Assembly: GCF_039531105.1 (NCBI RefSeq)
Contig: NZ_BAAAPK010000001.1
Span: 2,914,001 to 2,978,000 of the forward strand
Direction: 5' to 3'
Length of the DNA stretch: 64,000 bases
Source: Microbacterium lacus
Lineage (GTDB): Bacteria; Actinomycetota; Actinomycetes; Actinomycetales; Microbacteriaceae
The notes under the pieces were generated by a model, which did no database searches, was not told the origin of the DNA, and was given only the letters and a program-made list of their open reading frames with translations. The translations under genes were made by a program, and so were the position numbers. Positions 1 through 64,000 of this stretch are shown here, piece after piece. The number at the start of each line of letters is the position of its first letter. Positions within the stretch are counted from its first letter, which is position 1.

Positions 1-233
1 TGGTGTTCCTGCCGTTCCTGGCTGCGTTCATCTACCTGATCGCGCGGGGCCGCGGGATGACCGAGCGGCGAATCGCCGAGTCCAAGCAGGCTCAGGAGCA
101 GGCCAACGCGTACATCCGCGAAGTGGCCGGCACCTCGCCGACCTCCGAGATCGAGTCGGCCAAGAAGCTGCTGGATTCCGGCGCCATCACGCAGGCCGAG
201 TTCGACGCCCTGAAGGCCAAGGCACTCGCCTGA
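1..233 (+). CDS. SHOCT-domain membrane-anchored protein (5' end outside window)
   Basis: The visible 76 residues begin inside a hydrophobic stretch (FLPFLAAFIYLIARG, a probable membrane segment), continue with a short charged helix and end in a SHOCT domain (KKLLDSGAITQAEFDALKAK, the typical short C-terminal helical hairpin). The reading frame is open to the left edge of the window, so the true start and the rest of a PLDc_N-like membrane part are missing. The function of such proteins is not known; SHOCT segments are thought to mediate oligomerisation. A strong hairpin terminator follows directly. Confidence 0.7.
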   Translation, partial: VFLPFLAAFIYLIARGRGMTERRIAESKQAQEQANAYIREVAGTSPTSEIESAKKLLDSGAITQAEFDALKAKALA

Positions 234-243
234 TCAGACCCGT

Positions 244-278
244 CGTCCCCCGTGCCGCCTCGCCGCGCACGGGGGACG
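244..278. terminator. Bidirectional hairpin terminator
   Basis: An 11-bp perfect stem (244-254 with 268-278, CGTCCCCCGTG/CACGGGGGACG) with a 13-nt loop lies between two convergent genes and could end both transcripts. Confidence 0.7.
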
Positions 279-285
279 CCGTCGT

Positions 286-828
286 TCAGGGGGTTCTGAT
301 GAGCTCGTCGACCGTACGGACCTCCGCGTAGGCGCTGCCGAGCGCGGCGAGGAACGCCGCGTGGACGTCCGGGCCGGCCACGCGCGTGCCCGCGTATTCG
401 AGATCAGGGGCCGCGCACGCGTCACCCGCCACGGTCACGGAATACCCCAGATCGGATGCCGCCCGCACGGTCGCGTCGACGCACATGCTCGTCATCATCC
501 CGGCGACCACGAGAGAGGAACCCGCGGCGAGGTGGCCCTCGAGGTCGGTCTCGAGGAACGCGTTCGGGTGGTGCTTCGTGACCACGATCTCGTCGTCTGC
601 CGGGGCCACCGCCGGGTGCAGCTGAGCGCCCTCGGTTCCGGCGGCCAGGAATCCGGCATCCGCTTCGAGGCTCTCGTGACGCACGTGGATCACGGGAAGA
701 CCCCGGTCCCGGAACGCGCCGAGGAGCGCCGCGGCCCGCTCGGCCGCGGCCTCCGGCCCCACGAGCGGGAAGCGCCCGCCGGGGAAGTAGTCGCGCTGGA
801 TGTCGATGAGGATCAGGGTGTCGGGCAC
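286..828 (-). CDS. Isochorismatase-family cysteine hydrolase
   Basis: A 180-residue protein of the isochorismatase/nicotinamidase-like fold. The family catalytic triad is visible: Asp9 (LILIDIQ), Lys85 (VVTKHHPNAF) and Cys116 (GMMTSMCVDAT). The cis-peptide motif before the Cys and the length of about 180 are typical. Members hydrolyse amides such as nicotinamide or ureidoacrylate, or vinyl ethers; the substrate here cannot be told. The GTG at 828 is chosen because the family's hydrophobic first strand starts right after it, whereas longer versions of the frame add a basic, unrelated stretch. It lies just downstream of the LLM oxidoreductase in the same direction. Confidence 0.82.
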   Translation of the reverse strand: MPDTLILIDIQRDYFPGGRFPLVGPEAAAERAAALLGAFRDRGLPVIHVRHESLEADAGFLAAGTEGAQLHPAVAPADDEIVVTKHHPNAFLETDLEGHLAAGSSLVVAGMMTSMCVDATVRAASDLGYSVTVAGDACAAPDLEYAGTRVAGPDVHAAFLAALGSAYAEVRTVDELIRTP

Positions 829-853
829 GTGGGGAACCCTACTCCCCTGTCTC

Positions 854-1771
854 TCAGGCGAGCGCCGCGCCGAGCTCCGCCACCTGCTCCAGGTCGCGCA
901 TGTCCAGAAGCTGGAAGTAGATGCGATCGGCCCCCAGAGCGCCGAGTCGTGCGACCCGCTCGCCGATGTGCGCCGCATCGCCGCAGATCGTGGCTCCGGC
1001 GCGGAACTCCTCCAGCGAGCGGCCGGTCGCTGCGGCGCGGCGCTCGAGGACCCGCTCGTCGTCGCCGATGATCGTCGTCAGCGCGACCGAGAGCTTCAGG
1101 GTCGCAGGATCGCGATCCACCCGCTCGCACGCTTCACGGACGCGGGCGAAGGCCGTCGCGAGCTCGTCGTCGGGCAGGAAGCCGATGTTGAACTCCGTCG
1201 CGAACCGGGCGGCGATCGCGGGTGTCCGACGCGGACCGTTGCCACCGACGATCACAGGCACCGGTCGCTGCACGGGCTTGGGCAGCGCGGGCGAGTCCTC
1301 CAGCGTGTAGTGCTCCCCCGCGAAGTCGAACGTGGAGCCCGTCGGCGTCGCCCACAGTCCCGTGATGACCGCGAGCTGCTCCTCGAGGATCCCGAAGCGC
1401 TTCTCGGGGAACGGGATGCCGTACGCCCGGTGCTCGGCCTCGAACCAGCCGGTGCCCAGCCCGAGCTCGACGCGCCCGCCGGACATCGCGTCGACCTGCG
1501 CGACCTGGATCGCCAGTACGGCGGGGAGGCGATGGGTGGCCGACGACACGAGGGTCCCGAGGCGGATCCACTCCGTCTCGCGCGCAAGGCCCGCGAGCGT
1601 CGTCCATGCGTCGGTCGGACCCGGCAGCGGATCACCCGAGCCCATGCGCATGAAGTGATCTGACCGGAAGTACCCGTCGAAGCCGGCATGCTCGGTCGCC
1701 CGCGCGAAAGCGAGCTGGTCGTCGTAGCTGTACCCCTGCTGGGGCTCGGTGAAGGTGCAGTACTCCATCAC
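854..1771 (-). CDS. LLM-class F420-dependent oxidoreductase
   Basis: 305 residues with the luciferase-like TIM-barrel layout: an N-terminal strand (MEYCTFTEPQQ), the Ser-Asp-His region (FRSDHFMRMG), the conserved ATHRLPAVLAIQVAQVD helix and the GRVELGLGTGW motif, then the LPKPVQRPVPVIVGG segment typical of actinobacterial F420 enzymes of this class. These proteins move hydride between F420H2 (or FMNH2) and diverse small molecules in the cytosol; the substrate is unknown. Two ATGs stand next to each other at 1771 and 1768. It sits 25 nt upstream of the hydrolase on the same strand and probably shares its transcript. Confidence 0.85.
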   Translation of the reverse strand: MMEYCTFTEPQQGYSYDDQLAFARATEHAGFDGYFRSDHFMRMGSGDPLPGPTDAWTTLAGLARETEWIRLGTLVSSATHRLPAVLAIQVAQVDAMSGGRVELGLGTGWFEAEHRAYGIPFPEKRFGILEEQLAVITGLWATPTGSTFDFAGEHYTLEDSPALPKPVQRPVPVIVGGNGPRRTPAIAARFATEFNIGFLPDDELATAFARVREACERVDRDPATLKLSVALTTIIGDDERVLERRAAATGRSLEEFRAGATICGDAAHIGERVARLGALGADRIYFQLLDMRDLEQVAELGAALA

Positions 1772-1827
1772 CCCAGCCTGTCAGAGGGCTCGCCCGCCGA
1801 CGGACGCGACCATCCCCCGGACGAAGA

Positions 1828-1848
1828 AACGCCCCACGAGGGGGCGTT
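1828..1848 (-). terminator. Hairpin terminator next to a tRNA-end-like sequence
   Basis: An 8-bp stem (AACGCCCC, 1828-1835, with GGGGCGTT, 1841-1848) is followed on the minus strand by a T-rich TTCTTCG tail. It resembles the terminator behind tRNA-Met at 8643-8679 and abuts a 13-nt copy of that tRNA's 3' end, yet no tRNA is present here. Confidence 0.45.
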
Positions 1849-1977
1849 CATTCTGTAGCGGGAGCGGCGCTCGGCGCAGTTCGCAGGTGATCCTGCAGAA
1901 GTCCGGCGTCGAATACTCTGGCAACTGCACTTCGGGGGTGGTCGAAGCGTCCTGGTCAGTCATGTCTGATCGTCGGT

Positions 1978-2003
1978 CAGCGCAACCCTCGAGCGTTGCG
2001 CTG
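1978..2003 (-). terminator. Putative terminator of the sugar ABC operon
   Basis: An 8-bp inverted repeat (CAGCGCAA/TTGCGCTG, loop 10 nt) lies 20 nt past the stop of the permease gene. No clear T-tract follows, so the call is tentative. The rest of 1772-2022 shows no gene I can support. Confidence 0.35.
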
Positions 2004-2022
2004 CCCGGCGATCGCTCGCGGC

Positions 2023-3048
2023 TTAGCCGGCGGGTTGTTGGGCGGGGGTTTGGGTGGTGATGTCGTTTTTGGTTTTGCCTCGTTTGAGCATGGGCCAGTC
2101 TTTGGCGGATTGGTCGAGGGCGACGGCGATGATGACGACGAGGCCGGTGACGATCTGTTCGTAGAAGCTGGGGACGTTCAGGAGCACGAGTCCGTTGGTG
2201 AGGGCGCCGAGGATGAGGGCGCCGACGAGGGTGCCGGCGATGCGTCCTTCGCCGCCCATCAGGTTCGCTCCGCCGATGACGGCTGCGGCGATCGCGGTGA
2301 GGAGGTAGGGGCTGCCGCCTTCTGTCTGTGCGGCGTTGATGCGGGCGACGAGGATGAGGCCGGCGAGGCCGGCCAGTCCGCCGGAGAGTGCGTAGACGGC
2401 GATCTTGACCCGGTTGACTCGGATGCCGGAGAGCCATGCGGTTTCCTCGCTGCCGCCGACGGCGATCACGTTTTCGCCGAAGACGGTGCGTCGCAGCAGG
2501 AACCAGCTGAGGATGCCGACGGCGGCGACGATGAGAATCATCACGGGGACGCCGCCGATGTAGCTGTTGAGCATCAGCACGAACTCGGGCGGGATGTTGT
2601 AGACGGGCTTCCCATCGGTGGTGACGTAGGCAAGGCCCTGGAACACGCTCATCGTGCCGAGAGTGGCGATGAAAGGCGGCAGCTTGAGGCGTGTGATCAG
2701 GAGCCCGTTCGCGGTGCCGCAGGCGAGTCCGACGAGGATGCCGATCAAGAGCGCGAGAATCGGGGCAACGCCGCCGCTGACCATGAACGTGGCCGCGACG
2801 ATTCCCACCAGGCTGGCGATCGAGCCGACCGAGAGGTCGATACCGCCGGTGATGATGACGAAGGTGACACCGAGGCCGATGATCGCGTTGATGCTGGCGG
2901 CGACGGCGATGTCACGGAGGTTCCCGATCGTGAGGAACGACGGGCTGAGGATGCCGAAGACGACGAAGATGATGATCGCAGCGCCGAAGATGCCGAGGGT
3001 CTGGACGTTGACGCGTGGTCGGCGTCGACCGGTGGTGGGAGTGCTCAT
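2023..3048 (-). CDS. Ribose-type sugar ABC transporter permease
   Basis: 341 residues, very hydrophobic, with about ten predicted membrane segments and the BPD_transp_2 family landmarks: the GIDLSVGSIASL motif near residue 75, the ANGLLITRLKLPPFIATLG segment and the late GGEGRIAGTLVGALILG loop. This is the channel subunit of a carbohydrate uptake (CUT2) transporter, homologous to RbsC. The start at 3048 is taken because it overlaps the ATPase stop (ATGA), and the 90 residues before it are arginine-rich and unlike the family. It is the last gene of a minus-strand operon with ATPase, binding protein and dehydrogenase. The sugar itself is unknown. Confidence 0.88.
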   Translation of the reverse strand: MSTPTTGRRRPRVNVQTLGIFGAAIIIFVVFGILSPSFLTIGNLRDIAVAASINAIIGLGVTFVIITGGIDLSVGSIASLVGIVAATFMVSGGVAPILALLIGILVGLACGTANGLLITRLKLPPFIATLGTMSVFQGLAYVTTDGKPVYNIPPEFVLMLNSYIGGVPVMILIVAAVGILSWFLLRRTVFGENVIAVGGSEETAWLSGIRVNRVKIAVYALSGGLAGLAGLILVARINAAQTEGGSPYLLTAIAAAVIGGANLMGGEGRIAGTLVGALILGALTNGLVLLNVPSFYEQIVTGLVVIIAVALDQSAKDWPMLKRGKTKNDITTQTPAQQPAG

Positions 3049-4544
3049 TGGGTTCCTTCCGCGACGCCCATAGCGGCGGCTACGAGGGTCTGTTCGTTGA
3101 TGTCGGTTCCTTCGAAGGAACCGACGAAGCGGCCGGCGCGCATGACGAGCACGCGGTCGCTGAGGGAGATGATCTCGGGGAGATCGGATGACACGACGAT
3201 GATCGAGTTGCCTTCGGAGGCCAGCCGATCGATGAGCCGATAGATCTCGATGCGACCGCCGACGTCCACGCCCTTGGTGGGCTCGTCGAAGAGGTAGACC
3301 GTCGCTCCGCGCCAAGTCCATTTCGCGATCACGAGCTTCTGCTGGTTGCCGCCGGAGAACTGGCGGGCATTCAACTTGACGTTCGCGGGGCGCAGCGACA
3401 TTCCCTGCGTCTGAATCGTGGCGGTGTCGATCTCACGCTTCTTGCTCACGATCGGGCCCACGGCGTGGAACTGTCGATCGGCGGTCATCGCGATGTTCGC
3501 GTATGCCGGGATCTGCAGCACGAGGCCTTGACGCTTGCGCTCTTCCGGGATGAACGCGATGCCGGCGGTGCGACTGGTGTGCGGGTCCACGACTCGGTGC
3601 GGCGTGCCGTCGATGGTGATGTGACCGGCGCTGCCCGCGTCGGCGTGGACGATCGCGCGGAGGAGTTCGGTCCGGCCCGATCCGACCAGACCGGCGATCC
3701 CGACCACTTCCCCGGCACGAGCAGTCAATTGCAGGGGGGCGGGATGACGTGGGTGACGGATGTCCTTCGCTTCGAAACGGACCGGGGCGTCCGCCTTCAC
3801 GGGGTGCTCGCGGGTGAACGCGAGCAGCTCTCGCCCGACCATCTTCTGCACGATCTCGTGTTCGCTGGTCTCGCTGATCTCCGCGCGGAACGCGGTCTTC
3901 CCATCGCGGAGCACCACGACGCTGTCAGAGACCCGCATCACTTCAGGCATCTTGTGTGAGACGAACAGCACCGCGACTTCACGTTCCTGAACGATCTCAC
4001 GCACCCTTTCCAGCACGTGCACGGCATTGTGCTCGAGCATGCTCGTGGTCGGCTCGTCCAACGCGATGATCTTCGCGCCGAACGCGAACGACCGCGCGAT
4101 CGTCAACGCCTGACGTTCCGCCGGGCTGAGTGCCGATACCGGAGTTGAAGGGGTCATCTCGAACCCCATCCGCTTCAAATCGGCGATCACACCCGAGACC
4201 GCGTCCGGCGTGTCACGACGCTGAGCCCGGGACTTGCCGAGCGTGACGTTCTGAGCAACGGTCAGCTGCGGGACCACGGCGGGTTCCTGCTGGGCGATGA
4301 CGATCCCGTCGGCCAGCGCCCGGCGCGGGGAGTACTCCTCGCGCCGGACGCCGTCGATGGTGATCGAACCGCGATCCGGAGTGAGCGACCCACCCAGGAT
4401 CCCCAGGAGCGTGCTCTTGCCCGCTCCGTTCTCGCCGGCGATGGTGCAGATCTCTCCGGCCTTGACCTCGAAGGTCACCCCATCCAGTGCGCGAACCCCG
4501 GGAAAGCTCTTCGCAATGTCCTCGAGCTGCAGCAGTGCATCCAT
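3045..4544 (-). CDS. Sugar ABC transporter ATP-binding protein (two ATPase domains)
   Basis: 499 residues with two tandem ATPase domains, as in RbsA/MglA. The first has Walker A GENGAGKST (37-45), a signature LSPAERQALTIARS and Walker B IIALDEPT. The second has a degenerate P-loop (GLVGSGRTELL) and the signature FSGGNQQKLVIAKW with YLFDEPT. Degeneration of the second P-loop is usual in this family. It powers import through the adjacent permease. The start at 4544 has a GAGGTGATCGAA leader that serves as ribosome binding site; a longer frame upstream lacks family similarity. It overlaps the permease by four bases. Confidence 0.9.
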   Translation of the reverse strand: MDALLQLEDIAKSFPGVRALDGVTFEVKAGEICTIAGENGAGKSTLLGILGGSLTPDRGSITIDGVRREEYSPRRALADGIVIAQQEPAVVPQLTVAQNVTLGKSRAQRRDTPDAVSGVIADLKRMGFEMTPSTPVSALSPAERQALTIARSFAFGAKIIALDEPTTSMLEHNAVHVLERVREIVQEREVAVLFVSHKMPEVMRVSDSVVVLRDGKTAFRAEISETSEHEIVQKMVGRELLAFTREHPVKADAPVRFEAKDIRHPRHPAPLQLTARAGEVVGIAGLVGSGRTELLRAIVHADAGSAGHITIDGTPHRVVDPHTSRTAGIAFIPEERKRQGLVLQIPAYANIAMTADRQFHAVGPIVSKKREIDTATIQTQGMSLRPANVKLNARQFSGGNQQKLVIAKWTWRGATVYLFDEPTKGVDVGGRIEIYRLIDRLASEGNSIIVVSSDLPEIISLSDRVLVMRAGRFVGSFEGTDINEQTLVAAAMGVAEGTQ

Positions 4545-4581
4545 TTCGATCACCTCGTTGTCTCGAAACCTGGGCTGCCGG

Positions 4582-5637
4582 TTACGGCATACCCTCGGCG
4601 TAATCGGCGACGTTCTCGGAATCGATGATGAAAGCCGGAACTTCAATCCACCCGGGAACCTCTTCGCCGGCAAGCAGCCAGAGGCCGACATCGACGCCCG
4701 CCGCGCCCTCCTGACCGGGCTTCTGGCTCACCGTCGCCGTGATCCGCCCATTCTGGATCTCGGTCTTTGCCTGCGGGATCCCGTCGGTCCCCACGATCAA
4801 GACCTCACCGGTCTTCCCTGCCCGCTCCACCGCGGTGGCAACGCCCAGCGCCATCCCGTCGTTCTGCACGTAGAACGCCTTCAGATCCGGGTTTGCCGTC
4901 AGCATCGTCGTCGCGATGTCCTGAGCCTTGGTCTGGTCCCAGTTCGCCGTCGCCGACGCCACCAACTCGAGGTTCGGGTGCTCAGCCAGACCCTCCTTGA
5001 AGCCCTCACCCCGGTTCAGCGCGTTCGAGGACCCAGGATCGCCCTCGACCATCGCAACCTGGCCTCCCTCCGGCAGCTTCTGCGCGATGTAGTCCGCAGC
5101 CGTGCGACCTGTGGTCAGCGAGTCAGGACCGGAATACACCACGCCGGGCAGAGTGCCCTTCGCATCGTTCAGCACGATCGCGGGAACACCCGCAGCCAGC
5201 GCTTCCGTGAAAACAGAGTCCAGCCCCGTCGCCGAGATAGGCGACGCCAATAGCACTGTGCAGCCCTGAGTCAACGCACCCTTGGCCTTATCGAGCTGCT
5301 CCGTGATCGAGGCCTCGTCATTGACGGCGAAGATCTGCACCTCCGCACCCAACTCCTTCGCACGATCCTCAACACCCGACGCCACGAACGACCAATACTC
5401 GTTCGACAGCGTCCGCGTCACATAACAAACCTTCGCGCCATCCGGAACCGACGGGTCCCCCAACGAATCGAGGACATCCTCATACGGCCGGACCTCATCC
5501 GCCTGCACAAGAGAGACGACGTCGGAGCCCTCAGCGGACCCCCCACCACCGTCAGGCGAAGCGGAACAGCCGACGACGCTGACGCCCAGCGCAGCAACAG
5601 CGAGAGCAGCGACCGTTAGTCGGGTAGTGCGGGTCAT
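4582..5637 (-). CDS. Sugar ABC transporter substrate-binding lipoprotein
   Basis: A lipoprotein of about 351 residues: short basic N-terminus, hydrophobic stretch and lipobox VVGC, followed by a Gly/Ser-rich linker and a periplasmic-binding-protein fold of the ribose/LacI type (Peripla_BP_4; for example KVCYVTRTLSNEYW and VLLASPISATGLDS). It is anchored outside the membrane and delivers the sugar to the adjacent permease and ATPase. ATGs at 5652, 5643 and 5637 are in frame; 5637 is preferred because GAAAGG lies 7 nt before it. The ATPase starts 37 nt downstream. In this window it is one of three transporter binding proteins. Confidence 0.88.
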   Translation of the reverse strand: MTRTTRLTVAALAVAALGVSVVGCSASPDGGGGSAEGSDVVSLVQADEVRPYEDVLDSLGDPSVPDGAKVCYVTRTLSNEYWSFVASGVEDRAKELGAEVQIFAVNDEASITEQLDKAKGALTQGCTVLLASPISATGLDSVFTEALAAGVPAIVLNDAKGTLPGVVYSGPDSLTTGRTAADYIAQKLPEGGQVAMVEGDPGSSNALNRGEGFKEGLAEHPNLELVASATANWDQTKAQDIATTMLTANPDLKAFYVQNDGMALGVATAVERAGKTGEVLIVGTDGIPQAKTEIQNGRITATVSQKPGQEGAAGVDVGLWLLAGEEVPGWIEVPAFIIDSENVADYAEGMP

Positions 5638-5688
5638 TCTCATACCTTTCATCTTTGTAAGGAGGGTGTTCAGGTCGGGTGTCGCAGG

Positions 5689-7029
5689 CTAAGCCGACAC
5701 GAAGAGGGCTTCGGTTTCGCGTCGAAGTTCGAGCGCTGTCGTAAGGGAGTCGTCCATCTTCACGTCATCCCAGTTGACGATCTCGCCCTTCGGGACATCA
5801 CGGACCAGCTCGACGTGGTGGGCGAGCGCGACGGGCAACGCGTGCGTCGAAGTCGAGCGGGCAGCTGACACGAGCTTGCCCCAGACGGTGTAACCGCCCT
5901 CACCGTCGAGGAACTCGCCAGCGGTCAGGTCGCGTTTGGCGGTGGCGACGACATCGGCGTAGAAGCCGACCGGGGATCCGGTCGCGACGCCGCGAATGGC
6001 CGCATTGGCGATCGAGATGTTCAACTCGAGCCCGACGTAGTGGTACGGCCGGTAGAGAGCGGCGTACTGCCCGCTGGGGTCCGGGTGCCAGGGGTACTCG
6101 ACAAAGCAATCGGCGACATATGCATTCGTCGCTTTGACCACAACGAACACGCCCTCTTGGGTGTTGTGGGGGATCCAGTCGCCCTCGCGCGTAACGCTGG
6201 ACATCACATCAACACTGCCTTCGTGGGCGAGCACCCCTCCCGTAGACGCCGGTCGGCAGATCGTCGCGATCTGCTCGACGTCGCCGGGAGTGAAGGTCAG
6301 CCCTTCGTCCGAGGGGACGAGCGCCGCCGCGTTCGCAACGGCCGCCATTTCGATCGCCGCCTTCGTTCCGTCGCGGAACGACGTGTGCATGTAGGGGTTG
6401 AGCTGACCGGAGTCGGTGAGCTCCTTGGAGAACTCCCAGTTCTCCCAGACGTTGTCCGGATTCATCTCGTGGTAGTGCGACAGGTACTTGGCTCCCTTGC
6501 CCGCGCAGACCACGTCGAATCCGGACGTGCGGGCCCAGTCCACCAACTCCATGATCAGGGCAGGCTGGTCTCCGTACGCCATCGAGTACACAACACCGGC
6601 CTGCTCGGCGCGTCGCGCCAGCGCCGGGCCGGCGAGCGCATCGGCCTCCACCGTGACCATGATGATGTGCTGCGTCGCGGCGAACGCGCGCAGGGCGTGA
6701 TCGATCCCGACGATGGGATTTCCGGTCGCTTCGACGATCACGTCGATGTCGCCGCGGAAGAGCTCGGCCGATGAGCCGACGATGGCGGTCGTACGGTGCT
6801 CGAGCGCGTCCGCGACCGAGTCTGCGATCAGCGAGTCCGGCCACCCGGCGAGGGCGAATGCGTTGCGGGCTCGCTCGACGTTGATGTCGGCCACGGCGGC
6901 AACGTGAATGCCCGGAATGTTTCGCGCCTGGGCGAGGTACATGTTCCCGAAGCGTCCCGCGCCGATGAGACCGACGCGAATGGGCCGCCCGTCGGCCTCG
7001 CGCTGGGTCAGTTGATGGTGAAGGTTCAT
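5689..7029 (-). CDS. NAD(P)-dependent oxidoreductase of the homoserine-dehydrogenase-like/SAF family
   Basis: 446 residues. The N-terminal Rossmann domain starts VGLIGAGRFGNMYLAQA (GxGxxG near residue 22), followed by a catalytic part with GKGAKYLSHYHEMNPDNVWE and a C-terminal SAF-like domain (KRDLTAGEFLDGEGGYTVWG). This matches the group annotated as predicted homoserine dehydrogenase with a SAF domain (COG4091). Its place as first gene of a sugar ABC operon with a LacI repressor points to oxidation of a sugar or polyol rather than to amino acid synthesis; that is inference. The start at 7029 is set by GGGAGAAATTAGAG upstream. A LacI-type operator lies in its promoter. Confidence 0.75.
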   Translation of the reverse strand: MNLHHQLTQREADGRPIRVGLIGAGRFGNMYLAQARNIPGIHVAAVADINVERARNAFALAGWPDSLIADSVADALEHRTTAIVGSSAELFRGDIDVIVEATGNPIVGIDHALRAFAATQHIIMVTVEADALAGPALARRAEQAGVVYSMAYGDQPALIMELVDWARTSGFDVVCAGKGAKYLSHYHEMNPDNVWENWEFSKELTDSGQLNPYMHTSFRDGTKAAIEMAAVANAAALVPSDEGLTFTPGDVEQIATICRPASTGGVLAHEGSVDVMSSVTREGDWIPHNTQEGVFVVVKATNAYVADCFVEYPWHPDPSGQYAALYRPYHYVGLELNISIANAAIRGVATGSPVGFYADVVATAKRDLTAGEFLDGEGGYTVWGKLVSAARSTSTHALPVALAHHVELVRDVPKGEIVNWDDVKMDDSLTTALELRRETEALFVSA

Positions 7030-7102
7030 CTCTAATTTCTCCCTCGTTCGACCCTGACGAGGAAGGCCGCTGATGCGGTGGACGTCGGTGTCGAGAAGCG
7101 AT

Positions 7103-7124
7103 AAAGTGGTAACGGTTCCACTTT
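7103..7124. promoter_or_regulatory. LacI-type operator between the sugar operon and its repressor
   Basis: Inverted arms AAAGTGG/CCACTTT surround a CG-centred core (GGTAACGGTTCC), the usual shape of a LacI-family site. A second pair, AGTGGT (7105) and ACCACT (7128), overlaps it. It lies 74-95 nt upstream of the dehydrogenase start and upstream of the divergent repressor gene, so autoregulation is likely. Confidence 0.6.
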
Positions 7125-7218
7125 TGTACCACTCCGATTTACGCACCGTCAAGGACCGAGCCGAAACTCGGTGTCGGATGAGCCTCGCTAGCATGGCGGA
7201 CACGATGGGAGGATCGCG

Positions 7219-8259
7219 ATGAGGAAGCAGCCGACGATCCGGGACGTCGCTTCTGCCGCGGGTGTGTCCGTCGCCGTCGTGTCCCGGGTCATCAACGAAG
7301 GGACCGGCCCCGTCGCTGCGAAGACGCGCGACAAGGTGATGGAGACGATCGAGGAACTCGGTTTCCGCCCGCGCGCGGCGGCTCGGAGCCTGGTCAGCGG
7401 TACGACGACCATCGGCCTGATCGTGACCGACCTCGAGAATCCCTTCTTCGCGCGGTTGGCCGACCGGGTCGTATGGGAAGCGCGGGGCGCAGGACTGCAG
7501 GTGCAGCTCATGACGACACAGGAGGACGCACAGCTCGAGCGGGAGATCCTGGATCGCCTCCAGGATCGGTCGGTGGCGGGGATCATCGCCACACCGACGG
7601 GTGCGAACGTGGACAAGTGGCATCGGCTTTTGGATCTGGGAGTGCCGATCACATTCGTGGACCGGGCGATCCGCGACCTGCCGATCGATGTCGTCCGCAT
7701 CGAGAACGTGACCTCCTCACAGGAGGCCACGGACCACCTGCTCGACCTCGGCCACGAGCGCATCGCGTTGATCTCCGGCCCATCGACGACGACAACCGGA
7801 GCGGAGCGCGTCGACGGCTACCGCCGCGCCCTCGAGGCACGCGCCATCGCATACCGCAGCGAGCTGGTGCACTCGGTGCGCTTCCGTGGCGACGCAGGCG
7901 CGGACGCCGTCGGGTCGCTCCTGGACCTGCGAGAGCCTCCGACCGCTCTCATCGTGGCGAATACCGCGCAGGTCAGAAACGCCCTTCGGCGACTGGCTCA
8001 GACGAGGATCGCCATCCCGGAGGACCTTTCCGTCGTGGTCTTCGACGACAATCCCTGGACCGAACTCGTGAGCCCTCCGCTCAGCGTCGTGCGCCCCCCC
8101 ACGAGCATGCTGGCGGTGCACGCTCTCGAACTCGTCTCTGCGCGCCTGCGCGGCCGGGTCACCGACGAGCCGCGGACGATCTCCGTCCCGGCCGAGTTCG
8201 TGGCACGCTCGAGTACCGTCACCATCACACCGAACCCCTGGAGGGCACCCCACTCATGA
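7219..8259 (+). CDS. LacI-family transcriptional repressor
   Basis: 346 residues. The N-terminal helix-turn-helix and hinge (TIRDVASAAGVSVAVVSRVI, residues 6-25, then GFRPRAAARSL) are classical LacI. A sugar-sensing periplasmic-binding-like domain follows (TIGLIVTDLENPFFARLAD and HERIALISGP). The start has GGGAGGATCGCG just before it. It is divergent from the sugar dehydrogenase and ABC operon and most likely represses that operon, with the transported sugar or a derivative as inducer. It overlaps the next gene by four bases (ATGA). Confidence 0.88.
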   Translation: MRKQPTIRDVASAAGVSVAVVSRVINEGTGPVAAKTRDKVMETIEELGFRPRAAARSLVSGTTTIGLIVTDLENPFFARLADRVVWEARGAGLQVQLMTTQEDAQLEREILDRLQDRSVAGIIATPTGANVDKWHRLLDLGVPITFVDRAIRDLPIDVVRIENVTSSQEATDHLLDLGHERIALISGPSTTTTGAERVDGYRRALEARAIAYRSELVHSVRFRGDAGADAVGSLLDLREPPTALIVANTAQVRNALRRLAQTRIAIPEDLSVVVFDDNPWTELVSPPLSVVRPPTSMLAVHALELVSARLRGRVTDEPRTISVPAEFVARSSTVTITPNPWRAPHS

Positions 8260-8570
8260 CAGATGTGATTGTCACCGCCGTGTTCCACGCATCCGCTGGC
8301 GCCAAGGAGCGCTTGCTCGCGGCACTGCGTGCGGCGATCCCGAGCGTCCACGCCGAGCCTGGGTGCGTCCTCTATGCGATTCACGACGCCGACGATGACT
8401 CGATCGTCATGATCGAGAAGTGGACGTCGCGCGCCGCACTCGACGCGCACGCTGCAGGACCCGCCGTCGAGCGTCTGAACGAACTGATCGCTCCGCACCT
8501 GGACCGTCCGGTCGCTGTCACCACGATGCTTCCGCTCGCGGCAGGAACCACCTCACAAGGCATTCTCTGA
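8256..8570 (+). CDS. Antibiotic biosynthesis monooxygenase (ABM) family protein
   Basis: A 104-residue ferredoxin-like ABM domain: VIVTAVFHASAGAKERLLAAL, a central EPGCVLYAIHDADDD strand and the EKWTSRAALDAHAAGPAV helix, which is characteristic. ABM proteins are small cytosolic dimers; many act as cofactor-less quinone or haem monooxygenases or as L-rhamnose-mutarotase-like enzymes. Being translationally coupled to the LacI repressor (ATGA at 8256) suggests a role with the sugar operon. GGAGGG lies 10 nt before the start. A strong terminator follows about 70 nt later. Confidence 0.82.
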   Translation: MTDVIVTAVFHASAGAKERLLAALRAAIPSVHAEPGCVLYAIHDADDDSIVMIEKWTSRAALDAHAAGPAVERLNELIAPHLDRPVAVTTMLPLAAGTTSQGIL

Positions 8571-8642
8571 GTCCGGTTTCGGCGCCGGCAGACTGCGCGT
8601 GCGGAGCGCGATGCCGCCCAAACCGTGCTGACCACCCTGCGA

Positions 8643-8679
8643 CGAACGAAGAGGCCCCACAAGGGGGCCTCTTCGTTCG
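8643..8679. terminator. Strong bidirectional terminator behind tRNA-Met
   Basis: A perfect 16-bp stem (8643-8658 with 8664-8679) with a 5-nt loop directly touches the 3' end of tRNA-Met. It can end the tRNA transcript and also the converging ABM gene transcript. Confidence 0.88.
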
Positions 8680-8753
8680 TAGCGGGAGCGGGGCTTGAAC
8701 CCGCGACCTCACGATTATGAGTCGTGCGCTCTCACCAACTGAGCTACCCCGCC
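8680..8753 (-). tRNA. tRNA-Met (CAT anticodon)
   Basis: A 74-nt cloverleaf read on the minus strand. The acceptor arm is GGCGGGG/TCCCGCT (with G-U pairs at both ends) plus discriminator A; the D arm is GCTC...GAGC; the anticodon stem CACGA/TCGTG encloses the loop CTCATAA; the T arm GCGGG/CCCGC holds TTCAAGC. CCA is not encoded. The anticodon is CAT. A C1-A72 mismatch and G-C runs typical of an initiator are not obvious, so elongator Met is likely; a modified Ile-CAT tRNA cannot be excluded. Confidence 0.9.
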
Positions 8754-8787
8754 GCGTCATGCCGGTGGATGAACACCGGATGCTGCG

Positions 8788-8859
8788 AGCCCCGAGTCAG
8801 GATTGAACTGACGACCCCTTCCTTACCATGGAAGTGCTCTGCCACTGAGCTATCGGGGC
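8788..8859 (-). tRNA. tRNA-Thr (GGT anticodon)
   Basis: A 72-nt cloverleaf on the minus strand: acceptor GCCCCGA/TCGGGGC with discriminator T, D arm GCTC...GAGC, anticodon stem CTTCC/GGAAG around ATGGTAA (anticodon GGT), T arm GTCAG/CTGAC with TTCAATC. No encoded CCA. It lies 34 nt upstream of tRNA-Met and probably shares its transcript. Confidence 0.92.
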
Positions 8860-8925
8860 GTACCCAGGCGCACCTGGGCAACTAGAAGAGAATACCAGAG
8901 CGACGGCATCCGTCTGAATCGGAGG

Positions 8926-10296
8926 TCAGCCGCCCGCGTGCTCCCGCAGCCACGGGATCGGGTCGATCGGAGTCGTTCCGTTCATCAGGATCTCGAAGTG
9001 CGTGTGAGCGCCGAACGACCGACCGGTGTTGCCGGTGTGCCCGACGATCTGGCCGACGGTGACGTGGTCGCCGACCTCGACTTGACGCGATCCGTACAGC
9101 ATGTGCGAGTAGCTGCTCGAGACGAGCTGGCCGTCGATGATGTGATCGATCACGATGTGGACGCCGAACGCACCGCCGGAATCGGTGGACTCGCGGACGA
9201 CGCCGTCGGCGACGGCCTGGATCGGAGATCCTTCGCCCGGGGTGAAGTCCACGCCCTCGTGCATCGTCCCGTCGCGCATGCCGAAGCCGTAGCTGATCGG
9301 CACGCCGACCGCGAACGGCCACTGGATCGGCGAGTTCGGGTCGTTGACGAAGAAGTTCGAGAAGTTCGAGATGCCCGAATCGGCGGCGAGCTGCGCCATC
9401 GTGAGTGTCGTGTAGGTCTCGGAACGGCTGATCGGCGCGCTCTGCATGTCCGACGGCGTCACGTACGCCTGGATCTCGCCGGCCTCAGGGGCGACATCCC
9501 CCGCGGCGACGGTGAGGTTCGTGGTGCCGGCCTTCGACGCCGGCGCGGCGACCGCCTCGGCAGGCGTGGTCAGTCCGACCGTCAGGAGCCCGACGATGCC
9601 CATCACGCCGAGCGAGAACGAGGCCGCGGTGACCCGCTTGAACGACGCGCCGCGCGGTCGACGGGGCGCGACATGCGTGACATCCGGCTTCTCGTCCGCG
9701 ACCGGCTCTTCCACAGGGCGCTGGATCGCGGTCTCACCCGTGAACGAGAACAGCCGTGCAGCGGCTTCGAACGCGTCGGCGGCCGCGTCCGGCGTCGCGG
9801 CGGCGGCCTCGTCCGGCGTCGCGGTGGCGGATGCCGCATCCTGGGCGTCTTCGGCGGCGATCACGACAGGCTCGGCCGGCACCTCGTCGAAGATGAGCTC
9901 CTCGACGGTGGTCACGGGCTGCGCGTCCGCCACGGGCTCGGCGACCTCGACCTCCGCCTCGACGGCGGCGGGCTCGGCCGGGCGATTCGCGCGGCGGCTG
10001 CGACGCGTCAGCGGCGCGGCGACCGGCTCCGCGGTCTCGGTGCCGAGCGCCTCTGCGGCGAGCGCGTCCGCGGCGACCGCCACGGCGACGACGGTCTCCA
10101 CCGCTGCGATGACGGATTCATCCGAGGGGGCCTCGGTCACGGCATCCGGAGCGCCGGCTGGCCGCGACGCGCGCCGACGCAACTCTGCACGCGAGAGCCC
10201 TGCGGTCTCCACCGGCGCCGAGGACGGCGTGGCGGAGGGCTTCCGGCTGGAACGGCGCGTCGGGGCGGCGTCAGCCTGGAGGGCATCAAGAGGCAA
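8926..10296 (-). CDS. M23-family metallopeptidase with long acidic cytoplasmic region
   Basis: 456 residues. A long Ala/Glu/Pro-rich N-terminal region (about 1-215, with a local ATPDEAAAATPDAAAD repeat) precedes one membrane segment (around 230-250, SFSLGVMGIVGLLTVGLTTP) and an extracellular LytM-type domain at the C-terminus. Zinc ligands are visible in GMRDGTMHEGVDF (HxxxD) and HTHFE. Such domains cut peptidoglycan cross-bridges or, when inactive, activate amidases. The start appears to be TTG at 10296; the nearby ATG at 10286 is in another frame. The acidic N-terminal half is poorly conserved in general and its role is unknown. Confidence 0.8.
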   Translation of the reverse strand: MPLDALQADAAPTRRSSRKPSATPSSAPVETAGLSRAELRRRASRPAGAPDAVTEAPSDESVIAAVETVVAVAVAADALAAEALGTETAEPVAAPLTRRSRRANRPAEPAAVEAEVEVAEPVADAQPVTTVEELIFDEVPAEPVVIAAEDAQDAASATATPDEAAAATPDAAADAFEAAARLFSFTGETAIQRPVEEPVADEKPDVTHVAPRRPRGASFKRVTAASFSLGVMGIVGLLTVGLTTPAEAVAAPASKAGTTNLTVAAGDVAPEAGEIQAYVTPSDMQSAPISRSETYTTLTMAQLAADSGISNFSNFFVNDPNSPIQWPFAVGVPISYGFGMRDGTMHEGVDFTPGEGSPIQAVADGVVRESTDSGGAFGVHIVIDHIIDGQLVSSSYSHMLYGSRQVEVGDHVTVGQIVGHTGNTGRSFGAHTHFEILMNGTTPIDPIPWLREHAGG

Positions 10297-10475
10297 TGCG
10301 CAGAGGGGCTCTCAGATCGTGTCGCAAAGGGGGGCAACGGTCGGATGTCGGGCTTGTGATCACTTCCGCCGGTTCGGGTGACGAAAGTAACGATCGGGTA
10401 AAGACTATCCGGACCGACCTGAGAATGCCATGTGCGGCACACCCCGGCGGACCGGATCGCTCCTTCTCGATCTTT

Positions 10476-11276
10476 TCACGAACCGACCGCGGCGGCGAAC
10501 AACCCGCCGAACAGCGTCGGCCCGGCAGCGACGAAAAGCGGCCTCCCGGGATCGTCCGTGAGCTCCGCACGGGCGAAGCGGCCGCCCGCCTCGGTCACCA
10601 GGAGAGCCCCGGCCGCGTGATCCCAGGGGTTGAGTCCGCGCTCGAAGTAACCGTCGAGCCTGCCTGCCGCGACGAAACACAGATCGAGGGATGCCGCTCC
10701 GATGCGCCGCAGATCGCGCGCCAGCGGCATCACACGGGCCACTCTCGCAAGGTCGCCGGCGTGCGTCGCGGGGTCGTACCCGAACCCGGTCCCCAGCAGG
10801 GCGCCCGCCGCGGACACGGGCTCATTCACCGCGAGACGCTCGTCGCCGAGCCACGCCCCACCGCCGGCCGACGCGTGGAACAGCTCGCCGGAGACGGGAT
10901 TGCACACGGCACCAGCCAGACCCTCCCAGCGATCGGGCACCGGCTCGCCGCGGACGGCGGCGATGCTCACGGCGTACGCGGGGATGCCGTACGCGTAGTT
11001 CACGGTGCCGTCGATCGGGTCGACCACCCACGTGATGCCGCTCGCGCCGCTCTCGGCGCCGGACTCCTCCCCCAGGAAACCGTCATCGGGCCGCTCGGCG
11101 GCGAGCCTTCCGCGGATGAGGTCCTCCACCTCGCGGTCGGCTTCGGTGACGATGTCGGCGATCGAGGACTTCGTCGCCGCGATCGCCACACCCTCGGTCC
11201 GCCGCCGGTGGGCGAGCTCCGCGGCCTCCCGCGCGATGTCGATCGCGAGTGCTTCGAGCTCGTGCGCTGATGCCAT
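10476..11276 (-). CDS. Inositol monophosphatase-family protein
   Basis: 266 residues with the metal-binding motifs of the family in order: GFLGEESG (Glu pair), VVDPIDGTVNYAYG (DPIDGT) and the late NPWDHAAGALLVTEAGG (WDxAAG). These enzymes are Mg-dependent, Li-sensitive phosphatases acting on inositol phosphate, histidinol phosphate or PAP; which one applies is not visible. The gene is monocistronic and divergent from the oxidoreductase at 11332, with 55 nt between the two starts. Confidence 0.87.
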   Translation of the reverse strand: MASAHELEALAIDIAREAAELAHRRRTEGVAIAATKSSIADIVTEADREVEDLIRGRLAAERPDDGFLGEESGAESGASGITWVVDPIDGTVNYAYGIPAYAVSIAAVRGEPVPDRWEGLAGAVCNPVSGELFHASAGGGAWLGDERLAVNEPVSAAGALLGTGFGYDPATHAGDLARVARVMPLARDLRRIGAASLDLCFVAAGRLDGYFERGLNPWDHAAGALLVTEAGGRFARAELTDDPGRPLFVAAGPTLFGGLFAAAVGS

Positions 11277-11331
11277 ACCTCCACGCTATCGGGGTGGGTC
11301 GATCGCGCCGCTCGCCGGTTAGCGTGGAACC

Positions 11332-12918
11332 ATGCCGCACACTCACGATGTCGTGATCGTCGGCGGAGGCCACAACGCTCTGGTCGCCGCCGCCTACCTC
11401 GCCCGCGCCGGGCGTTCGGTGCTCCTCCTCGAGCGCCTCCTGCACTTCGGCGGCGCCGCGGTGTCCGAGACGCCGTGGGAGGGGGTGCAGGCCCGGCTCT
11501 CGCGGTACTCCTACCTCGTGAGCCTGCTGCCTCGCCGGGTGATCGACGACCTCGGCCTGCGCATCGACCTGCGTCGCCGCCGCTTCTCGTCGTACACGCC
11601 GGATCCGGCGGATCCGGCGGATCCGGAGCGCGGCATCCTCATCGACACCGCGGATGCCGCCGCAACGGCGGAATCGTTCGCCAGGACGACCGGCGACACG
11701 GCGGAGGCGGACCGCTACGCCGCGTTCACGGGACGCCTGACGCCGCTCGCTCAGCACCTGTTCCCGGGGGTGACCGAGCCCCTCGTTCGTCGCGCGGCGG
11801 TCAGGGACGGCTTCGCCGACCGCGATCTGTGGGACGCGATCGTCGAGCGACCGCTCGGCGGACTCCTGCGCTCGTCGCTGCAGAGCGACCTCGTCCGCGG
11901 CATCGCCCTCACGGACGGGCTCATCGGCACGTTCTCTTCGGCCGACGACGCGAGCCTGCGCCAGAACCGCTGCTTCCTCTATCACGTGATCGGCGGCGGG
12001 ACCGGTGACTGGGACGTCCCCGTCGGCGGGATGGGGCGCGTGAGCGGCGAGCTGGAGCGCGCCGCGCGCGCCGCCGGAGCGGACCTGCGCGCCGGTGCCG
12101 AGGTGGTCGCCGTGAGCCCCGACGGCGAGGTGCAGCTCGCGGGCGATTCCGCGGCCGTCATCCGCGGGCGGCTCGTCCTCAGCGGGGTCGGCCCCGCCGT
12201 CCTGGCACGCCTGCTCGCCGCCGGAGGTGCCGACGGCGTGGTGGCACGGGAGCAGCCGGAGGGCGCGCAGATCAAGGTGAACATGCTGCTTCGTCGGCTC
12301 CCGCGGCTCCGGGATCGGACGGTCTCCCCCGAAGCCGCGTTCGCCGGCACGTTCCACATCAACGAGAGCCTGTCACAGCTCGACGACGCCTTCGCGGTCG
12401 CCACCGGCGGCGGCATCCCCGATCCCCTCCCCGCCGAGATCTACTGCCACTCGCTCACCGACCCGTCGATCCTCGGTCCGGACCTCCAGGCCGAAGGCGC
12501 CCAGACTCTGACTCTGTTCGGCCTGCAGGTTCCGCACCGCCTGCTGAGCGGACACGATCCGGATGCCGCGCGCGCGGCGCTGCTGGAGGCGGCGACCCGC
12601 TCACTCGACTCGGTGCTCGCCGAGCCGATCGCGGACTGCGTGTACGTCGGGCCGGACGGCCTCCCGTGCGTCGAAACCAAGACCACCGGCGACCTCGAGC
12701 GTGCGCTCGGGATGGCGGGCGGGGACATCTTCCACGGCGGTCTGTCCTGGCCGTGGGCGGACGACGAGGAGCCGCTGAACGGGCCGGCGCAGCGCTGGGG
12801 GGTGGCCACCGCGCACCCGGGCGTCCTGATGTGCGGATCGGGCGCGCGGCGCGGCGGTGCCGTGAGCGGCATCGGCGGGCACAACGCCGCGATGGCGGCC
12901 CTCGAAATCCTCGACTGA
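11332..12918 (+). CDS. Phytoene desaturase-like FAD-dependent oxidoreductase
   Basis: 528 residues. The N-terminus is a dinucleotide-binding fold (VVIVGGGHNALVAAAYLARAG, residues 7-27), followed by the GGAAVSE region. The central GGTGDWDVPVGGMGRVSGEL and the C-terminal MCGSGARRGGAVSGIGGHNA motif match the crtI/PYROXD2-like group. No carotenoid gene lies nearby, so a role in carotenoid synthesis is not supported. A 9-bp unit (GGATCCGGC) is repeated at 11601-11626, giving an Asp-Pro-Ala repeat. It ends 9 nt before the convergent membrane-protein gene. Confidence 0.8.
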   Translation: MPHTHDVVIVGGGHNALVAAAYLARAGRSVLLLERLLHFGGAAVSETPWEGVQARLSRYSYLVSLLPRRVIDDLGLRIDLRRRRFSSYTPDPADPADPERGILIDTADAAATAESFARTTGDTAEADRYAAFTGRLTPLAQHLFPGVTEPLVRRAAVRDGFADRDLWDAIVERPLGGLLRSSLQSDLVRGIALTDGLIGTFSSADDASLRQNRCFLYHVIGGGTGDWDVPVGGMGRVSGELERAARAAGADLRAGAEVVAVSPDGEVQLAGDSAAVIRGRLVLSGVGPAVLARLLAAGGADGVVAREQPEGAQIKVNMLLRRLPRLRDRTVSPEAAFAGTFHINESLSQLDDAFAVATGGGIPDPLPAEIYCHSLTDPSILGPDLQAEGAQTLTLFGLQVPHRLLSGHDPDAARAALLEAATRSLDSVLAEPIADCVYVGPDGLPCVETKTTGDLERALGMAGGDIFHGGLSWPWADDEEPLNGPAQRWGVATAHPGVLMCGSGARRGGAVSGIGGHNAAMAALEILD

Positions 12919-12927
12919 GGTGTCGGC

Positions 12928-13899
12928 CTACGACCGCGGCGGCAGCGGCGGAGGCGGCGGGAAGCCCTCGTAACCGTGCGGCACGGTCGGTTGTTGCTGC
13001 GGTGCATTCTGGGCCCCGGCATCCGGCTGCGCCGCCCACTGCTGATCGACACCCGGCTGCGGCGCCCACTGCTGACCGGCAGGCGCGGCGAACGGCGCGA
13101 CCGGGGCGATCGCCTGCGCCGTCTGCGACGGGTAGCCGGTGTAGTAGGCATTCCAGTCCGGTGAGCCGTCGGGCATGATCGGCAGCGGCGTCACGCCGTC
13201 GGCATACGTCGGCCACGGGGGCAGAGCCGGCGCGGCGGGCGGGGCCGTGAGGTAGGCCGGCTTCGGCTTGCGCGGCGCGAAGAGCACGTTGACGAGGGGC
13301 ACGAGCGCGGTGCCGACGGCGGCGAGGATCGTGATCGCGACGACGAAGCGCCAGTACAGGTCACGGAAGTCCACCCACTCGGCCAGCATGAGCGGCAGAA
13401 CGAGCATGATCGCGAGGATCACGACGAGGGAGATCGTCACGATCGTGATGATCTGCGTGAACGTCGTGACGTGCCGCTGGAAGGCCTTCGTGTAGAGACG
13501 GATGTGCAGCAGGGCCAGCTGCAGGACGAGCACGATCAGCAGGAACTGGATGAAGCGTCCGAAGCCGCCGAAGGAGTAGCGCTCCGGCATCCAGATGAGC
13601 ACCGCCCCGATCAGGAGCGTCACCACCCACGTCGCCATGCTCGCCAGCGCGAACCACGCGGGCCGCCGGGCGGCGAGGTGCGCATCCATGATCGCGACAC
13701 CGGCGAAACCCGCGAGGAGCAGGATCGTCAGGAACGCGCGGCCGACGATGCCGTTCTGCGATCCGATCAGCACCCAGATCACGCAGACGATCGCGGCGGC
13801 GATGAGGGCGCCGATCGCGACCCAGATGGCCGCCCGGACGAGCGAGGACGCCGACGGGTCGAATGTGGCGTCGCGAGTGTTCGGATCGGGCGCGGTCAT
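12928..13899 (-). CDS. Membrane protein with Pro/Gln-rich tail, function unknown
   Basis: 323 residues. About six predicted membrane helices occupy residues 22-215 (for example AIWVAIGALIAAAIVCVIWVL and ITIVTISLVVILAIMLVLPL), followed by a cytosolic or exported tail rich in Pro, Gln and Ala with PAGQQWAPQPGVDQQWAAQP, ending in a run of prolines. Such Pro/Gln tails are common in actinobacterial envelope proteins. No enzymatic motif is visible. The gene converges with the oxidoreductase with a 9-nt gap; no terminator hairpin fits between them, so antisense overlap of the mRNAs is likely. Confidence 0.65.
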   Translation of the reverse strand: MTAPDPNTRDATFDPSASSLVRAAIWVAIGALIAAAIVCVIWVLIGSQNGIVGRAFLTILLLAGFAGVAIMDAHLAARRPAWFALASMATWVVTLLIGAVLIWMPERYSFGGFGRFIQFLLIVLVLQLALLHIRLYTKAFQRHVTTFTQIITIVTISLVVILAIMLVLPLMLAEWVDFRDLYWRFVVAITILAAVGTALVPLVNVLFAPRKPKPAYLTAPPAAPALPPWPTYADGVTPLPIMPDGSPDWNAYYTGYPSQTAQAIAPVAPFAAPAGQQWAPQPGVDQQWAAQPDAGAQNAPQQQPTVPHGYEGFPPPPPLPPRS

Positions 13900-13985
13900 G
13901 GCGTTCCTCTCGTCGGCGGGAGCTTGCGCTCACGGCCATCCTGGCATGCGCGCCCCCGGCACCGGAGGGTTCTCCCCAGGCCGGA

Positions 13986-14543
13986 TCACTCGACGAGGCG
14001 GGCGAGGCCCTCGATCACTTCGGCGCCCGGGAGCGCAGCCAGCACCGCACCCGGGAGGAAGATCTTGCTCGCGCGCACGCCGCCGCCGATCACCACCTCG
14101 GGAGATGCGGCGACCGCCGCATCGATCAAGACCGGCCACGTTGCGGGCAACCCGATGGGCGTGATGCCGCCGTACTCCATGTGGGTCAGCGCCACCGCCT
14201 CATCCATCGGGGCGAAGGAGGCGGTGCGCGCGTCGAGCCGACGCCGGATCACTCCGTTGACATCGGCGCGCGTGGTCGCGAGGACCACGGCGGCCGCGAA
14301 GCGCTCCTCGCCGCCTCGACGCCCCCTGATGATCACGCAGTTCGCCGAGACCTCGGGGGCGACGCCGTAGCGCGCGCAGAACTCGGCGGTGTCGGCGAGG
14401 GTCGCATCGATCGGCGTCACGCCGACCTGGGCCGCGAGGGTCTCGTCCAGTGAGGCCAGCGCCGCCGCCACCGGTGCGGCGACGAGGTCCAGGTGCGCCG
14501 TCGCGGGCAGGGCGGTCAGGGTTCCGGTCGCGTGCCAGGGCAT
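13986..14543 (-). CDS. YbaK/EbsC-family aminoacyl-tRNA deacylase-like protein
   Basis: 185 residues with the YbaK core: PEVSANCVIIRGRRG, the AAAVVLATTRADVNGVIRRRL strand-helix and the THMEYGGITPIGLPATWPVLID loop, where the family's GGxSPxG segment reads GGITPIG. Related proteins hydrolyse mischarged tRNAs (Cys-tRNA-Pro and similar) in the cytosol. It is probably monocistronic and is separated from the upstream gene by a strong hairpin. Confidence 0.82.
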   Translation of the reverse strand: MPWHATGTLTALPATAHLDLVAAPVAAALASLDETLAAQVGVTPIDATLADTAEFCARYGVAPEVSANCVIIRGRRGGEERFAAAVVLATTRADVNGVIRRRLDARTASFAPMDEAVALTHMEYGGITPIGLPATWPVLIDAAVAASPEVVIGGGVRASKIFLPGAVLAALPGAEVIEGLARLVE

Positions 14544-14561
14544 GCCACGGATCCTATGGCC

Positions 14562-14612
14562 GCCGACCGCCGGGCCGCGCCACCGGGAGGCGGCGCGGAC
14601 CCGGCGGTCGGC
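14562..14612 (-). terminator. Long GC-rich hairpin terminator
   Basis: A 20-bp stem with one bulged base (14562-14581 with 14592-14612) and a 10-nt loop, placed just after the stop of the amphipathic protein gene. There is no T-tract, as is common in GC-rich actinobacteria. Confidence 0.7.
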
Positions 14613-14618
14613 ATCCCC

Positions 14619-15116
14619 TCAGCGTCGGCCGAGGTTGCGGATGATCGCGCCGACGAGGACGACCGCGCCGGCGGCCGCGGCGATCACGACGGCGGGGCGC
14701 TCGCGGTAGGCCTCCTTGAGCTTGTCCGTCCACTCGCCCGCGACCGTCCGCGTCTGCGCGACGAGCTGGTCGACGTCGAGGTCGCCGGCGGCGTCCTTGA
14801 GCTTCTCGCTCGCGGCCTTCGCGGCATCGGCCGCGGCGTCGGCGGCCTTGCTCACGGATGCGGCGACATCGGATGCCGCTCCCTTCGCGCCTTCCACGAC
14901 GTCGCTGATCTTGTCCGTGACCTTGTCGGTGACATCGCCCACGGTTCGCGATGCGTCGGCCGCGGCTGCCGAGGCCCGCTCGTTGACGTCCTCGGCGATC
15001 TGCTCGGCCGTCGCTCCGAGCGACTCTGCGCCGTCGGCGGCGGCCTCGCGCACCTTCGCGGCGGCGTCGCGCGCTGCCTGCGTGGCCTCTTCGGTGTTGC
15101 CCTGGGTGTCGCTCAT
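14619..15116 (-). CDS. Alanine-rich amphipathic helical protein with C-terminal membrane anchor
   Basis: 165 residues. Nearly all of it is a heptad-like run of Ala, Asp, Glu and Lys (for example ATQAARDAAAKVREAAADG and VTDKVTDKISDVVEG), which is predicted to form long amphipathic helices. A C-terminal membrane segment AVVIAAAAGAVVLVGAIIRN and a basic end (LGRR) follow. The repeated helical pattern recalls LEA-like and YtxH/ElaB-type proteins that bind membranes under stress; that is an analogy, not a family match. The start at 15116 has AAGGGA 7 nt upstream. Its own terminator follows. Confidence 0.7.
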   Translation of the reverse strand: MSDTQGNTEEATQAARDAAAKVREAAADGAESLGATAEQIAEDVNERASAAAADASRTVGDVTDKVTDKISDVVEGAKGAASDVAASVSKAADAAADAAKAASEKLKDAAGDLDVDQLVAQTRTVAGEWTDKLKEAYRERPAVVIAAAAGAVVLVGAIIRNLGRR

Positions 15117-15229
15117 GATGTGTCCCTTCGTGGGGTGCGGTCGCGTCATCGTACGCTCGCTCTGGGCTCCGTCGCAGGCCACGAGCATGGGGTTGTCAGC
15201 GCGCGAAGGCGGTGGTAGGCCGACCTGGG

Positions 15230-15317
15230 CGTGCACGACTCCTCAAGATCTCGGGTCCGGCAGGGCTCCCGGGCCCGGTACGACCAACACCGGCCCGAGA
15301 GTGAGGAGTTGTGCACG
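15230..15317. repeat. Large imperfect inverted repeat
   Basis: Two arms of about 30 bp, CGTGCACGACTCCTCA (15230-) and TGAGGAGTTGTGCACG (15302-15317), are complementary with one mismatch in 16 bp; the inner parts (CTCGGG...CCGG and CCGG...CCGAG) pair further. The whole would fold into an 88-nt hairpin with a GC-rich loop. It has no gene and is not a simple terminator; a dispersed repeat or small mobile relic is possible. Confidence 0.55.
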
Positions 15318-15358
15318 GCGGGCCGAGGGCCGACCGGCGGCGTTCCGCCCAGAAACGC

Positions 15359-15386
15359 GAAATGCCCCGCCGAAGCGGGGCATTTC
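15359..15386 (-). terminator. tRNA-Tyr terminator
   Basis: A 12-bp stem (GAAATGCCCCGC/GCGGGGCATTTC) with a CGAA tetraloop lies 6 nt past the 3' end of tRNA-Tyr; the minus strand has an AT-rich stem base. Confidence 0.8.
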
Positions 15387-15392
15387 CGAGCG

Positions 15393-15474
15393 TGGCGAGT
15401 GAGGGATTCGAACCCCCGAAGGCTACGCCGGCTGATTTACAGTCAGATCCCTTTGGCCGCTTGGGTAACTCGCC
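15393..15474 (-). tRNA. tRNA-Tyr (GTA anticodon)
   Basis: An 82-nt class II cloverleaf on the minus strand: acceptor GGCGAGT/ACTCGCC with discriminator A, anticodon loop CTGTAAA (anticodon GTA), a long variable arm (GCCGGCGTAGCCTTC region) and T loop TTCGAAT. No CCA encoded. It stands alone and is followed by its own hairpin. Confidence 0.93.
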
Positions 15475-15571
15475 AGGGCGCACCCGACCGGCTTGTACAG
15501 TCGAGCGGAGGCGCGATCACCCATCTTACGCGTCCGGAGCGCGGCGGAAAAATCCGCGCCGCCGAGCGCGG

Positions 15572-16489
15572 TCAGGTACCGATCCGGTCGAGGTCGATCT
15601 CCGCCAGGGACTCGGGAAGACGCAGCAGCGCACCCTCGAATCGGCACGTCGCGGCGGCGACGTCCATGGCCCGTTCGAGCACGGCGCCCCAGGCGTCCTC
15701 CCCCTGCGGTCCGCCGTCCCCGAGGGCGGCCACCGCGGCCGCGAAGGCCGCGTCGCCGGCGCCCATCGTGTCGACGATGCGCCCCGGAAGGTCGGAGATC
15801 GGACGCGTCACGGTGACGTCACCCGCCTCGACCGTCGCCCCCGCCGAACCCTGCGTCGCCAGCACGGCCCGCACGCCGAGGTCGACGAGCCGGGTGCGCA
15901 GAGCGTCGAGGGGCTCGTCGTAGAGAAGCTGTGCGTCATCCTCGCCCACCTTCACGAGGGCTGCTTCCGCCGCGAGGCTCTCGAACCCGCGGACGAACGC
16001 GGACCGGTCCTTCAGCATCCCCGCCCGCGGATTCGGGTCGATCGCGAGCGCCGCCGATCCGGAGCCGAGAGCCTCCGCCAGGAGGCGCGTCTGCTCGATG
16101 TCATCGAAAGGCCAGCAGCTGACCGCGACGATGCCCGCCTCGGCGAGCGCCGCGCGCGTGTCGGCGCCGAAATCGAGCGCCCGCGCCTGCGCGGCGGCGT
16201 TGAACTCGTACACCGGCTCGCCGCCCGGACTGCGCGTGCTGACCGCTCGCGAGGATCCGTGCGGCGACGGCGAGGAGATGAGCTCGACGCCGTAGTCGCG
16301 CAGGTAGCTCCGGATGTGCGCGCCGGCCTCGTCGTCGCCCACCATCGCGACAAGGGTCGTCGGCACTCCGAGGCGCGTCAGCCCCACGGCGACGTTGAGA
16401 GCCGCCCCGCCGACGAACTCGCGGATGCCGGTCTCATCGCGCAGCTCGTCGATCAGCGCATCGCCCACGACGACCACCCGGGCGTTCAT
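15572..16489 (-). CDS. PfkB-family carbohydrate kinase
   Basis: 305 residues. The N-terminus carries the PfkB start (VVVVGDALIDEL and FVGGAALNVAVGLTRLG), and the C-terminal PfkB signature DTMGAGDAAFAAAVAALG supplies the GAGD anion hole and catalytic Asp. Members phosphorylate fructose, ribose, ketogluconate or nucleosides with ATP. The ligand residues do not let me choose. It overlaps the FBP-domain gene by four bases (ATGA), so the two are co-translated although no link in function is evident. Confidence 0.87.
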   Translation of the reverse strand: MNARVVVVGDALIDELRDETGIREFVGGAALNVAVGLTRLGVPTTLVAMVGDDEAGAHIRSYLRDYGVELISSPSPHGSSRAVSTRSPGGEPVYEFNAAAQARALDFGADTRAALAEAGIVAVSCWPFDDIEQTRLLAEALGSGSAALAIDPNPRAGMLKDRSAFVRGFESLAAEAALVKVGEDDAQLLYDEPLDALRTRLVDLGVRAVLATQGSAGATVEAGDVTVTRPISDLPGRIVDTMGAGDAAFAAAVAALGDGGPQGEDAWGAVLERAMDVAAATCRFEGALLRLPESLAEIDLDRIGT

Positions 16490-16986
16490 GCGTCAGCCCT
16501 CGCCGCATCGCGCACCCGCTCGATGAAGGCCTCGGCCCGACGACGGGTACCGTCGATGCGCGCATCCACACTCGCCCGCACCTCATTGGGAGCGAGCGGC
16601 GCCGCGAGCCGGACGTTCTCGTGGCACGACAGATCGGCGCACATGTACGTGCCCACCGCATCGCCGCGGCGTCCCGCCTCACCCGCCTTCCGCGCCGAGA
16701 ACAACGTCACCTGGTCGGCGGGCTGCATCGTGTGGCACACGTTGCACAGAGCGGATGCCGCTCGCGAGTTCCCGTCGGCGGCGCGGAGCACGATGCCCAC
16801 CGGCCGGTCGTCCAACTCGCCGATGAGGTAGCCCCGCCCCCTCGTGCGCGGATCGCGCCACGCGAGGAAGTCCTGGTGGAACCAATCGGTCAGGACGAAG
16901 TCGTGCGGCAACGCCAGCACCCGCAACTCATCCTCGTCCGCATTCACGAACACCCCACGGATGTCGCCTTCGGTCAACTGACGCAT
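16486..16986 (-). CDS. FBP-domain (FusB-like) zinc-finger protein
   Basis: 166 residues. The C-terminal half carries two cysteine pairs, ALCNVCHTMQ and MCADLSCHENVRL, of a treble-clef zinc finger as in the EF-G-binding protein FusB/FBP; the N-terminus MRQLTEGDIRGVFVNADEDEL also fits. FusB proteins release EF-G from the ribosome; chromosomal homologues in actinobacteria have no proven role. Lies upstream of and overlaps the PfkB kinase. Confidence 0.78.
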   Translation of the reverse strand: MRQLTEGDIRGVFVNADEDELRVLALPHDFVLTDWFHQDFLAWRDPRTRGRGYLIGELDDRPVGIVLRAADGNSRAASALCNVCHTMQPADQVTLFSARKAGEAGRRGDAVGTYMCADLSCHENVRLAAPLAPNEVRASVDARIDGTRRRAEAFIERVRDAARADA

Positions 16987-17048
16987 GAAGCCTCCTCGCC
17001 GCCTCGGATCAGTCTACGAAGATCGCTCTTCCGCCGGCGGGTCGGGCT

Positions 17049-19013
17049 TCACGAGTCGGTATCGAGTGCCGCGATCTCCGCGTCGGCGATGCCTCCCGCC
17101 TGCGGCAGCGTCGCGGAAGCGGATGCCGTCGCCGGCGGCGGCTGGATGCCGGGCAGCGACCACACCGCGAAGGTCGGGCCTTCGGCGGAGAGCACGATCC
17201 CGCCGTCCTCGGCGACCCCGAGGGTCGCGTCTCCGAACGCCGACACGGCGGAGCCCGCACCGTGCACCGCTGCCGCAGGCAGCGCGATGTCGAGGTCATC
17301 GCGCGCGGCGACCACGAGCACCACCCCCTCCGTGGACTCGCGGACGAACACGACGCCCTCCGGTCCCACGTGCAGCCAGCGCAGCCCGCCGTCGCCGAGA
17401 GCCCGGTGGGAGCGGCGCAGCCCGATGAGCTCGCGGTACAGGTCGATCCGTGCGCTCACGTCCGGCTCCTCGATCCGGTCCCACGGGATCGGCGTCCGGC
17501 TCATCTCGCCATCGATACCCGTGAGCCCGAACTCGTCGCCCGCGAAGACGACCGGGATGCCCGGGAGCGTCATCGAAAGTCCCACGGCCACCGGGATCGT
17601 GCCCGGCAGCGCGCGGGTCGCGAAGCGCGCGGTGTCGTGCGTGTCCAGCGGCAGCATGGAACCGAGCCGCACGCGCCACGGCAACTGGCTCGTGAACCGC
17701 TGCATCTGCGCGACGAACTGGGTCGCGTCGTAGCTCGGCATCCCGGTCGGGATACCGAAGTACCACATCTCGTCGGTCTCCTCGCCGAACGCGTTGATGT
17801 GCGGGATGCCGGTCGGATCGCTCAGCCAGGCCCACAGTCCCCGCGTGAAGGCGGGGTAGGTCATCGCCCCATGCCATGCGTCCCCCTGAAGGTCGCTCGC
17901 GGCATCGTTCGTGGACTCGGCCACCAGCAGCGTCTCGGGCTCGATCTCGATCATCGTGCGGCGGATCGCGCGTCGCACGGACTCGTTCAGGTCGATGTCG
18001 CGGAGCCGCCCGGTCATGTTGGCGACGTCGATGCGCCACCCGTCGATGCCGTACGGCGGCGACAGCCACTTCGCGACGATGGAATCCGCCCCCTCGGTGA
18101 AGCGTCGGCGCAGCTCGTCCGAGCTCCAGTCGAACTTCGGCAGCGTCGGGGCGCCGAGCCATGATTCGTAGTCCTCGTTCTCATCATCGAGGAAGTAGTA
18201 GAACGCGCTCTCGGGCGCCTCGGGGTGACGGTGGGCGGCGCGGAACCACTCGTGCGCCGAACCGGAGTGGTTCGAGGTGAGATCGCCCATGATGCGGATG
18301 CCGCGCGCGTGCGCCGCATCGATCAGGCGGAGGTAGGCGTCATCGCCGCCCAGCAGCGGGTCGACCTCGTCGAACCGCGCCGCGTCATACCGGTGGTTGG
18401 ACTCCGCCGGGAAGATCGGCGTGTGGTAGATCATCGTGACCCCGAGCGCGGCGATGTGGTCGAGGTGCTCAACGATGCCGTCGAGGTCGCCCCCGAAGAA
18501 CTGCTGGCCACGTCCCGGGGGCACCGGGATGAGCTCGTCGTCCCACTGAGCGGGGATCGCCCATTCCGGGGTGGGGCGGTCATCAGCCGCAGCCGATCGC
18601 GCGAAGCGATCCGGGAAGATCTGGTACATCACGACGTCGCTCGTCCAGCTCGGCGGCGGATTGCCGGCCACGAGCGCGAAGTCGACCGCGTCCAGCGTGT
18701 CTATCCCGCTGAGCCCGCCCTGGCTGAGGATCTCGACACGGCCGCCGTCGTGCACGAGGTGCCAGCGATAGCCGTGGCGCGGGTTGGCCACGACGATGCG
18801 CGCCGACCACCACTCCCACCCGTCCGACTCGCCGTCGAGCGAGGCCTCCACCCACAGCGGCTCGTGATCGGGGTTCGACCGCACGAGCACACGCTCGAGC
18901 GGTCCATAGCCGACGGGGACACGCACACGGACGGTGACCTCGTCGCCGATCTCCGGCGAAGAGTTCGAGACGTACAGCGGTGAGCCGTCGTGGTGGGGTT
19001 CAAGGGTGGTCAT
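17049..19013 (-). CDS. Glycoside hydrolase family 13 alpha-glucosidase/neopullulanase-like enzyme
   Basis: 654 residues. An N-terminal beta-sandwich (about 1-125) is followed by a GH13 barrel with all four signature regions: DLTSNHSG, GWRIDVANM (nucleophile Asp), LLVAESTND (acid/base Glu) and LDTHDTARF (transition-state Asp). The N-terminal domain and the QIFPDRFAR opening of the barrel are typical of cyclomaltodextrinase, neopullulanase or maltodextrin glucosidase, without a signal peptide, so it should act on imported maltodextrins in the cytosol. The start at 19013 is set by GAAAGG 6 nt upstream. It sits downstream of malE-malF-malG. Confidence 0.88.
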   Translation of the reverse strand: MTTLEPHHDGSPLYVSNSSPEIGDEVTVRVRVPVGYGPLERVLVRSNPDHEPLWVEASLDGESDGWEWWSARIVVANPRHGYRWHLVHDGGRVEILSQGGLSGIDTLDAVDFALVAGNPPPSWTSDVVMYQIFPDRFARSAAADDRPTPEWAIPAQWDDELIPVPPGRGQQFFGGDLDGIVEHLDHIAALGVTMIYHTPIFPAESNHRYDAARFDEVDPLLGGDDAYLRLIDAAHARGIRIMGDLTSNHSGSAHEWFRAAHRHPEAPESAFYYFLDDENEDYESWLGAPTLPKFDWSSDELRRRFTEGADSIVAKWLSPPYGIDGWRIDVANMTGRLRDIDLNESVRRAIRRTMIEIEPETLLVAESTNDAASDLQGDAWHGAMTYPAFTRGLWAWLSDPTGIPHINAFGEETDEMWYFGIPTGMPSYDATQFVAQMQRFTSQLPWRVRLGSMLPLDTHDTARFATRALPGTIPVAVGLSMTLPGIPVVFAGDEFGLTGIDGEMSRTPIPWDRIEEPDVSARIDLYRELIGLRRSHRALGDGGLRWLHVGPEGVVFVRESTEGVVLVVAARDDLDIALPAAAVHGAGSAVSAFGDATLGVAEDGGIVLSAEGPTFAVWSLPGIQPPPATASASATLPQAGGIADAEIAALDTDS

Positions 19014-19118
19014 GGTGTGCCTTTCGAGGAGACGGGCGGCAACGCCGCCGAGGAATCGACGTGGTTGCACGGCCGGTCGCCATGGCAGAGCCCTTGAATT
19101 GTTCTTCAGTTATACCGA

Positions 19119-19145
19119 ACGGATGCCGCGCCCGGCGGCATCCGT
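19119..19145 (-). terminator. Terminator behind malG
   Basis: A 10-bp stem (ACGGATGCCG/CGGCATCCGT, loop 7 nt) begins on the stop codon of the permease gene. An AT-rich stretch (TATAACTGAAGAACAATT) that could hold a promoter for the GH13 gene follows on the minus strand. Confidence 0.55.
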
Positions 19146-20158
19146 CACTTCACCGAACCCGAGACCAAGCCGCCGGCGATGTACTTCTGCGAGAACAGGA
19201 AGATCAGCATCACCGGGAACGCCGCGAGGATCGCGCCGGCCGAGAAGATGCCCCAGTTCTGCGACTGGAAGCCCGACACGAGCTGGAAGAGCCCGATCGC
19301 CACGGTCTGCTGGTTCGGGTCGGTGAGGATGACGCTCGCGATCGCGAACTCGCCGATCGTTCCGATGAAGGTGAGCAGACCCACCACGATCAGGATCGGC
19401 GTGACCAGTGGGAGCATGATCGTGAAGAACACGCGCGCGTGTCCCGCGCCGTCGATCTTGGCGGCCTCGTCCAGCGCCGGCGGGATCGTGTTGAAGAAGC
19501 CGTACATCAGGAAGATGTTCACGCCGAGCGCGCCGCCCAGGTAGATCATGATGAGCCCCGCGTGCGTGCCGAGGCCGATCGCCGGGAACACGTCGCTGAT
19601 CTGGATCATGAGAAGGAAGATCGCGGTGATGGCCAGCAGCTGCGGGAACATCTGCAGCACGAGAAGGGTCGCCAGGCCGAATCGGCGTCCGCGGAAGCGC
19701 ATGCGCGAGAACGCATACGCGCCGAGCGCGCAGAGGAAGACGGTGGCGACGCTCGTCACGATCGCGATGATGAGCGAGTTCACGTACCAGGTGGCGTACG
19801 GGATGCTCGGGTCGTTGAACAGCCGCTCGTAGTTGCGCGTCGAGAACGACGAGAACAGCTGGTTCGAGCCGGTCAGGGTCCCCACCGGGTTGAACGATGC
19901 CGAGACGATGTACAGCAACGGGAACAGCGCGAAGATGATCGCGACCCAGGCCACGATGTGCCGCCAGCCCGTGTCGGTGAACCATCGTTTGAAGCTGCGC
20001 CTGTTCTGCGGCGGAGCGACGGTGGTCTGCGCGGGAGCCAGGGCGGAGCCCACGAGCTCCCCCTCGACCGCGCCCTGGCCGGAGAAGGTTCCGACGACGG
20101 CGTCCTGCATGGCGGCGCGCTCGCGACGCGTGCCGGCGGAGTTGGTGTTCTCGCTCAT
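19145..20158 (-). CDS. malG: Maltose-type ABC transporter permease (MalG-like)
   Basis: 337 residues with six membrane segments and the permease motif around MLPLVTPILIVVGLLTFIGTIGEFAIA; the cytoplasmic EAAKIDGAGHARVFF helix (EAA loop) docks the ATPase. The long Q/S-rich N-terminal tail (about 45 residues) is usual in actinobacterial MalG. It overlaps the MalF stop by one base (TGATG). No matching ATPase gene is present, so the shared ATPase (MsiK-like) must be encoded elsewhere, as is common in actinobacteria. Confidence 0.87.
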   Translation of the reverse strand: MSENTNSAGTRRERAAMQDAVVGTFSGQGAVEGELVGSALAPAQTTVAPPQNRRSFKRWFTDTGWRHIVAWVAIIFALFPLLYIVSASFNPVGTLTGSNQLFSSFSTRNYERLFNDPSIPYATWYVNSLIIAIVTSVATVFLCALGAYAFSRMRFRGRRFGLATLLVLQMFPQLLAITAIFLLMIQISDVFPAIGLGTHAGLIMIYLGGALGVNIFLMYGFFNTIPPALDEAAKIDGAGHARVFFTIMLPLVTPILIVVGLLTFIGTIGEFAIASVILTDPNQQTVAIGLFQLVSGFQSQNWGIFSAGAILAAFPVMLIFLFSQKYIAGGLVSGSVK

Positions 20159-21771
20159 CAGTTGATGTCCTCCAGTGCCTTGGTCTGCCGGAAGCTCACG
20201 ATCGCGACGACCGTCACGATGATGAAGATGAGGATCGACAGCGCCGATGCCAGGCCCAGGTCACGACCGCCGCCACCGCCGAAGGCGACCTTGTAGACCA
20301 TCGTGATCATGATGTCGGTGGCTCCGACGTCGAGGGTCGTGTCCGTGAAGCGCGGATTGCCTCGCGTCAGCATGTAGATCACGCCGAAGTTGTTGAAGTT
20401 GTATGCGAACGTCGCGATGAGCAGCGGCGCGACCGCGACGAACAGCAGCGGCATCTTGATCGAGCGGAAGATGCGCCACGCGCTCGCGCCGTCCATCTTG
20501 CCCGCTTCGACGATGTCGTCGGGAAGCGACTGGAGGGCCCCGGTGCACACGAGGAACATGTATCCGTATCCGAGCCACATGTTGACGAAGATCACGCTGA
20601 AGCGTGCCAGCCACGGGTCGGCGAGCCAGGGGATCGACGCACCTCCAAGCAGCACTTCGTTGATGTAGCCGAACTCCTGATTGAGCATGCCCGCCCACAC
20701 GAGGCCCGTGAGGTAGGCCGGGAACGCGTACGGCAGGATCACGAGGATGCGGTAGATCCGCTTGCCGCGCAGGGTCGGGTGGTTGAGCACGATCGCGAGG
20801 AAGAGGCCGAACGCGAAGCAAACGAGGGTGGACAGCGCGGCGAATGCGAACGTCCACACCGTCACACGCAGCAGGGGGTCGCGGATCTGCTCGTTCGTGA
20901 AGACGCTGGCGAAGTTGTCCCACCCGATCACGACACGCCACCCGGGCGTCAGGGTCGCCCCGTCCTCGGCGCGGAAGTTGCCCTCGCCGTCGTCGACGTA
21001 GACCTGACCGGTCTGGGTGTTCGTGAACGTGTCCGCGGCCTCGTCATAGGCCAGGCTCGAGACGAACACGTACGCGTTCTGCCCATCGGACGTGCGCAGC
21101 GTGCCGTCGTTCACGTCATCGGTGACCTGGACGTTGAGGTCGAGGACCTGGTCCTGAAAACGGATGATCTGGTTCAGGTTCAGCTGGTCCCAGCCGTCGG
21201 GCGCGGCGTTCACGCTCTCGAGGGGCTGCTCGTTCGTGCCGAACGAGAGATCGCCGCCGGGCTCGGCGACCAGCATCCCGAACTGGTCGCCCTGCTTGAA
21301 CACCTGCACGGTGTACGACGGCGAATCGGGCACGCGATCCTGGGAGGTGCGGATGATCTGGGCGATCGCATCCTCTTTGGTGCTGTTGTGCGCGTCACCG
21401 GCATTCGTGAAGGCGATGTAGCCGGTGTAGATGATCACGAAGATCTGGAAGATCGCGAGGAAGAAGAGTCCCGGTGTCAGGTACTTGCCCGGCAGGAGGC
21501 CAGGGCGGAGGTAGATGAAGTTGACGAGCGCGACGACGATCACCAGCACGCCGGCGGCGATCCAGTCGCCCTTGCCGATCAGGATGTAGACCGCGAGGAT
21601 CGCGACCGCATCGATGATGCCGAGCAGGATCACCTTGAACAGGAGGGCGATGAGGCCGCCCGAGGTCAGACGCTTCTTGGGCGTGAAGAGGGGGTCATCG
21701 CCCCAGCGGTTGAGCGAGGAGCCTCCGGCGGTGCCGGTCGGCTTCACCGTCTCCTGATCAGCGGTCGCCAT
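20158..21771 (-). CDS. malF: Maltose-type ABC transporter permease (MalF-like)
   Basis: 537 residues. A cluster of membrane helices at the N-terminus is followed by a large extracytoplasmic loop (about 150-285), as in E. coli MalF, then the core permease helices with the EAA loop EAGKMDGASAWRIFRSIKMPLL. It forms the channel with MalG. The start at 21771 is preferred over an ATG 18 nt upstream because AAGGAG lies 9 nt before it. A stable hairpin between malE and this gene should lower its expression compared with malE. Confidence 0.88.
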   Translation of the reverse strand: MATADQETVKPTGTAGGSSLNRWGDDPLFTPKKRLTSGGLIALLFKVILLGIIDAVAILAVYILIGKGDWIAAGVLVIVVALVNFIYLRPGLLPGKYLTPGLFFLAIFQIFVIIYTGYIAFTNAGDAHNSTKEDAIAQIIRTSQDRVPDSPSYTVQVFKQGDQFGMLVAEPGGDLSFGTNEQPLESVNAAPDGWDQLNLNQIIRFQDQVLDLNVQVTDDVNDGTLRTSDGQNAYVFVSSLAYDEAADTFTNTQTGQVYVDDGEGNFRAEDGATLTPGWRVVIGWDNFASVFTNEQIRDPLLRVTVWTFAFAALSTLVCFAFGLFLAIVLNHPTLRGKRIYRILVILPYAFPAYLTGLVWAGMLNQEFGYINEVLLGGASIPWLADPWLARFSVIFVNMWLGYGYMFLVCTGALQSLPDDIVEAGKMDGASAWRIFRSIKMPLLFVAVAPLLIATFAYNFNNFGVIYMLTRGNPRFTDTTLDVGATDIMITMVYKVAFGGGGGRDLGLASALSILIFIIVTVVAIVSFRQTKALEDIN

Positions 21772-21815
21772 CGATGGACGCTCCTTCATCGCAGTGTCGT
21801 GCCTCAGAGATTAGA

Positions 21816-21851
21816 CAGGTGGGTGGGGCCGCGAACAGCCCCACCCACCTG
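21816..21851 (-). terminator. Intercistronic hairpin between malE and malF
   Basis: A perfect 14-bp stem (CAGGTGGGTGGGGC with its complement, loop 8 nt) sits between the malE stop and malF start, followed by TCTAATCT on the minus strand. It probably acts as a partial terminator or mRNA-stabilising end, so that more binding protein than permease is made. Confidence 0.75.
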
Positions 21852-21867
21852 GATTGCTTTTCGGGCC

Positions 21868-23118
21868 TTAGATCTTGCCCTGGATGTTGGTGGCAGCGGT
21901 CGTCCAGATGGTCGCCGGCTCGCCTCCCTCACCCTTGATGATCTGCAGCTCGGCGTTGCCCCAGTCCGACCACACGGCACCCATTTCGGGGATGGCGGGC
22001 ATCGGAGCACCGGTCTGGCCGATCTGACCGAACGCCTTGACGTCGGGGTTCTCGGCGGCAGCGGTCTCGTAGGCCGCGGTCAGTGCCGGCGGACGGCCGC
22101 CGACCTCGTACAGCGCGAGCTGGGCGTCCTCGGTGCTGAGGTAGTTGACGATGAAGTTCGTCGCCGCCAGAGCGTTCGTGGACTTGCTCGAGAGGAAGAA
22201 GCCGTTGACGCCGATGAAGGGCTTGGCCTCCTGGCCACCGGCGCTCGGGAGCGGGTCGATGGCGTAGTTGATGCCGGCCTCGGAGATCGCGGGGATGTTC
22301 CACGGGCCCGTCAGGTAGTACGGGGACTGGCCGGCGAGGAAGAACTCGCGAGCACGGTCGCCGTCGATGTTGGCGTTGATGACGTTCGATCCGGCGGCAC
22401 CCTGCGTGGCGAGCCAGTCGGCGAACGCGATACCGGCCTCGTCACCGAGCACGAGCTGCGATGCGTCGTAGCTGCCGTCGGCGTTCTGGGCGAACACCTG
22501 GGAGCCGAACGACGTCTGCAGCGGGTACAGGTGGTACGGGTCGCCCTGCTCGGGGCTGAGTCCGACGAGGAACTTGTACTCCGTGCCGGCGGCGGTGCCG
22601 TTGGCGATGACCTCGTCGTACGTCGTGGCGGGCTCGGCGACCAGATCGGTGTTGCGCACGAGCGCGACGTTCTCGATCGAGTACGGCACGCCGTAGACCT
22701 TGCCGTCGTACGTCATGGCCTGGATGGAGGACTCGGCGAAGCCGTCCGCGACGTCACCGAGCTCGAGCGGCGCGACCACACCCGCGGCGACGTAGGAGCC
22801 GAGCTTGTCGTGGGGGCTGACGATCACATCCGGGCCCTTGCCGGTGGGGACCTGGCTGATGAAGTCCTGGTCGACCGTGGCGAAGTCCTTCGTCACGAGC
22901 TTGACCTCGACACCGGTCTCCTCGGTGAAGCTCTTGGCGACACCCTCCAGCGCGGGCTTGCGCTCGATGTCGACCCAGACCGTGATGGGCGTCGAGTCGG
23001 CGCTGTCGCCGCCGCTGTCGCCGCCATCCGTGCTTCCGCCGGCGCAGCCGCCCAGCAGGACCATGCTTCCGGCGATGAGCGCGCCTACTCCGATCGCGCT
23101 CTTCCTGTTCACCTTCAT
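21868..23118 (-). CDS. malE: Maltose/maltodextrin-binding lipoprotein (MalE-like)
   Basis: 416 residues. A lipoprotein signal (MKVNRKSAIGVGALIAGSM) ends in the lipobox LLGGC, followed by a Gly/Ser/Asp linker. The mature part follows the maltose-binding fold: ITVWVDIERKPALEGVAKSF, the GPDVIVSPHDKLGSYVAAG motif, the YGVPYSIENVALVRNTDL hinge strand and YYLTGPWNIPAISEAGINY. It captures maltose or maltodextrins at the cell surface for MalF and MalG. Two LacI-type operators flank its promoter. Confidence 0.9.
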   Translation of the reverse strand: MKVNRKSAIGVGALIAGSMVLLGGCAGGSTDGGDSGGDSADSTPITVWVDIERKPALEGVAKSFTEETGVEVKLVTKDFATVDQDFISQVPTGKGPDVIVSPHDKLGSYVAAGVVAPLELGDVADGFAESSIQAMTYDGKVYGVPYSIENVALVRNTDLVAEPATTYDEVIANGTAAGTEYKFLVGLSPEQGDPYHLYPLQTSFGSQVFAQNADGSYDASQLVLGDEAGIAFADWLATQGAAGSNVINANIDGDRAREFFLAGQSPYYLTGPWNIPAISEAGINYAIDPLPSAGGQEAKPFIGVNGFFLSSKSTNALAATNFIVNYLSTEDAQLALYEVGGRPPALTAAYETAAAENPDVKAFGQIGQTGAPMPAIPEMGAVWSDWGNAELQIIKGEGGEPATIWTTAATNIQGKI

Positions 23119-23204
23119 CGGTGTGCCTCTCTTACGTGCAATAGGGGGATGTCCGGCCGAGCCGGGGCGGGTGCACCGTGAAGGCCGTTCTTCCGCTCGC
23201 GATA

Positions 23205-23218
23205 TGCAAGCGCTTACA
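23205..23218. promoter_or_regulatory. LacI-type operator 1 at the malE promoter
   Basis: TGCAAGCGCTTACA, palindromic around CG with one mismatch in each arm. It begins directly past the -10 hexamer on the minus strand and so covers the presumed transcription start, the classical place for repression. Confidence 0.75.
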
Positions 23219-23246
23219 TTTTTACCACGGACCCGGAAAACCGCAA
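23219..23246 (-). promoter_or_regulatory. Candidate malE promoter
   Basis: Reading the minus strand, TTGCGG (23246-23241) and TAAAAA (23224-23219) are 16 nt apart and resemble -35 and -10 elements. Operator 1 follows directly. The region 23119-23204 is the untranslated leader, with AAGAGAGG just before the malE start. Confidence 0.55.
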
Positions 23247-23349
23247 CCCTTCACTCTCCTGATCGATACGGGTTCGTGACCTGATGAGAGGTTGACGACA
23301 AGCGGATACCGCTCTCGGCGGCCCGAGACGTACATAACCGCCATCGCCG

Positions 23350-23365
23350 GTGCAAGCGCTTGCAC
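23350..23365. promoter_or_regulatory. LacI-type operator 2 upstream of malE
   Basis: A perfect 16-bp palindrome, GTGCAAGCGCTTGCAC, whose centre lies 146 bp (about 14 helical turns) from that of operator 1. The identical GCAAGCGCTT core says one repressor binds both and may loop the DNA between them. Confidence 0.75.
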
Positions 23366-23697
23366 AGTCTGTGCCCCGTCAAGCCTCGGTGCAGCGAATG
23401 AGAGGCTGGGGGGATGACGAACCGCCCGCTCGCCGCGAGACCGGCACCGGTCCGTACGCACCCGGTTCGCCGGAACCGGTGTCCCACGACGACGTCGACG
23501 CGCAGTACGTGAAGAGCGGCGCGCTCACGGGTTCTGCAGCGGAGCACATGCTGGATCAGGTCGAAGCCGCGACAGAGAGGCTGCTGGCGGAGCGGCTGCT
23601 CACGGATCGCGGCTTCATCGCGAACTCGGTGACCCGCTGCGCAGTTGAGGATCCGGACTCCGAGGCCCCGGCATCCGTGCCGAGTAGACTGCCCGGC
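23366..23697. other. Non-coding stretch upstream of yajQ
   Basis: No gene, RNA or repeat can be supported in these 332 nt. An in-frame extension of the YajQ frame runs through it, but its translation (Pro/Ala/Arg-rich, no family similarity) and the lack of a ribosome binding site argue against coding. It must hold the yajQ promoter. Confidence 0.5.
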
Positions 23698-24186
23698 ATG
23701 GCTGATTCTTCCTTCGACATCGTGAGCAAAGTCGACCACCAGGAGGCGGACAACGCCCTGCAGCAGGCCCGCAAGGAGGTCGAGCAGCGGTACGACTTCA
23801 AGGGCACCGGCGCGTCGATCGAGTGGAGCGGTGAGGCGATCCTGATCAAGGCGAACACCGAAGAGCGCGCAAAGGCCGTGCTCGATGTCTTCCAGTCCAA
23901 GCTCATCAAGCGCGGCATCTCGCTCAAGAGCCTCGAGACGGGCGATCCGGTCGCCGGCGGCAAGGAGTACCGCATCACGTCGACGCTCAAGGACGGCATC
24001 TCCCAGGAGAACGCGAAGAAGATCGGCAAGATCATCCGCGACGAGGGCCCGAAGGGCGTCAAGTCGCAGATCCAGGGCGACGAGCTGCGCGTGCAGTCCA
24101 AGAGCCGCGACGACCTGCAGGAGGTCCAGCGCCTCCTCAAGGCCGCCGACCTCGACGTCGACCTGCAGTTCACCAACTACCGCTAG
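23698..24186 (+). CDS. yajQ: YajQ-family nucleotide-binding protein
   Basis: 162 residues covering the whole YajQ family: it starts [20 protein letters not shown] and contains the [20 protein letters not shown] segment and the ending [18 protein letters not shown]. The fold is two RNA-recognition-like domains; homologues bind cyclic di-GMP or RNA in the cytosol. The start at 23698 gives exactly the family's length. It is a core gene that marks the left border of the catabolic island. Confidence 0.9.
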
Positions 24187-24360
24187 CACCCGCCCTCCGG
24201 CGCACGGCGTCGTCCCCGCCGGGTGAAGAGCCGTCAGGAAAAGGGACACCCTGCGCGCGCGTCGAGCGCCGAATATCCGATTCTTCCTGAGAGCGCCGCG
24301 CTGTGTGCTGCGCGCGTCTGCCCCGCTGACTACCGACCGCGCACTCGCGTGCCTCTTCGT

Positions 24361-24387
24361 GGATCCAATCTTCTTATTTCCGGATCC
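24361..24387. promoter_or_regulatory. Island operator a (GGATCC-N15-GGATCC)
   Basis: Two GGATCC boxes start 21 bp apart (24361, 24382) with an AT-rich spacer, 45 nt upstream of the formaldehyde dehydrogenase start. A TAGGCT hexamer (24394-24399) just downstream could be the -10. Confidence 0.75.
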
Positions 24388-24431
24388 ACTTGCTAGGCTT
24401 GATCCGACCCGCTTCGCGAGGAAGGACAAAG

Positions 24432-25652
24432 ATGTCCACGAATCGAGCCGTCGCCTACAGGGGGCCCGGTGTCGTCGAGGTGATCGACACCGCCTATCCC
24501 GAGTTCGAGCTCAAGGACGGACCGGGTGTGCACCCTGCCAACGTCGGCAGACAGGTGCGCCACGGAGCGATCCTCCGCACCGTCGCGACCAACATCTGCG
24601 GATCGGACCAGCACATGGTGCGGGGACGCACGACCGCGCCGCAAGGACTCGTGCTCGGCCACGAGATCACGGGGGAGGTCGTCGAGGTCGGACCCGACGT
24701 GGAATTCATCCGGGTCGGTGACATCGTCTCGGTGCCGTTCAACATCGCCTGCGGACGCTGCCGCAACTGCAAGGAGGGCAAGACCGGGATCTGCCTGAAC
24801 GTCAACCCCGACCGGCCCGGCGGCGCCTACGGCTACGTCGACATGGGCGGCTGGGTGGGCGGCCAGGCGGAATACGTCCTGGTCCCCTACGCCGATCGGA
24901 ACCTGCTCAGGTTTCCAGACGCCGATCAGGCCATGGAGAAGATCCTGGACCTGGCGATGCTGTCCGACATCTTCCCCACCGGCTTCCACGGCGTTGTTAC
25001 GGCCGCGGTCGGCCCCGGTTCGACGGTGTACATCGCGGGCGCCGGGCCGGTCGGCCTGGCCGCGGCGGTCGGCGCCCAACTGCTCGGGGCGGCGGCTGTC
25101 ATCCTGGGCGAACTGAATGAGGCTCGCCTCGCACAGGCCCGCTCCTTCGGCTGCGAGACGATCGACGTCACCCAGGGCGACCCGAAAGACCAGATCGAGC
25201 AGATCCTCGGGGTGCCCGAGGTCGACGCGGGTGTCGATGCCGTCGGCTTCGAGGCGCGCGGACACGGGTCGGAAGCCTCGCACGAGGCACCCGCGACCGT
25301 GCTCAACTCGCTGATGGACATCACCGCCGCCGGCGGCGCGCTCGGCATCCCGGGCCTGTACGTCACCGGCAACCCCGGGGGTGTCGATGAGGCCGCGAAG
25401 GTCGGCTCGCTGTCGCTGCGCCTCGGACTCGGCTGGGCCAAGTCGCTGTCGTTCACGACCGGCCAGTGCCCCGTCATGAAGTACAACCGGCAGCTGATGA
25501 CGGCGATCCTCCACGACGAAGTCCACATCGCGAAAGCGGTGAACGCGACGCCCGTCTCGCTGGAGGAAGCCCCGCAGGGCTATGCCGTCTTCGACCAGGG
25601 CGCCGCGCGCAACTACGTGCTCAACCCGAACGGGTACATCAAGACCGCGTGA
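24432..25652 (+). CDS. Glutathione-independent formaldehyde dehydrogenase (zinc alcohol dehydrogenase family)
   Basis: 406 residues of the FdhA/PFDH type. Catalytic zinc ligands lie in NICGSDQHMVRG and LVLGHEITGEV; the structural-zinc loop is CGRCRNCKEGKTGIC; the Rossmann fold has VYIAGAGPVGLAAAVGAQLLG. The long insertion and the QCPVMKYNRQLMTAILH stretch distinguish this group from simple alcohol dehydrogenases; the bound NAD allows oxidation or dismutation of formaldehyde. In this island it fits removal of formaldehyde set free by N-demethylation, which is inference. GAAGGA precedes the start. It carries island operator a. Confidence 0.87.
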   Translation: MSTNRAVAYRGPGVVEVIDTAYPEFELKDGPGVHPANVGRQVRHGAILRTVATNICGSDQHMVRGRTTAPQGLVLGHEITGEVVEVGPDVEFIRVGDIVSVPFNIACGRCRNCKEGKTGICLNVNPDRPGGAYGYVDMGGWVGGQAEYVLVPYADRNLLRFPDADQAMEKILDLAMLSDIFPTGFHGVVTAAVGPGSTVYIAGAGPVGLAAAVGAQLLGAAAVILGELNEARLAQARSFGCETIDVTQGDPKDQIEQILGVPEVDAGVDAVGFEARGHGSEASHEAPATVLNSLMDITAAGGALGIPGLYVTGNPGGVDEAAKVGSLSLRLGLGWAKSLSFTTGQCPVMKYNRQLMTAILHDEVHIAKAVNATPVSLEEAPQGYAVFDQGAARNYVLNPNGYIKTA

Positions 25653-25710
25653 TGCGGCGATCCCGGCTCCCGGAGTCCCGGCAGCCATCACCCACGAAAG
25701 GAACCACCTC

Positions 25711-26115
25711 ATGTCCGTCACCCTGGAAGACGCCCGCCGCGTCATCGCCGCCGCCGAAAGTCGCGCGAACGAGATCGGCCAGCCCATGAACATCGCCGTC
25801 GTCGACGCGGGCGGCAACCTCGTTTCGCACGTGCGCCAGGACGGCGCCTGGATCGGCAGCATCGAGATCTCGATCAGCAAGGCCTGGACGTCGAAGGCGT
25901 TCGACATCTCGACGAAGGACCTCGGCGACAACGCCCAGCCGACGCAGCAGTTCTTCGGAATCCACTCCACCAACGCCCACGGCCGCGGCGTGGCGATCTT
26001 CGCCGGCGGCGTTCCCCTCACCCGCGGCGGCGAGGTCGTCGGCGCGGTCGGCGTGTCCGGCGGCTCCGGAGAGCAGGACCAGACCGTCGCCGAGGCGGGC
26101 GCGGCCGCCCTCTGA
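25711..26115 (+). CDS. GlcG/HbpS-family protein
   Basis: 134 residues of the DUF336 family: VTLEDARRVIAAAESRANE, the core PMNIAVVDAGGNLVSHVRQDG and the terminal GEVVGAVGVSGGSGEQDQTVAEAG. Family members form octamers, bind haem or small ligands, and are found with glycolate and with diol or amine degradation genes. It probably acts with the dehydrogenase 58 nt upstream. AAAGGA lies 8 nt before the start. A strong bidirectional terminator follows. Confidence 0.87.
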   Translation: MSVTLEDARRVIAAAESRANEIGQPMNIAVVDAGGNLVSHVRQDGAWIGSIEISISKAWTSKAFDISTKDLGDNAQPTQQFFGIHSTNAHGRGVAIFAGGVPLTRGGEVVGAVGVSGGSGEQDQTVAEAGAAAL

Positions 26116-26120
26116 TCGGG

Positions 26121-26158
26121 CGGCGAAGGCGGGGCGCTCGGGTGCCCCGCCTTCGCCG
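26121..26158. terminator. Bidirectional terminator
   Basis: A perfect 15-bp stem (CGGCGAAGGCGGGGC and its complement) with an 8-nt loop lies between the convergent GlcG-like and TauE-like genes. Confidence 0.88.
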
Positions 26159-26160
26159 TG

Positions 26161-26958
26161 TCAGCGGGTGCGGCGAGCGCGGACCGCTTTGACGGCCATC
26201 TGCGCCCCGATGAAGACCAGGAAGATCGCGAACAGGACGTTGCCGGCGAACGGGTCGACGACCGTCGCGAGCCACGCCCCGAGCGCCGTCGTCGTGCAGG
26301 CCGCAAGACCGACGGACGCGGCCGCCACCAGATCGACGTTGCCTCGGCGGAGGTTGCCGATCGTCCCCGAGATCGCTGCGGGGATCATCATGAGGAGCGA
26401 TGTGCCTTTCGCGACGAGGTCGCTGGTTCCGAACACCATCATCAGAGCCGGAACGACGATGATGCCGCCGCCGACGCCGATGAGGCCCGACACCGTGCCG
26501 GTGGCCAGGCCGAGCACCACCAGAGCGATGCCGTTCCCCCACATGAGCTCGAGCTGGGCGTCGCGCGAAGGGATCACGACGAACAGCGAAACGATGACGA
26601 TCACGAGGAAGCCGACGAAGATCCATCGCAAGATGGTCTGCGACACCTTCGGCAGGAGCCAGGTGCCGATCTGCGCCCCGCCCACCGCACCGACGGCGAG
26701 CAGCAGCGCCGGGATCCACGCGACGGCGTCGTTCAGCCCGTAGGAGATCACACCGACCGCCGCGGTCGGCACGATCGCGGCGAGAGAGGTGCCCGCGGCG
26801 AGTCGCTGGTCGAACCCGAGCAGCAGCACCAGCAGCGGAACGACCACGGTGCCGCCCCCGACCCCGAAAAGTCCTGAGAGCAAACCCGCGAGCAGCCCGA
26901 TGCCGATGCACAGCGCGATGCCCCGCGGCGTACGCCGAGCGATGTGTGACGGAGTCAT
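26161..26958 (-). CDS. TauE/SafE (TSUP) family membrane transporter
   Basis: 265 residues, with about eight membrane segments arranged as an internal repeat: GLLSGLFGVGGGTVVVPLLV near the N-terminus and TGTVSGLIGVGGGIIVVPALM in the middle are the two halves' signature loops. Relatives export sulfite, sulfoacetate or other small organic anions. It shares a divergent promoter with the GMC dehydrogenase and carries island operator b, so it may export an acidic end product of the pathway. The start at 26958 has AGGAAAGG 6 nt before it. Confidence 0.85.
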   Translation of the reverse strand: MTPSHIARRTPRGIALCIGIGLLAGLLSGLFGVGGGTVVVPLLVLLLGFDQRLAAGTSLAAIVPTAAVGVISYGLNDAVAWIPALLLAVGAVGGAQIGTWLLPKVSQTILRWIFVGFLVIVIVSLFVVIPSRDAQLELMWGNGIALVVLGLATGTVSGLIGVGGGIIVVPALMMVFGTSDLVAKGTSLLMMIPAAISGTIGNLRRGNVDLVAAASVGLAACTTTALGAWLATVVDPFAGNVLFAIFLVFIGAQMAVKAVRARRTR

Positions 26959-26977
26959 GATCGACCTTTCCTGAAAT

Positions 26978-27004
26978 GTATCCAATACTAGTAATGTCGG
27001 ATAC
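26978..27004. promoter_or_regulatory. Island operator b (GTATCC-N15-GGATAC)
   Basis: A perfect inverted pair, GTATCC (26978) and GGATAC (26999), 21 bp start to start, in the 71-bp region shared by the divergent transporter and GMC genes. Confidence 0.78.
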
Positions 27005-27029
27005 GAACATCGACGGGAAGGCGAGGGGT

Positions 27030-28451
27030 ATGCCTGATGTCGTCGTGGTCGGTCTGGGCCCCGCCGGCGTCGTCGCCGCACGCGAACTGGCGCGAGCCGG
27101 GCACAGGGTGCTCGCTCTGCAGCCCGACGCGCAGCCGAGCGGCCGAGCGCCCCTCGCCGCACCACCGCCCACCCTCCGCACCCGGCCGGACGAAGAGGCT
27201 CTGCTCCAGCCTGCGCCGCCGGCCGGTCTCGACGGCGTGGGCGGATCGAAGCGGCTCGCCGCCGCCCAGGCGTACCGGCTGGAGGAGTGGTCCTTCCGCA
27301 TGCGCTCCGAGACCGTGCAGCGCTACGGCGCAGCCGCGGCCGCAGATCTGGCGGACTGGCCGATCGTCGCCGCCGACCTCGACATGTGGTACGCCCGCGT
27401 GGAGGACGCGACCGGGGTCGCACCGCGCGCGCCCACCCCGTGGACCGACCGCATGCATTCGGCGGCGGCGCGCCTCGGCTGGCACCCGTTCCCCGCCCCC
27501 GCCGCCGCCTCCCCCGACATCTCTCCCCTCCTCGCCGGCACGGGCGTCGAGATCGTACGCGCAACCGCGACCGTCGTGCAGCAGGGACCGACGGGCGCCG
27601 TCGCGGGCGTCGAGTACGTCGACGGCGACGGGATTACGGGCGTCATCGCGTGCGGCGCGGTCGTGGTCGCCGCATCCGTCCTTCCCACCGTCCGGCTCCT
27701 GCTGCTGTCAGGCCTGACGGCTGCAGGGCACGTCGGGCGCTGGCTCCTCTCACACAATACGTTCGTCGTGCACGGCGACTTCGCGGGCATCGACCTCCGC
27801 CGCCGGGACGGCGGCCCGGCGAGCGCGGTCGCAGTCGCAGAATTCGAGGGCGACCGGTTCGATCACACCGGACTGGGGTTCGTCGGTGGGTCCTTGCTGC
27901 AGGCGGCGATGACCGGCCCCTGGTCGACAGCGCGCCTGGACGCGGCGACAGCGGGACTCTCACGACGGACCACGGGCAACGTGGATGCCGCAACCTGGGT
28001 GCGCGCCCACCATCGGTCGATCGGGACGGTGTGGGGCCAACCCGATCAGGTCCCCCGCGCCGACAACATTGTGGACCTCGACCCCGTGCACCGCGACCCG
28101 GCCGGCCGTCCCGTCGCGCGGATGACCTTCTCGCTCGCCGACGACGATCGGCGACGATGGTGGTTCCTCGCCGACCGCGCGGCGGAGTGGCTCGACGCGG
28201 CGGGCGCGCGCACCACCTGGCGGGCGCCCCTCCAGCCGCAGCCCCTGGGCACGCACCTCTACGGAGGGGTGCGGATGGGTGCGGATCCGGCAACGTCGGT
28301 GGTCGATTCCTACGGGCGTTTCCACGGCGTGCCGGGGCTCGTCGTCGTGGGCTCGTCGACGTTCCCTTCGACGGGGGGACGGGGCCCGGTGGAGACGATC
28401 GAGGCGCTCGCGTGGCGCGCAGCCGCGCGACTGGCCGACGATCTGCGCTGA
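27030..28451 (+). CDS. GMC-family FAD-dependent dehydrogenase
   Basis: 473 residues. The FAD fold is DVVVVGLGPAGVVAARELARAG (residues 3-24); the GMC C-terminal domain is clear: GGVRMGADPATSVVDSYGRF, then LVVVGSSTFPSTGGRGPVET. This layout resembles gluconate-2-dehydrogenase, fructose dehydrogenase and pyranose-oxidase-like enzymes, which oxidise alcohol groups of polyols or sugars. The ATG at 27030 is chosen because GAGGGG lies just before it; earlier ATGs fall inside the operator. A small terminal gap separates it from the convergent lactonase-like gene. Confidence 0.82.
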   Translation: MPDVVVVGLGPAGVVAARELARAGHRVLALQPDAQPSGRAPLAAPPPTLRTRPDEEALLQPAPPAGLDGVGGSKRLAAAQAYRLEEWSFRMRSETVQRYGAAAAADLADWPIVAADLDMWYARVEDATGVAPRAPTPWTDRMHSAAARLGWHPFPAPAAASPDISPLLAGTGVEIVRATATVVQQGPTGAVAGVEYVDGDGITGVIACGAVVVAASVLPTVRLLLLSGLTAAGHVGRWLLSHNTFVVHGDFAGIDLRRRDGGPASAVAVAEFEGDRFDHTGLGFVGGSLLQAAMTGPWSTARLDAATAGLSRRTTGNVDAATWVRAHHRSIGTVWGQPDQVPRADNIVDLDPVHRDPAGRPVARMTFSLADDDRRRWWFLADRAAEWLDAAGARTTWRAPLQPQPLGTHLYGGVRMGADPATSVVDSYGRFHGVPGLVVVGSSTFPSTGGRGPVETIEALAWRAAARLADDLR

Positions 28452-28462
28452 GGACTCGTGCG

Positions 28463-29290
28463 TCAGCGCGCGTCGACGACGTCGCGCCACGGACCCCACT
28501 CGGGATCGTGCCCCGGCCACACCTCGACCCCCGGGCGCGCGTCGAGATCGGCCAGCCGACGGATGGCGGCGTCGGCACGGCCGGCGTCCTCGGGAGTCGC
28601 CGTCGACCCGGTGGCCAGGCGTCGGTCGATGTTCGCACGCAAGTCGGCCGCGTCGCCGGCGAGGACGACCGTGCGTCCCGGCAGCTCGATGACGAACGAC
28701 TGGTGACCGGGCGTGTGACCGGCGGTGTCGATCGCCCTCAGCCCGGGCGCGACCTCCGTGTCGCCGTCGAGCAGCGCGATCGTGAGCCCGGGATGGTCGA
28801 AGTCGCCGCGGAAGAGGAATGCCGCCCGCTCGGAGTCCGTGGCCTGCACGTGCTCCCACTCCCGACGCTGCATGAGCAGCGGCTGCCCGATCTGCAGCAG
28901 GCGCGCGGCACCCGTGTGGTCGAAATGGGCGTGGGAGATCGCGGCGGCGGCGAGATCATGCCACTCCAGACCGGCCTCGGCGACCTGGTCGACGAGTGGA
29001 TCGCCGGGTGGCACGATCGGCACGTAGTTCTCGTAGTCGAAGCTCGCGGCACGGCGTGCGGCGTCGCGCACACGGGACGGGTCGAAGCCGCCGTCCAGGA
29101 GCACCCAGCCCTTCTCGAAGACGACGGCGGCCGCCGTCACCGGCTCCATCAGGTGGCGGAAGGCGCTGCCGCCGCGCACCGAGATGGCTTCGCGGATCGG
29201 CTCGAAGCCCAGCACCATCGGCACGAGTCGCTGCGGTCGACCTGTGAGCGCCAGCGGGGCGGCATCCGCCCATCGACTCACCACCGTCAC
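28463..29290 (-). CDS. MBL-fold hydrolase, AHL-lactonase-like
   Basis: 275 residues of the metallo-beta-lactamase fold: SHAHFDHTG holds the HxHxDH zinc motif, AGHTPGHQSF and the LAGDAADL strand supply further ligands, and VEVWPGHDPEWG the last His. The N-terminal PMVLGFEPIRE stretch resembles N-acyl homoserine lactonases of the AttM/AiiB type. The GTG start at 29290 overlaps the stop of the allophanate hydrolase gene (GTGA), so both are made together. In this setting a lactone or cyclic amide from the pathway is a likelier substrate than a signal molecule. Confidence 0.8.
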   Translation of the reverse strand: MTVVSRWADAAPLALTGRPQRLVPMVLGFEPIREAISVRGGSAFRHLMEPVTAAAVVFEKGWVLLDGGFDPSRVRDAARRAASFDYENYVPIVPPGDPLVDQVAEAGLEWHDLAAAAISHAHFDHTGAARLLQIGQPLLMQRREWEHVQATDSERAAFLFRGDFDHPGLTIALLDGDTEVAPGLRAIDTAGHTPGHQSFVIELPGRTVVLAGDAADLRANIDRRLATGSTATPEDAGRADAAIRRLADLDARPGVEVWPGHDPEWGPWRDVVDAR

Positions 29291-31038
29291 GAGAGCGACC
29301 CGCGGTACGCGCGCCAGCCGCCGTGCGCGGTGATGTCCGACGCCCCCTCCAGGGCGAGCGCCTCGCACAGGAAGCCGGTGAGGGTTCGCCCGTCCTCGAG
29401 TCGGACCGGTCCGACACCCATGGGCTGCGGCAGAGCGGCGACGAAGCGCGCGAATCCCGCCGCCGGGAGCCGCCAGAGCTCTCCAACGATCGACGCACCC
29501 CCCGTGGGCACCCGGGCGAGCCCGGGCTTGGCAGGCGACGTGGCGAGCGCGTACAGCCGATATTCGGGCGCCGTGCGGACGTCTTCCACGAAGGAACCGC
29601 CGGCCTCGACGAGCTGCGGATTGAGGGGCTGACCCCGCAGGTGCGCGCCGACGACGAGCAGCTCGGTCTCGGGCCCGGCGATACGCTCGGCGAGCTGCGC
29701 CAACGTGCGGTCGGCGAACGGTGCTCCGGTGAGCATCACGCCGAACGGCAGTCCCCCCACGAATCCCGCCGGCACGGCGAGGGAGCTCCTGTCGAGCAGG
29801 TTCGCGAAATTGGTGTAGCGGCCCATCCGGCTGTTGACGGCGACCGGGGCGGCGGCGACGTCGGAGAGGGTGGGATGCCCGGTCGTGGTCGGCGTGAGGA
29901 GGGCGACCGCGCCGTTCAGGCGCCGGAGCCCCTCGAGGCCTAGCCGCTCGAGCTTCTCGCGGTCGCGGAAGTAGTCCGCGGCCCGGGCATCGGCACCGGA
30001 GAGGATGATGCCGGCCACGGTGGGATCCAGATCGGTCCCGATGAGCTCGCGATGCGCGGCGATGAACTCGCCGACGGCCGCGGTGCGCTCTGCCACGAAC
30101 GCCCCGCCGTACAGCAGCGCGGCGGCCTCGAGGAGCGGCGCGATGTCGACCTCGACGATCGTGACACCGGATGCGGCGAGCCGGCGCACGACGCCGGCGA
30201 ATGCGTCGGCCCAGCCCTCGGCCAGGTCGCCGAGGTGCTCGGCGGTGGGCACCGCGACGACGGGCGAAGCGTCGAGCGCAGGCGCGGGCCGGTCGACGCG
30301 CGCGAGGGGATCGACCCCGTCCGGACCCGCCATGAGTTCGGCCGCTCGGCGCGCGGTCGCGAGGTCGCGCGCGAACACGGTCACGCAATCGAGCGTTCGA
30401 CATGCGGGCACGACACCCGTGGTCGGGATGAGGCCGATCGTGGGTTTCACGCCGACGATGCCGTTGAGGGCGGCGGGCACACGACCCGAGCCCGCCGTGT
30501 CGGTGCCGAGCGCGAGGTCCACGATCCCCAGCGCGACGGCGACAGCCGAACCGGAGCTCGATCCGCCGGAGATCCGCTCCGGGTCCCACGCGTTGCGCAC
30601 GGCGCCGAATGGGCTCCGCGTGCCCACGAGCCCTGTGGCGAACTGGTCGAGGTTGGTCTTCCCGAGCACGACGGCGCCGGCCTGCCGCAATCGCGCGACG
30701 CTCGGCGCGTCCCCCACCGGCGTCGAGGCGAACGCGCGACTGCCGGCGGTCGTGTCGAACCCCGCGACGTCGATGTTGTCCTTCACCGCCGCGACGAGGC
30801 CGTGCAACGGCAGGCGTTCACCCGCCGCGACGCGCGCATCGACGGCCGCTGCGTCGGCGACCGCATCGGACTCGTCGCGCAGGGCGATCCAGATCTCCGG
30901 GCGATCCACTTCTCGCACGCGCGCGAACGCGGCGTGCACGCGGCTGACGGCGCTCACGCCCCTCTCCTCGTGAGGCTCACGCGCGTCGGAGCGCACGCTC
31001 GCGGGACCGGATGGGGCGGACGAGGACTCGAGAGCCAT
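29287..31038 (-). CDS. Allophanate hydrolase-like amidase (AtzF family)
   Basis: 583 residues. An amidase-signature domain carries the catalytic Lys86 (LVAAVKDNID), the GGSSSGS loop near 158-164 and the nucleophile Ser184 (GTDTAGSGRVPAALNG). The C-terminal part (about 440-583; LFVVGAHLRG-like LLVVGAHLRGQPLNPQL and VPTGGASIVGELWRLP) is the allophanate-hydrolase C-domain, as in AtzF. The family converts allophanate to CO2 and two ammonia. No urea carboxylase is near, so allophanate or an analogue should come from another reaction. The start at 31038 lies beyond the operator. First gene of an operon with the MBL hydrolase. Confidence 0.84.
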   Translation of the reverse strand: MALESSSAPSGPASVRSDAREPHEERGVSAVSRVHAAFARVREVDRPEIWIALRDESDAVADAAAVDARVAAGERLPLHGLVAAVKDNIDVAGFDTTAGSRAFASTPVGDAPSVARLRQAGAVVLGKTNLDQFATGLVGTRSPFGAVRNAWDPERISGGSSSGSAVAVALGIVDLALGTDTAGSGRVPAALNGIVGVKPTIGLIPTTGVVPACRTLDCVTVFARDLATARRAAELMAGPDGVDPLARVDRPAPALDASPVVAVPTAEHLGDLAEGWADAFAGVVRRLAASGVTIVEVDIAPLLEAAALLYGGAFVAERTAAVGEFIAAHRELIGTDLDPTVAGIILSGADARAADYFRDREKLERLGLEGLRRLNGAVALLTPTTTGHPTLSDVAAAPVAVNSRMGRYTNFANLLDRSSLAVPAGFVGGLPFGVMLTGAPFADRTLAQLAERIAGPETELLVVGAHLRGQPLNPQLVEAGGSFVEDVRTAPEYRLYALATSPAKPGLARVPTGGASIVGELWRLPAAGFARFVAALPQPMGVGPVRLEDGRTLTGFLCEALALEGASDITAHGGWRAYRGSLS

Positions 31039-31068
31039 GCGCGGTCCGTTCTTTCGGGGCCCTATTGA

Positions 31069-31095
31069 GTATCCATTATGCATTGTTTAGGATCC
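31069..31095. promoter_or_regulatory. Island operator c (GTATCC-N15-GGATCC)
   Basis: Boxes at 31069 and 31090, 21 bp apart, between the divergent allophanate hydrolase and cupin genes. The second box overlaps a TAGGAT -10-like hexamer (31088-31093) whose start site would be the cupin ATG itself at 31100. Confidence 0.78.
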
Positions 31096-31099
31096 AATC

Positions 31100-31459
31100 A
31101 TGACCCACACCTACAATCCTGTCGAGATCGTCGCCGCCGACCTCGAGTCGAAGCCGCTCGCGCCCCCGTCCGCCGAGCCACTGTCCGGAGAGATCATCAC
31201 GCGCTCGCGGGTGGAGTTCGCCAACGACGAGCGCACCATCATCTCGGGCACCTGGGAGAGCGATCCCGGTACGTCCCGCTGGGAGTTCCTCACGCGCGGG
31301 GAGATCATCCACCTTCTCGAGGGCGCCATGACCGTCCAGCGCGACGGCGAAGACGCGGTCGCCCTGACTCCGGGGAGTGTCGCCTACTTCCCCATCGGCT
31401 GGACGGGCGTCTGGACGGTGGCCGAGCCGGTCCGCAAGTTCTACGTCGTCTACCGGTGA
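31100..31459 (+). CDS. Cupin-domain protein (EutQ-like)
   Basis: 119 residues forming a single cupin barrel: SGTWESDPGTSRWEFLTRGE, HLLEGAMTVQRDG and LTPGSVAYFPIGWTGVWTV are the strands of a DUF861/ethanolamine-utilisation-like cupin. Canonical His metal ligands are sparse, as in this subgroup. Possible roles are lyase, isomerase or sensing; none is proven. The ATG directly follows operator c and shows no ribosome binding site, so the mRNA is probably leaderless. Confidence 0.78.
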   Translation: MTHTYNPVEIVAADLESKPLAPPSAEPLSGEIITRSRVEFANDERTIISGTWESDPGTSRWEFLTRGEIIHLLEGAMTVQRDGEDAVALTPGSVAYFPIGWTGVWTVAEPVRKFYVVYR

Positions 31460-31463
31460 AGGA

Positions 31464-31491
31464 TCGGGGCGACGCACACGCGGCGCCCCGA
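31464..31491. terminator. Putative bidirectional terminator
   Basis: An 8-bp stem (TCGGGGCG/CGCCCCGA) with a 12-nt loop fills the gap between the convergent cupin and deaminase genes. Confidence 0.55.
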
Positions 31492-31492
31492 C

Positions 31493-31945
31493 TCACCAGC
31501 GCCGGAGGCGTTTGGCGGGAAGCAGAGCGGCCACACGGACCTGGACGACATCCGCGCCCTGCGTGATCCACACCCCGGCCTCCGGCCAGTAGTCCGCGAG
31601 AAGCTCGGCGCACACACCGCACGGCTCGATCACATGGGTGGTCCCTTCCGGGCGGCGCAGGACACTCAGAATGGAGACGACCTCGGAGCTGCCCGACGCA
31701 CCATGGGCGAACACGACCCCCGCCGCGACCCCCTCCGCGCACACGCTGCTGCGGCGGGCGGAGCCGTCCACGTGCACACCGAGGTGGATCTCGCCGTCCG
31801 CCGTGCGCATGGCGGCGACGACCTCATGACGCCCCGGCACGTAGACCTGCTCGAGCAGCGCGAGCGCGCTCGCGAGCAGCTCGGCGTCGGCATCCGTCAT
31901 TCCGGCGGGGCGCTCCGCCGGCGGTCGGTCCGCGGCATCCGCCAT
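31493..31945 (-). CDS. Cytidine-deaminase-fold zinc hydrolase
   Basis: 150 residues with the two zinc motifs of the cytidine/blasticidin deaminase group: SSVCAEGVAAG (Cys ligand and catalytic Glu) and PCGVCAELLADY (the second pair of Cys ligands). The first half is unusually long and acidic. Such enzymes remove an amino group from pyrimidines, blasticidin or related heterocycles. In this island an aminated N-heterocycle is a plausible substrate. It begins one base after the stop of the amidohydrolase gene (TGATATG), so it is coupled to it. ATG at 31945 or GTC-internal M16 are alternatives. Confidence 0.78.
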   Translation of the reverse strand: MADAADRPPAERPAGMTDADAELLASALALLEQVYVPGRHEVVAAMRTADGEIHLGVHVDGSARRSSVCAEGVAAGVVFAHGASGSSEVVSILSVLRRPEGTTHVIEPCGVCAELLADYWPEAGVWITQGADVVQVRVAALLPAKRLRRW

Positions 31946-31946
31946 A

Positions 31947-32711
31947 TCAGCCTCCGATGCGCAGGATGCGAGCGTAGTTGCCGCCCTCGACCAGCGCGCG
32001 GTCCGCGGCATCCGGAATCGCCTTCGAGATCTTCAGTCGTTCGATGTCGAAGTCGGAACCCGGCCACTCGGTGCCCATGAGGATCTTCTCGCCACCCAGA
32101 CGCGCGTAGGCGCGTTTGACGTCGGCCATCAGGGTGGCGGATGTCTCGAGGTAGACGTTGTCGCGCCGCTCGGCGACGATGATGGCCTCGGGGACGTTCC
32201 ACACCGCGCCCATGTGGGCGATGATCGTCGGCACATCGGGATGATCCTTGGCGATCTCCTCAATCGCGAAGGGTGCGCAGAACGCATCGTCGAGCGCGTT
32301 GATGATGATCGCCATCCCGAGTTCCGCGCAGAGCCGGAAGACGGGATCGAGCAGTCCGTGGTCGGCGACGTGGTACCCGTGCATGCTGGGGTGCAGCTTC
32401 AGCCCGCGGATCCCGGCGGCGTTCATGCGGCGGATCTCGTCGAGTGCGTCGTCAGCCTGCGGCATGACCTGCCCGAACCCGATGAAGCGCTCAGGATAGG
32501 CATCCTGCAGTCCGATGATGAAGTCGTTCTCTATGCGCTGCGCCAGCGAGCAGACCATCGCCATGTCCACACCCGCGGCATCCATGCGGGTCAGGATCCG
32601 GTCGGGGTCGAACGGCGTGTAGGCGGGGGGCTCCTCCCCGGGGCGGGCACCGGTCAGGTAGTCGGAACGCCCCCGCACGTCCTGGGTGGTGTTGTACGCG
32701 TCGATGATCAT
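31947..32711 (-). CDS. Amidohydrolase_2-like protein lacking the HxH metal motif
   Basis: 254 residues with the barrel of the COG2159 amidohydrolases (GIRGLKLHPSMHGYHVAD, TIIAHMGAVWNVPEAII, ILMGTEWPGSDFDIERL). The first metal motif, usually DxHxH at the N-terminus, reads IIDAYNTTQ: Tyr6 and Thr8 replace the two His, and the late Asp is Glu in GTEWP. It may therefore use one metal differently or be non-catalytic. Start at 32711 (GAGAGG upstream); an earlier ATG sits on the operator. It is co-transcribed with the deaminase and regulated by operator d. Confidence 0.72.
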   Translation of the reverse strand: MIIDAYNTTQDVRGRSDYLTGARPGEEPPAYTPFDPDRILTRMDAAGVDMAMVCSLAQRIENDFIIGLQDAYPERFIGFGQVMPQADDALDEIRRMNAAGIRGLKLHPSMHGYHVADHGLLDPVFRLCAELGMAIIINALDDAFCAPFAIEEIAKDHPDVPTIIAHMGAVWNVPEAIIVAERRDNVYLETSATLMADVKRAYARLGGEKILMGTEWPGSDFDIERLKISKAIPDAADRALVEGGNYARILRIGG

Positions 32712-32735
32712 GCACTCGCCTCTCCGTTGGATCAT

Positions 32736-32762
32736 GGATCCATTCTTCCGCTTATAGGATAC
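32736..32762. promoter_or_regulatory. Island operator d (GGATCC-N15-GGATAC)
   Basis: Boxes at 32736 and 32757, 21 bp apart, in the divergent region between the amidohydrolase (-) and the MFS transporter (+). Confidence 0.78.
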
Positions 32763-32785
32763 ATTCGCACGGCGGAAAGAGGAAC

Positions 32786-34030
32786 ATGACGCGGAGCAGC
32801 GACATCATCAGGACTCTCCCGTTCTGGATGATCTTCAGTGTGTCGGCCCTCGGCGGCATCTCCAACTCCGCCTCCACCCCGACGATCCCGGTCTTCGTCG
32901 CAGCCGATCTCGGAGGCGGCCCGGAGCTCTCGGGCCTGCTCATCGCCCTCTCCGCCGTCACCTCCATCGTCGCCATGCCCCTCGGCGGACACCTGGCCGA
33001 TCGCTTCGGGTATCGCGTCGTCGCGATGTCCGGCATCGCACTCTCCGCCGCCGCCCTGACGCTCTTGGCCGCAGTGCCGCACCTGTGGGCCGCGGTGTCG
33101 AGCCGATTGCTGTTCGGGCTCGGCAATGCCGCGGCGATGGCACTCACCCTGACCTGGCTGGTCGCTCTTTCGCCGAACACCCAGCGCGGCAGAGCCCTGA
33201 GCATCTACGGCCTCAGCGTGTGGCTCGGCCTCGCCGCCGGCCCGCAGCTGGCCGCCGGCATCTCGGCGGTCGCCGAGCCCCGCGCGGTGTTCGCCGCGTG
33301 CGTGGGCATCGAGATCGCGGTGTTGATCCTGTTCAGCCTCCTGCCGCAGCCCGCACACCCTTCCCCCTCCACCGCCACCTCCCCCATCCCCACTGTCGCA
33401 CCGCGTGGAGCGGGCGCCGTCTGGGAGGTGCTCCGGGTGGTGTGGGTGCCCGGTGTCGCCGCGGCGGCCGCGTGGTGCGGCGAGGGCCTGATGCTCGCAT
33501 TCCTCATCGTTCACCTCGGGTCGGCCGGGGTGCCGGCGACCGGGCTGCTCGGGGCCGCGTCGGTGTTCGGCGTCTTCGCGGCCAGCGTCGTCGTGGCCCG
33601 CCTCGTTCTAGCGCGTCTGCCCGACCGCATCGGCCCGCTGCGCGCGGCGGCGATCTCGCTCGTGCTGCTGTGCGGCGGACTCGTCATCCTGGGGATCGCC
33701 GGATCATTCGCGGTCGCGGCAGTGGGGGCCGCGCTCATGGGCGTGGGGTTCTCCCCCCTCTATCCATCGCTCACGATGCTCGCCGCACGCGGCCTGCGCT
33801 CACGCAACCGCGCACTGGGGCTCGGCCTGTTCGCGAGCTTCACCAGCCTCGGCTACGCGTCCGGCGCACTCGTGGGCGGGATCGTTCTCGCGGCCATGTC
33901 ATCCACGTGGGCCTTCCTGCTCGTCGGGATGCTGCAACTGGTCGCGCTCGCAGTGCTCACCGTCTTCACACCCGATCCCAGCCCCCGCCCCCGCGTGAGC
34001 CCGGGAGAAGGCGGGGAGCCTTCGCCATAG
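32786..34030 (+). CDS. Major facilitator superfamily transporter
   Basis: 414 residues with twelve predicted membrane segments. The MFS loop 2-3 motif reads GGHLADRFGYRVVAM, and the second half holds the matching LVLARLPDRIGPLRAA loop. It is probably a proton-driven symporter or exporter for a substrate or product of the island. AAAGAGG precedes the start. Divergent from the amidohydrolase operon and 59 nt upstream of the cyclase gene, which has its own operator. Confidence 0.85.
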   Translation: MTRSSDIIRTLPFWMIFSVSALGGISNSASTPTIPVFVAADLGGGPELSGLLIALSAVTSIVAMPLGGHLADRFGYRVVAMSGIALSAAALTLLAAVPHLWAAVSSRLLFGLGNAAAMALTLTWLVALSPNTQRGRALSIYGLSVWLGLAAGPQLAAGISAVAEPRAVFAACVGIEIAVLILFSLLPQPAHPSPSTATSPIPTVAPRGAGAVWEVLRVVWVPGVAAAAAWCGEGLMLAFLIVHLGSAGVPATGLLGAASVFGVFAASVVVARLVLARLPDRIGPLRAAAISLVLLCGGLVILGIAGSFAVAAVGAALMGVGFSPLYPSLTMLAARGLRSRNRALGLGLFASFTSLGYASGALVGGIVLAAMSSTWAFLLVGMLQLVALAVLTVFTPDPSPRPRVSPGEGGEPSP

Positions 34031-34035
34031 GCATC

Positions 34036-34062
34036 GGATACATTTTCTGTCAGAATGGATCC
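34036..34062. promoter_or_regulatory. Island operator e (GGATAC-N15-GGATCC)
   Basis: Boxes at 34036 and 34057, 21 bp apart, in the short gap between the MFS gene stop and the cyclase start, giving the cyclase and hydrolase genes their own control. Confidence 0.78.
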
Positions 34063-34089
34063 ATACGGCAGGACCCAAGTGGAGGAACC

Positions 34090-34743
34090 GTGACCGACGC
34101 CATCGACATCAACATCCCGATCCACGGCGACATGCTGCACTGGGGACGCCGCCCCACGTACGAGATGGTCGAGCAGATCTCCGACGGCTATCCCTCCGAC
34201 GTCTCACGCTGGCTCATCGGCGCTCACACCGGGACGCATGTGGACGCCCCCTCGCATTTCGTTCCGGGCGCGGCCAGCGTCGACCAGATCGCCCTCGACA
34301 GCGTCGTCGGCCCCGTCCGCGTTCTGGATCTGCGCGGCGTCGACGAAGAGATCACCGCCGAGGACCTCGAGGCTGCGGGCGCCTCGGGCGCCGAACGCGT
34401 GCTGTTCCGAACCCGCAACTCCACCGACGCGCTCACGCGATCGGAGAAGTCCGAGACATGGGTCGGCCTCGGCCCGACCGGCGCCCAGTGGCTCGTCGAC
34501 CACGGCGTGCGCTTCGCGGGCAACGACTACATGACCATCGAGGCGCCGGCCCATACCGAAGAGTGGCCGACGCACGTGATCCTCTGCACAGCGGGCGTCG
34601 TGATCCTTGAGAACGCCGACCTGTCCGCGGTCGAACCGGACGACTACCTCATGATCTGCCAGCCCGTCCCCTTCGCGGGGAGAGAAGCCGCACCGGCGCC
34701 CACGGTGCTGCTCCCCCTGAACCCCGCGGCTCGCGGGCTCTGA
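34090..34743 (+). CDS. Cyclase-family (kynurenine formamidase-like) metal hydrolase
   Basis: 217 residues. The family signature HTGTHVDAPSHF (around residues 44-55) provides the metal ligands; SKSETWVGLGPTGAQWLVDHG-like and FAGNDYMTIEAP are also typical of this arylformamidase/isatin hydrolase group, which opens amide or lactam bonds with zinc or manganese. GTG at 34090 has GGAGGA just before it. It is first in a two-gene unit with an alpha/beta hydrolase 44 nt downstream. A ring-opening step is likely in this setting. Confidence 0.83.
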   Translation: MTDAIDINIPIHGDMLHWGRRPTYEMVEQISDGYPSDVSRWLIGAHTGTHVDAPSHFVPGAASVDQIALDSVVGPVRVLDLRGVDEEITAEDLEAAGASGAERVLFRTRNSTDALTRSEKSETWVGLGPTGAQWLVDHGVRFAGNDYMTIEAPAHTEEWPTHVILCTAGVVILENADLSAVEPDDYLMICQPVPFAGREAAPAPTVLLPLNPAARGL

Positions 34744-34787
34744 TCCGATCCTTCACCACTGATTCCGCATCCAGAAAGGGAGGCGCG

Positions 34788-35474
34788 ATGCACATCGTCC
34801 TGGTCCACGGCATGGGAGGATCCGACTTCGACTGGAGCGCGGTCGCTCCGCTGCTCGAGTCCGACGGATTCCACGTCTCCGTCGCCGACAACGCGTCGCA
34901 GTCGCTCGACGACGACGTCGCGGCGGTGAGAGCACTGATCGACGCCGTCGACGACGACGCGCTCCTCGTCGGCCATTCGTACGGCGGCGCCGTCATCACC
35001 AACGCCGGGATGCATGAGCGGGTGCTCGGTGTGGTGTACGTCGCCGCGTTCGCGCCGGCCGAGGGCGAAACGGTGAACGAGATCGTGACCCGCTACGAGC
35101 CCGCAGAGGTCTCGCGGTTCATGACCCGAGGCCCGGACGGCGAATGGATCGGCGTGGAGAGCGAGGAAGCGCATCAGGCGCTGTCCTGGGATGTGCCCGA
35201 GGAGGCCATGCTGGTGCGAAGCACCCGCGGTCGCGCGAGTGCCGATGCGATCTTCACGCAGCCCTCCGGGGTGCCCGCGTGGGCGGGCAAGCCCGCGTGG
35301 TACCTGGTGGCCACGCTCGACAGGCATCTGCGCCCCGAAGCGCAGCGTGACATGGCGGCACGCGCGGACGCCACGGTCGAAGAGGTCGCGACGAGCCACT
35401 CCGTGCCCCTCGCGGCGCCCGAAGTCGTCCGCGCGTTCGTCTCGCGCGCAGCGGAGGCCCTCGCACCGGCGTGA
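34788..35474 (+). CDS. Alpha/beta hydrolase (salicylate-esterase/MenH-like)
   Basis: 228 residues. The nucleophile elbow is VGHSYGG (Ser near 66), the oxyanion strand is HIVLVHGMGGSDFDWS, and the catalytic His is in VATSHSVPLAAPEVV. This group includes plant methyl-esterase-like and hydroxynitrile-lyase-like enzymes. It probably hydrolyses an ester or a small amide. It ends just before a bidirectional terminator. Confidence 0.82.
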   Translation: MHIVLVHGMGGSDFDWSAVAPLLESDGFHVSVADNASQSLDDDVAAVRALIDAVDDDALLVGHSYGGAVITNAGMHERVLGVVYVAAFAPAEGETVNEIVTRYEPAEVSRFMTRGPDGEWIGVESEEAHQALSWDVPEEAMLVRSTRGRASADAIFTQPSGVPAWAGKPAWYLVATLDRHLRPEAQRDMAARADATVEEVATSHSVPLAAPEVVRAFVSRAAEALAPA

Positions 35475-35509
35475 ACTGCTCGGGCGGCCGTCGCCGAGGT
35501 CGCCTCGGC

Positions 35510-35542
35510 CGCAGCCGTCGCCACTCAGCGGTGACGGCTGCG
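35510..35542. terminator. Bidirectional terminator
   Basis: A 13-bp stem with a single wobble (35510-35522 with 35530-35542, loop 7 nt) separates the convergent hydrolase and amidohydrolase genes. Confidence 0.75.
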
Positions 35543-35544
35543 CG

Positions 35545-36822
35545 TCAGCCGAGCCGCCGGTCGAGGTCGACGACCGCCCTGCCCGACTGCACGACCATGC
35601 GCACCGCGCCCGGCTCGGCGAGTCGCCCGACGGACGCCAGCGGATCAGCATCCGTCACGACGAGATCGGCCATCTTCCCGGCCGCGACCGTCCCGACCCG
35701 GTCGCCGATCCCGAGCAGCTCGGCGCCCGCGGACGTGCCGGCACGAATGGCATCGATCGGCGTGAGCCCGGCCTCGACCAACCAGGCCAGCTCGCGCAGA
35801 TTCGCTCCGTGCGGGACGACCCCCGCGTCGGTGCCGAGAGCGACGGGCACACCGGCGGCGATCGCACGCCGCACGGAGTCCATCCCCCGCTCGCGCATCC
35901 GCTCCCGCTCCCGTCGCCGCCCGGGGTCGATGTGCGTAGAGATCTCCCGGAGGAGGGTGCTCAGCGTCGGCACCAGGACGGTGCCCCGTTCGAGCATGAG
36001 CTCAATGGTGGCGTCCGACAGGTCGTAGCCGTGCTCGATGCTCGCCGCGCCGCCCTGCACGGCGGCGCGTGCGGCGGCATCGGTGAGCGCGTGGGCAGTG
36101 ACAGGAACGCCGCCACGCTCGTCACCGAGACGGCGGATCAATCGCACCTGCTGCTCCGTGATGCCCACGTCATCGGGCTCGTCGGTCGGCGAGCCCGCAC
36201 CACCCGACGTGGAGACCTTGATCGCATCGGCACCCATGCTGATGAGCCGACGAACCGTCCGGACGATGTCATCGTCGGTGTCAACCAGCGCCGGGGACGG
36301 CATGCCCGCGCGCGCCGCCCACGCCGGCAGGCTCCCGTTCGGAAGGAACGGGTCTGCGTGACCGCCGGTCGGCGAGAGCATCGCGATGGCCAGATGCAGT
36401 CGGGGCCCGACCGCCGTGCCGTTGCCCACCGCGAGTCGATACCCGGGGGTGAGCCCGTCGAGATCGCGCGCCGTCGTGACACCCGCCTCTACGGTCCTCC
36501 GCAGCTGGGCGGCGACCTCGAGAACCGCTTCCTCCGCAAACCAGGCACGCTGCTGCTCGCCGCCGGCGGCGACCATCGCGAGGTGGACGTGGACGTCGAT
36601 GAACCCGGGGAGCATCCAGGAGCCCGACAGATCGACGACACGGCCGCCGTCCTCGACACCGCCACGACGGCGCGGTCCGGCGTAGTCCACGACGCCGTCG
36701 AGCACGGCGACCTCGGCATCAGGCAGCGGAGCCGATGCCGCACCGTCGATGAGAGTCGCCCCGACGAGCACCGTCCGCCCGGGCCCGATCGGGGTCAGCG
36801 GAAGCCGAGCACGCGCGCGCAC
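35545..36822 (-). CDS. Imidazolonepropionase-like amidohydrolase
   Basis: 425 residues of the amidohydrolase superfamily with the full metal set: FIDVHVHLA (HxH), ADAIKVSTSGG (carboxylated Lys), VTAHALTD and IEHGYDLSDA (His ligands) and ALGTDAGVVP (catalytic Asp). It resembles the COG1228 dipeptidase/imidazolonepropionase group, which cleaves cyclic amides, carbamates or Xaa-Pro bonds. The GTG start at 36822 follows 6 nt after the stop of the ATPase gene. It is the last gene of the peptide-type ABC operon, so it probably acts on the imported compound. Confidence 0.85.
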   Translation of the reverse strand: MRARARLPLTPIGPGRTVLVGATLIDGAASAPLPDAEVAVLDGVVDYAGPRRRGGVEDGGRVVDLSGSWMLPGFIDVHVHLAMVAAGGEQQRAWFAEEAVLEVAAQLRRTVEAGVTTARDLDGLTPGYRLAVGNGTAVGPRLHLAIAMLSPTGGHADPFLPNGSLPAWAARAGMPSPALVDTDDDIVRTVRRLISMGADAIKVSTSGGAGSPTDEPDDVGITEQQVRLIRRLGDERGGVPVTAHALTDAAARAAVQGGAASIEHGYDLSDATIELMLERGTVLVPTLSTLLREISTHIDPGRRRERERMRERGMDSVRRAIAAGVPVALGTDAGVVPHGANLRELAWLVEAGLTPIDAIRAGTSAGAELLGIGDRVGTVAAGKMADLVVTDADPLASVGRLAEPGAVRMVVQSGRAVVDLDRRLG

Positions 36823-36828
36823 CGCCGA

Positions 36829-37602
36829 TCAGCTCGCGAGAGTGAAACCGGGCGAGCCCGGGTCGGCATCGAGCAGTCGGCGCGTGTACCAGTGCTGCGG
36901 GTCGGCATAGATCTGCTCGACCGGACCGGACTCCACGACCTTGCCCTGGTACAGGACCATGACCTCGTCGCTCACCCGCTGTACGACCGCGAGGTTGTGC
37001 GAGATGAAGATCACCGTGATGCCGAGCTTGTCCTTGATCTCCGCCAGGAGATCAAGGATCTGCGCCTGCACGGAGACGTCGAGCGCCGAGGTGATCTCGT
37101 CGGCGATGACGACGTCAGGCTTGATCACCAGGCCGCGTGCGATCGCGATGCGCTGACGCTGTCCACCCGAGAATTCGTGCGGATAGCGGTGCATCATCTC
37201 CGGCTCGAGGCCCACGAGCGTCAGCCACGAGGCGATCTGCTCCTCGTGGCGCGACACGCGGGCGCGCGCCGGATCGATCGCCTCGGCCAGGGTCTGCGCG
37301 ATCGTGCGACGCGGTGACAGCGACGAATACGGATCCTGCGGGATCATCTGCGTGCGACGACGGTGCCGACGCATCGTCGCCCTGTGGCGCGCCGTCAGGT
37401 CGTCGCCGTCGACGACGACACGCCCGGCCGACGGACGCACCTCGCCCACCAGCACCTTGGCGAGAGTCGACTTTCCCGACCCCGATTCGCCGACGATGCC
37501 CACGGTGCGACCCCGCTGCACCATGAGATCCACGCCGTGGAGGACCTGAACGGATCCGAACGACACATCGAGTCCGCGGACGTCGACCATGGGCTCGCTC
37601 AT
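36829..37602 (-). CDS. Dipeptide-type ABC transporter ATP-binding protein (DppF-like)
   Basis: 257 residues of the OppF/DppF kind: Walker A GESGSGKST near residue 40, Q-loop IPQDPYSSLSPR, signature FSGGQRQRIAIARGL and Walker B VVIADEITSALD. The Walker B has Ile in place of Pro after the Glu, a minor variation. The C-terminus (SPGFTLAS) lacks the long oligopeptide-binding extension. It overlaps the fused permease-ATPase by four bases. Confidence 0.88.
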   Translation of the reverse strand: MSEPMVDVRGLDVSFGSVQVLHGVDLMVQRGRTVGIVGESGSGKSTLAKVLVGEVRPSAGRVVVDGDDLTARHRATMRRHRRRTQMIPQDPYSSLSPRRTIAQTLAEAIDPARARVSRHEEQIASWLTLVGLEPEMMHRYPHEFSGGQRQRIAIARGLVIKPDVVIADEITSALDVSVQAQILDLLAEIKDKLGITVIFISHNLAVVQRVSDEVMVLYQGKVVESGPVEQIYADPQHWYTRRLLDADPGSPGFTLAS

Positions 37603-39329
37603 ACACCGACCTCCTTCGGGGCGACTCGATCCGGCAGCGACACGACGGGTGTCGCCGCGAGGAGCCGCTTCGTGTACGGATGCTTCACCATCGCGTCCGT
37701 GAGATGCGCGGTGTCGTCGATCTGCTCGACGATATGGCCGTCCTTCAAGACGAGGACGCGATCGCACAGTGCCCGCACGACCCCGAGGTCGTGCGAGATG
37801 AACAAGATCGCGGTACCGGACTCGGCGTTCATGCGTTTGAGCACGGTCAGCACCTCCCGCTGGACCGTCACATCGAGCGCCGTGGTCGGCTCGTCGGCGA
37901 TGAGCAGGTCGGGATTGGGGCTCATGGCGGACGCGATCATCGCCCGCTGCTTCATGCCACCCGACAGCTGGTGAGGGTACTGACGGAGCCGCCCCTCGGG
38001 GTCGGTGAGCCGGACGTCCCGGAAGCCCTCCAGCAGTTTCGCGGTCGCTCCTCGTCGCGAGTAGCCCAGGCGCAGCCGGAGGACGTCGGTGAGCTGACTG
38101 CCCAGCAGAAGCGCCGGGTTGAGGGAGGTGCCCGGGTCCTGGTAGACCAGCCCGATGCTCGACGCCATCTTGCGGGCGGGAACCTTGCCGAGCAGGTCGG
38201 TGCCGGCGAGCTCCAGCCTGCGGGCGGACGCGGACAATCCTTCACCGAGCAGCTTCGCGACCACCGAGGCGGTGAGGGACTTGCCGGAGCCTGACTCGCC
38301 GACGATGCCGAGCACTTCGCCGCGGCCGATCGTGAAGGACACGTCGGAGACGAGTTCGCGACCGCTGGACTCGTGGGTGACGGTGATGCCTTCCGCGATG
38401 AGCACGGCGTCCGCGGGCACGGCAGCCGTGGACGGCGGCTCTGCCGAGCGGACGAGTCGAGCCTGGGTGCCGTTGGAGCGCGGGTTGGCCGCAGCAGCCA
38501 GACCGTCGCCCACGAGGAGCGCAGCCAGCGACGTGAAGGTGAGGGCGACGGCGGGTCCGACGATCACGATGGGGTTCACCATGATCTTGCTGAGCCCCTC
38601 ATTGAGGAGTGTGCCCCAATCGAACGCCGGCGACTGGGCGCCAAGACCGAGGAACGACAATCCCGAGATCTCCACGAGCGTCCCGGCGAACGCTCCCGCG
38701 ATCAGGATCAGTGTCGGCTCGGCCATGTTCGGCAGAACGTGGCGACTGGCGATGCGCACCGTGGGAACACCCATCAGGCGCGCCGTGGTGACGTATTCAC
38801 TCGTGGAGATGCGCGCGGCCAGGTTCGCTGTCAGCCGCGCGAACCCCGCCGTGTTGGCGACGGCGATCGCGATGACGACCTGCACGATGCCCTGTCCGAG
38901 GATGGCGGCGATGATGATCGCGACGAGCATCGTCGGGTAGCTCACCGCGAACTCGATGCATCGCAGGCCGAATTCGCGGACACGCTTGGGGGCGAGCCAG
39001 ATCGCGATGCCGACCGCGATGCCGGCGATCGCTGCCAGCCCTGTCGCGATGACCGCCATCAGCACCGTCGGGCGGGTGGCGACGAGAGTGCGTGCGAGCA
39101 TGTCGCGCCCGAGCGTGTCGGTGCCGAGCGGGTGTTCGGGCGTGGACGGAGAGTTGGGCGGACCGCTTCCGAGTCCACTCGCCTGGTCGGCGAGGAAGAC
39201 GGGTGCGAAGATCGCCACGAGGGCGATGATCGCCAGCATCGCCAGGCCGGCGATGAGCCCGCCGTTCCACGCGAAGGCGCGGGGTCGGACTGATTCCGCC
39301 GTCCGCACGGCTGAGGTGGTCGCGGGCAC
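37599..39329 (-). CDS. Fused ABC permease and ATP-binding protein (DppC-DppD)
   Basis: 576 residues in one frame. The N-terminal 270 are a DppC permease: membrane segments, the PLGTDTLGRDMLARTL loop, the EYVTTARLMGVPTVRIASRH region (EAA loop) and SFLGLGAQSPAFDWGTLL. After a Pro/Ala linker (PPSTAAVPADAV) comes a full ATPase of the DppD type: Walker A GESGSGKSLTA, QDPGTSLNPALL, signature LSGGMKQRAMIA, Walker B LLIADEPTTALD. Such fusions are known in some actinobacteria. The GTG start at 39329 lies 2 nt after the DppB stop, which fixes the boundary. Confidence 0.87.
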   Translation of the reverse strand: MPATTSAVRTAESVRPRAFAWNGGLIAGLAMLAIIALVAIFAPVFLADQASGLGSGPPNSPSTPEHPLGTDTLGRDMLARTLVATRPTVLMAVIATGLAAIAGIAVGIAIWLAPKRVREFGLRCIEFAVSYPTMLVAIIIAAILGQGIVQVVIAIAVANTAGFARLTANLAARISTSEYVTTARLMGVPTVRIASRHVLPNMAEPTLILIAGAFAGTLVEISGLSFLGLGAQSPAFDWGTLLNEGLSKIMVNPIVIVGPAVALTFTSLAALLVGDGLAAAANPRSNGTQARLVRSAEPPSTAAVPADAVLIAEGITVTHESSGRELVSDVSFTIGRGEVLGIVGESGSGKSLTASVVAKLLGEGLSASARRLELAGTDLLGKVPARKMASSIGLVYQDPGTSLNPALLLGSQLTDVLRLRLGYSRRGATAKLLEGFRDVRLTDPEGRLRQYPHQLSGGMKQRAMIASAMSPNPDLLIADEPTTALDVTVQREVLTVLKRMNAESGTAILFISHDLGVVRALCDRVLVLKDGHIVEQIDDTAHLTDAMVKHPYTKRLLAATPVVSLPDRVAPKEVGV

Positions 39330-39331
39330 GG

Positions 39332-40399
39332 TCAGTCTCCCAGGGTTCGCGGGTCGATGATGCCGAGGATCACGTCGATGACGAGTGTGATCACGAGCGA
39401 GATCACACCGATGACGAAGACGGCCGCCCGGATCACCGGGTAGTCCTTGTCGATCGAGATGGCCTGCACGATCACGCCACCCAGGCCGGGCCACGCGAAA
39501 ACCGCCTCGGTTATCAGGGCCGAGCCGAGCAGTGCCGTGAGGATGATGCCCGACAGCGTCAGTGCGGTGGTGAGGAGGTTCGGGAGCATATGCTTCGCGT
39601 ACAGCGTCAGCGAGGGAAGACGCCACCCGCGCGCGGTGCGCATGTAGTCCTGCTCGAGGATGACCGCGGCTTCCCGGCGCACCACCCGGGCCACCGCGCA
39701 GGCACCGCCGAGTGTCAGCGAGAGCACCGGCAGGATCGCCGCCTGGCTGAGGTCGTACGCCTGCGAGTACGCCGGCGGGAGCGCACGCAGCCAGACGGCG
39801 AAGATCACGACGAGCGCGGTGGCCTGGACGTAGACGGGCACCGAGGAGATGAAACCGGTCACGACGTTGAACGAGGTCCCGAGGATGCGGCGACGGTCGC
39901 CGCGCGTCGCGACGCCGACCGCCATGCCTGCGGCGATGCCGATCACGAGGAGCAGCAGCACGGCGGGGATCGTGATGGCGAGGGTGTAGGGCACGGCGGC
40001 CATCACGACATCCAGCGCGGGCACCCGGAACCGGTAGGAGTCACCGAAATCTCCCTGGATGACGCCGGCCAGATACGTGGCGAACTGCACCGGGACCGGC
40101 TGGTCCAGGCCGAGCTGTTCGCGCACCATCTCGACCTGGTCGAGCGTGGCGTTCTCGCCGGCGATGGCCGTCGCCGGGTCACCGGGGATCAGCTGCACGA
40201 TCAGGAAGGTGATCACCACGAGCAAGGCCACGTTGACCAGCAGACCGGCCGCCCTGCGCAGCAGGAAGCGGCGCCAGGCCCCGGCGAGGGATGCGGCACG
40301 GGGGCCGCCTCCCGGGTCGGGGCTCTCGGGCCCGCCGGCGGAGATGGGTGGGCCGCCCGGGCCGGTCGGCATGGAGGTCACGATGGGGACGATGCTCAT
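39332..40399 (-). CDS. Dipeptide-type ABC transporter permease (DppB-like)
   Basis: 355 residues. A Pro/Gly-rich N-terminus (about 1-45) precedes the standard DppB fold: RRAAGLLVNVALLVVITFLI, LIPGDPATAIAG, GDFGDSYRF and the EAA loop LEQDYMRTARGWRLPSLTL. The C-terminus is DVILGIIDPRTLGD, as in the family. It pairs with the fused permease-ATPase encoded 2 nt downstream. Confidence 0.88.
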   Translation of the reverse strand: MSIVPIVTSMPTGPGGPPISAGGPESPDPGGGPRAASLAGAWRRFLLRRAAGLLVNVALLVVITFLIVQLIPGDPATAIAGENATLDQVEMVREQLGLDQPVPVQFATYLAGVIQGDFGDSYRFRVPALDVVMAAVPYTLAITIPAVLLLLVIGIAAGMAVGVATRGDRRRILGTSFNVVTGFISSVPVYVQATALVVIFAVWLRALPPAYSQAYDLSQAAILPVLSLTLGGACAVARVVRREAAVILEQDYMRTARGWRLPSLTLYAKHMLPNLLTTALTLSGIILTALLGSALITEAVFAWPGLGGVIVQAISIDKDYPVIRAAVFVIGVISLVITLVIDVILGIIDPRTLGD

Positions 40400-40442
40400 G
40401 TTCGAGTCTCCTGTTGGTTCCGGCCCGGGCAGCGTGTCACGG

Positions 40443-42014
40443 TCACCCCGTGATTCGCACCGCCGACGGGTCCCAGTATCCGTTGAACACGTACGCGGCG
40501 AAGCCGGGTCGGGTCACGTACCGATGCGTGTCGGTGATCAAGGGCATCATGTCGACGCGCTCGAGGATCGTCTCCTGCGCCGACTCGAACGCCGCGCACT
40601 GCTCGTCGGGGTCGGCGGACTGCATCGCCTCAGCGAAGAACGCAGCGCCTTCGGGGTTGTCCGCACCGACCACGTTCGTGCCCCCCTGCGGGTAGGTCGC
40701 GCCGAGGTAGCGGGCGATCGACAGGTGGATGAGGCCGGGCCCGGCGTTCTCCGCGGCAAGGGCGACGTCCCACTTCTGGGGTTCGGTGCGCATCTGCTTC
40801 GACCACTCGGCCGGATCCGGGGCGGACACCTCGACGGTGGCACCGGCCGCGCGGAGCGACTCGGCGAGGTAGTCCGCCGCCGGGTCCCAGTTGCTCATGA
40901 TGAGCAGACGGACCGTCTGGCCGTCCAGCTCGGCCGACGCCGCCGCCGGGTCGTAGCTCTGCAGCAGCGACGGCTCCTCGAGCGCACACGCGTATCCGGC
41001 CGAGTTGACCGTGTACTGCGTCTCACCGAGACCGTCCAGCCCCGCGTCGTTGAAGCCCTGCGGGTCGATCGCCTGCGCGACCGCCGCGCGAAGCGCCTCG
41101 TTGCCCTCGAAGATCGATCCCGCACCGGGCGTCTGGTTGAACACGAGGTTGTAGGCCGAGCTCGCGAAGGTCACCGTGCTGAAGCCCTCTTCGTCGGCGA
41201 AGCGGAGCGCATTCGAGTCGTAGAACCGCGCACCGTCGATGCCGCCGGACTCGAGCAGATTGGCGCTCGTGTTGCCGTCGGGCTGGACACTGTAGTTGAG
41301 CGTCTTCGCCGGCACGCCCTCCACGCTCGTCCACGCCGGCCACGCGTCGTAGTCGTCGCGCAGGGCGAAGCTCACGCTGACGCCCGGCTGCTGGTCGCTC
41401 AGCGTGTAGGGGCCCGAGAACGCGCCCTCGACGCTCCCCGCGGCGAGTCCCTCCGGGTCCTCGATGCCGGCGGGGCAGATCACGCCGAGACCCGGCTGCG
41501 AGACGCCGCCGAGCAGCTGCGAGTAGGGCTCGCTCAGGGTGATCTGGAGCGTGCCCGCTCCGTCGTCGGCGGTGAATGTGGGTGTTCCGGACCCGAATGC
41601 CTGGTTCTTCCACGTCACCGCGGCGGCGTCTTCGAGTCCGACGAGGTACTCGAACGACCCCGCGACCACGCTCGGCGTGATCGCCGTGCCGTCGGCGCAT
41701 GTCGCGTCGTCCCGCAGGGTGAAGGTGTAGTCCGACGAAGACGCGGACTCCCATTCCGTCGCCAGGCCTCCGATCAGGCCGTCCTCCCCTGCTCGCAGGA
41801 GCGTGTCGAATCCGAGCCGCGCGTTCTGCAGGTCGGAGGTCGCGGTCGCGAGGGCCGGATTGAAGGTCGCCGGTGCGTACCAGAGCTCAAGATTGATCGT
41901 GTCGGTCGCTGCTGCTTCCGGCGCCTCGTCGGCGTTGCCTGCGGCACAGCCGGCGAGTGACATGCCTGCCACCACGACGAGCGCGGTTCCGGCGAGCGGT
42001 TTCTTGTTGCGCAT
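40443..42014 (-). CDS. Dipeptide-type ABC transporter substrate-binding lipoprotein
   Basis: 523 residues. The lipoprotein signal ends in the lipobox LAGC (near residue 21), followed by an acidic linker. The mature protein is an SBP_bac_5 (oligopeptide/nickel) fold: LWYAPATFNPALATATSDLQ, the DYTFTLRDDATCADGTAI segment typical of DppA-like proteins, and KQMRTEPQKWDVALAAENAG. Length fits. ATGs at 42020 and 42014 are both in frame; 42014 is favoured as GAGAGGA is 6 nt from it. The peptide or cyclic amide it binds is unknown, but the operon also encodes an amidohydrolase. Confidence 0.87.
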   Translation of the reverse strand: MRNKKPLAGTALVVVAGMSLAGCAAGNADEAPEAAATDTINLELWYAPATFNPALATATSDLQNARLGFDTLLRAGEDGLIGGLATEWESASSSDYTFTLRDDATCADGTAITPSVVAGSFEYLVGLEDAAAVTWKNQAFGSGTPTFTADDGAGTLQITLSEPYSQLLGGVSQPGLGVICPAGIEDPEGLAAGSVEGAFSGPYTLSDQQPGVSVSFALRDDYDAWPAWTSVEGVPAKTLNYSVQPDGNTSANLLESGGIDGARFYDSNALRFADEEGFSTVTFASSAYNLVFNQTPGAGSIFEGNEALRAAVAQAIDPQGFNDAGLDGLGETQYTVNSAGYACALEEPSLLQSYDPAAASAELDGQTVRLLIMSNWDPAADYLAESLRAAGATVEVSAPDPAEWSKQMRTEPQKWDVALAAENAGPGLIHLSIARYLGATYPQGGTNVVGADNPEGAAFFAEAMQSADPDEQCAAFESAQETILERVDMMPLITDTHRYVTRPGFAAYVFNGYWDPSAVRITG

Positions 42015-42033
42015 GCTCATTCCTCTCAATACG

Positions 42034-42234
42034 TCAGTGATTTGCGGGTGCGTCGGGGTCGGGTAAGGCGCCGCACACGTGTCGTGGCGGGTGACGCTGC
42101 TCGGGACGGGTGGTGCAGTGTGGATCCCGCGGCGCGCCGAGAGGCACGGCAGGATGGCGGTGTCGATCGCGCGCAGCGCGACGATCCGGCGTCCCGACCA
42201 CCGGGACCCGGAGGGCACGAGTGAACACAGTCAT
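42034..42234 (-). CDS. Candidate leader ORF upstream of the substrate-binding protein
   Basis: A 66-codon frame begins with ATG 8 nt behind AAGGAG, the best ribosome binding site in the region, and ends 19 nt before the lipoprotein start. Its product is Arg/Pro/His-rich with no family and two Cys. It is either a real small protein or a translated leader that couples ribosomes to the ABC operon. It lies directly after operator f. Confidence 0.35.
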   Translation of the reverse strand: MTVFTRALRVPVVGTPDRRAARDRHRHPAVPLGAPRDPHCTTRPEQRHPPRHVCGALPDPDAPANH

Positions 42235-42266
42235 GCGGGACGCTCCTTTGCGAGGGGATCCATCAT

Positions 42267-42293
42267 GGATCCAATCTATTCTATTATGGATAC
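42267..42293. promoter_or_regulatory. Island operator f (GGATCC-N15-GGATAC)
   Basis: Boxes at 42267 and 42288, 21 bp apart; an extra GGATCC lies 11 bp to the left (42256). It serves the ABC operon on the minus strand. With operator g it is the main content of the 287-bp gap 42235-42521; nothing else is seen there. Confidence 0.78.
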
Positions 42294-42449
42294 GTTTGAA
42301 TGTCGAGGGTGTTTCCGCCGCGTTTCGTCAGCCCGTGAGTCCGGCGAACCACCCACTACTGCTCCGACACCGTCAATGAATGGGTGACCGATCGCGCACC
42401 CCTCACCCGCCGTGACGACGAGGAAGGATGGATACAAACCTGCGCTTCT

Positions 42450-42476
42450 GCATCCAATATTACTTCTAACGGATCC
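42450..42476. promoter_or_regulatory. Island operator g (GCATCC-N15-GGATCC)
   Basis: Boxes at 42450 and 42471, 21 bp apart; the first is one base off (GCATCC). A further GGATAC lies 20 bp upstream (42430). It is 46 nt before the RidA-like gene start. Confidence 0.7.
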
Positions 42477-42521
42477 TCGACGATAGAGTGAGCCGACACC
42501 CGACCAGGAGGACCGCCCATC

Positions 42522-43019
42522 ATGTCGACCCCCGAACAGCGCGCCGCAGCGCTCGGCCTCGAGATCCCCGACTACACCGATCCGCCGTACGGCGGCCGTT
42601 ACGGCACGGGACTTAAGGCCTTCCATCGCATCGGCGACCTCGTGGAATTGAGCGGGATCACACCTGAGGATCGTGCGGGGAATCGGCTGCACCCCGGGGT
42701 CGTCGGCGCGGACATCAGCGTGACGCAGGCGAGAGAAGCCGCCGCCCTCACCGCGACGCAGGCTCTCGGCCTGATCCGCCTGGCCGTCGGATCGCTCGAT
42801 AACGTCGCGGGCCTCTCCCGTGCGCTGTGCTTCATGCGGACCACACCGGAATTCGACCGGCTGCACGAAGTCGCCGCCGGTGCGACCGAACTCTTCCTCG
42901 AGGTCTTCGGCCCCGAGGTCGGCGCCGTCGGGCGCGCCTCCGTCGGGGTGACGAGCCTCTCCCGGCACAACTGCTTCGAACTCTGGCTGAGTTTCGAGGC
43001 AGCGCCGCCCGCCCCCTGA
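42522..43019 (+). CDS. RidA (YjgF/Rid) family protein
   Basis: 165 residues. The Rid fold is seen in YGTGLKAFHRIGDLVELSG, the LTATQALGLIRLAVGSLDNVAG helix, the CFMRTTPEFD strand and the VFGPEVGAVGRASVGVTSLS region, with an arginine at the usual carboxylate-binding place. The subgroup is longer than RidA (about 130). Rid proteins hydrolyse reactive enamines and imines formed by amine-oxidising or PLP enzymes, or act as hydrolases of carbamates and aminoacrylates. With an amine oxidase and flavin amine dehydrogenases in this island that role fits well. GGAGGA precedes the start. Confidence 0.85.
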   Translation: MSTPEQRAAALGLEIPDYTDPPYGGRYGTGLKAFHRIGDLVELSGITPEDRAGNRLHPGVVGADISVTQAREAAALTATQALGLIRLAVGSLDNVAGLSRALCFMRTTPEFDRLHEVAAGATELFLEVFGPEVGAVGRASVGVTSLSRHNCFELWLSFEAAPPAP

Positions 43020-43039
43020 TCCGCACTCCGGACACGCCG

Positions 43040-43073
43040 CCGCCCGTCGCCGATGCTGATCGACGACGGGCGG
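43040..43073. terminator. Bidirectional terminator
   Basis: A 10-bp stem (CCGCCCGTCG/CGACGGGCGG) with a 14-nt loop between the convergent RidA-like and amidase genes. Confidence 0.6.
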
Positions 43074-43085
43074 TCCCGATCGGGG

Positions 43086-44507
43086 TCAGATCAGGGGATG
43101 CCGCGCGGTGAGGCCGAGCGCCCGTTCGAAGCCTGCCGTGTGCGAGAGCAAATCGAACTCACCGCGGTTCCGACCGACGACCTGCATGCCGACCGGGAGC
43201 CCGCCGCTGAAACCGGCGGGGGTGACGACGACCGGGTGCGCCGTCACTGTGATGCGGTTGGCGAGCATCTGCCAGCGGAAGTACCGGTCGCACTCGACTT
43301 CTCCGACCTTGCGCACCCACTCGTCCGTGGCCGGCGGGGCGACCACGGGCGTCGCGGGGGTCACGATGACATCGACGTCATCGAACAGGCGCTCGGTGCG
43401 GCGGTAGACGTTCGTGCGGATCGCGAGGGCGTCGGCCAGCTCGGACGCCGTCACCCGCTCGCCCTGGCGGATGTTCCGGAGCAGATCCGGGCGCAGTCGC
43501 TCGGCGTGCGCTTCCGCCTCGCCGCGGTACGACGCGTAGAAGTTGAACATCTCGATGGTCTCCCACGCCTGCTCGGCGTCGGCGAGTGCGGCATCGAGGT
43601 CGAGGTCGACCACCTCGTAACCGGCGGCGACGAGTGCGGCGCGCGCCTCGCGCAGGACGGCCGCGACGTCCGCACTGATGGGCACACCTGCGGCGTCCGG
43701 ATTCCACCCGACGCGGACTCCGGTCGGACCGTCCGCGATGACGTCGGCGAAGCGCGACGCGCTTTCAGCGATCGACATCGGCGCCATCGGGTCGGCACCG
43801 GCCATCCCCGCCAGCATCAATGCGACGTCGTCGCTGGAGCGCGCCATCGGCCCCAGGACACCGTGCGCGGTCCAGCCGTTGCCGAGGCGGCCACTGGCCA
43901 CACGGCCCGGTGTCGGCCGCATGCCGACGACGTTGCAGAAGGAGGCGGGGTAGCGGAGGCTGCCGCCGCTGTCGGAGCCGTCCGCGATCGGGAGCATGCC
44001 GGCCGCGAGAGCCGCGGCCGCACCGCCGCTCGAGCCTCCCGCATGCCGCGAGAGGTCCCAGGGATTGCGGCACACCTCGTGGATCGCGCTGAACGTGAGA
44101 GTGCCTAGGCCACCCTCGGGTGTGTTGGTCTTGCCGATGATGATCGCGCCGTTGCGACGCATCCGGCCGACCACCATCGCGTCGGCGGTTGCGGGGGCGG
44201 CGTCGGCGTACACCGCAGAGCCGTGAGTCGTCGGGAGACCTTCGACGTCGAGAAGATCCTTCACCGCGGTGGGCAGACCGTGAAGCACACCGACGTCGTC
44301 GCCCCGTGCGACGGCGGCATCGGCAGCGCACGCAGCGGCGAGCGCCGCCGACTCCGGAATCATCGACACGATCGCGTGCACCTGTGGATTGAGCTCCTCG
44401 ATGCGCGCCAAGTGGGCACGCATCACCTCCTCCGCCGAGATCTCGCGGGAGCGGATGCCCTCGACGAGAGCGCGGGCGCTCCTCCAGTGCAGAGGCGTGT
44501 CGGTCAT
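43086..44507 (-). CDS. Amidase-signature hydrolase
   Basis: 473 residues of the amidase-signature family, with Lys83 (PTAVKDLLDVEG), the GGSSGGAAAAL loop near 157-167 and nucleophile Ser183 (DGSDSGGSLRYPASF). Close relatives hydrolyse amides such as biuret, carbamoyl or aryl amides. It is the last gene of the large minus-strand operon that starts at the Rieske oxygenase and overlaps the next gene upstream by ATGA. It probably cleaves the amide that remains after oxidation. Confidence 0.87.
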   Translation of the reverse strand: MTDTPLHWRSARALVEGIRSREISAEEVMRAHLARIEELNPQVHAIVSMIPESAALAAACAADAAVARGDDVGVLHGLPTAVKDLLDVEGLPTTHGSAVYADAAPATADAMVVGRMRRNGAIIIGKTNTPEGGLGTLTFSAIHEVCRNPWDLSRHAGGSSGGAAAALAAGMLPIADGSDSGGSLRYPASFCNVVGMRPTPGRVASGRLGNGWTAHGVLGPMARSSDDVALMLAGMAGADPMAPMSIAESASRFADVIADGPTGVRVGWNPDAAGVPISADVAAVLREARAALVAAGYEVVDLDLDAALADAEQAWETIEMFNFYASYRGEAEAHAERLRPDLLRNIRQGERVTASELADALAIRTNVYRRTERLFDDVDVIVTPATPVVAPPATDEWVRKVGEVECDRYFRWQMLANRITVTAHPVVVTPAGFSGGLPVGMQVVGRNRGEFDLLSHTAGFERALGLTARHPLI

Positions 44508-45520
44508 GAGTGCTCCGTTCGGTCGAGGAAGCCGGCGGGTGTCCGCTCGAGCATGGCGTGGAGGCGATCGTCCGAGACCCCGAGCCGCCGCAGTGCCGGG
44601 GCGACCCGGGCGACGACGTGCCCGTACCCCATCCCGCCATGGCGGGAGAGCTGCCCCTTGGTCCACACCGAGCAGGACAGCGTCACGGCCGCCTCCGGCC
44701 GGTCATCGAGGAACCGGACGAGGAAGCCGAGGCGCTCGGTGTCGGTCGCATCGCGGGCACGGTCGGCGAAGTGGTTCTCGCTGCCGAACGCGAACTCGAC
44801 GACGGCACCCGTGTCGCTCACCTCGCGGACGTAGGCGTCATCGAGCACTTTGTCCATGTTGCAGAACAGGATGCGAGACGCCTCCAGACCCTGTCCGGTG
44901 AGGATCTCGGCGACCTCGGGCCCGCGCCGGGCCGCACCGTCGAGACGGATGCTCACGCCCACGCCGACTGCCGCTGCGGCCCGCGCCCCCGCACGGAGTG
45001 CGCGCAGCTCCGAGGGGGCGATGTCTGCGCTCGTGCCGAGCAGGCCGAGAAGTCCCGCCCGGAATCCCGTGCCGGGTATCTCCTGGGTCAGCGCGGCGGT
45101 GAAGGCCCTCTCGAGCTCCGCTTCGGACAGGTCGCGCCATGGCGCGGGAAGTGTCTTGTCGATGTAGGTGCCGTACGCGGCGACGATCCGCACGCCGCTC
45201 GCCCGCGAGATGTCGGCGAGCCGCGCAGGCGAGGGGCCCATCCCCCACGACGTCGCCTCGACGATCGTGCCCAGTCCGGCTCTTGCCGCCGCAGCGAGTT
45301 CGGCGACGGCGTCCGATTCGTCGTCGAGGGTCAGGTTGTCGGCCAGCGACATCCAGCTCCATCGCAGATCGCCCAGGATCTCGGGCCGGATGGGCCCCTC
45401 GAGCGACCCGCCCTCGCGGGTGGGACGCCGCAGGTGCCGACAGTCGGTGAGCACGTGCTCGTTCGTCGACACCGCGCCCAGTTCGTCGGCCGCAACCGGC
45501 CCCAGCACCGTCTCGATCAT
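44504..45520 (-). CDS. Phosphotriesterase-like protein lacking the metal ligands
   Basis: 338 residues clearly aligned with the phosphotriesterase-related family (LGPVAADELGAVSTNEHV at the start, GGMGYGHVVARVAPALRRLG at the end). The metal ligands are not kept: the first HxH reads NEH (Asn20, His22), the Lys/Glu ligand is Leu160 (AGLLGLLG), the next His is Arg192 (SIRLDG), the following His is Asn221 (FCNMDK), and the last Asp is Ser284 (LSCSVWTK). The TIM barrel is otherwise intact. It is likely to have lost hydrolysis and to bind, stabilise or regulate. It overlaps both neighbours by ATGA. Confidence 0.78.
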   Translation of the reverse strand: MIETVLGPVAADELGAVSTNEHVLTDCRHLRRPTREGGSLEGPIRPEILGDLRWSWMSLADNLTLDDESDAVAELAAAARAGLGTIVEATSWGMGPSPARLADISRASGVRIVAAYGTYIDKTLPAPWRDLSEAELERAFTAALTQEIPGTGFRAGLLGLLGTSADIAPSELRALRAGARAAAAVGVGVSIRLDGAARRGPEVAEILTGQGLEASRILFCNMDKVLDDAYVREVSDTGAVVEFAFGSENHFADRARDATDTERLGFLVRFLDDRPEAAVTLSCSVWTKGQLSRHGGMGYGHVVARVAPALRRLGVSDDRLHAMLERTPAGFLDRTEHS

Positions 45521-46854
45521 GCGTCGCCTCCGTACACCGTCCGGCCGCCGACGTCGGTGCGCCGTATCCGGAGCGCGCGGAGCTCTCCCGACGCGACCCG
45601 GCGCGGATCGGCGGACCACAGGGCCCAGTCCGCGTACATGCCGATGCGGATCGCTCCCCGATCGCGCTCGGCGAGACTCGCATAGGCGGCACCTGTGGTG
45701 TAGCCGGCCAGTGCCTCCTCGATCGTGATCGACTCGGCCATGCTCAACGGCCGGTCCTCGCCGGCCACGCACCGGGTGATCGTCTGCCACATGAGGTGGC
45801 GCGGGTCGAAGGGGAAGAAGGGGCCGTCCGAGCCGAGCGCGAGCACCGCGCCGGCGTCCAGCCAGGTTCGCACCGGGTTGGCGCGCTCGGCGCGCTGCCC
45901 GAGCTTGGCACGCAGACCCGAGCCGTTGTGCCAGATGATCGACGGCTGGAGCGAGGCGATGGTCCCGAGGTGCGCGAGGGCGCGGATGCTGTCTTCGCCG
46001 GGCTCGAGATACGCGTGTATCGCCTGGAATCGCCGCTCCGCGACCGCGTCACCCGCGGCGGCGTACGCCCGGGCCAGCAGCGCGATCGCGCCGCCGCCGA
46101 CCGCGTGCGTGCCGACGCCCCAGCCGTGCGCGCCGCACCACTGGACGAGGCGCGTGAAATCCTCGTCGGTGATCCGCTGCAGTCCGCTGTACCCGGTGTC
46201 ATCCCAGGGCGTCTCGAGCAATGCCTGACCCTTGAGAGCCTCGCCGTCCGCGTAGACCTTGATGGGGCCGAGTCGCAGCACGTCGTCTCCGAAGCCGGTC
46301 GAGACGCCGGTGCCGTCGAGATGCTCGATCGCCGCATCGACGTCGGGGAAGCGGGGCGAGCCGATATCGAGAAACGGCATCGCGACGGTTCTCATCGTCA
46401 GCAGTCCGCGGCGGTGCGCCTCCTGGTACCCGCGCATCTCGTCGATCGTCACCGCGGGATCGACCACGCCCGTGATGCCCAGCGCATGCAGCAGCGGCTG
46501 CACGCGCACCAGCGCGCGGATCCGGTCTTCGAACGGCGGATCCTCGGGTCCGTCGTCGTGGAAGCTGTCCTGCATCCGCGCCATGTAGACGTCCACGTCG
46601 TCTTCGTGCGACACGTAGTCTATCGCCTTGAGCCCCGCGCGCTGCATGTGCATGTGCGCGTCGATGAACCCCGGGAGCACGACGCCGTCGAGCTCTTCGA
46701 TCGCGGCATCCGGGACCGTGTCGCGCACGGCGTCGACCGAGCCGACGGCGACGATGCGTTCGCCGTGCACGGCGAACGCATCGGCGTCGGGAGCGTCGGC
46801 ATCCATCGTCACGATCGGCGCGACGTACACGGTCGCCTGCGGCACGGCGGTCAT
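45517..46854 (-). CDS. YtcJ-like amidohydrolase
   Basis: 445 residues of the amidohydrolase_3/YtcJ group: FIDAHMHMQRAG (HxH), VGTHAVGGGAIALLARAYA (His), LEPGEDSIRALAHLG, and the family's catalytic SDGPFFPFDPRHLMWQTITR. Relatives hydrolyse formamides and N-acyl amino acids. The chemistry is metal dependent; the substrate is not visible. Coupled by ATGA overlaps to the isochorismatase-like and phosphotriesterase-like genes. Confidence 0.84.
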   Translation of the reverse strand: MTAVPQATVYVAPIVTMDADAPDADAFAVHGERIVAVGSVDAVRDTVPDAAIEELDGVVLPGFIDAHMHMQRAGLKAIDYVSHEDDVDVYMARMQDSFHDDGPEDPPFEDRIRALVRVQPLLHALGITGVVDPAVTIDEMRGYQEAHRRGLLTMRTVAMPFLDIGSPRFPDVDAAIEHLDGTGVSTGFGDDVLRLGPIKVYADGEALKGQALLETPWDDTGYSGLQRITDEDFTRLVQWCGAHGWGVGTHAVGGGAIALLARAYAAAGDAVAERRFQAIHAYLEPGEDSIRALAHLGTIASLQPSIIWHNGSGLRAKLGQRAERANPVRTWLDAGAVLALGSDGPFFPFDPRHLMWQTITRCVAGEDRPLSMAESITIEEALAGYTTGAAYASLAERDRGAIRIGMYADWALWSADPRRVASGELRALRIRRTDVGGRTVYGGDA

Positions 46855-47507
46855 GCGCGGGCCCGCGCCGGCCCCGCGTCGACGCGCGAGTCGATGTAGG
46901 CGTGCACGTCGCCGGCGGTGACGAGCGCGTCGCGCTGCAGGTAGCGCACCGCGGCGAGGGCGCTGTCGTGCGCCTGCTGGGTCGATCCGGCGACGCAGTC
47001 GGTGAGCACACGCACCCGGTAGTCGTGCTGATGGGCGTCGACCGCCGTGTACTGGATGCACACGTCGGTGAGCCCGCCGACCAGCAGGACGGTGTCGGCC
47101 TTGTAGGCCTTCAGCACGATCTCGAGTTCGGTGCCGAAGAACGCCGAGTATCGACGCTTGCGGATGACGAACTCCTCGGGCTGCGGGTCGAGCCAGGCCG
47201 CGATCTCCGTGTCGGGGGCGCCCTCGAGGCAGTGCGGCCCCTCGGACCCGTCGAGCTCACGGCCGATGTCGATCAGGGAGCGCTTGTGCACCTCCTGGAT
47301 CCAGACCACGGGGATGCCGGCATCGCGGCACCGGTCGACCAGCCGACGCACCCGCGCACGGCGCTCCTCGCGGCCCGGCATGTGGATCGGGATCGCCGCC
47401 TGGTCGGGCGGCGTCTGGCCGGCGCCGCCCTGGATGTCTACGACGATGAGCACGGGGGCGCCCACGATGTGCGCGGCGTCGGCGCTCGAGGCGGCGGTGT
47501 CGGTCAT
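46851..47507 (-). CDS. Isochorismatase-family amidohydrolase (N-carbamoylsarcosine-amidase/biuret-hydrolase-like)
   Basis: 218 residues with the triad Asp24 (LIVVDIQGG), Lys117 (VIRKRRYSAFFGT) and Cys150 (GGLTDVCIQYTAVDAHQH). The KRRYSAFFGTEL and DVCIQYTAVDAHQHDYRV motifs are close to N-carbamoylsarcosine amidase and biuret/ureidoacrylate hydrolase enzymes. The reaction would release ammonia or carbamate from an N-carbamoyl or amide product. The other isochorismatase-like gene of the window (286) is a separate member. It lies between the aldehyde dehydrogenase and the YtcJ gene. Confidence 0.83.
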   Translation of the reverse strand: MTDTAASSADAAHIVGAPVLIVVDIQGGAGQTPPDQAAIPIHMPGREERRARVRRLVDRCRDAGIPVVWIQEVHKRSLIDIGRELDGSEGPHCLEGAPDTEIAAWLDPQPEEFVIRKRRYSAFFGTELEIVLKAYKADTVLLVGGLTDVCIQYTAVDAHQHDYRVRVLTDCVAGSTQQAHDSALAAVRYLQRDALVTAGDVHAYIDSRVDAGPARARA

Positions 47508-47538
47508 GACGGCTCCTGGGTCGGTGATCCGCGGCGGG

Positions 47539-48999
47539 TCAGGCCTCGGGGATGGCGATGACGACGCTCTTCGGCTCGAGGAATCCGCGCAGGCCCTCGT
47601 CGCCCAGGTCGCGCCCAAGTCCCGAGACACCGACGCCGCCGAACGACAGCGCGGGGTCGAAGATGTTGTACGTGTTCACCCACACCGTTCCGACATCGAG
47701 CGCCTGCGCCATGCGGTGGGCGCGACCCACGTCGTTCGTCCACACGCCCGCGGCGAGGCCGTACGGCGTGTCGTTCGCGATCCGCACGGCGTCGGCCTCG
47801 TCCTCGAAGGGGATGATGCCGACGACCGGACCGAAGATCTCTTCCCGCGCGATCGTCATGTCGTTCGTGACGTCGGTGAACAGCGTCGGCTCGACGTAGA
47901 AGCCCGGCTCCCGCGTCCCGCCCCCCGCGACGAGAGTGGCGCCCTCGTCAACGCCGGCACGGATGAAGCCGAGGATGCTGTCGCGCTGCTGCGCCGAGAC
48001 GACCGGTCCCACCGTCACACCCCCCGCCAGGCCGTCGCCCATCGAGACCCTCGCCACCGCCGCGGCCATGCGCTCGTTCATCTCCGCCAGGATCGAACGC
48101 TGCACCAGCAGACGACTGCCCGCCGTGCACATCTGCCCCGAGTGCCCGAACGACGCGCGCATCGCGGTGAGGACCGCGGCGTCCAGATCGGCGTCCTCGA
48201 ACACGATGTTCGGGTTCTTGCCGCCGAGCTCGAGCGTGACGCGTTTGAAGTCCTCGGCCGCCGCGTGCGCGACGGTTCGTCCCACCTCGGTCGATCCGGT
48301 GAAGGTGACCTTGGCGATGCCGGGGTGCTCGGTGAGGGCCGCCCCGACGCGGCGGTCTCCCGTCAGCACGCTCACGACGCCGCGGGGAACGCCGGCGCGC
48401 TGCAGGATCCGAGCCATGCGCAGCAGCGACAGCGGGGTGTAGGACGCGGGCTTGGCGACCACCGGGCACCCGGCGGCCAGCGCGGGTGCGATCTTGAACG
48501 ATGCGGTCATGAACGGGAAGTTCCACGGCAGGATGATCGCCACCGGCCCGACCGGCTCCATCGTCGTGTACACGTGATGCGCGCCGCCGTCGATCGGCAC
48601 CACCGTGCCGCCGATGCGCGACGGTGCACCCGCGAAGTGGCGGAACGTGCGTGCCGCGTTGCCCACATCGGCGCGGGAGCGTTCGATGGGCTTCCCGTTG
48701 TCGCGCGTCTCGAGGATCGCGAGATCCTCGAGTTCCTCCTCGATGAGGTCGGCCACGCGATGGAGGATCCGTGATCGCTCCAGCGGCGCGAGTCCGCGCC
48801 ACCGTTTGTCCGCGTGCGCTGCAACGGCCGCCTCGACGGCGGCGTCGATGTCGGCGGGCGTCGGCTGCGCCACGGTCGTGAGCACCTCCCCCGTCGCGGG
48901 ATCGATGACCGTGTGCACCTCCCGATCATCCGCAGGCACCCACTCGCCCGCGCAGAAGAAGGGCTCGTAGGTCGGCAGCGCCTCGACGGCGGCTCTCAT
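47539..48999 (-). CDS. NAD(P)-dependent aldehyde dehydrogenase
   Basis: 486 residues. The catalytic Cys is in GHSGQMCTAGSRLLV, the base Glu in VTLELGGKNPNIVF, the cofactor motif in KVTFTGSTEVGRTV, and the oxyanion Asn in ILPWNFPFMTASFK. It resembles gamma-glutamyl-aminoaldehyde and betaine aldehyde dehydrogenases. In a gamma-glutamylated-amine pathway it would oxidise the aldehyde made by the amine oxidase. In-frame ATGs at 49008 and 49005 exist; 48999 is used, with GAGGA 9 nt before it. Confidence 0.87.
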   Translation of the reverse strand: MRAAVEALPTYEPFFCAGEWVPADDREVHTVIDPATGEVLTTVAQPTPADIDAAVEAAVAAHADKRWRGLAPLERSRILHRVADLIEEELEDLAILETRDNGKPIERSRADVGNAARTFRHFAGAPSRIGGTVVPIDGGAHHVYTTMEPVGPVAIILPWNFPFMTASFKIAPALAAGCPVVAKPASYTPLSLLRMARILQRAGVPRGVVSVLTGDRRVGAALTEHPGIAKVTFTGSTEVGRTVAHAAAEDFKRVTLELGGKNPNIVFEDADLDAAVLTAMRASFGHSGQMCTAGSRLLVQRSILAEMNERMAAAVARVSMGDGLAGGVTVGPVVSAQQRDSILGFIRAGVDEGATLVAGGGTREPGFYVEPTLFTDVTNDMTIAREEIFGPVVGIIPFEDEADAVRIANDTPYGLAAGVWTNDVGRAHRMAQALDVGTVWVNTYNIFDPALSFGGVGVSGLGRDLGDEGLRGFLEPKSVVIAIPEA

Positions 49000-49026
49000 G
49001 CTCATCATTCCTCGTTCTCGGGTGGT

Positions 49027-50553
49027 TCAGAAGATGTCGAAGTACTCGCGCTGTTCCCAGTCGGAGACGTGGCGGAGGTAGCGGGAGAATTCGGCGCGCT
49101 TGATCGCCGAGAACCAGTCCACCACGACCTCGCCCAGCGCCGAACGGAATGCGGCGTCCTGTTCGAGAGCGTCGACCGCCTCGCCGAGCGAGGCCGGCAG
49201 CGCGGGCGCGGACGTGTTGTACGGGTCGTTCGTCGGGGCCGGAGGGATGAGTCCGCGATCGACACCGTCCATGCCGCTGATCAGCTGCGACGCGATATAG
49301 AGGTACGGGTTGGCGGCCGGCTCCCCGGAGCGGTTCTCGAGCCGGGTCGCGGGGTCGCCGTAACCGCCGACCGCGCGCACCATCGCGCCCTTGTTGTCGA
49401 TCCCCCACGCGATGCGGTCGGGAGCCAGCGAGTGAGGCTGATATCGCTTGTAGCCGTTCACCGTCGGTGTGGCGAAAGCGGCCGCCGCCGCCGCGTGGTC
49501 GAGGATCCCGGCGAGGTACGACGCACCCAGCAGGGACATCGACGCACCGGGGGCATCGGGCACGAAGACGTTGGCGCCTCCCGCGGACGTGATCGACTGG
49601 TGCAGATGCCAGCCGGTCGAGGCGCCCTCGGTGCCCTGCGGACGCGACATGAACGTCGCGTGGTAGCCGAGGCCCGCCGCGATGCGCCGGACGGCGCTGC
49701 GGCACAGCACGATGGCGTCTGCGATCCCGCGCGCGGAGCCGGCCTCCATCGTGAGTTCGAATTGGCTGGGGCCGAACTCGAGCTCGATCGACCGCAGCGG
49801 CAGGTCGAGGAGCGTGAGACCGCGGTAGAGCGCATCCACGAGTGGCTGCATCCGGTCCAGTCCCTCCTCGTACAGCAGTTGCGAACCGCGCGTCGTGGGG
49901 CTGGTCGCGACAGCCGCGCCGGGCCTTCCCGGCGCGCCGATGTTCGCGGTCGTCAGCGCCACGGCATCCGCTCGGTACACGTGGAACTCGAGCTCGGCGC
50001 CGACCGTCATGCCGTAGCCGCGCGCAGCGAGCGCCGTGAGCTCGTTGCGGAGGATCGACCGGGTGCACAGGGGGACCGGCGATCCGTCGGGGAAATGGAC
50101 GTCGCACAGGATCCACCCGGTCTTGAGCGCCCAGGGGAGCACGCGGAAGGTCGCCGGATCGGGCACCATCACGATGTCGCCCGCGCCGCTGAAGCCGGCG
50201 AGCCCGACCCCCGTCTCGGCCGCGAACACCGAGAAGACGGACTGACCCGAGGTGTCCTTGAGCAACAGGGAGCTCGGCGCGGTCACCCCGGAGCGCATGG
50301 CCGCGGCGATGCCGCCGCGTGCGATCGTCTTGCCCCGCAGCACGCCGTGCTGGTCGACGAAGGAGAAGCGCACCATCTCGATGCCGAGTTCGTCGATGAC
50401 GCGGCGCATCTGGCCCGCAGCGGCGTACTGCTCCTCGCTCCAGAGCCCGTGACGATCGATGAGACCCTCACGGTCCTTCGCGAGCATGGGGCGCGCGGAG
50501 ATGCCCCCACCGCTTTCGGCGACGGGACGCTCGTCGACGTTGCGCTCACGCAT
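49027..50553 (-). CDS. Glutamine-synthetase-family ligase (probable gamma-glutamyl-amine synthetase)
   Basis: 508 residues. It has a GS-like N-terminal beta-grasp (EMVRFSFVDQHGVLRGKTI) and the catalytic core: VGAELEFHVYR (Glu metal ligands), STGWHLHQSI (ammonia/nucleotide pocket) and the late NPYLYIASQLISGMDG. It lacks the adenylylation loop of true GlnA and has the long inserted segments of GSIII-independent PuuA/IpuC/GlnA-like ligases, which join glutamate to an amine with ATP. It is translated together with the Rieske gene (8-base overlap, CAGGAGT inside the Rieske frame). A ligase coupled to a Rieske oxygenase resembles the aniline dioxygenase arrangement. Confidence 0.83.
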   Translation of the reverse strand: MRERNVDERPVAESGGGISARPMLAKDREGLIDRHGLWSEEQYAAAGQMRRVIDELGIEMVRFSFVDQHGVLRGKTIARGGIAAAMRSGVTAPSSLLLKDTSGQSVFSVFAAETGVGLAGFSGAGDIVMVPDPATFRVLPWALKTGWILCDVHFPDGSPVPLCTRSILRNELTALAARGYGMTVGAELEFHVYRADAVALTTANIGAPGRPGAAVATSPTTRGSQLLYEEGLDRMQPLVDALYRGLTLLDLPLRSIELEFGPSQFELTMEAGSARGIADAIVLCRSAVRRIAAGLGYHATFMSRPQGTEGASTGWHLHQSITSAGGANVFVPDAPGASMSLLGASYLAGILDHAAAAAAFATPTVNGYKRYQPHSLAPDRIAWGIDNKGAMVRAVGGYGDPATRLENRSGEPAANPYLYIASQLISGMDGVDRGLIPPAPTNDPYNTSAPALPASLGEAVDALEQDAAFRSALGEVVVDWFSAIKRAEFSRYLRHVSDWEQREYFDIF

Positions 50554-51883
50554 CGACCGACTCCTGCACGCTCTCGCGCGGGCCGGCCCACGGCGAGGCG
50601 TCGCGGCGCTCCTGCTCTCGCTGCACCCACCGTTCCTGCCAGGCATCGTTCGCGGCGATGGTGTCCATCGCGATCGGCCCGGTCAGCCGCGCGGCCTCCT
50701 CCTCGCTCACCGGATGCGAAGGGGTCTGGCCGCCCGCGGCGAAGGAATCGATCGCGCGCAGCAGCATGCGACGGTTGGCGGTCACCGCGCGGTCGGAGAT
50801 GCCCAGCCGCTCCACCGTACGGTCCTGGATCGCGCCCATGCTCTCCACCGCCCACTGGTCGTGGACGTTGATGTCGAGCCCCATGCCCGTGTACGTGAGC
50901 TCCTTCTGCTCCTGCGGGTCGAAGCCCCAGTTGTTGCTGCGATTGCGCAGCGGACGGTAGTCAGGGAGCGAGACGCCTTCGAGTCGCTGCTGCAGCAGGG
51001 TGTCCTTGTCCGTGACTTCGGCGAAGTCGTACCAGATCATGAACCAGTAGTGGTTCTCGTCGTCGATCGGCACATGCCACTGCGTGAAGACCTTGGTGTT
51101 GCCGAACGGCACGACGAACGCGTTCGGGAAGAGCAGGTTCGTGACCCGCACATGCTTGATGTCTTCGGTGAGCTGTCGCAGCGCGTAGACGCGCAGGCCG
51201 TGCTCGGCGCTCTCGACCTCGATGTCGGGGCGGTAGCTCTCGCCGACGAGCATCGAGAGCTTCTTGCCGGTCCCCTCCACCTCTTCGGCGAACTGCTGGC
51301 CGTACATGTCGCGTGGATCCTCTTGGATGAACCGGTGCAGGAACGACACGTGGCTGGGGTCGATTCCTCCTTCGAGCCCTTGGAGCCAGTTGCACTCCCA
51401 GAGACCCTTGAAGGCGAACGTGTACTCGTCGGGCGCGACGAAGCAGTCGTAGTGCGGAAACGGCGGGGGATCTCCCGCTCCCATGTAGGCGAAGATGAGG
51501 CCGTTCTTTTCGACGCAGGGGTAGTTCGAGATGCGGATCTTCCCGAGGAACTGGCTGTGGTCCGGTTCTGCGGGCTGTTCGACGCATCGTCCCTGGCCGT
51601 CGTAGAGCCAGCCGTGATACAGACACCGGATGCCGTCCTCCTCGAGGCGCCCGTACGACAGGTCCACCCCGCGGTGCGCGCAGAAGCGGCTGATCAGACC
51701 CCAGCCCTCGCGCTTCTTGAACAGCACGAGGTCCTCGCTCATGATCCGCACGGCCTTGACGGGACGTTCGCCCGGCATCTCCGAGACCAGCGCCACCGGC
51801 TGCCAGTACGACCTCAGCAGATTGCCGAGGGGCGTCCCTGGGCCGGAGCGCGTGATCTTCTCGTTGTCTTCCTGTTTCAGCAT
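50546..51883 (-). CDS. Rieske non-haem iron oxygenase, phthalate-dioxygenase type
   Basis: 445 residues. The Rieske cluster ligands are Cys68-His70 (FCAHRG) and Cys87-His90 (CLYHGW). The mononuclear iron motif is Asp175-x2-His178-x4-His183 (GIDPSHVSFLH). The C-terminus is longer and charged. Overall it matches phthalate 4,5-dioxygenase-like single-component oxygenases (type IA), which dihydroxylate aromatic rings or demethylate N- or O-methyl groups. The neighbouring PDR-type reductase supplies electrons. The start at 51883 follows AAGGG 9 nt upstream. Operator h stands just upstream of it. Confidence 0.88.
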   Translation of the reverse strand: MLKQEDNEKITRSGPGTPLGNLLRSYWQPVALVSEMPGERPVKAVRIMSEDLVLFKKREGWGLISRFCAHRGVDLSYGRLEEDGIRCLYHGWLYDGQGRCVEQPAEPDHSQFLGKIRISNYPCVEKNGLIFAYMGAGDPPPFPHYDCFVAPDEYTFAFKGLWECNWLQGLEGGIDPSHVSFLHRFIQEDPRDMYGQQFAEEVEGTGKKLSMLVGESYRPDIEVESAEHGLRVYALRQLTEDIKHVRVTNLLFPNAFVVPFGNTKVFTQWHVPIDDENHYWFMIWYDFAEVTDKDTLLQQRLEGVSLPDYRPLRNRSNNWGFDPQEQKELTYTGMGLDINVHDQWAVESMGAIQDRTVERLGISDRAVTANRRMLLRAIDSFAAGGQTPSHPVSEEEAARLTGPIAMDTIAANDAWQERWVQREQERRDASPWAGPRESVQESVDA

Positions 51884-51899
51884 CGCGACTTACCCTTCG

Positions 51900-51926
51900 G
51901 TATCCGATCTTGTTGTTATTGTATCC
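51900..51926. promoter_or_regulatory. Island operator h (GTATCC-N15-GTATCC)
   Basis: Boxes at 51900 and 51921, 21 bp apart, inside the 48-nt gap between the reductase stop and the Rieske start; it allows the long Rieske operon to be transcribed on its own. Confidence 0.75.
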
Positions 51927-51931
51927 ACAGC

Positions 51932-52879
51932 TCAGGCATCCAGCACGAGGAGGGGGCACGACGCGCGCGAAACGCACACCATCATGCAGTCCATGCGCTC
52001 TCGCTCCTGCGAGGTCAGCACGAAGTCGCGGTGCTCGACCTCGCCCTCGAGCACGTGGGTCTCGCAGCTACCGCAGATGCCTTCCTCGCAGTCGGTGAGC
52101 ACTTCCACGCCGGCCGACCGCATCACCTCGAGCACCGACTGCTCCGGATCGACCGTCAGCTCGACACCGGTCCGGGCGAGCCGGACGGCGAAGACACCGC
52201 CGGGCTCGTACTCGATGTCGGGTGCGGCGAAGTACTCCAGGCGGAGCCGTCCGTCGTCTTCGGGCAGCAGTTCTCGGAGCGCGCTCAGCATCCGCTCCGG
52301 ACCGCAGGCGTACACCGCCGCGTCCGGCGCGGCCGCCACCGCGGTGGCGAGGTCGGCACGACCGCCCTCATCCCGCGCGACGACGGTGACCACACCGGAG
52401 CCGATCCCCATCACCTCGTCGAGGAAGGCCATGCGACGACGCGTCGACCCCAGGTAGAGGAGGCGCCAGCGCGCGCCGGCGCGGTCCGCGGCGTGCAGCA
52501 TCGGCACGATCGGGGTGATCCCGATGCCTCCAGCGACGAAGAAGTACTCCGCCGCGGGCTCGAGGGCGAAGTGGTTTCGCGGCCCGCGCAGAGTGACCAC
52601 ATCCCCCGGACGCAGCCTTTCGTGCACGGCCCGCGAGCCGCCGCGACTGTGCTCCTCACGCAGCACCGCGATGCGGTACCGGGAGGAGCCGGGCGCTCCG
52701 GTCAGGGAGTACTGCCGCACCGGCGCATCCGGCAGCACCAGATCGATGTGGGCTCCCGGAGCCCAGTCGGCGGCACCGCCGTCGACCGGCTCAAGCTCCA
52801 CGGCGATGACATCGTCCGCCTCGAACGTCATGGCGCGCACGCGAGCGGTGCGCTCCGATACTCCCTCTTCCACCGCCAT
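51932..52879 (-). CDS. Phthalate-dioxygenase-reductase-type (PDR/VanB) oxidoreductase
   Basis: 315 residues in PDR order: FMN domain with RQYSLTG (55-61), NAD domain with VAGGIGITPIVPML, and a C-terminal plant-type 2Fe-2S ferredoxin with CEEGICGSCETHVLEGE and a final Cys in MDCMMVC. It moves electrons from NADH to the Rieske oxygenase encoded next. The ATG at 52879 lies exactly 7 nt from a TAGGAT -10-like hexamer within operator i, so the mRNA should be leaderless. Confidence 0.9.
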   Translation of the reverse strand: MAVEEGVSERTARVRAMTFEADDVIAVELEPVDGGAADWAPGAHIDLVLPDAPVRQYSLTGAPGSSRYRIAVLREEHSRGGSRAVHERLRPGDVVTLRGPRNHFALEPAAEYFFVAGGIGITPIVPMLHAADRAGARWRLLYLGSTRRRMAFLDEVMGIGSGVVTVVARDEGGRADLATAVAAAPDAAVYACGPERMLSALRELLPEDDGRLRLEYFAAPDIEYEPGGVFAVRLARTGVELTVDPEQSVLEVMRSAGVEVLTDCEEGICGSCETHVLEGEVEHRDFVLTSQERERMDCMMVCVSRASCPLLVLDA

Positions 52880-52883
52880 GTTT

Positions 52884-52910
52884 GGATCCTAACACAACCG
52901 TTCTGGATCC
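52884..52910. promoter_or_regulatory. Island operator i (GGATCC-N15-GGATCC), next to the regulator gene
   Basis: Boxes at 52884 and 52905, 21 bp apart, in the divergent region between the reductase (-) and the GntR-family regulator (+). Box 1 overlaps the minus-strand -10-like TAGGAT. Confidence 0.82.
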
Positions 52911-53018
52911 AATATGTCGCATCGTGGACATTTGTCGCGCGCCACGGCTCTCGCTCCGCCGGGGTTCTGCTACGGTTCCCAACGAATCGCCGAAGGCGGT
53001 CGATGAGAGGGAGATCGC

Positions 53019-53738
53019 ATGGCAGCCGAAGTCCAGCCCGCCTCCGAGATGACGGGCCACGCTCTCGTGGACGACATCGCCGCGAAGATCCGCGCTCGCA
53101 TCATCTCGGGCGAGATCCCCATCGGCGCTCAGCTGCGTCAGGCCGAACTGGCGAACGACTTCGGCGTGAGCCGCACGCCCGTCCGTGAAGCTCTGCGCCA
53201 GCTGCAGACCGGCGGCCTGATCGACGTCGTGCCCAACCGCGGCGCTGTCGTGCGGATCCCCTCCCCGTGGGAGGTGAGAGAGGCCTACACCGTGCGCGCC
53301 GAGCTCGAAGGGCTCGCAGCCGTCCTCTCGGTGGGCAACGCCTCGCACGAAGACATCGAACGGCTGCGTGTCGCCAATCAGGCCATGTACGATCGCTCCC
53401 TCGCCGAACGCGACGAGGCGAACGAGGCGGCACTCGACAGCCGGCGCGAGAACGACATCTTCCACAGCACGATCGCCGAACTCTCGGGCAACTCGCGCCT
53501 GGCCCGCTCGATCGACGAGATCAACGAGACCTTCCCCCGCAACGTGTCGGCCCAGCTGCTGGTCAACGACAGCCGCCATCGCGAGGAGAACTTCGCCGAG
53601 CACGGTCGCATCCTCGACGCGCTCGAGCGCGGCGACGCCGAGGCTGCGCGCGCCGAGATGCGCGAGCACGTGATCAAGGCGGGCGAGCAGCTCGCACGCT
53701 GGTACGAGCGCCGCTCGTCCACGGTCTTCAAGGGCTGA
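53019..53738 (+). CDS. GntR-family (FadR/FCD) transcriptional regulator
   Basis: 239 residues. The N-terminal winged helix-turn-helix is LRQAELANDFGVSRTPVREALRQL (39-62). The C-terminal FCD domain has the metal/ligand-binding pattern DIFHSTIAEL, HREENFAEHGRIL and MREHVIKAGEQL. GAGGGAG precedes the start. It is the only regulator gene in the 37-kb island and lies beside operator i, so it is the best candidate to bind the ten GGATCC-type elements and to control its own gene and the reductase. Its effector is probably an organic acid of the pathway. Confidence 0.87.
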   Translation: MAAEVQPASEMTGHALVDDIAAKIRARIISGEIPIGAQLRQAELANDFGVSRTPVREALRQLQTGGLIDVVPNRGAVVRIPSPWEVREAYTVRAELEGLAAVLSVGNASHEDIERLRVANQAMYDRSLAERDEANEAALDSRRENDIFHSTIAELSGNSRLARSIDEINETFPRNVSAQLLVNDSRHREENFAEHGRILDALERGDAEAARAEMREHVIKAGEQLARWYERRSSTVFKG

Positions 53739-53762
53739 CCGCCTCTCCGAAGACCACTTCGC

Positions 53763-54305
53763 TCAGGCGAGCGCCACCGCCGCCATGAGCACCACCGATG
53801 CCCCCATCGCGAGGGGAGCCGTACGGCGCAGCGCGCACGCTCGCGCAGGGATTCCCGTCGGCACCCTCATGGTCAGGGACATGTGGGCGGATGCCGACGC
53901 GAATGCGACACCGGCCGCGAAGGCCAGCCACGCCATGGCCTCACCCGACGCCGCGTGCGAGCCGTGCCCGCCGCCGGACGCGTGGACATCGCCCGACATG
54001 AGCAGGAGCAGGCCCGCCATGAGGACGGCGCCCATCGCGTCCATCGCCGGTCCGGAGCGGTCCTCCGGACAGCCGGAACGCGTCCCGGGAACCGCCGTCG
54101 CACACGCCAGGGCGGCCACGAGGAGCACTCCCGCCCAGCCCACCGTCGGCAGCAGGCCCCAGCCGAGCACCACGTCCGACATCGCCAGGAGCATGCCCAG
54201 GGCGAGGACGGACTCCCGCACGCGGAGTCGACGCCCCGACCCTGCGACGCAGCAGGTGCTCACCGCTGTCGCGATCCACGCACCCGCGTGCAGGACCTCC
54301 GCCAT
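53763..54305 (-). CDS. Small membrane protein next to the copper amine oxidase
   Basis: 180 residues with four to five membrane segments (VLALGMLLAMSDVVLGWGLL, AMDAMGAVLMAGLLLLMSG and others). Between them lies a His/Gly loop (GDVHASGGGHGSHAASG), and Cys pairs occur (STCCVAG, GCPEDRS). No known family is recognised. It overlaps the amine oxidase gene by one base (TGATG), so the two are co-translated. Copper delivery or maturation is a reasonable guess because of the His and Cys residues and the partner enzyme; this is inference. Confidence 0.6.
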   Translation of the reverse strand: MAEVLHAGAWIATAVSTCCVAGSGRRLRVRESVLALGMLLAMSDVVLGWGLLPTVGWAGVLLVAALACATAVPGTRSGCPEDRSGPAMDAMGAVLMAGLLLLMSGDVHASGGGHGSHAASGEAMAWLAFAAGVAFASASAHMSLTMRVPTGIPARACALRRTAPLAMGASVVLMAAVALA

Positions 54306-56314
54306 CAGCGCGAGTGGTCGTCGGATCCGTGGTGGTGGTGCCCGTGTCCGTGATCGCCGTGCGCGTTGTGATCGTGGTCATCATGGTGGCCCGGAGCGTG
54401 ACCGGCGTGCGCGGAGGCATGGCAATCGGCGTCACTCGCCGACGGCGGGACGTCCAAGGACGGGTTGCGGGTGAAGAAGCCGTCCGGCTCGAGCCGCAAG
54501 CCGATCCGGTGAACCGGCATGATGGGCCACTCTTCGGGCTTCGGGTAGTGGTGCACGCCGACGATCGGCCACACCACTAGCTCAGCCCCGTCGAGTGAGC
54601 GATCGGCTTCCTGCCATGCCGTGATGCCCTCGGCCGACAACGGCGCCTGATTGGGGTACTCCCCCGCGATGTAGCGCTCGGACGGGTCGTACGCCGACGC
54701 CCACAGGTGCTTCGCGACGAACGGCGCCTTGCGCTCGACGACGCTTCCCGGCTTGGCGAACAGGCGTGTCGTGTTGGGCAGGGTGAGCCGGTACGACGTG
54801 GCCTCGCCGAAGCGGTTCGTCTTCTCGGTGTTCTCGATCCGCCAGTGCACCGCTCGAGAGGCATCCGCGGTGCGCGCCGCGTCCTTCTCGGACGAGATCG
54901 TCTCCGAGACCATCTTCACCGCGTTGCCGTAGGGGTTGAGCTCGTCGTCGTCCTCGACTTCGGCGTGCACCTCGACCAACCGGTTCTTCGGTCCGTCGAC
55001 GGCCGTGTCCAGACGCACGGCGAAATAGTGCTGGTGCGTCGGCGCCTGCACGTTGGGGCTCACCATCCGCCCGTAGCGCGGCGTCTGCCTGTCGTCGATG
55101 CCCGACACCGACAGGATGCCGGTGAGCTTGACCTCGAGTTCGATGTTGCCGTCCTGGTGGAACGACCAGTAGAAGCCGTAATCGTAGTTGGCCACCGTCG
55201 CGAAGAACGACACCACCAACCGGCGGGAGCGACGGACGTCGGCCTCGCCGATGCGCGTGTTCACGTGCTTCCAGAGGATTGAGTGATCCTCTTCGTGCAG
55301 GCAGACGCCGTTGACGATGGTCTTCGCCTCGCCGTGGCCGTTGAGGAAGTGGGCATCGAAGTAGCGGATCTCGCCCAGGCAGTCGCAGCCGAGCTCGAGC
55401 GATGCGGTCAGCGGCCCCGCGCCGTACTCGCCCCAGTCGAAGAAGTTCTTGCGGTAGGCAGTGGGGTCGGAGTCCAGGTACGGCACGTACATCTCGTTGA
55501 TCGACGCACGCCGGAGCACCGAACGCTCGACATCGCCGTCACGATAGGTCACGTCGTGGAGGATCAACCCTTCGCGGTGGGTGAAGCCGATCCGGAAGGA
55601 CCAGTTCTGCCACCGGACGAGGTGTCCCTCGACCTCGAAGCCCGGCCCCTGGGGCTGGATGATCTCCAGCGGCGCGACCTCGCGATCCGGACCCCAGGTC
55701 CCCGAACGATAGTTGCCCCCCTCGCTCGCGAGCGGGATGACGCCGTGGTCCTCCAGCTCGATGATGTCGAGGGTCTCCAGATCGAGAATCGGGACGAGGC
55801 CCGCCACCGGGCGCGCGTAGCCGTTGTCGTCGACGCTCTCGCGGTGCCAGACGGATCCCCACGACAGACGCCGGTCCTCGTACCCTTCCGGCTCGAATCC
55901 CGTCATCGACTCGGGATCGACCCAGACGAGAGACGTGTCGGTGATGCCGCGCTTGGCCAGCGCCTCTTTCAAGAGGGGGTGATTGCGCGCCGCCTGGGCG
56001 ACCATGCGGGCTTCGTCGGAGGAGACGCCGGGGCGCTTGGCGTCCACCGGCGACCAGGAGCCGACGGATGCCTCGCGGTCGGTCCCGCTCGTCCATGCCG
56101 TGACCTCCCACGCTGCGTGCGCATCGGGGTTCATGACGACGAGGCGCACGGGGCGACCCTGCCCGTCGGCGAGGCTGCGCGCGAGCGACTCCTCCACCGC
56201 GACGCCCCAGAACCGCGGGTTCTCGCCGAGGCGCGCATCGGCGCGGACCAACGCCGCCACTTCCGCGATTTCGTCCGCGGTGAGCGGTTCGGTCCAGTGT
56301 CGGGCGGCGTGCAT
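54305..56314 (-). CDS. Copper-containing primary amine oxidase with His-rich tail
   Basis: 669 residues. The topaquinone precursor Tyr is near 377 in VANYDYGFYW (consensus Asn-Tyr-Asp/Glu); copper ligands are the HxH at about 427-429 (THQHYF) and a distal His in VGVHHYPKPEEWP; the catalytic base Asp is near 293 (FDWGEYG). It oxidises a primary amine to aldehyde, ammonia and H2O2. The last 40 residues contain about 15 His (GHHDDHDHNAHGDHGHGHHH). ATG 56314 has GGAGGAGG 5 nt before it; an upstream ATG at 56380 overlaps the previous gene and lacks a site. No signal peptide is seen. Confidence 0.88.
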   Translation of the reverse strand: MHAARHWTEPLTADEIAEVAALVRADARLGENPRFWGVAVEESLARSLADGQGRPVRLVVMNPDAHAAWEVTAWTSGTDREASVGSWSPVDAKRPGVSSDEARMVAQAARNHPLLKEALAKRGITDTSLVWVDPESMTGFEPEGYEDRRLSWGSVWHRESVDDNGYARPVAGLVPILDLETLDIIELEDHGVIPLASEGGNYRSGTWGPDREVAPLEIIQPQGPGFEVEGHLVRWQNWSFRIGFTHREGLILHDVTYRDGDVERSVLRRASINEMYVPYLDSDPTAYRKNFFDWGEYGAGPLTASLELGCDCLGEIRYFDAHFLNGHGEAKTIVNGVCLHEEDHSILWKHVNTRIGEADVRRSRRLVVSFFATVANYDYGFYWSFHQDGNIELEVKLTGILSVSGIDDRQTPRYGRMVSPNVQAPTHQHYFAVRLDTAVDGPKNRLVEVHAEVEDDDELNPYGNAVKMVSETISSEKDAARTADASRAVHWRIENTEKTNRFGEATSYRLTLPNTTRLFAKPGSVVERKAPFVAKHLWASAYDPSERYIAGEYPNQAPLSAEGITAWQEADRSLDGAELVVWPIVGVHHYPKPEEWPIMPVHRIGLRLEPDGFFTRNPSLDVPPSASDADCHASAHAGHAPGHHDDHDHNAHGDHGHGHHHHGSDDHSR

Positions 56315-56376
56315 GGGGGCCTCCTCCGTGTGCGGGCGGGTCGATACGTGTCGTGTCGGATCGGGGGACGTGGTCG

Positions 56377-57912
56377 TCATGCGATGCTCTGTTCGGTCGC
56401 GGAATCGGGATGCATCACGATGCCGACACCGTCGGCACGGGGATCGCTGCCACTCGTGATCTCGCCGCGCGCGCGGCGCACGAGCTGGACGTGCCCGGCC
56501 TCATCAGCGCGAGCGGGGAATCGGACGACGGGCAGGCCGTTCTCGCGCGCACGATCGAGCACGTCCGGGGCGACCCCCGGCTCGGCGACCAGCGAGAGCT
56601 CGGGTTGCCCCAGATCGCGGTCGCCGACCACCCAGCGAGGACGATCGAGGATCGTCGAGAGTGCCTGCTCGGCATCGACGGCCTCCGGGAGGATCTGCGA
56701 CAGGATCCACGCCTGTGCGCGTCCCCCCTGACAGCCTGCGACGACGGTCACGCCCGGGGCATCGACGATCGCGGGGCACAGGGTGTGCGGCGGGCGGGCG
56801 CCGGGGCGCACCGCCGCCGGCGACGCCGGATCGACGCTGAATGCGCTGCCGCGGTTGTGCAGCATGATCCCCGTGCCGGGATCGAGCAGGCCCGCGCCGA
56901 AGGTCTGATACACGCTCTGCACGATCGTGACGCTCCACCCCTCGTCGTCCAACGCGGTCACCGCGGCGGTGTCACCGAGAGGGCGCGGTTCGGCGAACGC
57001 CGGTGCGGGGGTACGGACGCCGAGGTCGAGCAGAAGGTCGAGGTCGATGTCGCTCGATCGCGGATCTCCCAGCGCGGCGGCCCGCGCATGTACGCCGCGA
57101 ATCGCGGCATCCACCAGGATCGCACCCGAGACGGATCCGGCTGCGGCCCCCGCCGTCGCCGCGGTGACGACGCCGATCAACACCGGTCCGACGGACGGCG
57201 GCGGCGCGACGTGCCAAGTCTGCTCCCCGATCGGGCGCGTCAGGGCGGGCACGACTTCCGCGGCGTAGGCCGAGAAGTCCTCGACCGTGTGGGTCCCCCC
57301 ACCCGCGCGCAGAGTGTCGACCAGGGACCGCGCGATGCCGCCCCGGTAGAAGTCGTCCACATCGTCGGCCAGGCTGCGCAGGGTCACGGCCAGCGCGGGC
57401 TGACGTAGCGTCTCGCCCTGCGTGAGCGGGATCCCGGCGGGCGCGAACACCCCGCGCATTCCAGGGTCTTCCTCCACCGCATCCGCACGCGACGCGATCG
57501 CGCGCGCCAGACCTGCGCTCACCGGGAATCCCCCGTCCGCGACGTTCGCGGCGTCCGTGAACGCGGAAGACAGATCGTGCCGGCCGCCGATCGCGGCGAT
57601 CTCGCGCCATCCGGCGACGATTCCCGGCACCGTGACGGCGTGCGCCCCTTGCCGGGGCACCTCGGTCCAACCCGACACCACATCGCTGATCGCCGCCGGC
57701 GCGGTTCCGGCAGCGATCACCGCGGTGGTTTCGCCGCCCGGAGTGCGGACGAGGGCGATGAGGTCGCCGCCCAGCGCGCACTGGTGGGGGTAGACGACCG
57801 TGAGCATGACGGCAGCGGCGAGCGCCGCGTCGAGCGCGTTCCCGCCCCCCGCGACGGCGCGCTTGCCGGCGGCGACCGCTTCGGGATGCGGTGCGGCGAG
57901 TGCGATGGTCAT
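56377..57912 (-). CDS. Gamma-glutamyltransferase-like Ntn hydrolase
   Basis: 511 residues. It has the GGT large-subunit start (LAAPHPEAVAAGKRAVAGGG, VYPHQCALGGDLIALV), the nucleophile region GDTAAVTALDDEGWSV (Thr at the processing site, aligned with the GGT TTHxSVVD motif) and the late SGSDPRADGVG. The usual SVxxT adjacent residues vary. Without a signal peptide it would act in the cytosol, where it could remove or transfer gamma-glutamyl groups from the amide made by the ligase. The start follows the flavin oxidase stop by one base. Confidence 0.8.
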   Translation of the reverse strand: MTIALAAPHPEAVAAGKRAVAGGGNALDAALAAAVMLTVVYPHQCALGGDLIALVRTPGGETTAVIAAGTAPAAISDVVSGWTEVPRQGAHAVTVPGIVAGWREIAAIGGRHDLSSAFTDAANVADGGFPVSAGLARAIASRADAVEEDPGMRGVFAPAGIPLTQGETLRQPALAVTLRSLADDVDDFYRGGIARSLVDTLRAGGGTHTVEDFSAYAAEVVPALTRPIGEQTWHVAPPPSVGPVLIGVVTAATAGAAAGSVSGAILVDAAIRGVHARAAALGDPRSSDIDLDLLLDLGVRTPAPAFAEPRPLGDTAAVTALDDEGWSVTIVQSVYQTFGAGLLDPGTGIMLHNRGSAFSVDPASPAAVRPGARPPHTLCPAIVDAPGVTVVAGCQGGRAQAWILSQILPEAVDAEQALSTILDRPRWVVGDRDLGQPELSLVAEPGVAPDVLDRARENGLPVVRFPARADEAGHVQLVRRARGEITSGSDPRADGVGIVMHPDSATEQSIA

Positions 57913-57913
57913 G

Positions 57914-59008
57914 TCAGATCCCCCGTCGGGACGTAGAGATGAAATCGAGATCACGGCGTTCTGCTCCCGTGGCGAGATCGGCGAGCGCTTCGCCCACGGC
58001 GGGTCCGAATTTGAACCCGTGGCCGGAGCAGGCCGATGCCACGACGACCTCGGGTGCGCGCCGCAGCGGACCGATCACGAATCGCTTGTCCGCCGTCATC
58101 GTATACAGGCATGCGGCGAGTTCGACCGCGGCGGTGTCGATCCGCGGCACGTAGAGACCGAGCAGCTGCCGCAGCGCCTCCGCCTCGGCCTCGGAGGGTG
58201 GTGCGACGGGCGATTCCGGGTCCCAGATCAGTCCCGCGTCGATGCCGAGCTTCACGCCGTTGCCATCGGCGTCCGGAATCCCGAAGACGAGCCCTTCGTG
58301 TCTGTCGACCGAGAAGGCGCCCAGTGACGGCGGCATCCCGACCGCCTGACCGGCTGCCACGGTCAGGGTCAGGATGCGCCAGACTTCCACGAGCGGCGCG
58401 AGCTCGGGCACGAGCGCGCCCATCCAGCTGCCCCCCGCGATCACGAGCCGGCGCGCGCGGAGCTCGCCCGCATCGGTGCGCAGCACGACGCCGGCGTCGA
58501 CCCGCTCCCACCCCTCAGCGCGCACACCCCACCGCAGCGCGGCGCCGTGCGCGGCGGCCGACTGCTGCAGCGAGCTCACCGCACGGGACGCCTCGAGCAC
58601 TCCGGCATCCGGGTCGTACACGGCGCCGTATCCCGTCGGCACCGCGAATCCCGGCATAAGCTCGGCCATCCGTGCGCGTTCGTCGACGACCACGCAGCCG
58701 GGGCCCTGCAGCTGCGATTCCCCGCGGTGGGCGTACAGCCCGCCGGTGCGGTGCAGCAGCGTCTCCCCGCTCTCGCGCTCGAGCGCGCCCCACCCGTCGA
58801 AGGCGCGCGCGACGAAGTCGTTCCAGATCGGGTTCGGGTACGCGCGACGGATCATGCGGGTGCGGCCGTGAGAAGAGCCACGCGTATGGGCGGGCTCGAA
58901 GCGATCGACGGCGATGACGTCGACCCCGCGACGTGCGAGAGCGGCCGTGGCGGCGCTGCCGTGGATGCCGAGGCCCACGACCACGACGTCGGCATCGCGT
59001 GCGGTCAC
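57914..59008 (-). CDS. Monomeric sarcosine/N-methyltryptophan-oxidase-like flavoenzyme
   Basis: 364 residues of the DAO family. The FAD fold is VVVVGLGIHGSAATAALARRG (residues 8-28) with the conserved RGSSHGRTRMIRRAY segment. The covalent-FAD Cys occurs in LAACLYTMTADKRF, and the catalytic stretch SACSGHGFKFGPAVGE matches SolA/MSOX/MTOX. The reaction would be oxidative N-demethylation of an N-methyl amine, giving formaldehyde, which agrees with the formaldehyde dehydrogenase in the island. GTG at 59008 overlaps the aminotransferase stop (GTGA). Confidence 0.85.
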   Translation of the reverse strand: MTARDADVVVVGLGIHGSAATAALARRGVDVIAVDRFEPAHTRGSSHGRTRMIRRAYPNPIWNDFVARAFDGWGALERESGETLLHRTGGLYAHRGESQLQGPGCVVVDERARMAELMPGFAVPTGYGAVYDPDAGVLEASRAVSSLQQSAAAHGAALRWGVRAEGWERVDAGVVLRTDAGELRARRLVIAGGSWMGALVPELAPLVEVWRILTLTVAAGQAVGMPPSLGAFSVDRHEGLVFGIPDADGNGVKLGIDAGLIWDPESPVAPPSEAEAEALRQLLGLYVPRIDTAAVELAACLYTMTADKRFVIGPLRRAPEVVVASACSGHGFKFGPAVGEALADLATGAERRDLDFISTSRRGI

Positions 59009-60261
59009 GGCCGGGCTTCCTTCCGCGCGATGTCCGCGACGCCCTCCAGCAGTTCGACGATATCGGCGCCGTCGTTGTACACGTGCGGAGAGGCCCGCAC
59101 GACCGAGGCGATCGAACGATCCCCGAGATCCCATTGCCCGTGCGTCGCCGGGACCGAGACCACGCGCACGCCCCGGTCGGCGAGCGCCGTGGACACACGA
59201 GCCGATTCCACGCCGTCGATCAGGAAAGTGACGATAGCAGAGGCGGATCCCTCGGGGTCGGCGATCGTCACGCCCGGAATGTCCCGCAAGGACTCGCGGA
59301 CCAGCTCGCCTGTCGAGGTCAGCCACCTCGCGGTCTGGGCGATGCCCCGACTGTTGGCCTCCTCGAGTGCAACGCCCAGTCCGAGTCGACCAGCGATACC
59401 TGCTTCCCACGTCTCGAATCGACGGGCGGTCGTCGTGACGTCCCACGACGACGCGCCCACCCATTGCGACCCGCGGACGTCCGGAGCGGAGGGCGGCAGC
59501 ATCGCCGCGCAGTCGCGCTGCACGAATGCGAGCGCCGTCCCCCGCGGGGCGCGCAGGAACTTCCGGCCAGTCGTCACCAGCACGTGGCAGCCGATCCGGG
59601 CCACGTCGATGTCGAGGTGCCCGACGGACTGCGTCGCGTCGAGGACGTAGGCGGCACCGTAGCGGCGGGCTAGCCCGCCGATCTCGTGCACCGGCTCTAC
59701 CAAGCCCGACGATGTGGGGATGTGTGCGATCGTGAGTATCGTCGGGCGCCCGTCGGCGAGGAGCGCTTCGAGCGCCTCGAGGTCGACGCGGCGCTGCGCG
59801 TCGGTGGGCGCGAGGACCAGTTGGACGTCCTGCTCCTTCTGGAGCGTCATGAGGTGCAGTGCGTGGCTGACGTATGTGCTGCGCGAGGCGATGATGCGCG
59901 AGCCGGGAGCAGGGCGGAAGGCATCCAGGATCACGCGCAGTCCGGTCGATGCGCTGTCGAAGAGGGCGATCTCTTCGGCGTCGCAACCGAGCACGGCGGC
60001 CGCCGACCCGTAGACCGCTTCTACGCTCTCCTTGACCTGTGCAGCTGCCTCGTAGCCCCCGATGCGCTCCTCAAGGCGGAGATGCGTGACGACCGCCGAT
60101 ACCACCGCGGCCGTGGGCAGAGCGGAGCCCGCCGCGTTGAAGTGATGGGACGCGGCCGCGCCGCGAGTGAGTTCACGCTCCAGCGCGACATCGAGCGTGG
60201 CGCCGACCAGCGGCACGACCGCGTCTCGTCGAGCGGCGTCAGCCGCGGGCAACGATGTCAT
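59005..60261 (-). CDS. Class V aminotransferase-fold PLP enzyme (EgtE/isopenicillin-epimerase-like)
   Basis: 418 residues. The PLP lysine is in VTTGRKFLRAPRG, with the cofactor Asp/His in VLDATQSVGHLDIDVARIG and a Ser/Thr pocket in ALFDSASTGLRVILDAF. The HFNAAGSALP start and the overall length match EgtE, isopenicillin N epimerase and related C-S or C-N lyases more than transaminases. It is the first gene of the minus-strand operon and carries operator j. It may cleave a C-S or C-N bond in an oxidised intermediate. Confidence 0.8.
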   Translation of the reverse strand: MTSLPAADAARRDAVVPLVGATLDVALERELTRGAAASHHFNAAGSALPTAAVVSAVVTHLRLEERIGGYEAAAQVKESVEAVYGSAAAVLGCDAEEIALFDSASTGLRVILDAFRPAPGSRIIASRSTYVSHALHLMTLQKEQDVQLVLAPTDAQRRVDLEALEALLADGRPTILTIAHIPTSSGLVEPVHEIGGLARRYGAAYVLDATQSVGHLDIDVARIGCHVLVTTGRKFLRAPRGTALAFVQRDCAAMLPPSAPDVRGSQWVGASSWDVTTTARRFETWEAGIAGRLGLGVALEEANSRGIAQTARWLTSTGELVRESLRDIPGVTIADPEGSASAIVTFLIDGVESARVSTALADRGVRVVSVPATHGQWDLGDRSIASVVRASPHVYNDGADIVELLEGVADIARKEARP

Positions 60262-60284
60262 GGAACTCCGTGTCCTCTCAAACA

Positions 60285-60311
60285 GGATCCAAAACTATCA
60301 CAAATGGATCC
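60285..60311. promoter_or_regulatory. Island operator j (GGATCC-N15-GGATCC)
   Basis: Boxes at 60285 and 60306, 21 bp apart, shared by the divergent aminotransferase (-) and amidotransferase-like (+) genes. It is the rightmost element of the island. Confidence 0.78.
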
Positions 60312-60342
60312 ATCATGTCTAAAGTGTCCTCAGGAGAATGAA

Positions 60343-61149
60343 ATGTCACGAATGCTCGCCTTCGTCGCCGCCCAGCCCGCGGCGACCGCCGATGCGATCG
60401 GGGACCGTCTGCTCACGGAGTTCGCGGCGCTCGCGAAAGTGCACTCCGACGGCTGGGGTACGGCGTGGCTCGATCCCGAGAGCGGCGCCGTGACGTGCGT
60501 CAGCGGTGCCGGCACCGAGGTCGGGAGCCGCAGATGGTTCGAAGCCCTCGCGGGCCCCGCATCGGCACGGATGGTCTACCTGCGCTTCGCGAGCCGTGGC
60601 TCTCCGGCCTCCTCAGAGAACAGCCAGCCGTTCCACCGCGACGGGGTCGCGTTCCAGCACAACGGTCTCCTCGCCCCGCGCGACAGGCTCGTCGATCTGC
60701 TCCATCCTCTGGAGCGCACCCGGCTTCTGGGAACGACGGACAGCGAGGCGTATTTCGCCGTGGTACGGGACCGTGTCGGCGCCGTTCGATCGGGGCGCAC
60801 GGAATGGGCGGCATCGAGCCTCGCGGTCGGCGTCGCCGAGGTGCGTGCGCGGTTCCCGGTCGCCTGCCTGAACGCGATGCTGCTCTCGGAATCCGGTCTG
60901 CGAGTCGTGCACTCCACGGGCACCGCGCCCGCGCCCCTCGCCGCCTTCGTCGACCGCGGCGCCGACCTTTCGTCGCTCCCGTCGGGCCACGGCGAGGACT
61001 ACAACACACTGCTGAGCACGACGACCGACGGCGGAGTCCGCATCGTCGCCACCACCGGCGTCGATCAGATCGGCTGGATGCGCCTGCCAGGCGACACGGT
61101 TTTCGAGGTCGCACACGACGAGATCAGGGGCGTCGCCCTCGATGTCTGA
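60343..61149 (+). CDS. Class II glutamine amidotransferase-like protein with Ser in place of Cys
   Basis: 268 residues with the Ntn fold of the EgtC/GlxB group: VHSDGWGTAWLDPESG, MVYLRFASRGSPASSENSQPF, FQHNGLLAPRD and TDSEAYFAVV are all characteristic. The catalytic Cys that must follow the start Met is replaced: the protein begins MSRMLAFVAA. AGGAGA is 5 nt before this ATG and no other start would expose a Cys. It may be an inactive partner, or use Ser, or have another role. It is divergent from the EgtE-like gene, which recalls EgtC/EgtE pairs. Confidence 0.77.
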   Translation: MSRMLAFVAAQPAATADAIGDRLLTEFAALAKVHSDGWGTAWLDPESGAVTCVSGAGTEVGSRRWFEALAGPASARMVYLRFASRGSPASSENSQPFHRDGVAFQHNGLLAPRDRLVDLLHPLERTRLLGTTDSEAYFAVVRDRVGAVRSGRTEWAASSLAVGVAEVRARFPVACLNAMLLSESGLRVVHSTGTAPAPLAAFVDRGADLSSLPSGHGEDYNTLLSTTTDGGVRIVATTGVDQIGWMRLPGDTVFEVAHDEIRGVALDV

Positions 61150-61392
61150 GACTCGCAACCACCACTCGACATCAGTGAGAAGCCGCCCGGCTGCTAGCTC
61201 GGGGCGCCGAACGGGATCCACCGCTGCGCCCGACTTCCTGACAGACAACTGCCGACTCCGGGCACGCAGAGCTCGTCGCCCGCTCGGCGAGCAACCAGCC
61301 GCCCCCGTCCGCACCCGATGCGCCGCAGGCAGCTTCCTACGAGGCCCCGGATCCGAGAGCCCGCCTAGTCGGCGGACCGTACATAGGCGTTC
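61150..61392. other. Gap at the right border of the island
   Basis: No gene, RNA or clear hairpin is seen in these 243 nt. Two isolated GGATCC words (61214 and 61349) are 135 bp apart and do not form the island element. Confidence 0.4.
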
Positions 61393-62427
61393 TCAGGCTC
61401 CGTATGTTCCGGGTGCGAGTGGAAGCCGGGACGTGCCGAGGCTGCCCATCACCCAGCGATCCATCCGCTCGTATGCGGTGTCGCGCGCCTCAGGTCGGGA
61501 CAGGAACACGTCGTGCAGGGCGCCCGGGATTCGCTCGATCGTCACGGAGTCCCCCAGCTTCAAGGCCGCGCGCGCGATGTCGTCGACCACGAGCACACTG
61601 TCGGTCCGCGTGAGCTCGTCCGACCAGCGGGCGGGGACGGCGGACTTCTGCGACAGGAGCACGCACACCGGCGCACTCACGTGCAGTCCTGCGGCGACCT
61701 TCGCGTGGCCGGCCAGGATCGCCGCCAACCAGCCGTGGTGCACGGCCGTCGTCTGCTCGGGGCGCCACTCCGGGTTCACGTCGAGCTCACGGCCCGCCGC
61801 CTCGCGCTGCGCCCGCGTGTAGAAGCCCATGTCGACCTGCGGCAGGGTGCCGAGCGGTCGCAGCCGGGACTGCAGCTCCACGACGGGTGCCACGGCCCCT
61901 CGCACGACCCCGAGCTGGAATTCCAGCCACGGGCTGTTCAGGATCAGCGCGGACGCGGCATCCGGATGATTCGACGCCCAGATGCTGAGCGTAAGCCCGC
62001 CGGTCGAGTGACCGACCAGGACGAGACGGCGATCGGTGGACGACCCGTCGCCCGGGCGACCCATCGCGATCAGCGCGGCGGCGATGTCCTCGTCGTATGT
62101 CGTCAGGTCGGCGATGTAGCCCGGAGTCTGCCCCGGGCGGATGCTGCGACCGTACTTGCGGAGATCGAGGGCGTAGAAGTCGGCTCCCCGATCGTTCCAG
62201 TAGCGCGCAAGACTGCGCTGGAAGAAGTAGTCCGACCAGCCGTGGACGTACAGGACGTCGACGTCGTGCAGCGGCCTCCGGTCGCCGAGCAGGTTCGCGA
62301 AGACCGAGTGGCGCGCGAGTGATCGCACGAGCGTCGCGACGACCGGTCCTTCCGAATCCTCGCCGAGGTCGAGGGTGAGCTGCTCGAACGGCTCGCCGAG
62401 AACATCCGCGACCCAGTCATGCGCCAT
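61393..62427 (-). CDS. Alpha/beta hydrolase (lysophospholipase-like)
   Basis: 344 residues. The oxyanion strand is VDVLYVHGWSDYFFQRSLA, the nucleophile elbow LVGHSTGGLTLSIWA (Ser near 139) and the catalytic His is in IPGALHDVFLSRPEAR; the family's serine aminopeptidase S33 shape and the DLRKYGRSIRPGQTPGYI motif are present. It is a cytosolic esterase or lipase of unknown substrate. It lies outside the island operators and 58 nt downstream of the FprA-like gene. Confidence 0.83.
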   Translation of the reverse strand: MAHDWVADVLGEPFEQLTLDLGEDSEGPVVATLVRSLARHSVFANLLGDRRPLHDVDVLYVHGWSDYFFQRSLARYWNDRGADFYALDLRKYGRSIRPGQTPGYIADLTTYDEDIAAALIAMGRPGDGSSTDRRLVLVGHSTGGLTLSIWASNHPDAASALILNSPWLEFQLGVVRGAVAPVVELQSRLRPLGTLPQVDMGFYTRAQREAAGRELDVNPEWRPEQTTAVHHGWLAAILAGHAKVAAGLHVSAPVCVLLSQKSAVPARWSDELTRTDSVLVVDDIARAALKLGDSVTIERIPGALHDVFLSRPEARDTAYERMDRWVMGSLGTSRLPLAPGTYGA

Positions 62428-62485
62428 CGCGCCAGCCTACCGGCGGCCCTCAGCACGGCATCCGTCCCGTCCCCGGCCGCGCGGG

Positions 62486-63859
62486 TCACTCTCCGCGCGA
62501 GACCCGCACCATCTCGTCGCGCGGCACGACCTTGATGCGCGCACGCTCGTGCGGCGCACCGAGGGCGACCTCGTGCTCGTCGAGCCGGTGCCAGCCGTCG
62601 AGGTCGGTCCAGCGCACGCCGCGCTCGGCGAGAAGTGCGGGGATCGCTTCCTCCGACGGATCCGCCGGCTGCCACCAGGATCCCTGGTCGTTGATGAGGT
62701 GGCGCACCGTCTCCATCGCATCCGACTTCGTGTGCCCGATCAGGCCCACGGGCCCGCGCTTGATCCAGCCGGTCGCGTAGACGCCCGGCACGCGGTCGTT
62801 CGAGTCCTTGCGCAACGCCTGGCCTTCGTGGTTCGGGATGACGCCGTGGCGCTTGTCGAACGGGATGCCGGGCAGCGGCGAACCGAAATAGCCGACGGCC
62901 CGGTACAGGGCCTGGATCGGGACCTCACGGATCTCGCCGGTGCCGATCACCCCGCCCTCGCCGTCCGGCCGCGTGCGCTCCCAGCGGAACGCGGACACGC
63001 GGCCCTCGGCATCCGTGACGACCTCGAGCGGCTTCGCGTAGAAGTGCAGGTGCAGGCGACGGGATGCCGTCCCTCCGGCGTTGTTGACCGAATCGCGCTT
63101 GCGCCACGACTGCAGCACACGGTCGATCACCATGACCTGCTTGTTGCTCGCGATCGCGGCGCGCGACGCGTCGTCGTAGTCGAAGTCCTCGTCGTAGACG
63201 ACCATGTCGACATCACGCAGTTCGCCGAGCTCACGAAGCTCGAGCGGGGTGAACTTCACCTGCGCCGGACCGCGGCGCCCGAACACGTGCACATCGGTGA
63301 CCGGCGAGGCCTTGAGGCCCTCGTACACGTTCTCGGGGATCTCGGTGGGCAGCAGGTCCTCCGCGTGCTTGGCGAGCATGCGGGAGACATCCAGCGCGAC
63401 GTTGCCGTTGCCGATGACCGCGACGGATGCCGCCTCCAGAGGCCACTCGCGGGGCACGTCGGGGTGACCGTCGAACCAGCTGACGAAGTCCGCGGCCCCG
63501 TAGGACCCCGTCGCCTCGATGCCGGGGATGTCCAGCGAGGAGTCCTTGGTCGCGCCGGTCGCGAAGATCACGGCGTTGTAGTGGCGCTTGAGGTCTTCCA
63601 GCGTGATGTCCTCGCCGAATCGCACATTGCCGAACAGGCGGATGTCGCCGCGGTCGAGAACTTCGCGCAGCGCCGTGATGATCCCCTTGATGCGGGGGTG
63701 ATCGGGGGCGACGCCGTAGCGGACGAGGCCGTACGGAGCGGGGAGCTGCTCGAACAGGTCGATCGACACGTCGAACTTGCGTTCAGCCTTCAGCAGGATG
63801 TCGGCGGCATAGATGCCCGCCGGTCCTGCACCGACGATGGCCAGCCTGAGCTTGGTCAT
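62486..63859 (-). CDS. fprA: FprA-like ferredoxin/adrenodoxin-NADP+ reductase
   Basis: 457 residues of the adrenodoxin-reductase type, as in mycobacterial FprA: FAD fold AIVGAGPAGIYAADILLKAE (6-25), the YGVAPDHPRIKG motif, NADP fold VIGNGNVALDVSRML and the late GVYATGWIKRGPVGLIG. It passes electrons between NADPH and ferredoxin. The Rieske system has its own PDR-type reductase, so this one is probably general. The start at 63859 follows GAAAGG, which comes just after the stop of the upstream prenyltransferase. Confidence 0.88.
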   Translation of the reverse strand: MTKLRLAIVGAGPAGIYAADILLKAERKFDVSIDLFEQLPAPYGLVRYGVAPDHPRIKGIITALREVLDRGDIRLFGNVRFGEDITLEDLKRHYNAVIFATGATKDSSLDIPGIEATGSYGAADFVSWFDGHPDVPREWPLEAASVAVIGNGNVALDVSRMLAKHAEDLLPTEIPENVYEGLKASPVTDVHVFGRRGPAQVKFTPLELRELGELRDVDMVVYDEDFDYDDASRAAIASNKQVMVIDRVLQSWRKRDSVNNAGGTASRRLHLHFYAKPLEVVTDAEGRVSAFRWERTRPDGEGGVIGTGEIREVPIQALYRAVGYFGSPLPGIPFDKRHGVIPNHEGQALRKDSNDRVPGVYATGWIKRGPVGLIGHTKSDAMETVRHLINDQGSWWQPADPSEEAIPALLAERGVRWTDLDGWHRLDEHEVALGAPHERARIKVVPRDEMVRVSRGE

Positions 63860-63870
63860 GTGGTGTCCTT

Positions 63871-64000
63871 TCAGGAGGAGCGGTCTGCGACGGCCTGGGC
63901 GAAGCGTGTGAGCGCCTCGCGGACGGCCCCGTCCGGCAGGGGCGCGAGCGCCGCGATCGCCTCGTTCGACCAGGCGTGGGCGAGGTCGAGGGTCGCCTGC
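63871..64000 (-). CDS. Polyprenyl diphosphate synthase, C-terminal end (start outside window)
   Basis: The last 42 residues (ending EALTRFAQAVADRSS) match the C-terminus of trans-isoprenyl diphosphate synthases of the IspB/HepT kind, with EAIAALAPLP before it. The DDxxD motifs lie outside the window, so only the end can be described. It is 11 nt upstream of the FprA gene and probably shares its transcript. Confidence 0.75.
   Translation of the reverse strand, partial: QATLDLAHAWSNEAIAALAPLPDGAVREALTRFAQAVADRSS

Follow-up and report, generated by a model that had tools for sequence, protein, structure and literature searches.

The window, a stretch of 64,000 nt of Microbacterium lacus DNA that was analysed as a whole, carries a soil-bacterium island of approximately 33 breakdown and transport genes (g22-g54), and a 27-bp element lies upstream of all 15 transcription units that can be inferred from the gene gaps in our own gene calls. 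Protein families were assigned by comparing all 33 genes with NCBIfam and 9 of the 33 with Pfam. Element 1 (24361..24387, 34.5 bits in a weight matrix built partly from these ten sites) is located upstream of g22-g23 (24432..26115, + strand), which encode a member of the glutathione-independent formaldehyde dehydrogenase family (fdhA-like) and an HbpS-like protein. Element 2 (26978..27004, 36.8 bits) lies between the divergent genes g24, which on weak matches we tentatively take to be a TauE-like permease, and g25, a GMC oxidoreductase. Element 3 (31069..31095, 39.9 bits) separates the allophanate hydrolase operon g27-g26, in which g27 (29287..30957, - strand) exceeds the NCBIfam cut-off of TIGR02713, from the divergent cupin gene g28, and element 4 (32736..32762, 32.9 bits) separates g30-g29 (amidohydrolase) from the divergent g31 (MFS transporter). 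Upstream of g32-g33 (arylformamidase-like cyclase and alpha/beta hydrolase) is element 5 (34036..34062, 29.0 bits). Element 6 (42267..42293, 36.5 bits) lies upstream of g38-g34 (35545..42014, - strand; oligopeptide/nickel-type ABC importer and amidohydrolase), 252 bp from the start codon, and element 7 (42450..42476, 24.2 bits) upstream of the RidA/YjgF-like g39. Element 8 (51900..51926, 31.5 bits) precedes g46-g40 (43086..51883, - strand), comprising a Rieske oxygenase, a GS-like ligase, an aldehyde dehydrogenase, an isochorismatase-like protein, an amidohydrolase, a PTE-like protein and an amidase. Element 9 (52884..52910, 44.8 bits) is situated between g47 (51932..52879, - strand; ferredoxin-type reductase) and the divergent g48 (53019..53738, + strand), a GntR/FCD regulator and the candidate element binder. 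Finally, element 10 (60285..60311, 41.5 bits) lies between g53-g49 (53763..60216, - strand; EgtE-like PLP enzyme, DAO-type oxidase, gamma-glutamyltransferase-like protein, copper amine oxidase and a 180-aa protein) and the divergent g54 (60352..61149, + strand; class-II glutamine amidotransferase, EgtC-like). Comparison of the island proteins with NCBIfam, Pfam and PDB sequences gave enzyme classes only and no single pathway, and g49 had no family match in NCBIfam or Pfam. Puu-like gamma-glutamylation, triazine/biuret-type and ergothioneine-type routes were weighed and none could be singled out; we read the island as serving the use of an amine or nitrogen-rich compound.

The initial annotation had described ten intergenic regions, each with two boxes of the form GGATCC or GGATAC/GTATCC. 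The 27-bp element and its ten coordinates were confirmed; however, elements 6 and 7 share one region, which leaves nine, and the left box of element 7 reads GCATCC, so that nine of the ten sites match the pattern GKATMC-N15-GKATMC exactly and this one carries a single mismatch. The box distance of 21 bp, start to start, holds for 10 of 10 elements, and the spacers are indeed A+T-rich, averaging 75% A+T versus 34% for the intergenic DNA of the window. When all box pairs in the window lying 7-60 bp apart were counted, spacing 21 occurred nine times and every other spacing at most twice. Each box is a palindromic 10-mer with the consensus TTGGATCCAA and the core variants GTATCC and GGATAC, and the centres of the two palindromes in an element are 21 bp apart; two 10-bp palindromes separated by two helical turns would fit two dimers on one face of the DNA. 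An exception to this spacing among related loci is the g47/g48 region of L014, with boxes 20 bp apart. Averaged over 52 dereplicated elements, no clear signal of a third box was seen 21 bp to either side of the pair. The signals at +5, +10 and +16 in this set fall within the A/T-rich spacer. With one box fixed and the partner left free, partners with 4 or 5 of 6 matches were more numerous 42 bp from the anchor, where there were 20 and 8, than at distances of 11 or 31 bp, where counts ranged from 4 to 9. Because of this excess it is likely that a subset of loci has a third, weaker box after another 21 bp.

A scan of the 3.54-Mb genome for exact and one-mismatch sites found the exact pattern at 11 places, 9 of them in the island, and the reversed pattern, used as a control, at none. 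Both exact places elsewhere fall within called genes, with scores of -5.6 and 4.9 bits, and seven non-island places with one mismatch to a stricter pattern score -5.8 to 7.6 bits, versus 24.2-44.8 for the ten elements. As had been claimed, the element is absent from the sugar, mal and core promoters, with no matrix match of at least 5 bits in the window outside 24361-60311. Thus, within this genome the element is restricted to the island and is not equally frequent beside unrelated genes. An operator before each unit and none elsewhere is the arrangement of a catabolic regulon with one regulator, and the presence of the element before 15 of 15 inferred units, with no other place found by this genome scan above 7.6 bits, supports the earlier reading that nearly all units of the island belong to one regulon.

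The only regulator recognised among g22-g54, in NCBIfam for the 33 genes and in Pfam for 9 of them, is g48, whose protein combines an N-terminal GntR winged HTH (PF00392, 67.7 bits, cut-off 27) with a C-terminal FCD domain (PF07729, 74.2 bits, cut-off 24.3). It is matched at E 2.2e-14 by the PDB 6z74 series of Atu1419, a GntR/FCD protein of the VanR group from Agrobacterium fabrum. The Atu1419 study describes a 10-bp palindrome, ATGTATACAT, in which Arg45 reads G3 and Thr46 reads A5 (PMC7797058). These DNA-contact residues are conserved in the g48 relatives, and all 25 aligned regulators, as well as that of G176, keep SRTP[VI]REALRQL. The same proteins all carry the metal motif ND.FH and the alignment shows conservation of both remaining His columns, so that the four ligands Asn137, His141, His192 and His214 are accounted for and g48 is a putative metal-binding FCD regulator like Atu1419. 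A conservation of 97-98% seen within the boxes is partly circular, since G1, A3, T4 and C6 of the box are already prescribed by the search pattern. With the partner box free, 34 of 59 mismatches fell at 10-mer positions 4/7, 13 at 3/8 and 12 at 5/6, which supports an Atu1419-like contact pattern less strongly than the conservation figure. Taken together, the GntR/FCD protein encoded at 53019-53738 is the most likely binder of the element.

We are confident, though short of certain, that the 27-bp element is the operator of this regulator, which would repress the whole catabolic island until an inducer appears. Each element, with its two palindromes 21 bp apart, would bind two dimers next to each other on the same helical face, possibly cooperatively, and the bound dimers would cover the -10 or -35 sequence on one or both sides. 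A small molecule at the FCD metal site, perhaps a carboxylate or a pathway intermediate, may then release the dimers. Such a single switch would govern the transporters, the Rieske oxygenase system, the gamma-glutamyl ligase-like enzyme, amine and aldehyde oxidation and many C-N hydrolases. Since the element precedes every predicted unit and travels with one regulator gene, the island genes are very probably switched on together.

The direction of control is suggested by the predicted promoters. In 10 of 15 units the top-ranked predicted -10 begins within the element, on a crude scoring that left g27 without a candidate. At element 3, a predicted TTGAGT-N17-TAGGAT promoter overlaps both boxes, and the ATG follows six bases past the -10. 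On the g47 side of element 9 the arrangement is TAGGAT-N6-ATG, with the TAGGAT within the box, so g47 is predicted to be leaderless; this -10 is found six bases before the ATG in the window and in L012, L013 and L015-L023. The overlap of elements with most of the predicted promoters suggests repression that an inducer lifts. The same regulator and operator could also act in activation or in a dual role, with the paired boxes placing the regulator beside RNA polymerase. FadR-subfamily members can both repress and activate, and at g22, g39 and g54 the top-ranked -10 is predicted 6-8 bp past the end of the element, its -35 falling in the spacer between the boxes; however, given the -10 positions in the other units and the conserved g47 -10 in the box, we regard this possibility as unlikely.

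Related genomes were searched as well, and in other genera the element indeed precedes homologous genes that are accompanied by the same regulator gene. Exact elements were found at 15 of 15 loci of GntR relatives, which come from one MAG and members of five named genera, a linkage that is partly built in because the loci were fetched via the regulator. In these loci, 35 box pairs have spacing 21 and any other spacing occurs at most three times. In a draw of 198 genomes from the genus, at least two strict elements (A/T required at 27-mer positions 9 and 19) were present in 12 of 12 regulator-positive versus 4 of 186 negative genomes, with means of 5.75 and 0.20, and in a draw of 199 genomes from the family at least one element was present in 10 of 11 positive versus 23 of 188 negative genomes; the genomes being related, these statistics overstate independence. 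One regulator-positive genome (G072) has no exact match, but three matrix sites of at least 20 bits surround its regulator gene. G045 has homologous genes at three separate places on one contig, with an element at each, and the type-B clusters keep element and regulator, with no Rieske gene in the stretches read. Within approximately 1.5 kb on either side of the more distant homologues in G416 (49%) and G474 (44%), sites reach 18.9 bits at most or do not attain 8 bits at all. Plasmid records contained no homologue at E 1e-40. Counts of the loose pattern were considered as a proxy for the regulon and rejected, since G164, G004 and G650, which have no g48 match at E 1e-60, contain 18, 9 and 28 matches, respectively, scattered and mostly with GC-rich spacers.

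A different, unlinked regulator might bind the element, the GntR gene being only one of its targets. In line with this, a credible element (25.3 bits) in G673, a genome with no g48 match at E 1e-60, adjoins a different FCD GntR (32% identical), and g49 lacks a family match. Against it, no other regulator was recognised in the 33 genes, the number of elements tracks the presence of a g48-type regulator across both draws, and the box pattern fits the Atu1419 contacts, which makes this explanation improbable.

We give still less credence to the element being an alternative-sigma promoter or a dispersed repeat. It does coincide with predicted promoters in most units, yet it is symmetric on both strands rather than a directional -35/-10 pair, and sigma-70-like hexamers are present at several units. 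Moreover, among 85 sites of at least 20 bits in 28 sources (one overlapping pair included), 51 are flanked by divergent and 33 by co-directional genes, and none by convergent ones; the bases of these sources are 90% genic, yet only one site is inside a called gene. The ten spacers are unrelated, with a mean identity of 39%, unlike those of a recent repeat. Chance or base composition, in favour of which stand the scattered loose matches in G004, G164 and G650, is refuted for the island by the counts, as 0.018 exact matches were expected from composition against 9 observed, and the 13 one-mismatch matches in the window (the ten sites and three others) compare with 1.05 in dinucleotide-preserving shuffles, 0 of 100 of which reached 13.

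For a large catabolic set that is so far uncharacterised and is met repeatedly in actinobacterial genera, the analysis supplies a precisely defined operator together with a candidate regulator and a closed list of genes. Missing pathway members can be sought by means of the operator in any genome bearing the regulator, the regulator offers a ready inducer screen for the substrate of the island, and the 21-bp pair is a clean test case for possible cooperation between FCD dimers without looping. A broader reading, which we hold tentatively and would not bet on, is that of a GntR/FCD subfamily with paired full palindromes fixed at two helical turns (and at some loci a weaker third box), two cooperating dimers and a sharp switch, controlling a new pathway for gamma-glutamylated amines with a Rieske step. 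If true, a large set of genes for amines or N-heterocycles, sometimes in one island and sometimes scattered over the chromosome, would be opened by this switch.

Amine gamma-glutamylation pathways (Puu, GlnA4 and aniline type) use a GS-like ligase, a DAO oxidase, an aldehyde dehydrogenase and gamma-glutamyl-cleaving enzymes. The island also combines these, whereas its pairing with many C-N hydrolases was not met among the matches listed. Among the matches listed in open-access PMC literature, there was no description of the regulator, motif or cluster. HypR of Streptomyces coelicolor is likewise an actinobacterial FCD GntR repressor of a catabolic set, but its motif, CTNTGC(A/C)ATGTCAC, is unlike the island element (PMC6608401). 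FadR-subfamily operators are A/T-rich palindromes as well, and additional boxes can accompany the main site; however, there a weaker half-site lies 7-12 nt from the site centre and the consensus is TKGT/ACMA (PMC4494728). In the island the addition is a complete second palindrome, at 21 bp in nearly all cases, and GG/CC mostly takes the place of GT/AC. The element departs from the canonical NyGT-Nx-ACNy palindrome, as the conserved G is followed by G in 79% of boxes and by T in 15%, and because G mostly takes the place of T it would be a variant of the FadR-subfamily operator. Other FadR/HutC members are known with unusual motifs, so family membership of g48 does not depend on the canonical one (PMC4494728). 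NanR of E. coli is also a GntR repressor whose dimers bind cooperatively side by side on closely spaced boxes, but these are direct repeats, (GGTATA)3, and cooperativity depends on a 32-residue N-terminal extension (PMC8012715). The island boxes are palindromic, and g48 lacks such an extension, since its HTH match begins at residue 17. The closest comparison is with Atu1419, which is an FCD GntR that represses a catabolic region with one palindrome over the -10 box, shares G3/C8 and A5/T6 at the same places of the 10-bp palindrome, and has the SRTPVREAL recognition helix and the Asn-His-His-His metal ligands in common with g48 (PMC7797058). There are also differences, as position 4/7 is T/A there and mostly G/C in the island. 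A tetramer loops the Atu1419 palindromes, which are separated by 190 bp (by 109 bp in the case of a degenerate one), in contrast to the 21-bp pairs here, and there are three palindromes at two promoter regions as against ten elements before 15 inferred units (PMC7797058).

All ten paired-box elements that the initial annotation placed in the island g22-g54 were found where it had put them, but those starting at 42267 and 42450 both fall in the 507-bp gap that separates g38 from g39, so that the ten occupy nine intergenic regions and not ten. The 27-bp pattern GKATMC-N15-GKATMC was exact in nine elements and off by one base at 42450, and the proposed start-to-start distance of 21 bp was present in all ten. 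Among box pairs lying 7-60 bp apart in the window, this spacing occurred nine times and every other spacing at most twice. When one mismatch was allowed, the window contained three matches besides the ten sites, 13 in all, compared to 1.05 expected from dinucleotide-preserving shuffles, none of which reached 13 or more in 100 trials. The element spacers were AT-rich, as had been suggested (mean A+T 75% versus 34% for intergenic DNA of the window), and shared a mean identity of only 39% with each other, thus the part of the element that is kept consists of the boxes and the flanking A/T.

The initial annotation also proposed a genome-wide scan with a control. In the 3.54-Mb genome, of which the window is C1:2914001-2978000, the exact pattern was found at 11 places, nine of them in the island, and the reversed pattern at none. 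Based on the window composition, 1.8 exact matches are expected per genome and 0.018 per island, confirming that the frequency in the island exceeds chance. For scoring, 51 exact sites were used to train a 39-bp weight matrix; a 52nd, with a GC-rich spacer, was dropped. The two exact places outside the island lie within called genes and scored -5.6 and 4.9 bits, and the island elements, of which all except 42450 were part of the matrix training, scored 24.2-44.8 bits. A stricter pattern with one mismatch gave 17 places, all ten island elements among them; the remaining seven scored -5.8 to 7.6 bits. Three of these seven are identical 27-mers 171 bp apart (C1:310082-310450), probably a tandem repeat with no relation to the regulon.

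According to gene calls and NCBIfam/Pfam scans, the island holds 33 genes (24432 to 61149). We grouped these by hand, using strand and gap, into putative transcription units, and in all 15 inferred units an element is located between the unit and its upstream neighbor, with 4 to 252 bp separating it from the start codon. At the sequence level, this upholds the proposal that the island forms one regulon. The functions look catabolic. Matches above the NCBIfam cut-off were a formaldehyde-dehydrogenase-family enzyme (g22), an allophanate hydrolase (g27, 29287-30957), a primary-amine oxidase (g50), and an N-methyltryptophan-oxidase-type enzyme (g52), and a Rieske oxygenase, accompanied by a reductase, was above the Pfam cut-off. 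Most other names are best matches under a cut-off, and include an oligopeptide-type ABC importer, an MFS transporter, a glutamine-synthetase (GS)-like ligase, an aldehyde dehydrogenase, gamma-glutamyltransferase-like, EgtE-like, and EgtC-like proteins, and several amidohydrolases and amidases. These scans gave no family match for g49, and recognized a single regulator, the GntR/FCD protein g48 (53019-53738, plus strand). An isochorismatase-like gene (46851-47507) with a weak likeness to biuret hydrolase belongs to the same regulon as the allophanate hydrolase, which hints at a nitrogen-rich substrate.

A crude promoter scan placed the best predicted -10 inside the element in 10 of the 15 units, and a predicted -35 in the spacer for g22, g39, and g54. 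In the same scan, g48 had its own candidate promoter downstream of the element, and g27 had no candidate. For the divergent ferredoxin reductase gene g47, a TAGGAT within the box is followed by six bases and ATG, both in the window (52877-52900) and in 11 loci from other genomes. The called g47 start coincides with this codon (GTG in L014) in the window and at 10 of the 12 loci L012-L023; in L012 and L023, the start was called elsewhere. The arrangement fits a leaderless g47 transcript that would be blocked by bound regulator. Two 10-mers centered 21 bp apart would let two dimers occupy the same face of the helix, possibly binding cooperatively, and the likeliest mode would be repression, lifted by a pathway compound acting as inducer.

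Scanning with g48 yielded 15 regulator loci from Microbacterium, Herbiconiux, Jiangella, Kineosporia, Streptomyces, and one actinomycete MAG, with best-segment identities of 64-91%. Exact elements were present in all 15, with box pairs spaced at 21 bp 35 times and at any other spacing of 7-60 bp at most three times. At E 1e-60, the regulator was found in 11/199 family and 12/198 genus genomes, the own genome being counted in both draws and a few others being common to both. The 12 genus positives carried 8, 6, 6, 4, 6, 6, 8, 6, 6, 7, 4, and 2 strict matches, whereas 30 of the 186 negatives had at least one and four had two or more. In the family, at least one match occurred in 10/11 positives versus 23/188 negatives. 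The corresponding Fisher values were 3e-16 (genus) and 4e-8 (family), in which the kinship of the genomes overstates independence. One regulator-positive genome (G072) had no exact match, and three matrix sites of 25-30 bits surround its regulator gene. Scattered loose matches in three genomes without the regulator (18 in G164, 9 in G004, and 28 in G650), with mostly GC-rich spacers, are most likely background. The regulator is rare across the wider phylum: at E 1e-50, it was found in 2 of 395 other genomes (identity 44-49%), and the 1.5-kb flanks of these two homologues showed no element of at least 20 bits. Genome G673 lacks an orthologue and carries one 25.3-bit element (C43:24116-24142) beside an FCD GntR gene whose product is 32% identical to g48, suggesting that a related regulator may recognize this operator DNA as well.

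Element placement was analyzed in 28 sources (the window, L012-L026, and L038-L049), without dereplication between species and with several regulator-proximal sites of L038-L048 also belonging to the matrix training set. Of 85 sites of at least 20 bits, including one overlapping pair, 51 were in divergent gaps, 33 in co-directional gaps, none in convergent gaps, and one inside a called gene, a regulator in L041 whose called start extends too far upstream. Of the bases in these sources, 90.2% were genic; divergent gaps made up 2.9%, co-directional gaps 5.0%, and convergent gaps 1.9%. Gene maps revealed a layout with Rieske and GS-like genes (type A), and one with the ABC importer, g30, g29, and g40, lacking a Rieske gene in the stretch read (type B); most maps of either type contain the regulator together with amine oxidase, DAO, and PLP enzyme genes. 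On contig C3 of genome G045, homologues of the island genes occur at three places, separated by ~176 kb and ~94 kb, and all three have an element. These separate places and the two layouts indicate that the element follows the genes and the regulator, and not the neighborhood alone. As far as sequence can show, the regulon is real.

The mean box over 52 dereplicated elements was ATTGGATCCAAT. In its inner 10-mer, G3/C8 was conserved at 97% and A5/T6 at 98%, values that are partly circular since the seeding pattern fixes these positions, and position 4/7 was G/C in 79% or T/A in 15%. We therefore consider a freer count, anchored on GGATCC in called intergenic DNA and accepting any partner with at least four of six matches. 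Partners at 21 bp numbered 48 and 58 on the two sides, versus 2 to 6 when the distance was 20 or 22 bp, and the mismatches of those at 21 bp (n=59) fell 34 times on 4/7, 13 times on 3/8, and 12 times on 5/6. In the account of the DNA-bound structure of Atu1419, an Agrobacterium fabrum FCD GntR, G3 of ATGTATACAT is read by Arg45 and A5 by Thr46, and T4 is contacted at its phosphate (PMC7797058). The counterparts of the contact residues lie in SRTP[VI]REALRQL in 25/25 aligned regulators and in G176. Thus, the least variable box bases are those read by Atu1419, which supports g48 as the binder, short of proof. Partners with four to five of six matches numbered 20 and 8 at 42 bp, versus 4 to 9 at 11 or 31 bp, and this raised count does not support a strict two-box rule. 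A weaker third box is probably present in some loci: GGATTA-like sequences lie ~21 bp past the pair in L038 (~593-640), L043 (~4601-4650), and L048 (~5166-5215). Of note, the boxes of the g47/g48 element in L014 (~9832) are 20 bp apart, not 21.

A description of this regulator, motif, or gene cluster was not found in the open-access literature searched. The operator is a new variant and the regulon is new, but they belong to a well-known regulator family and do not make up a new kind of system. The usual FCD operators, as outlined in PMC4494728, have GT/AC at the place where the element here mostly has GG/CC.
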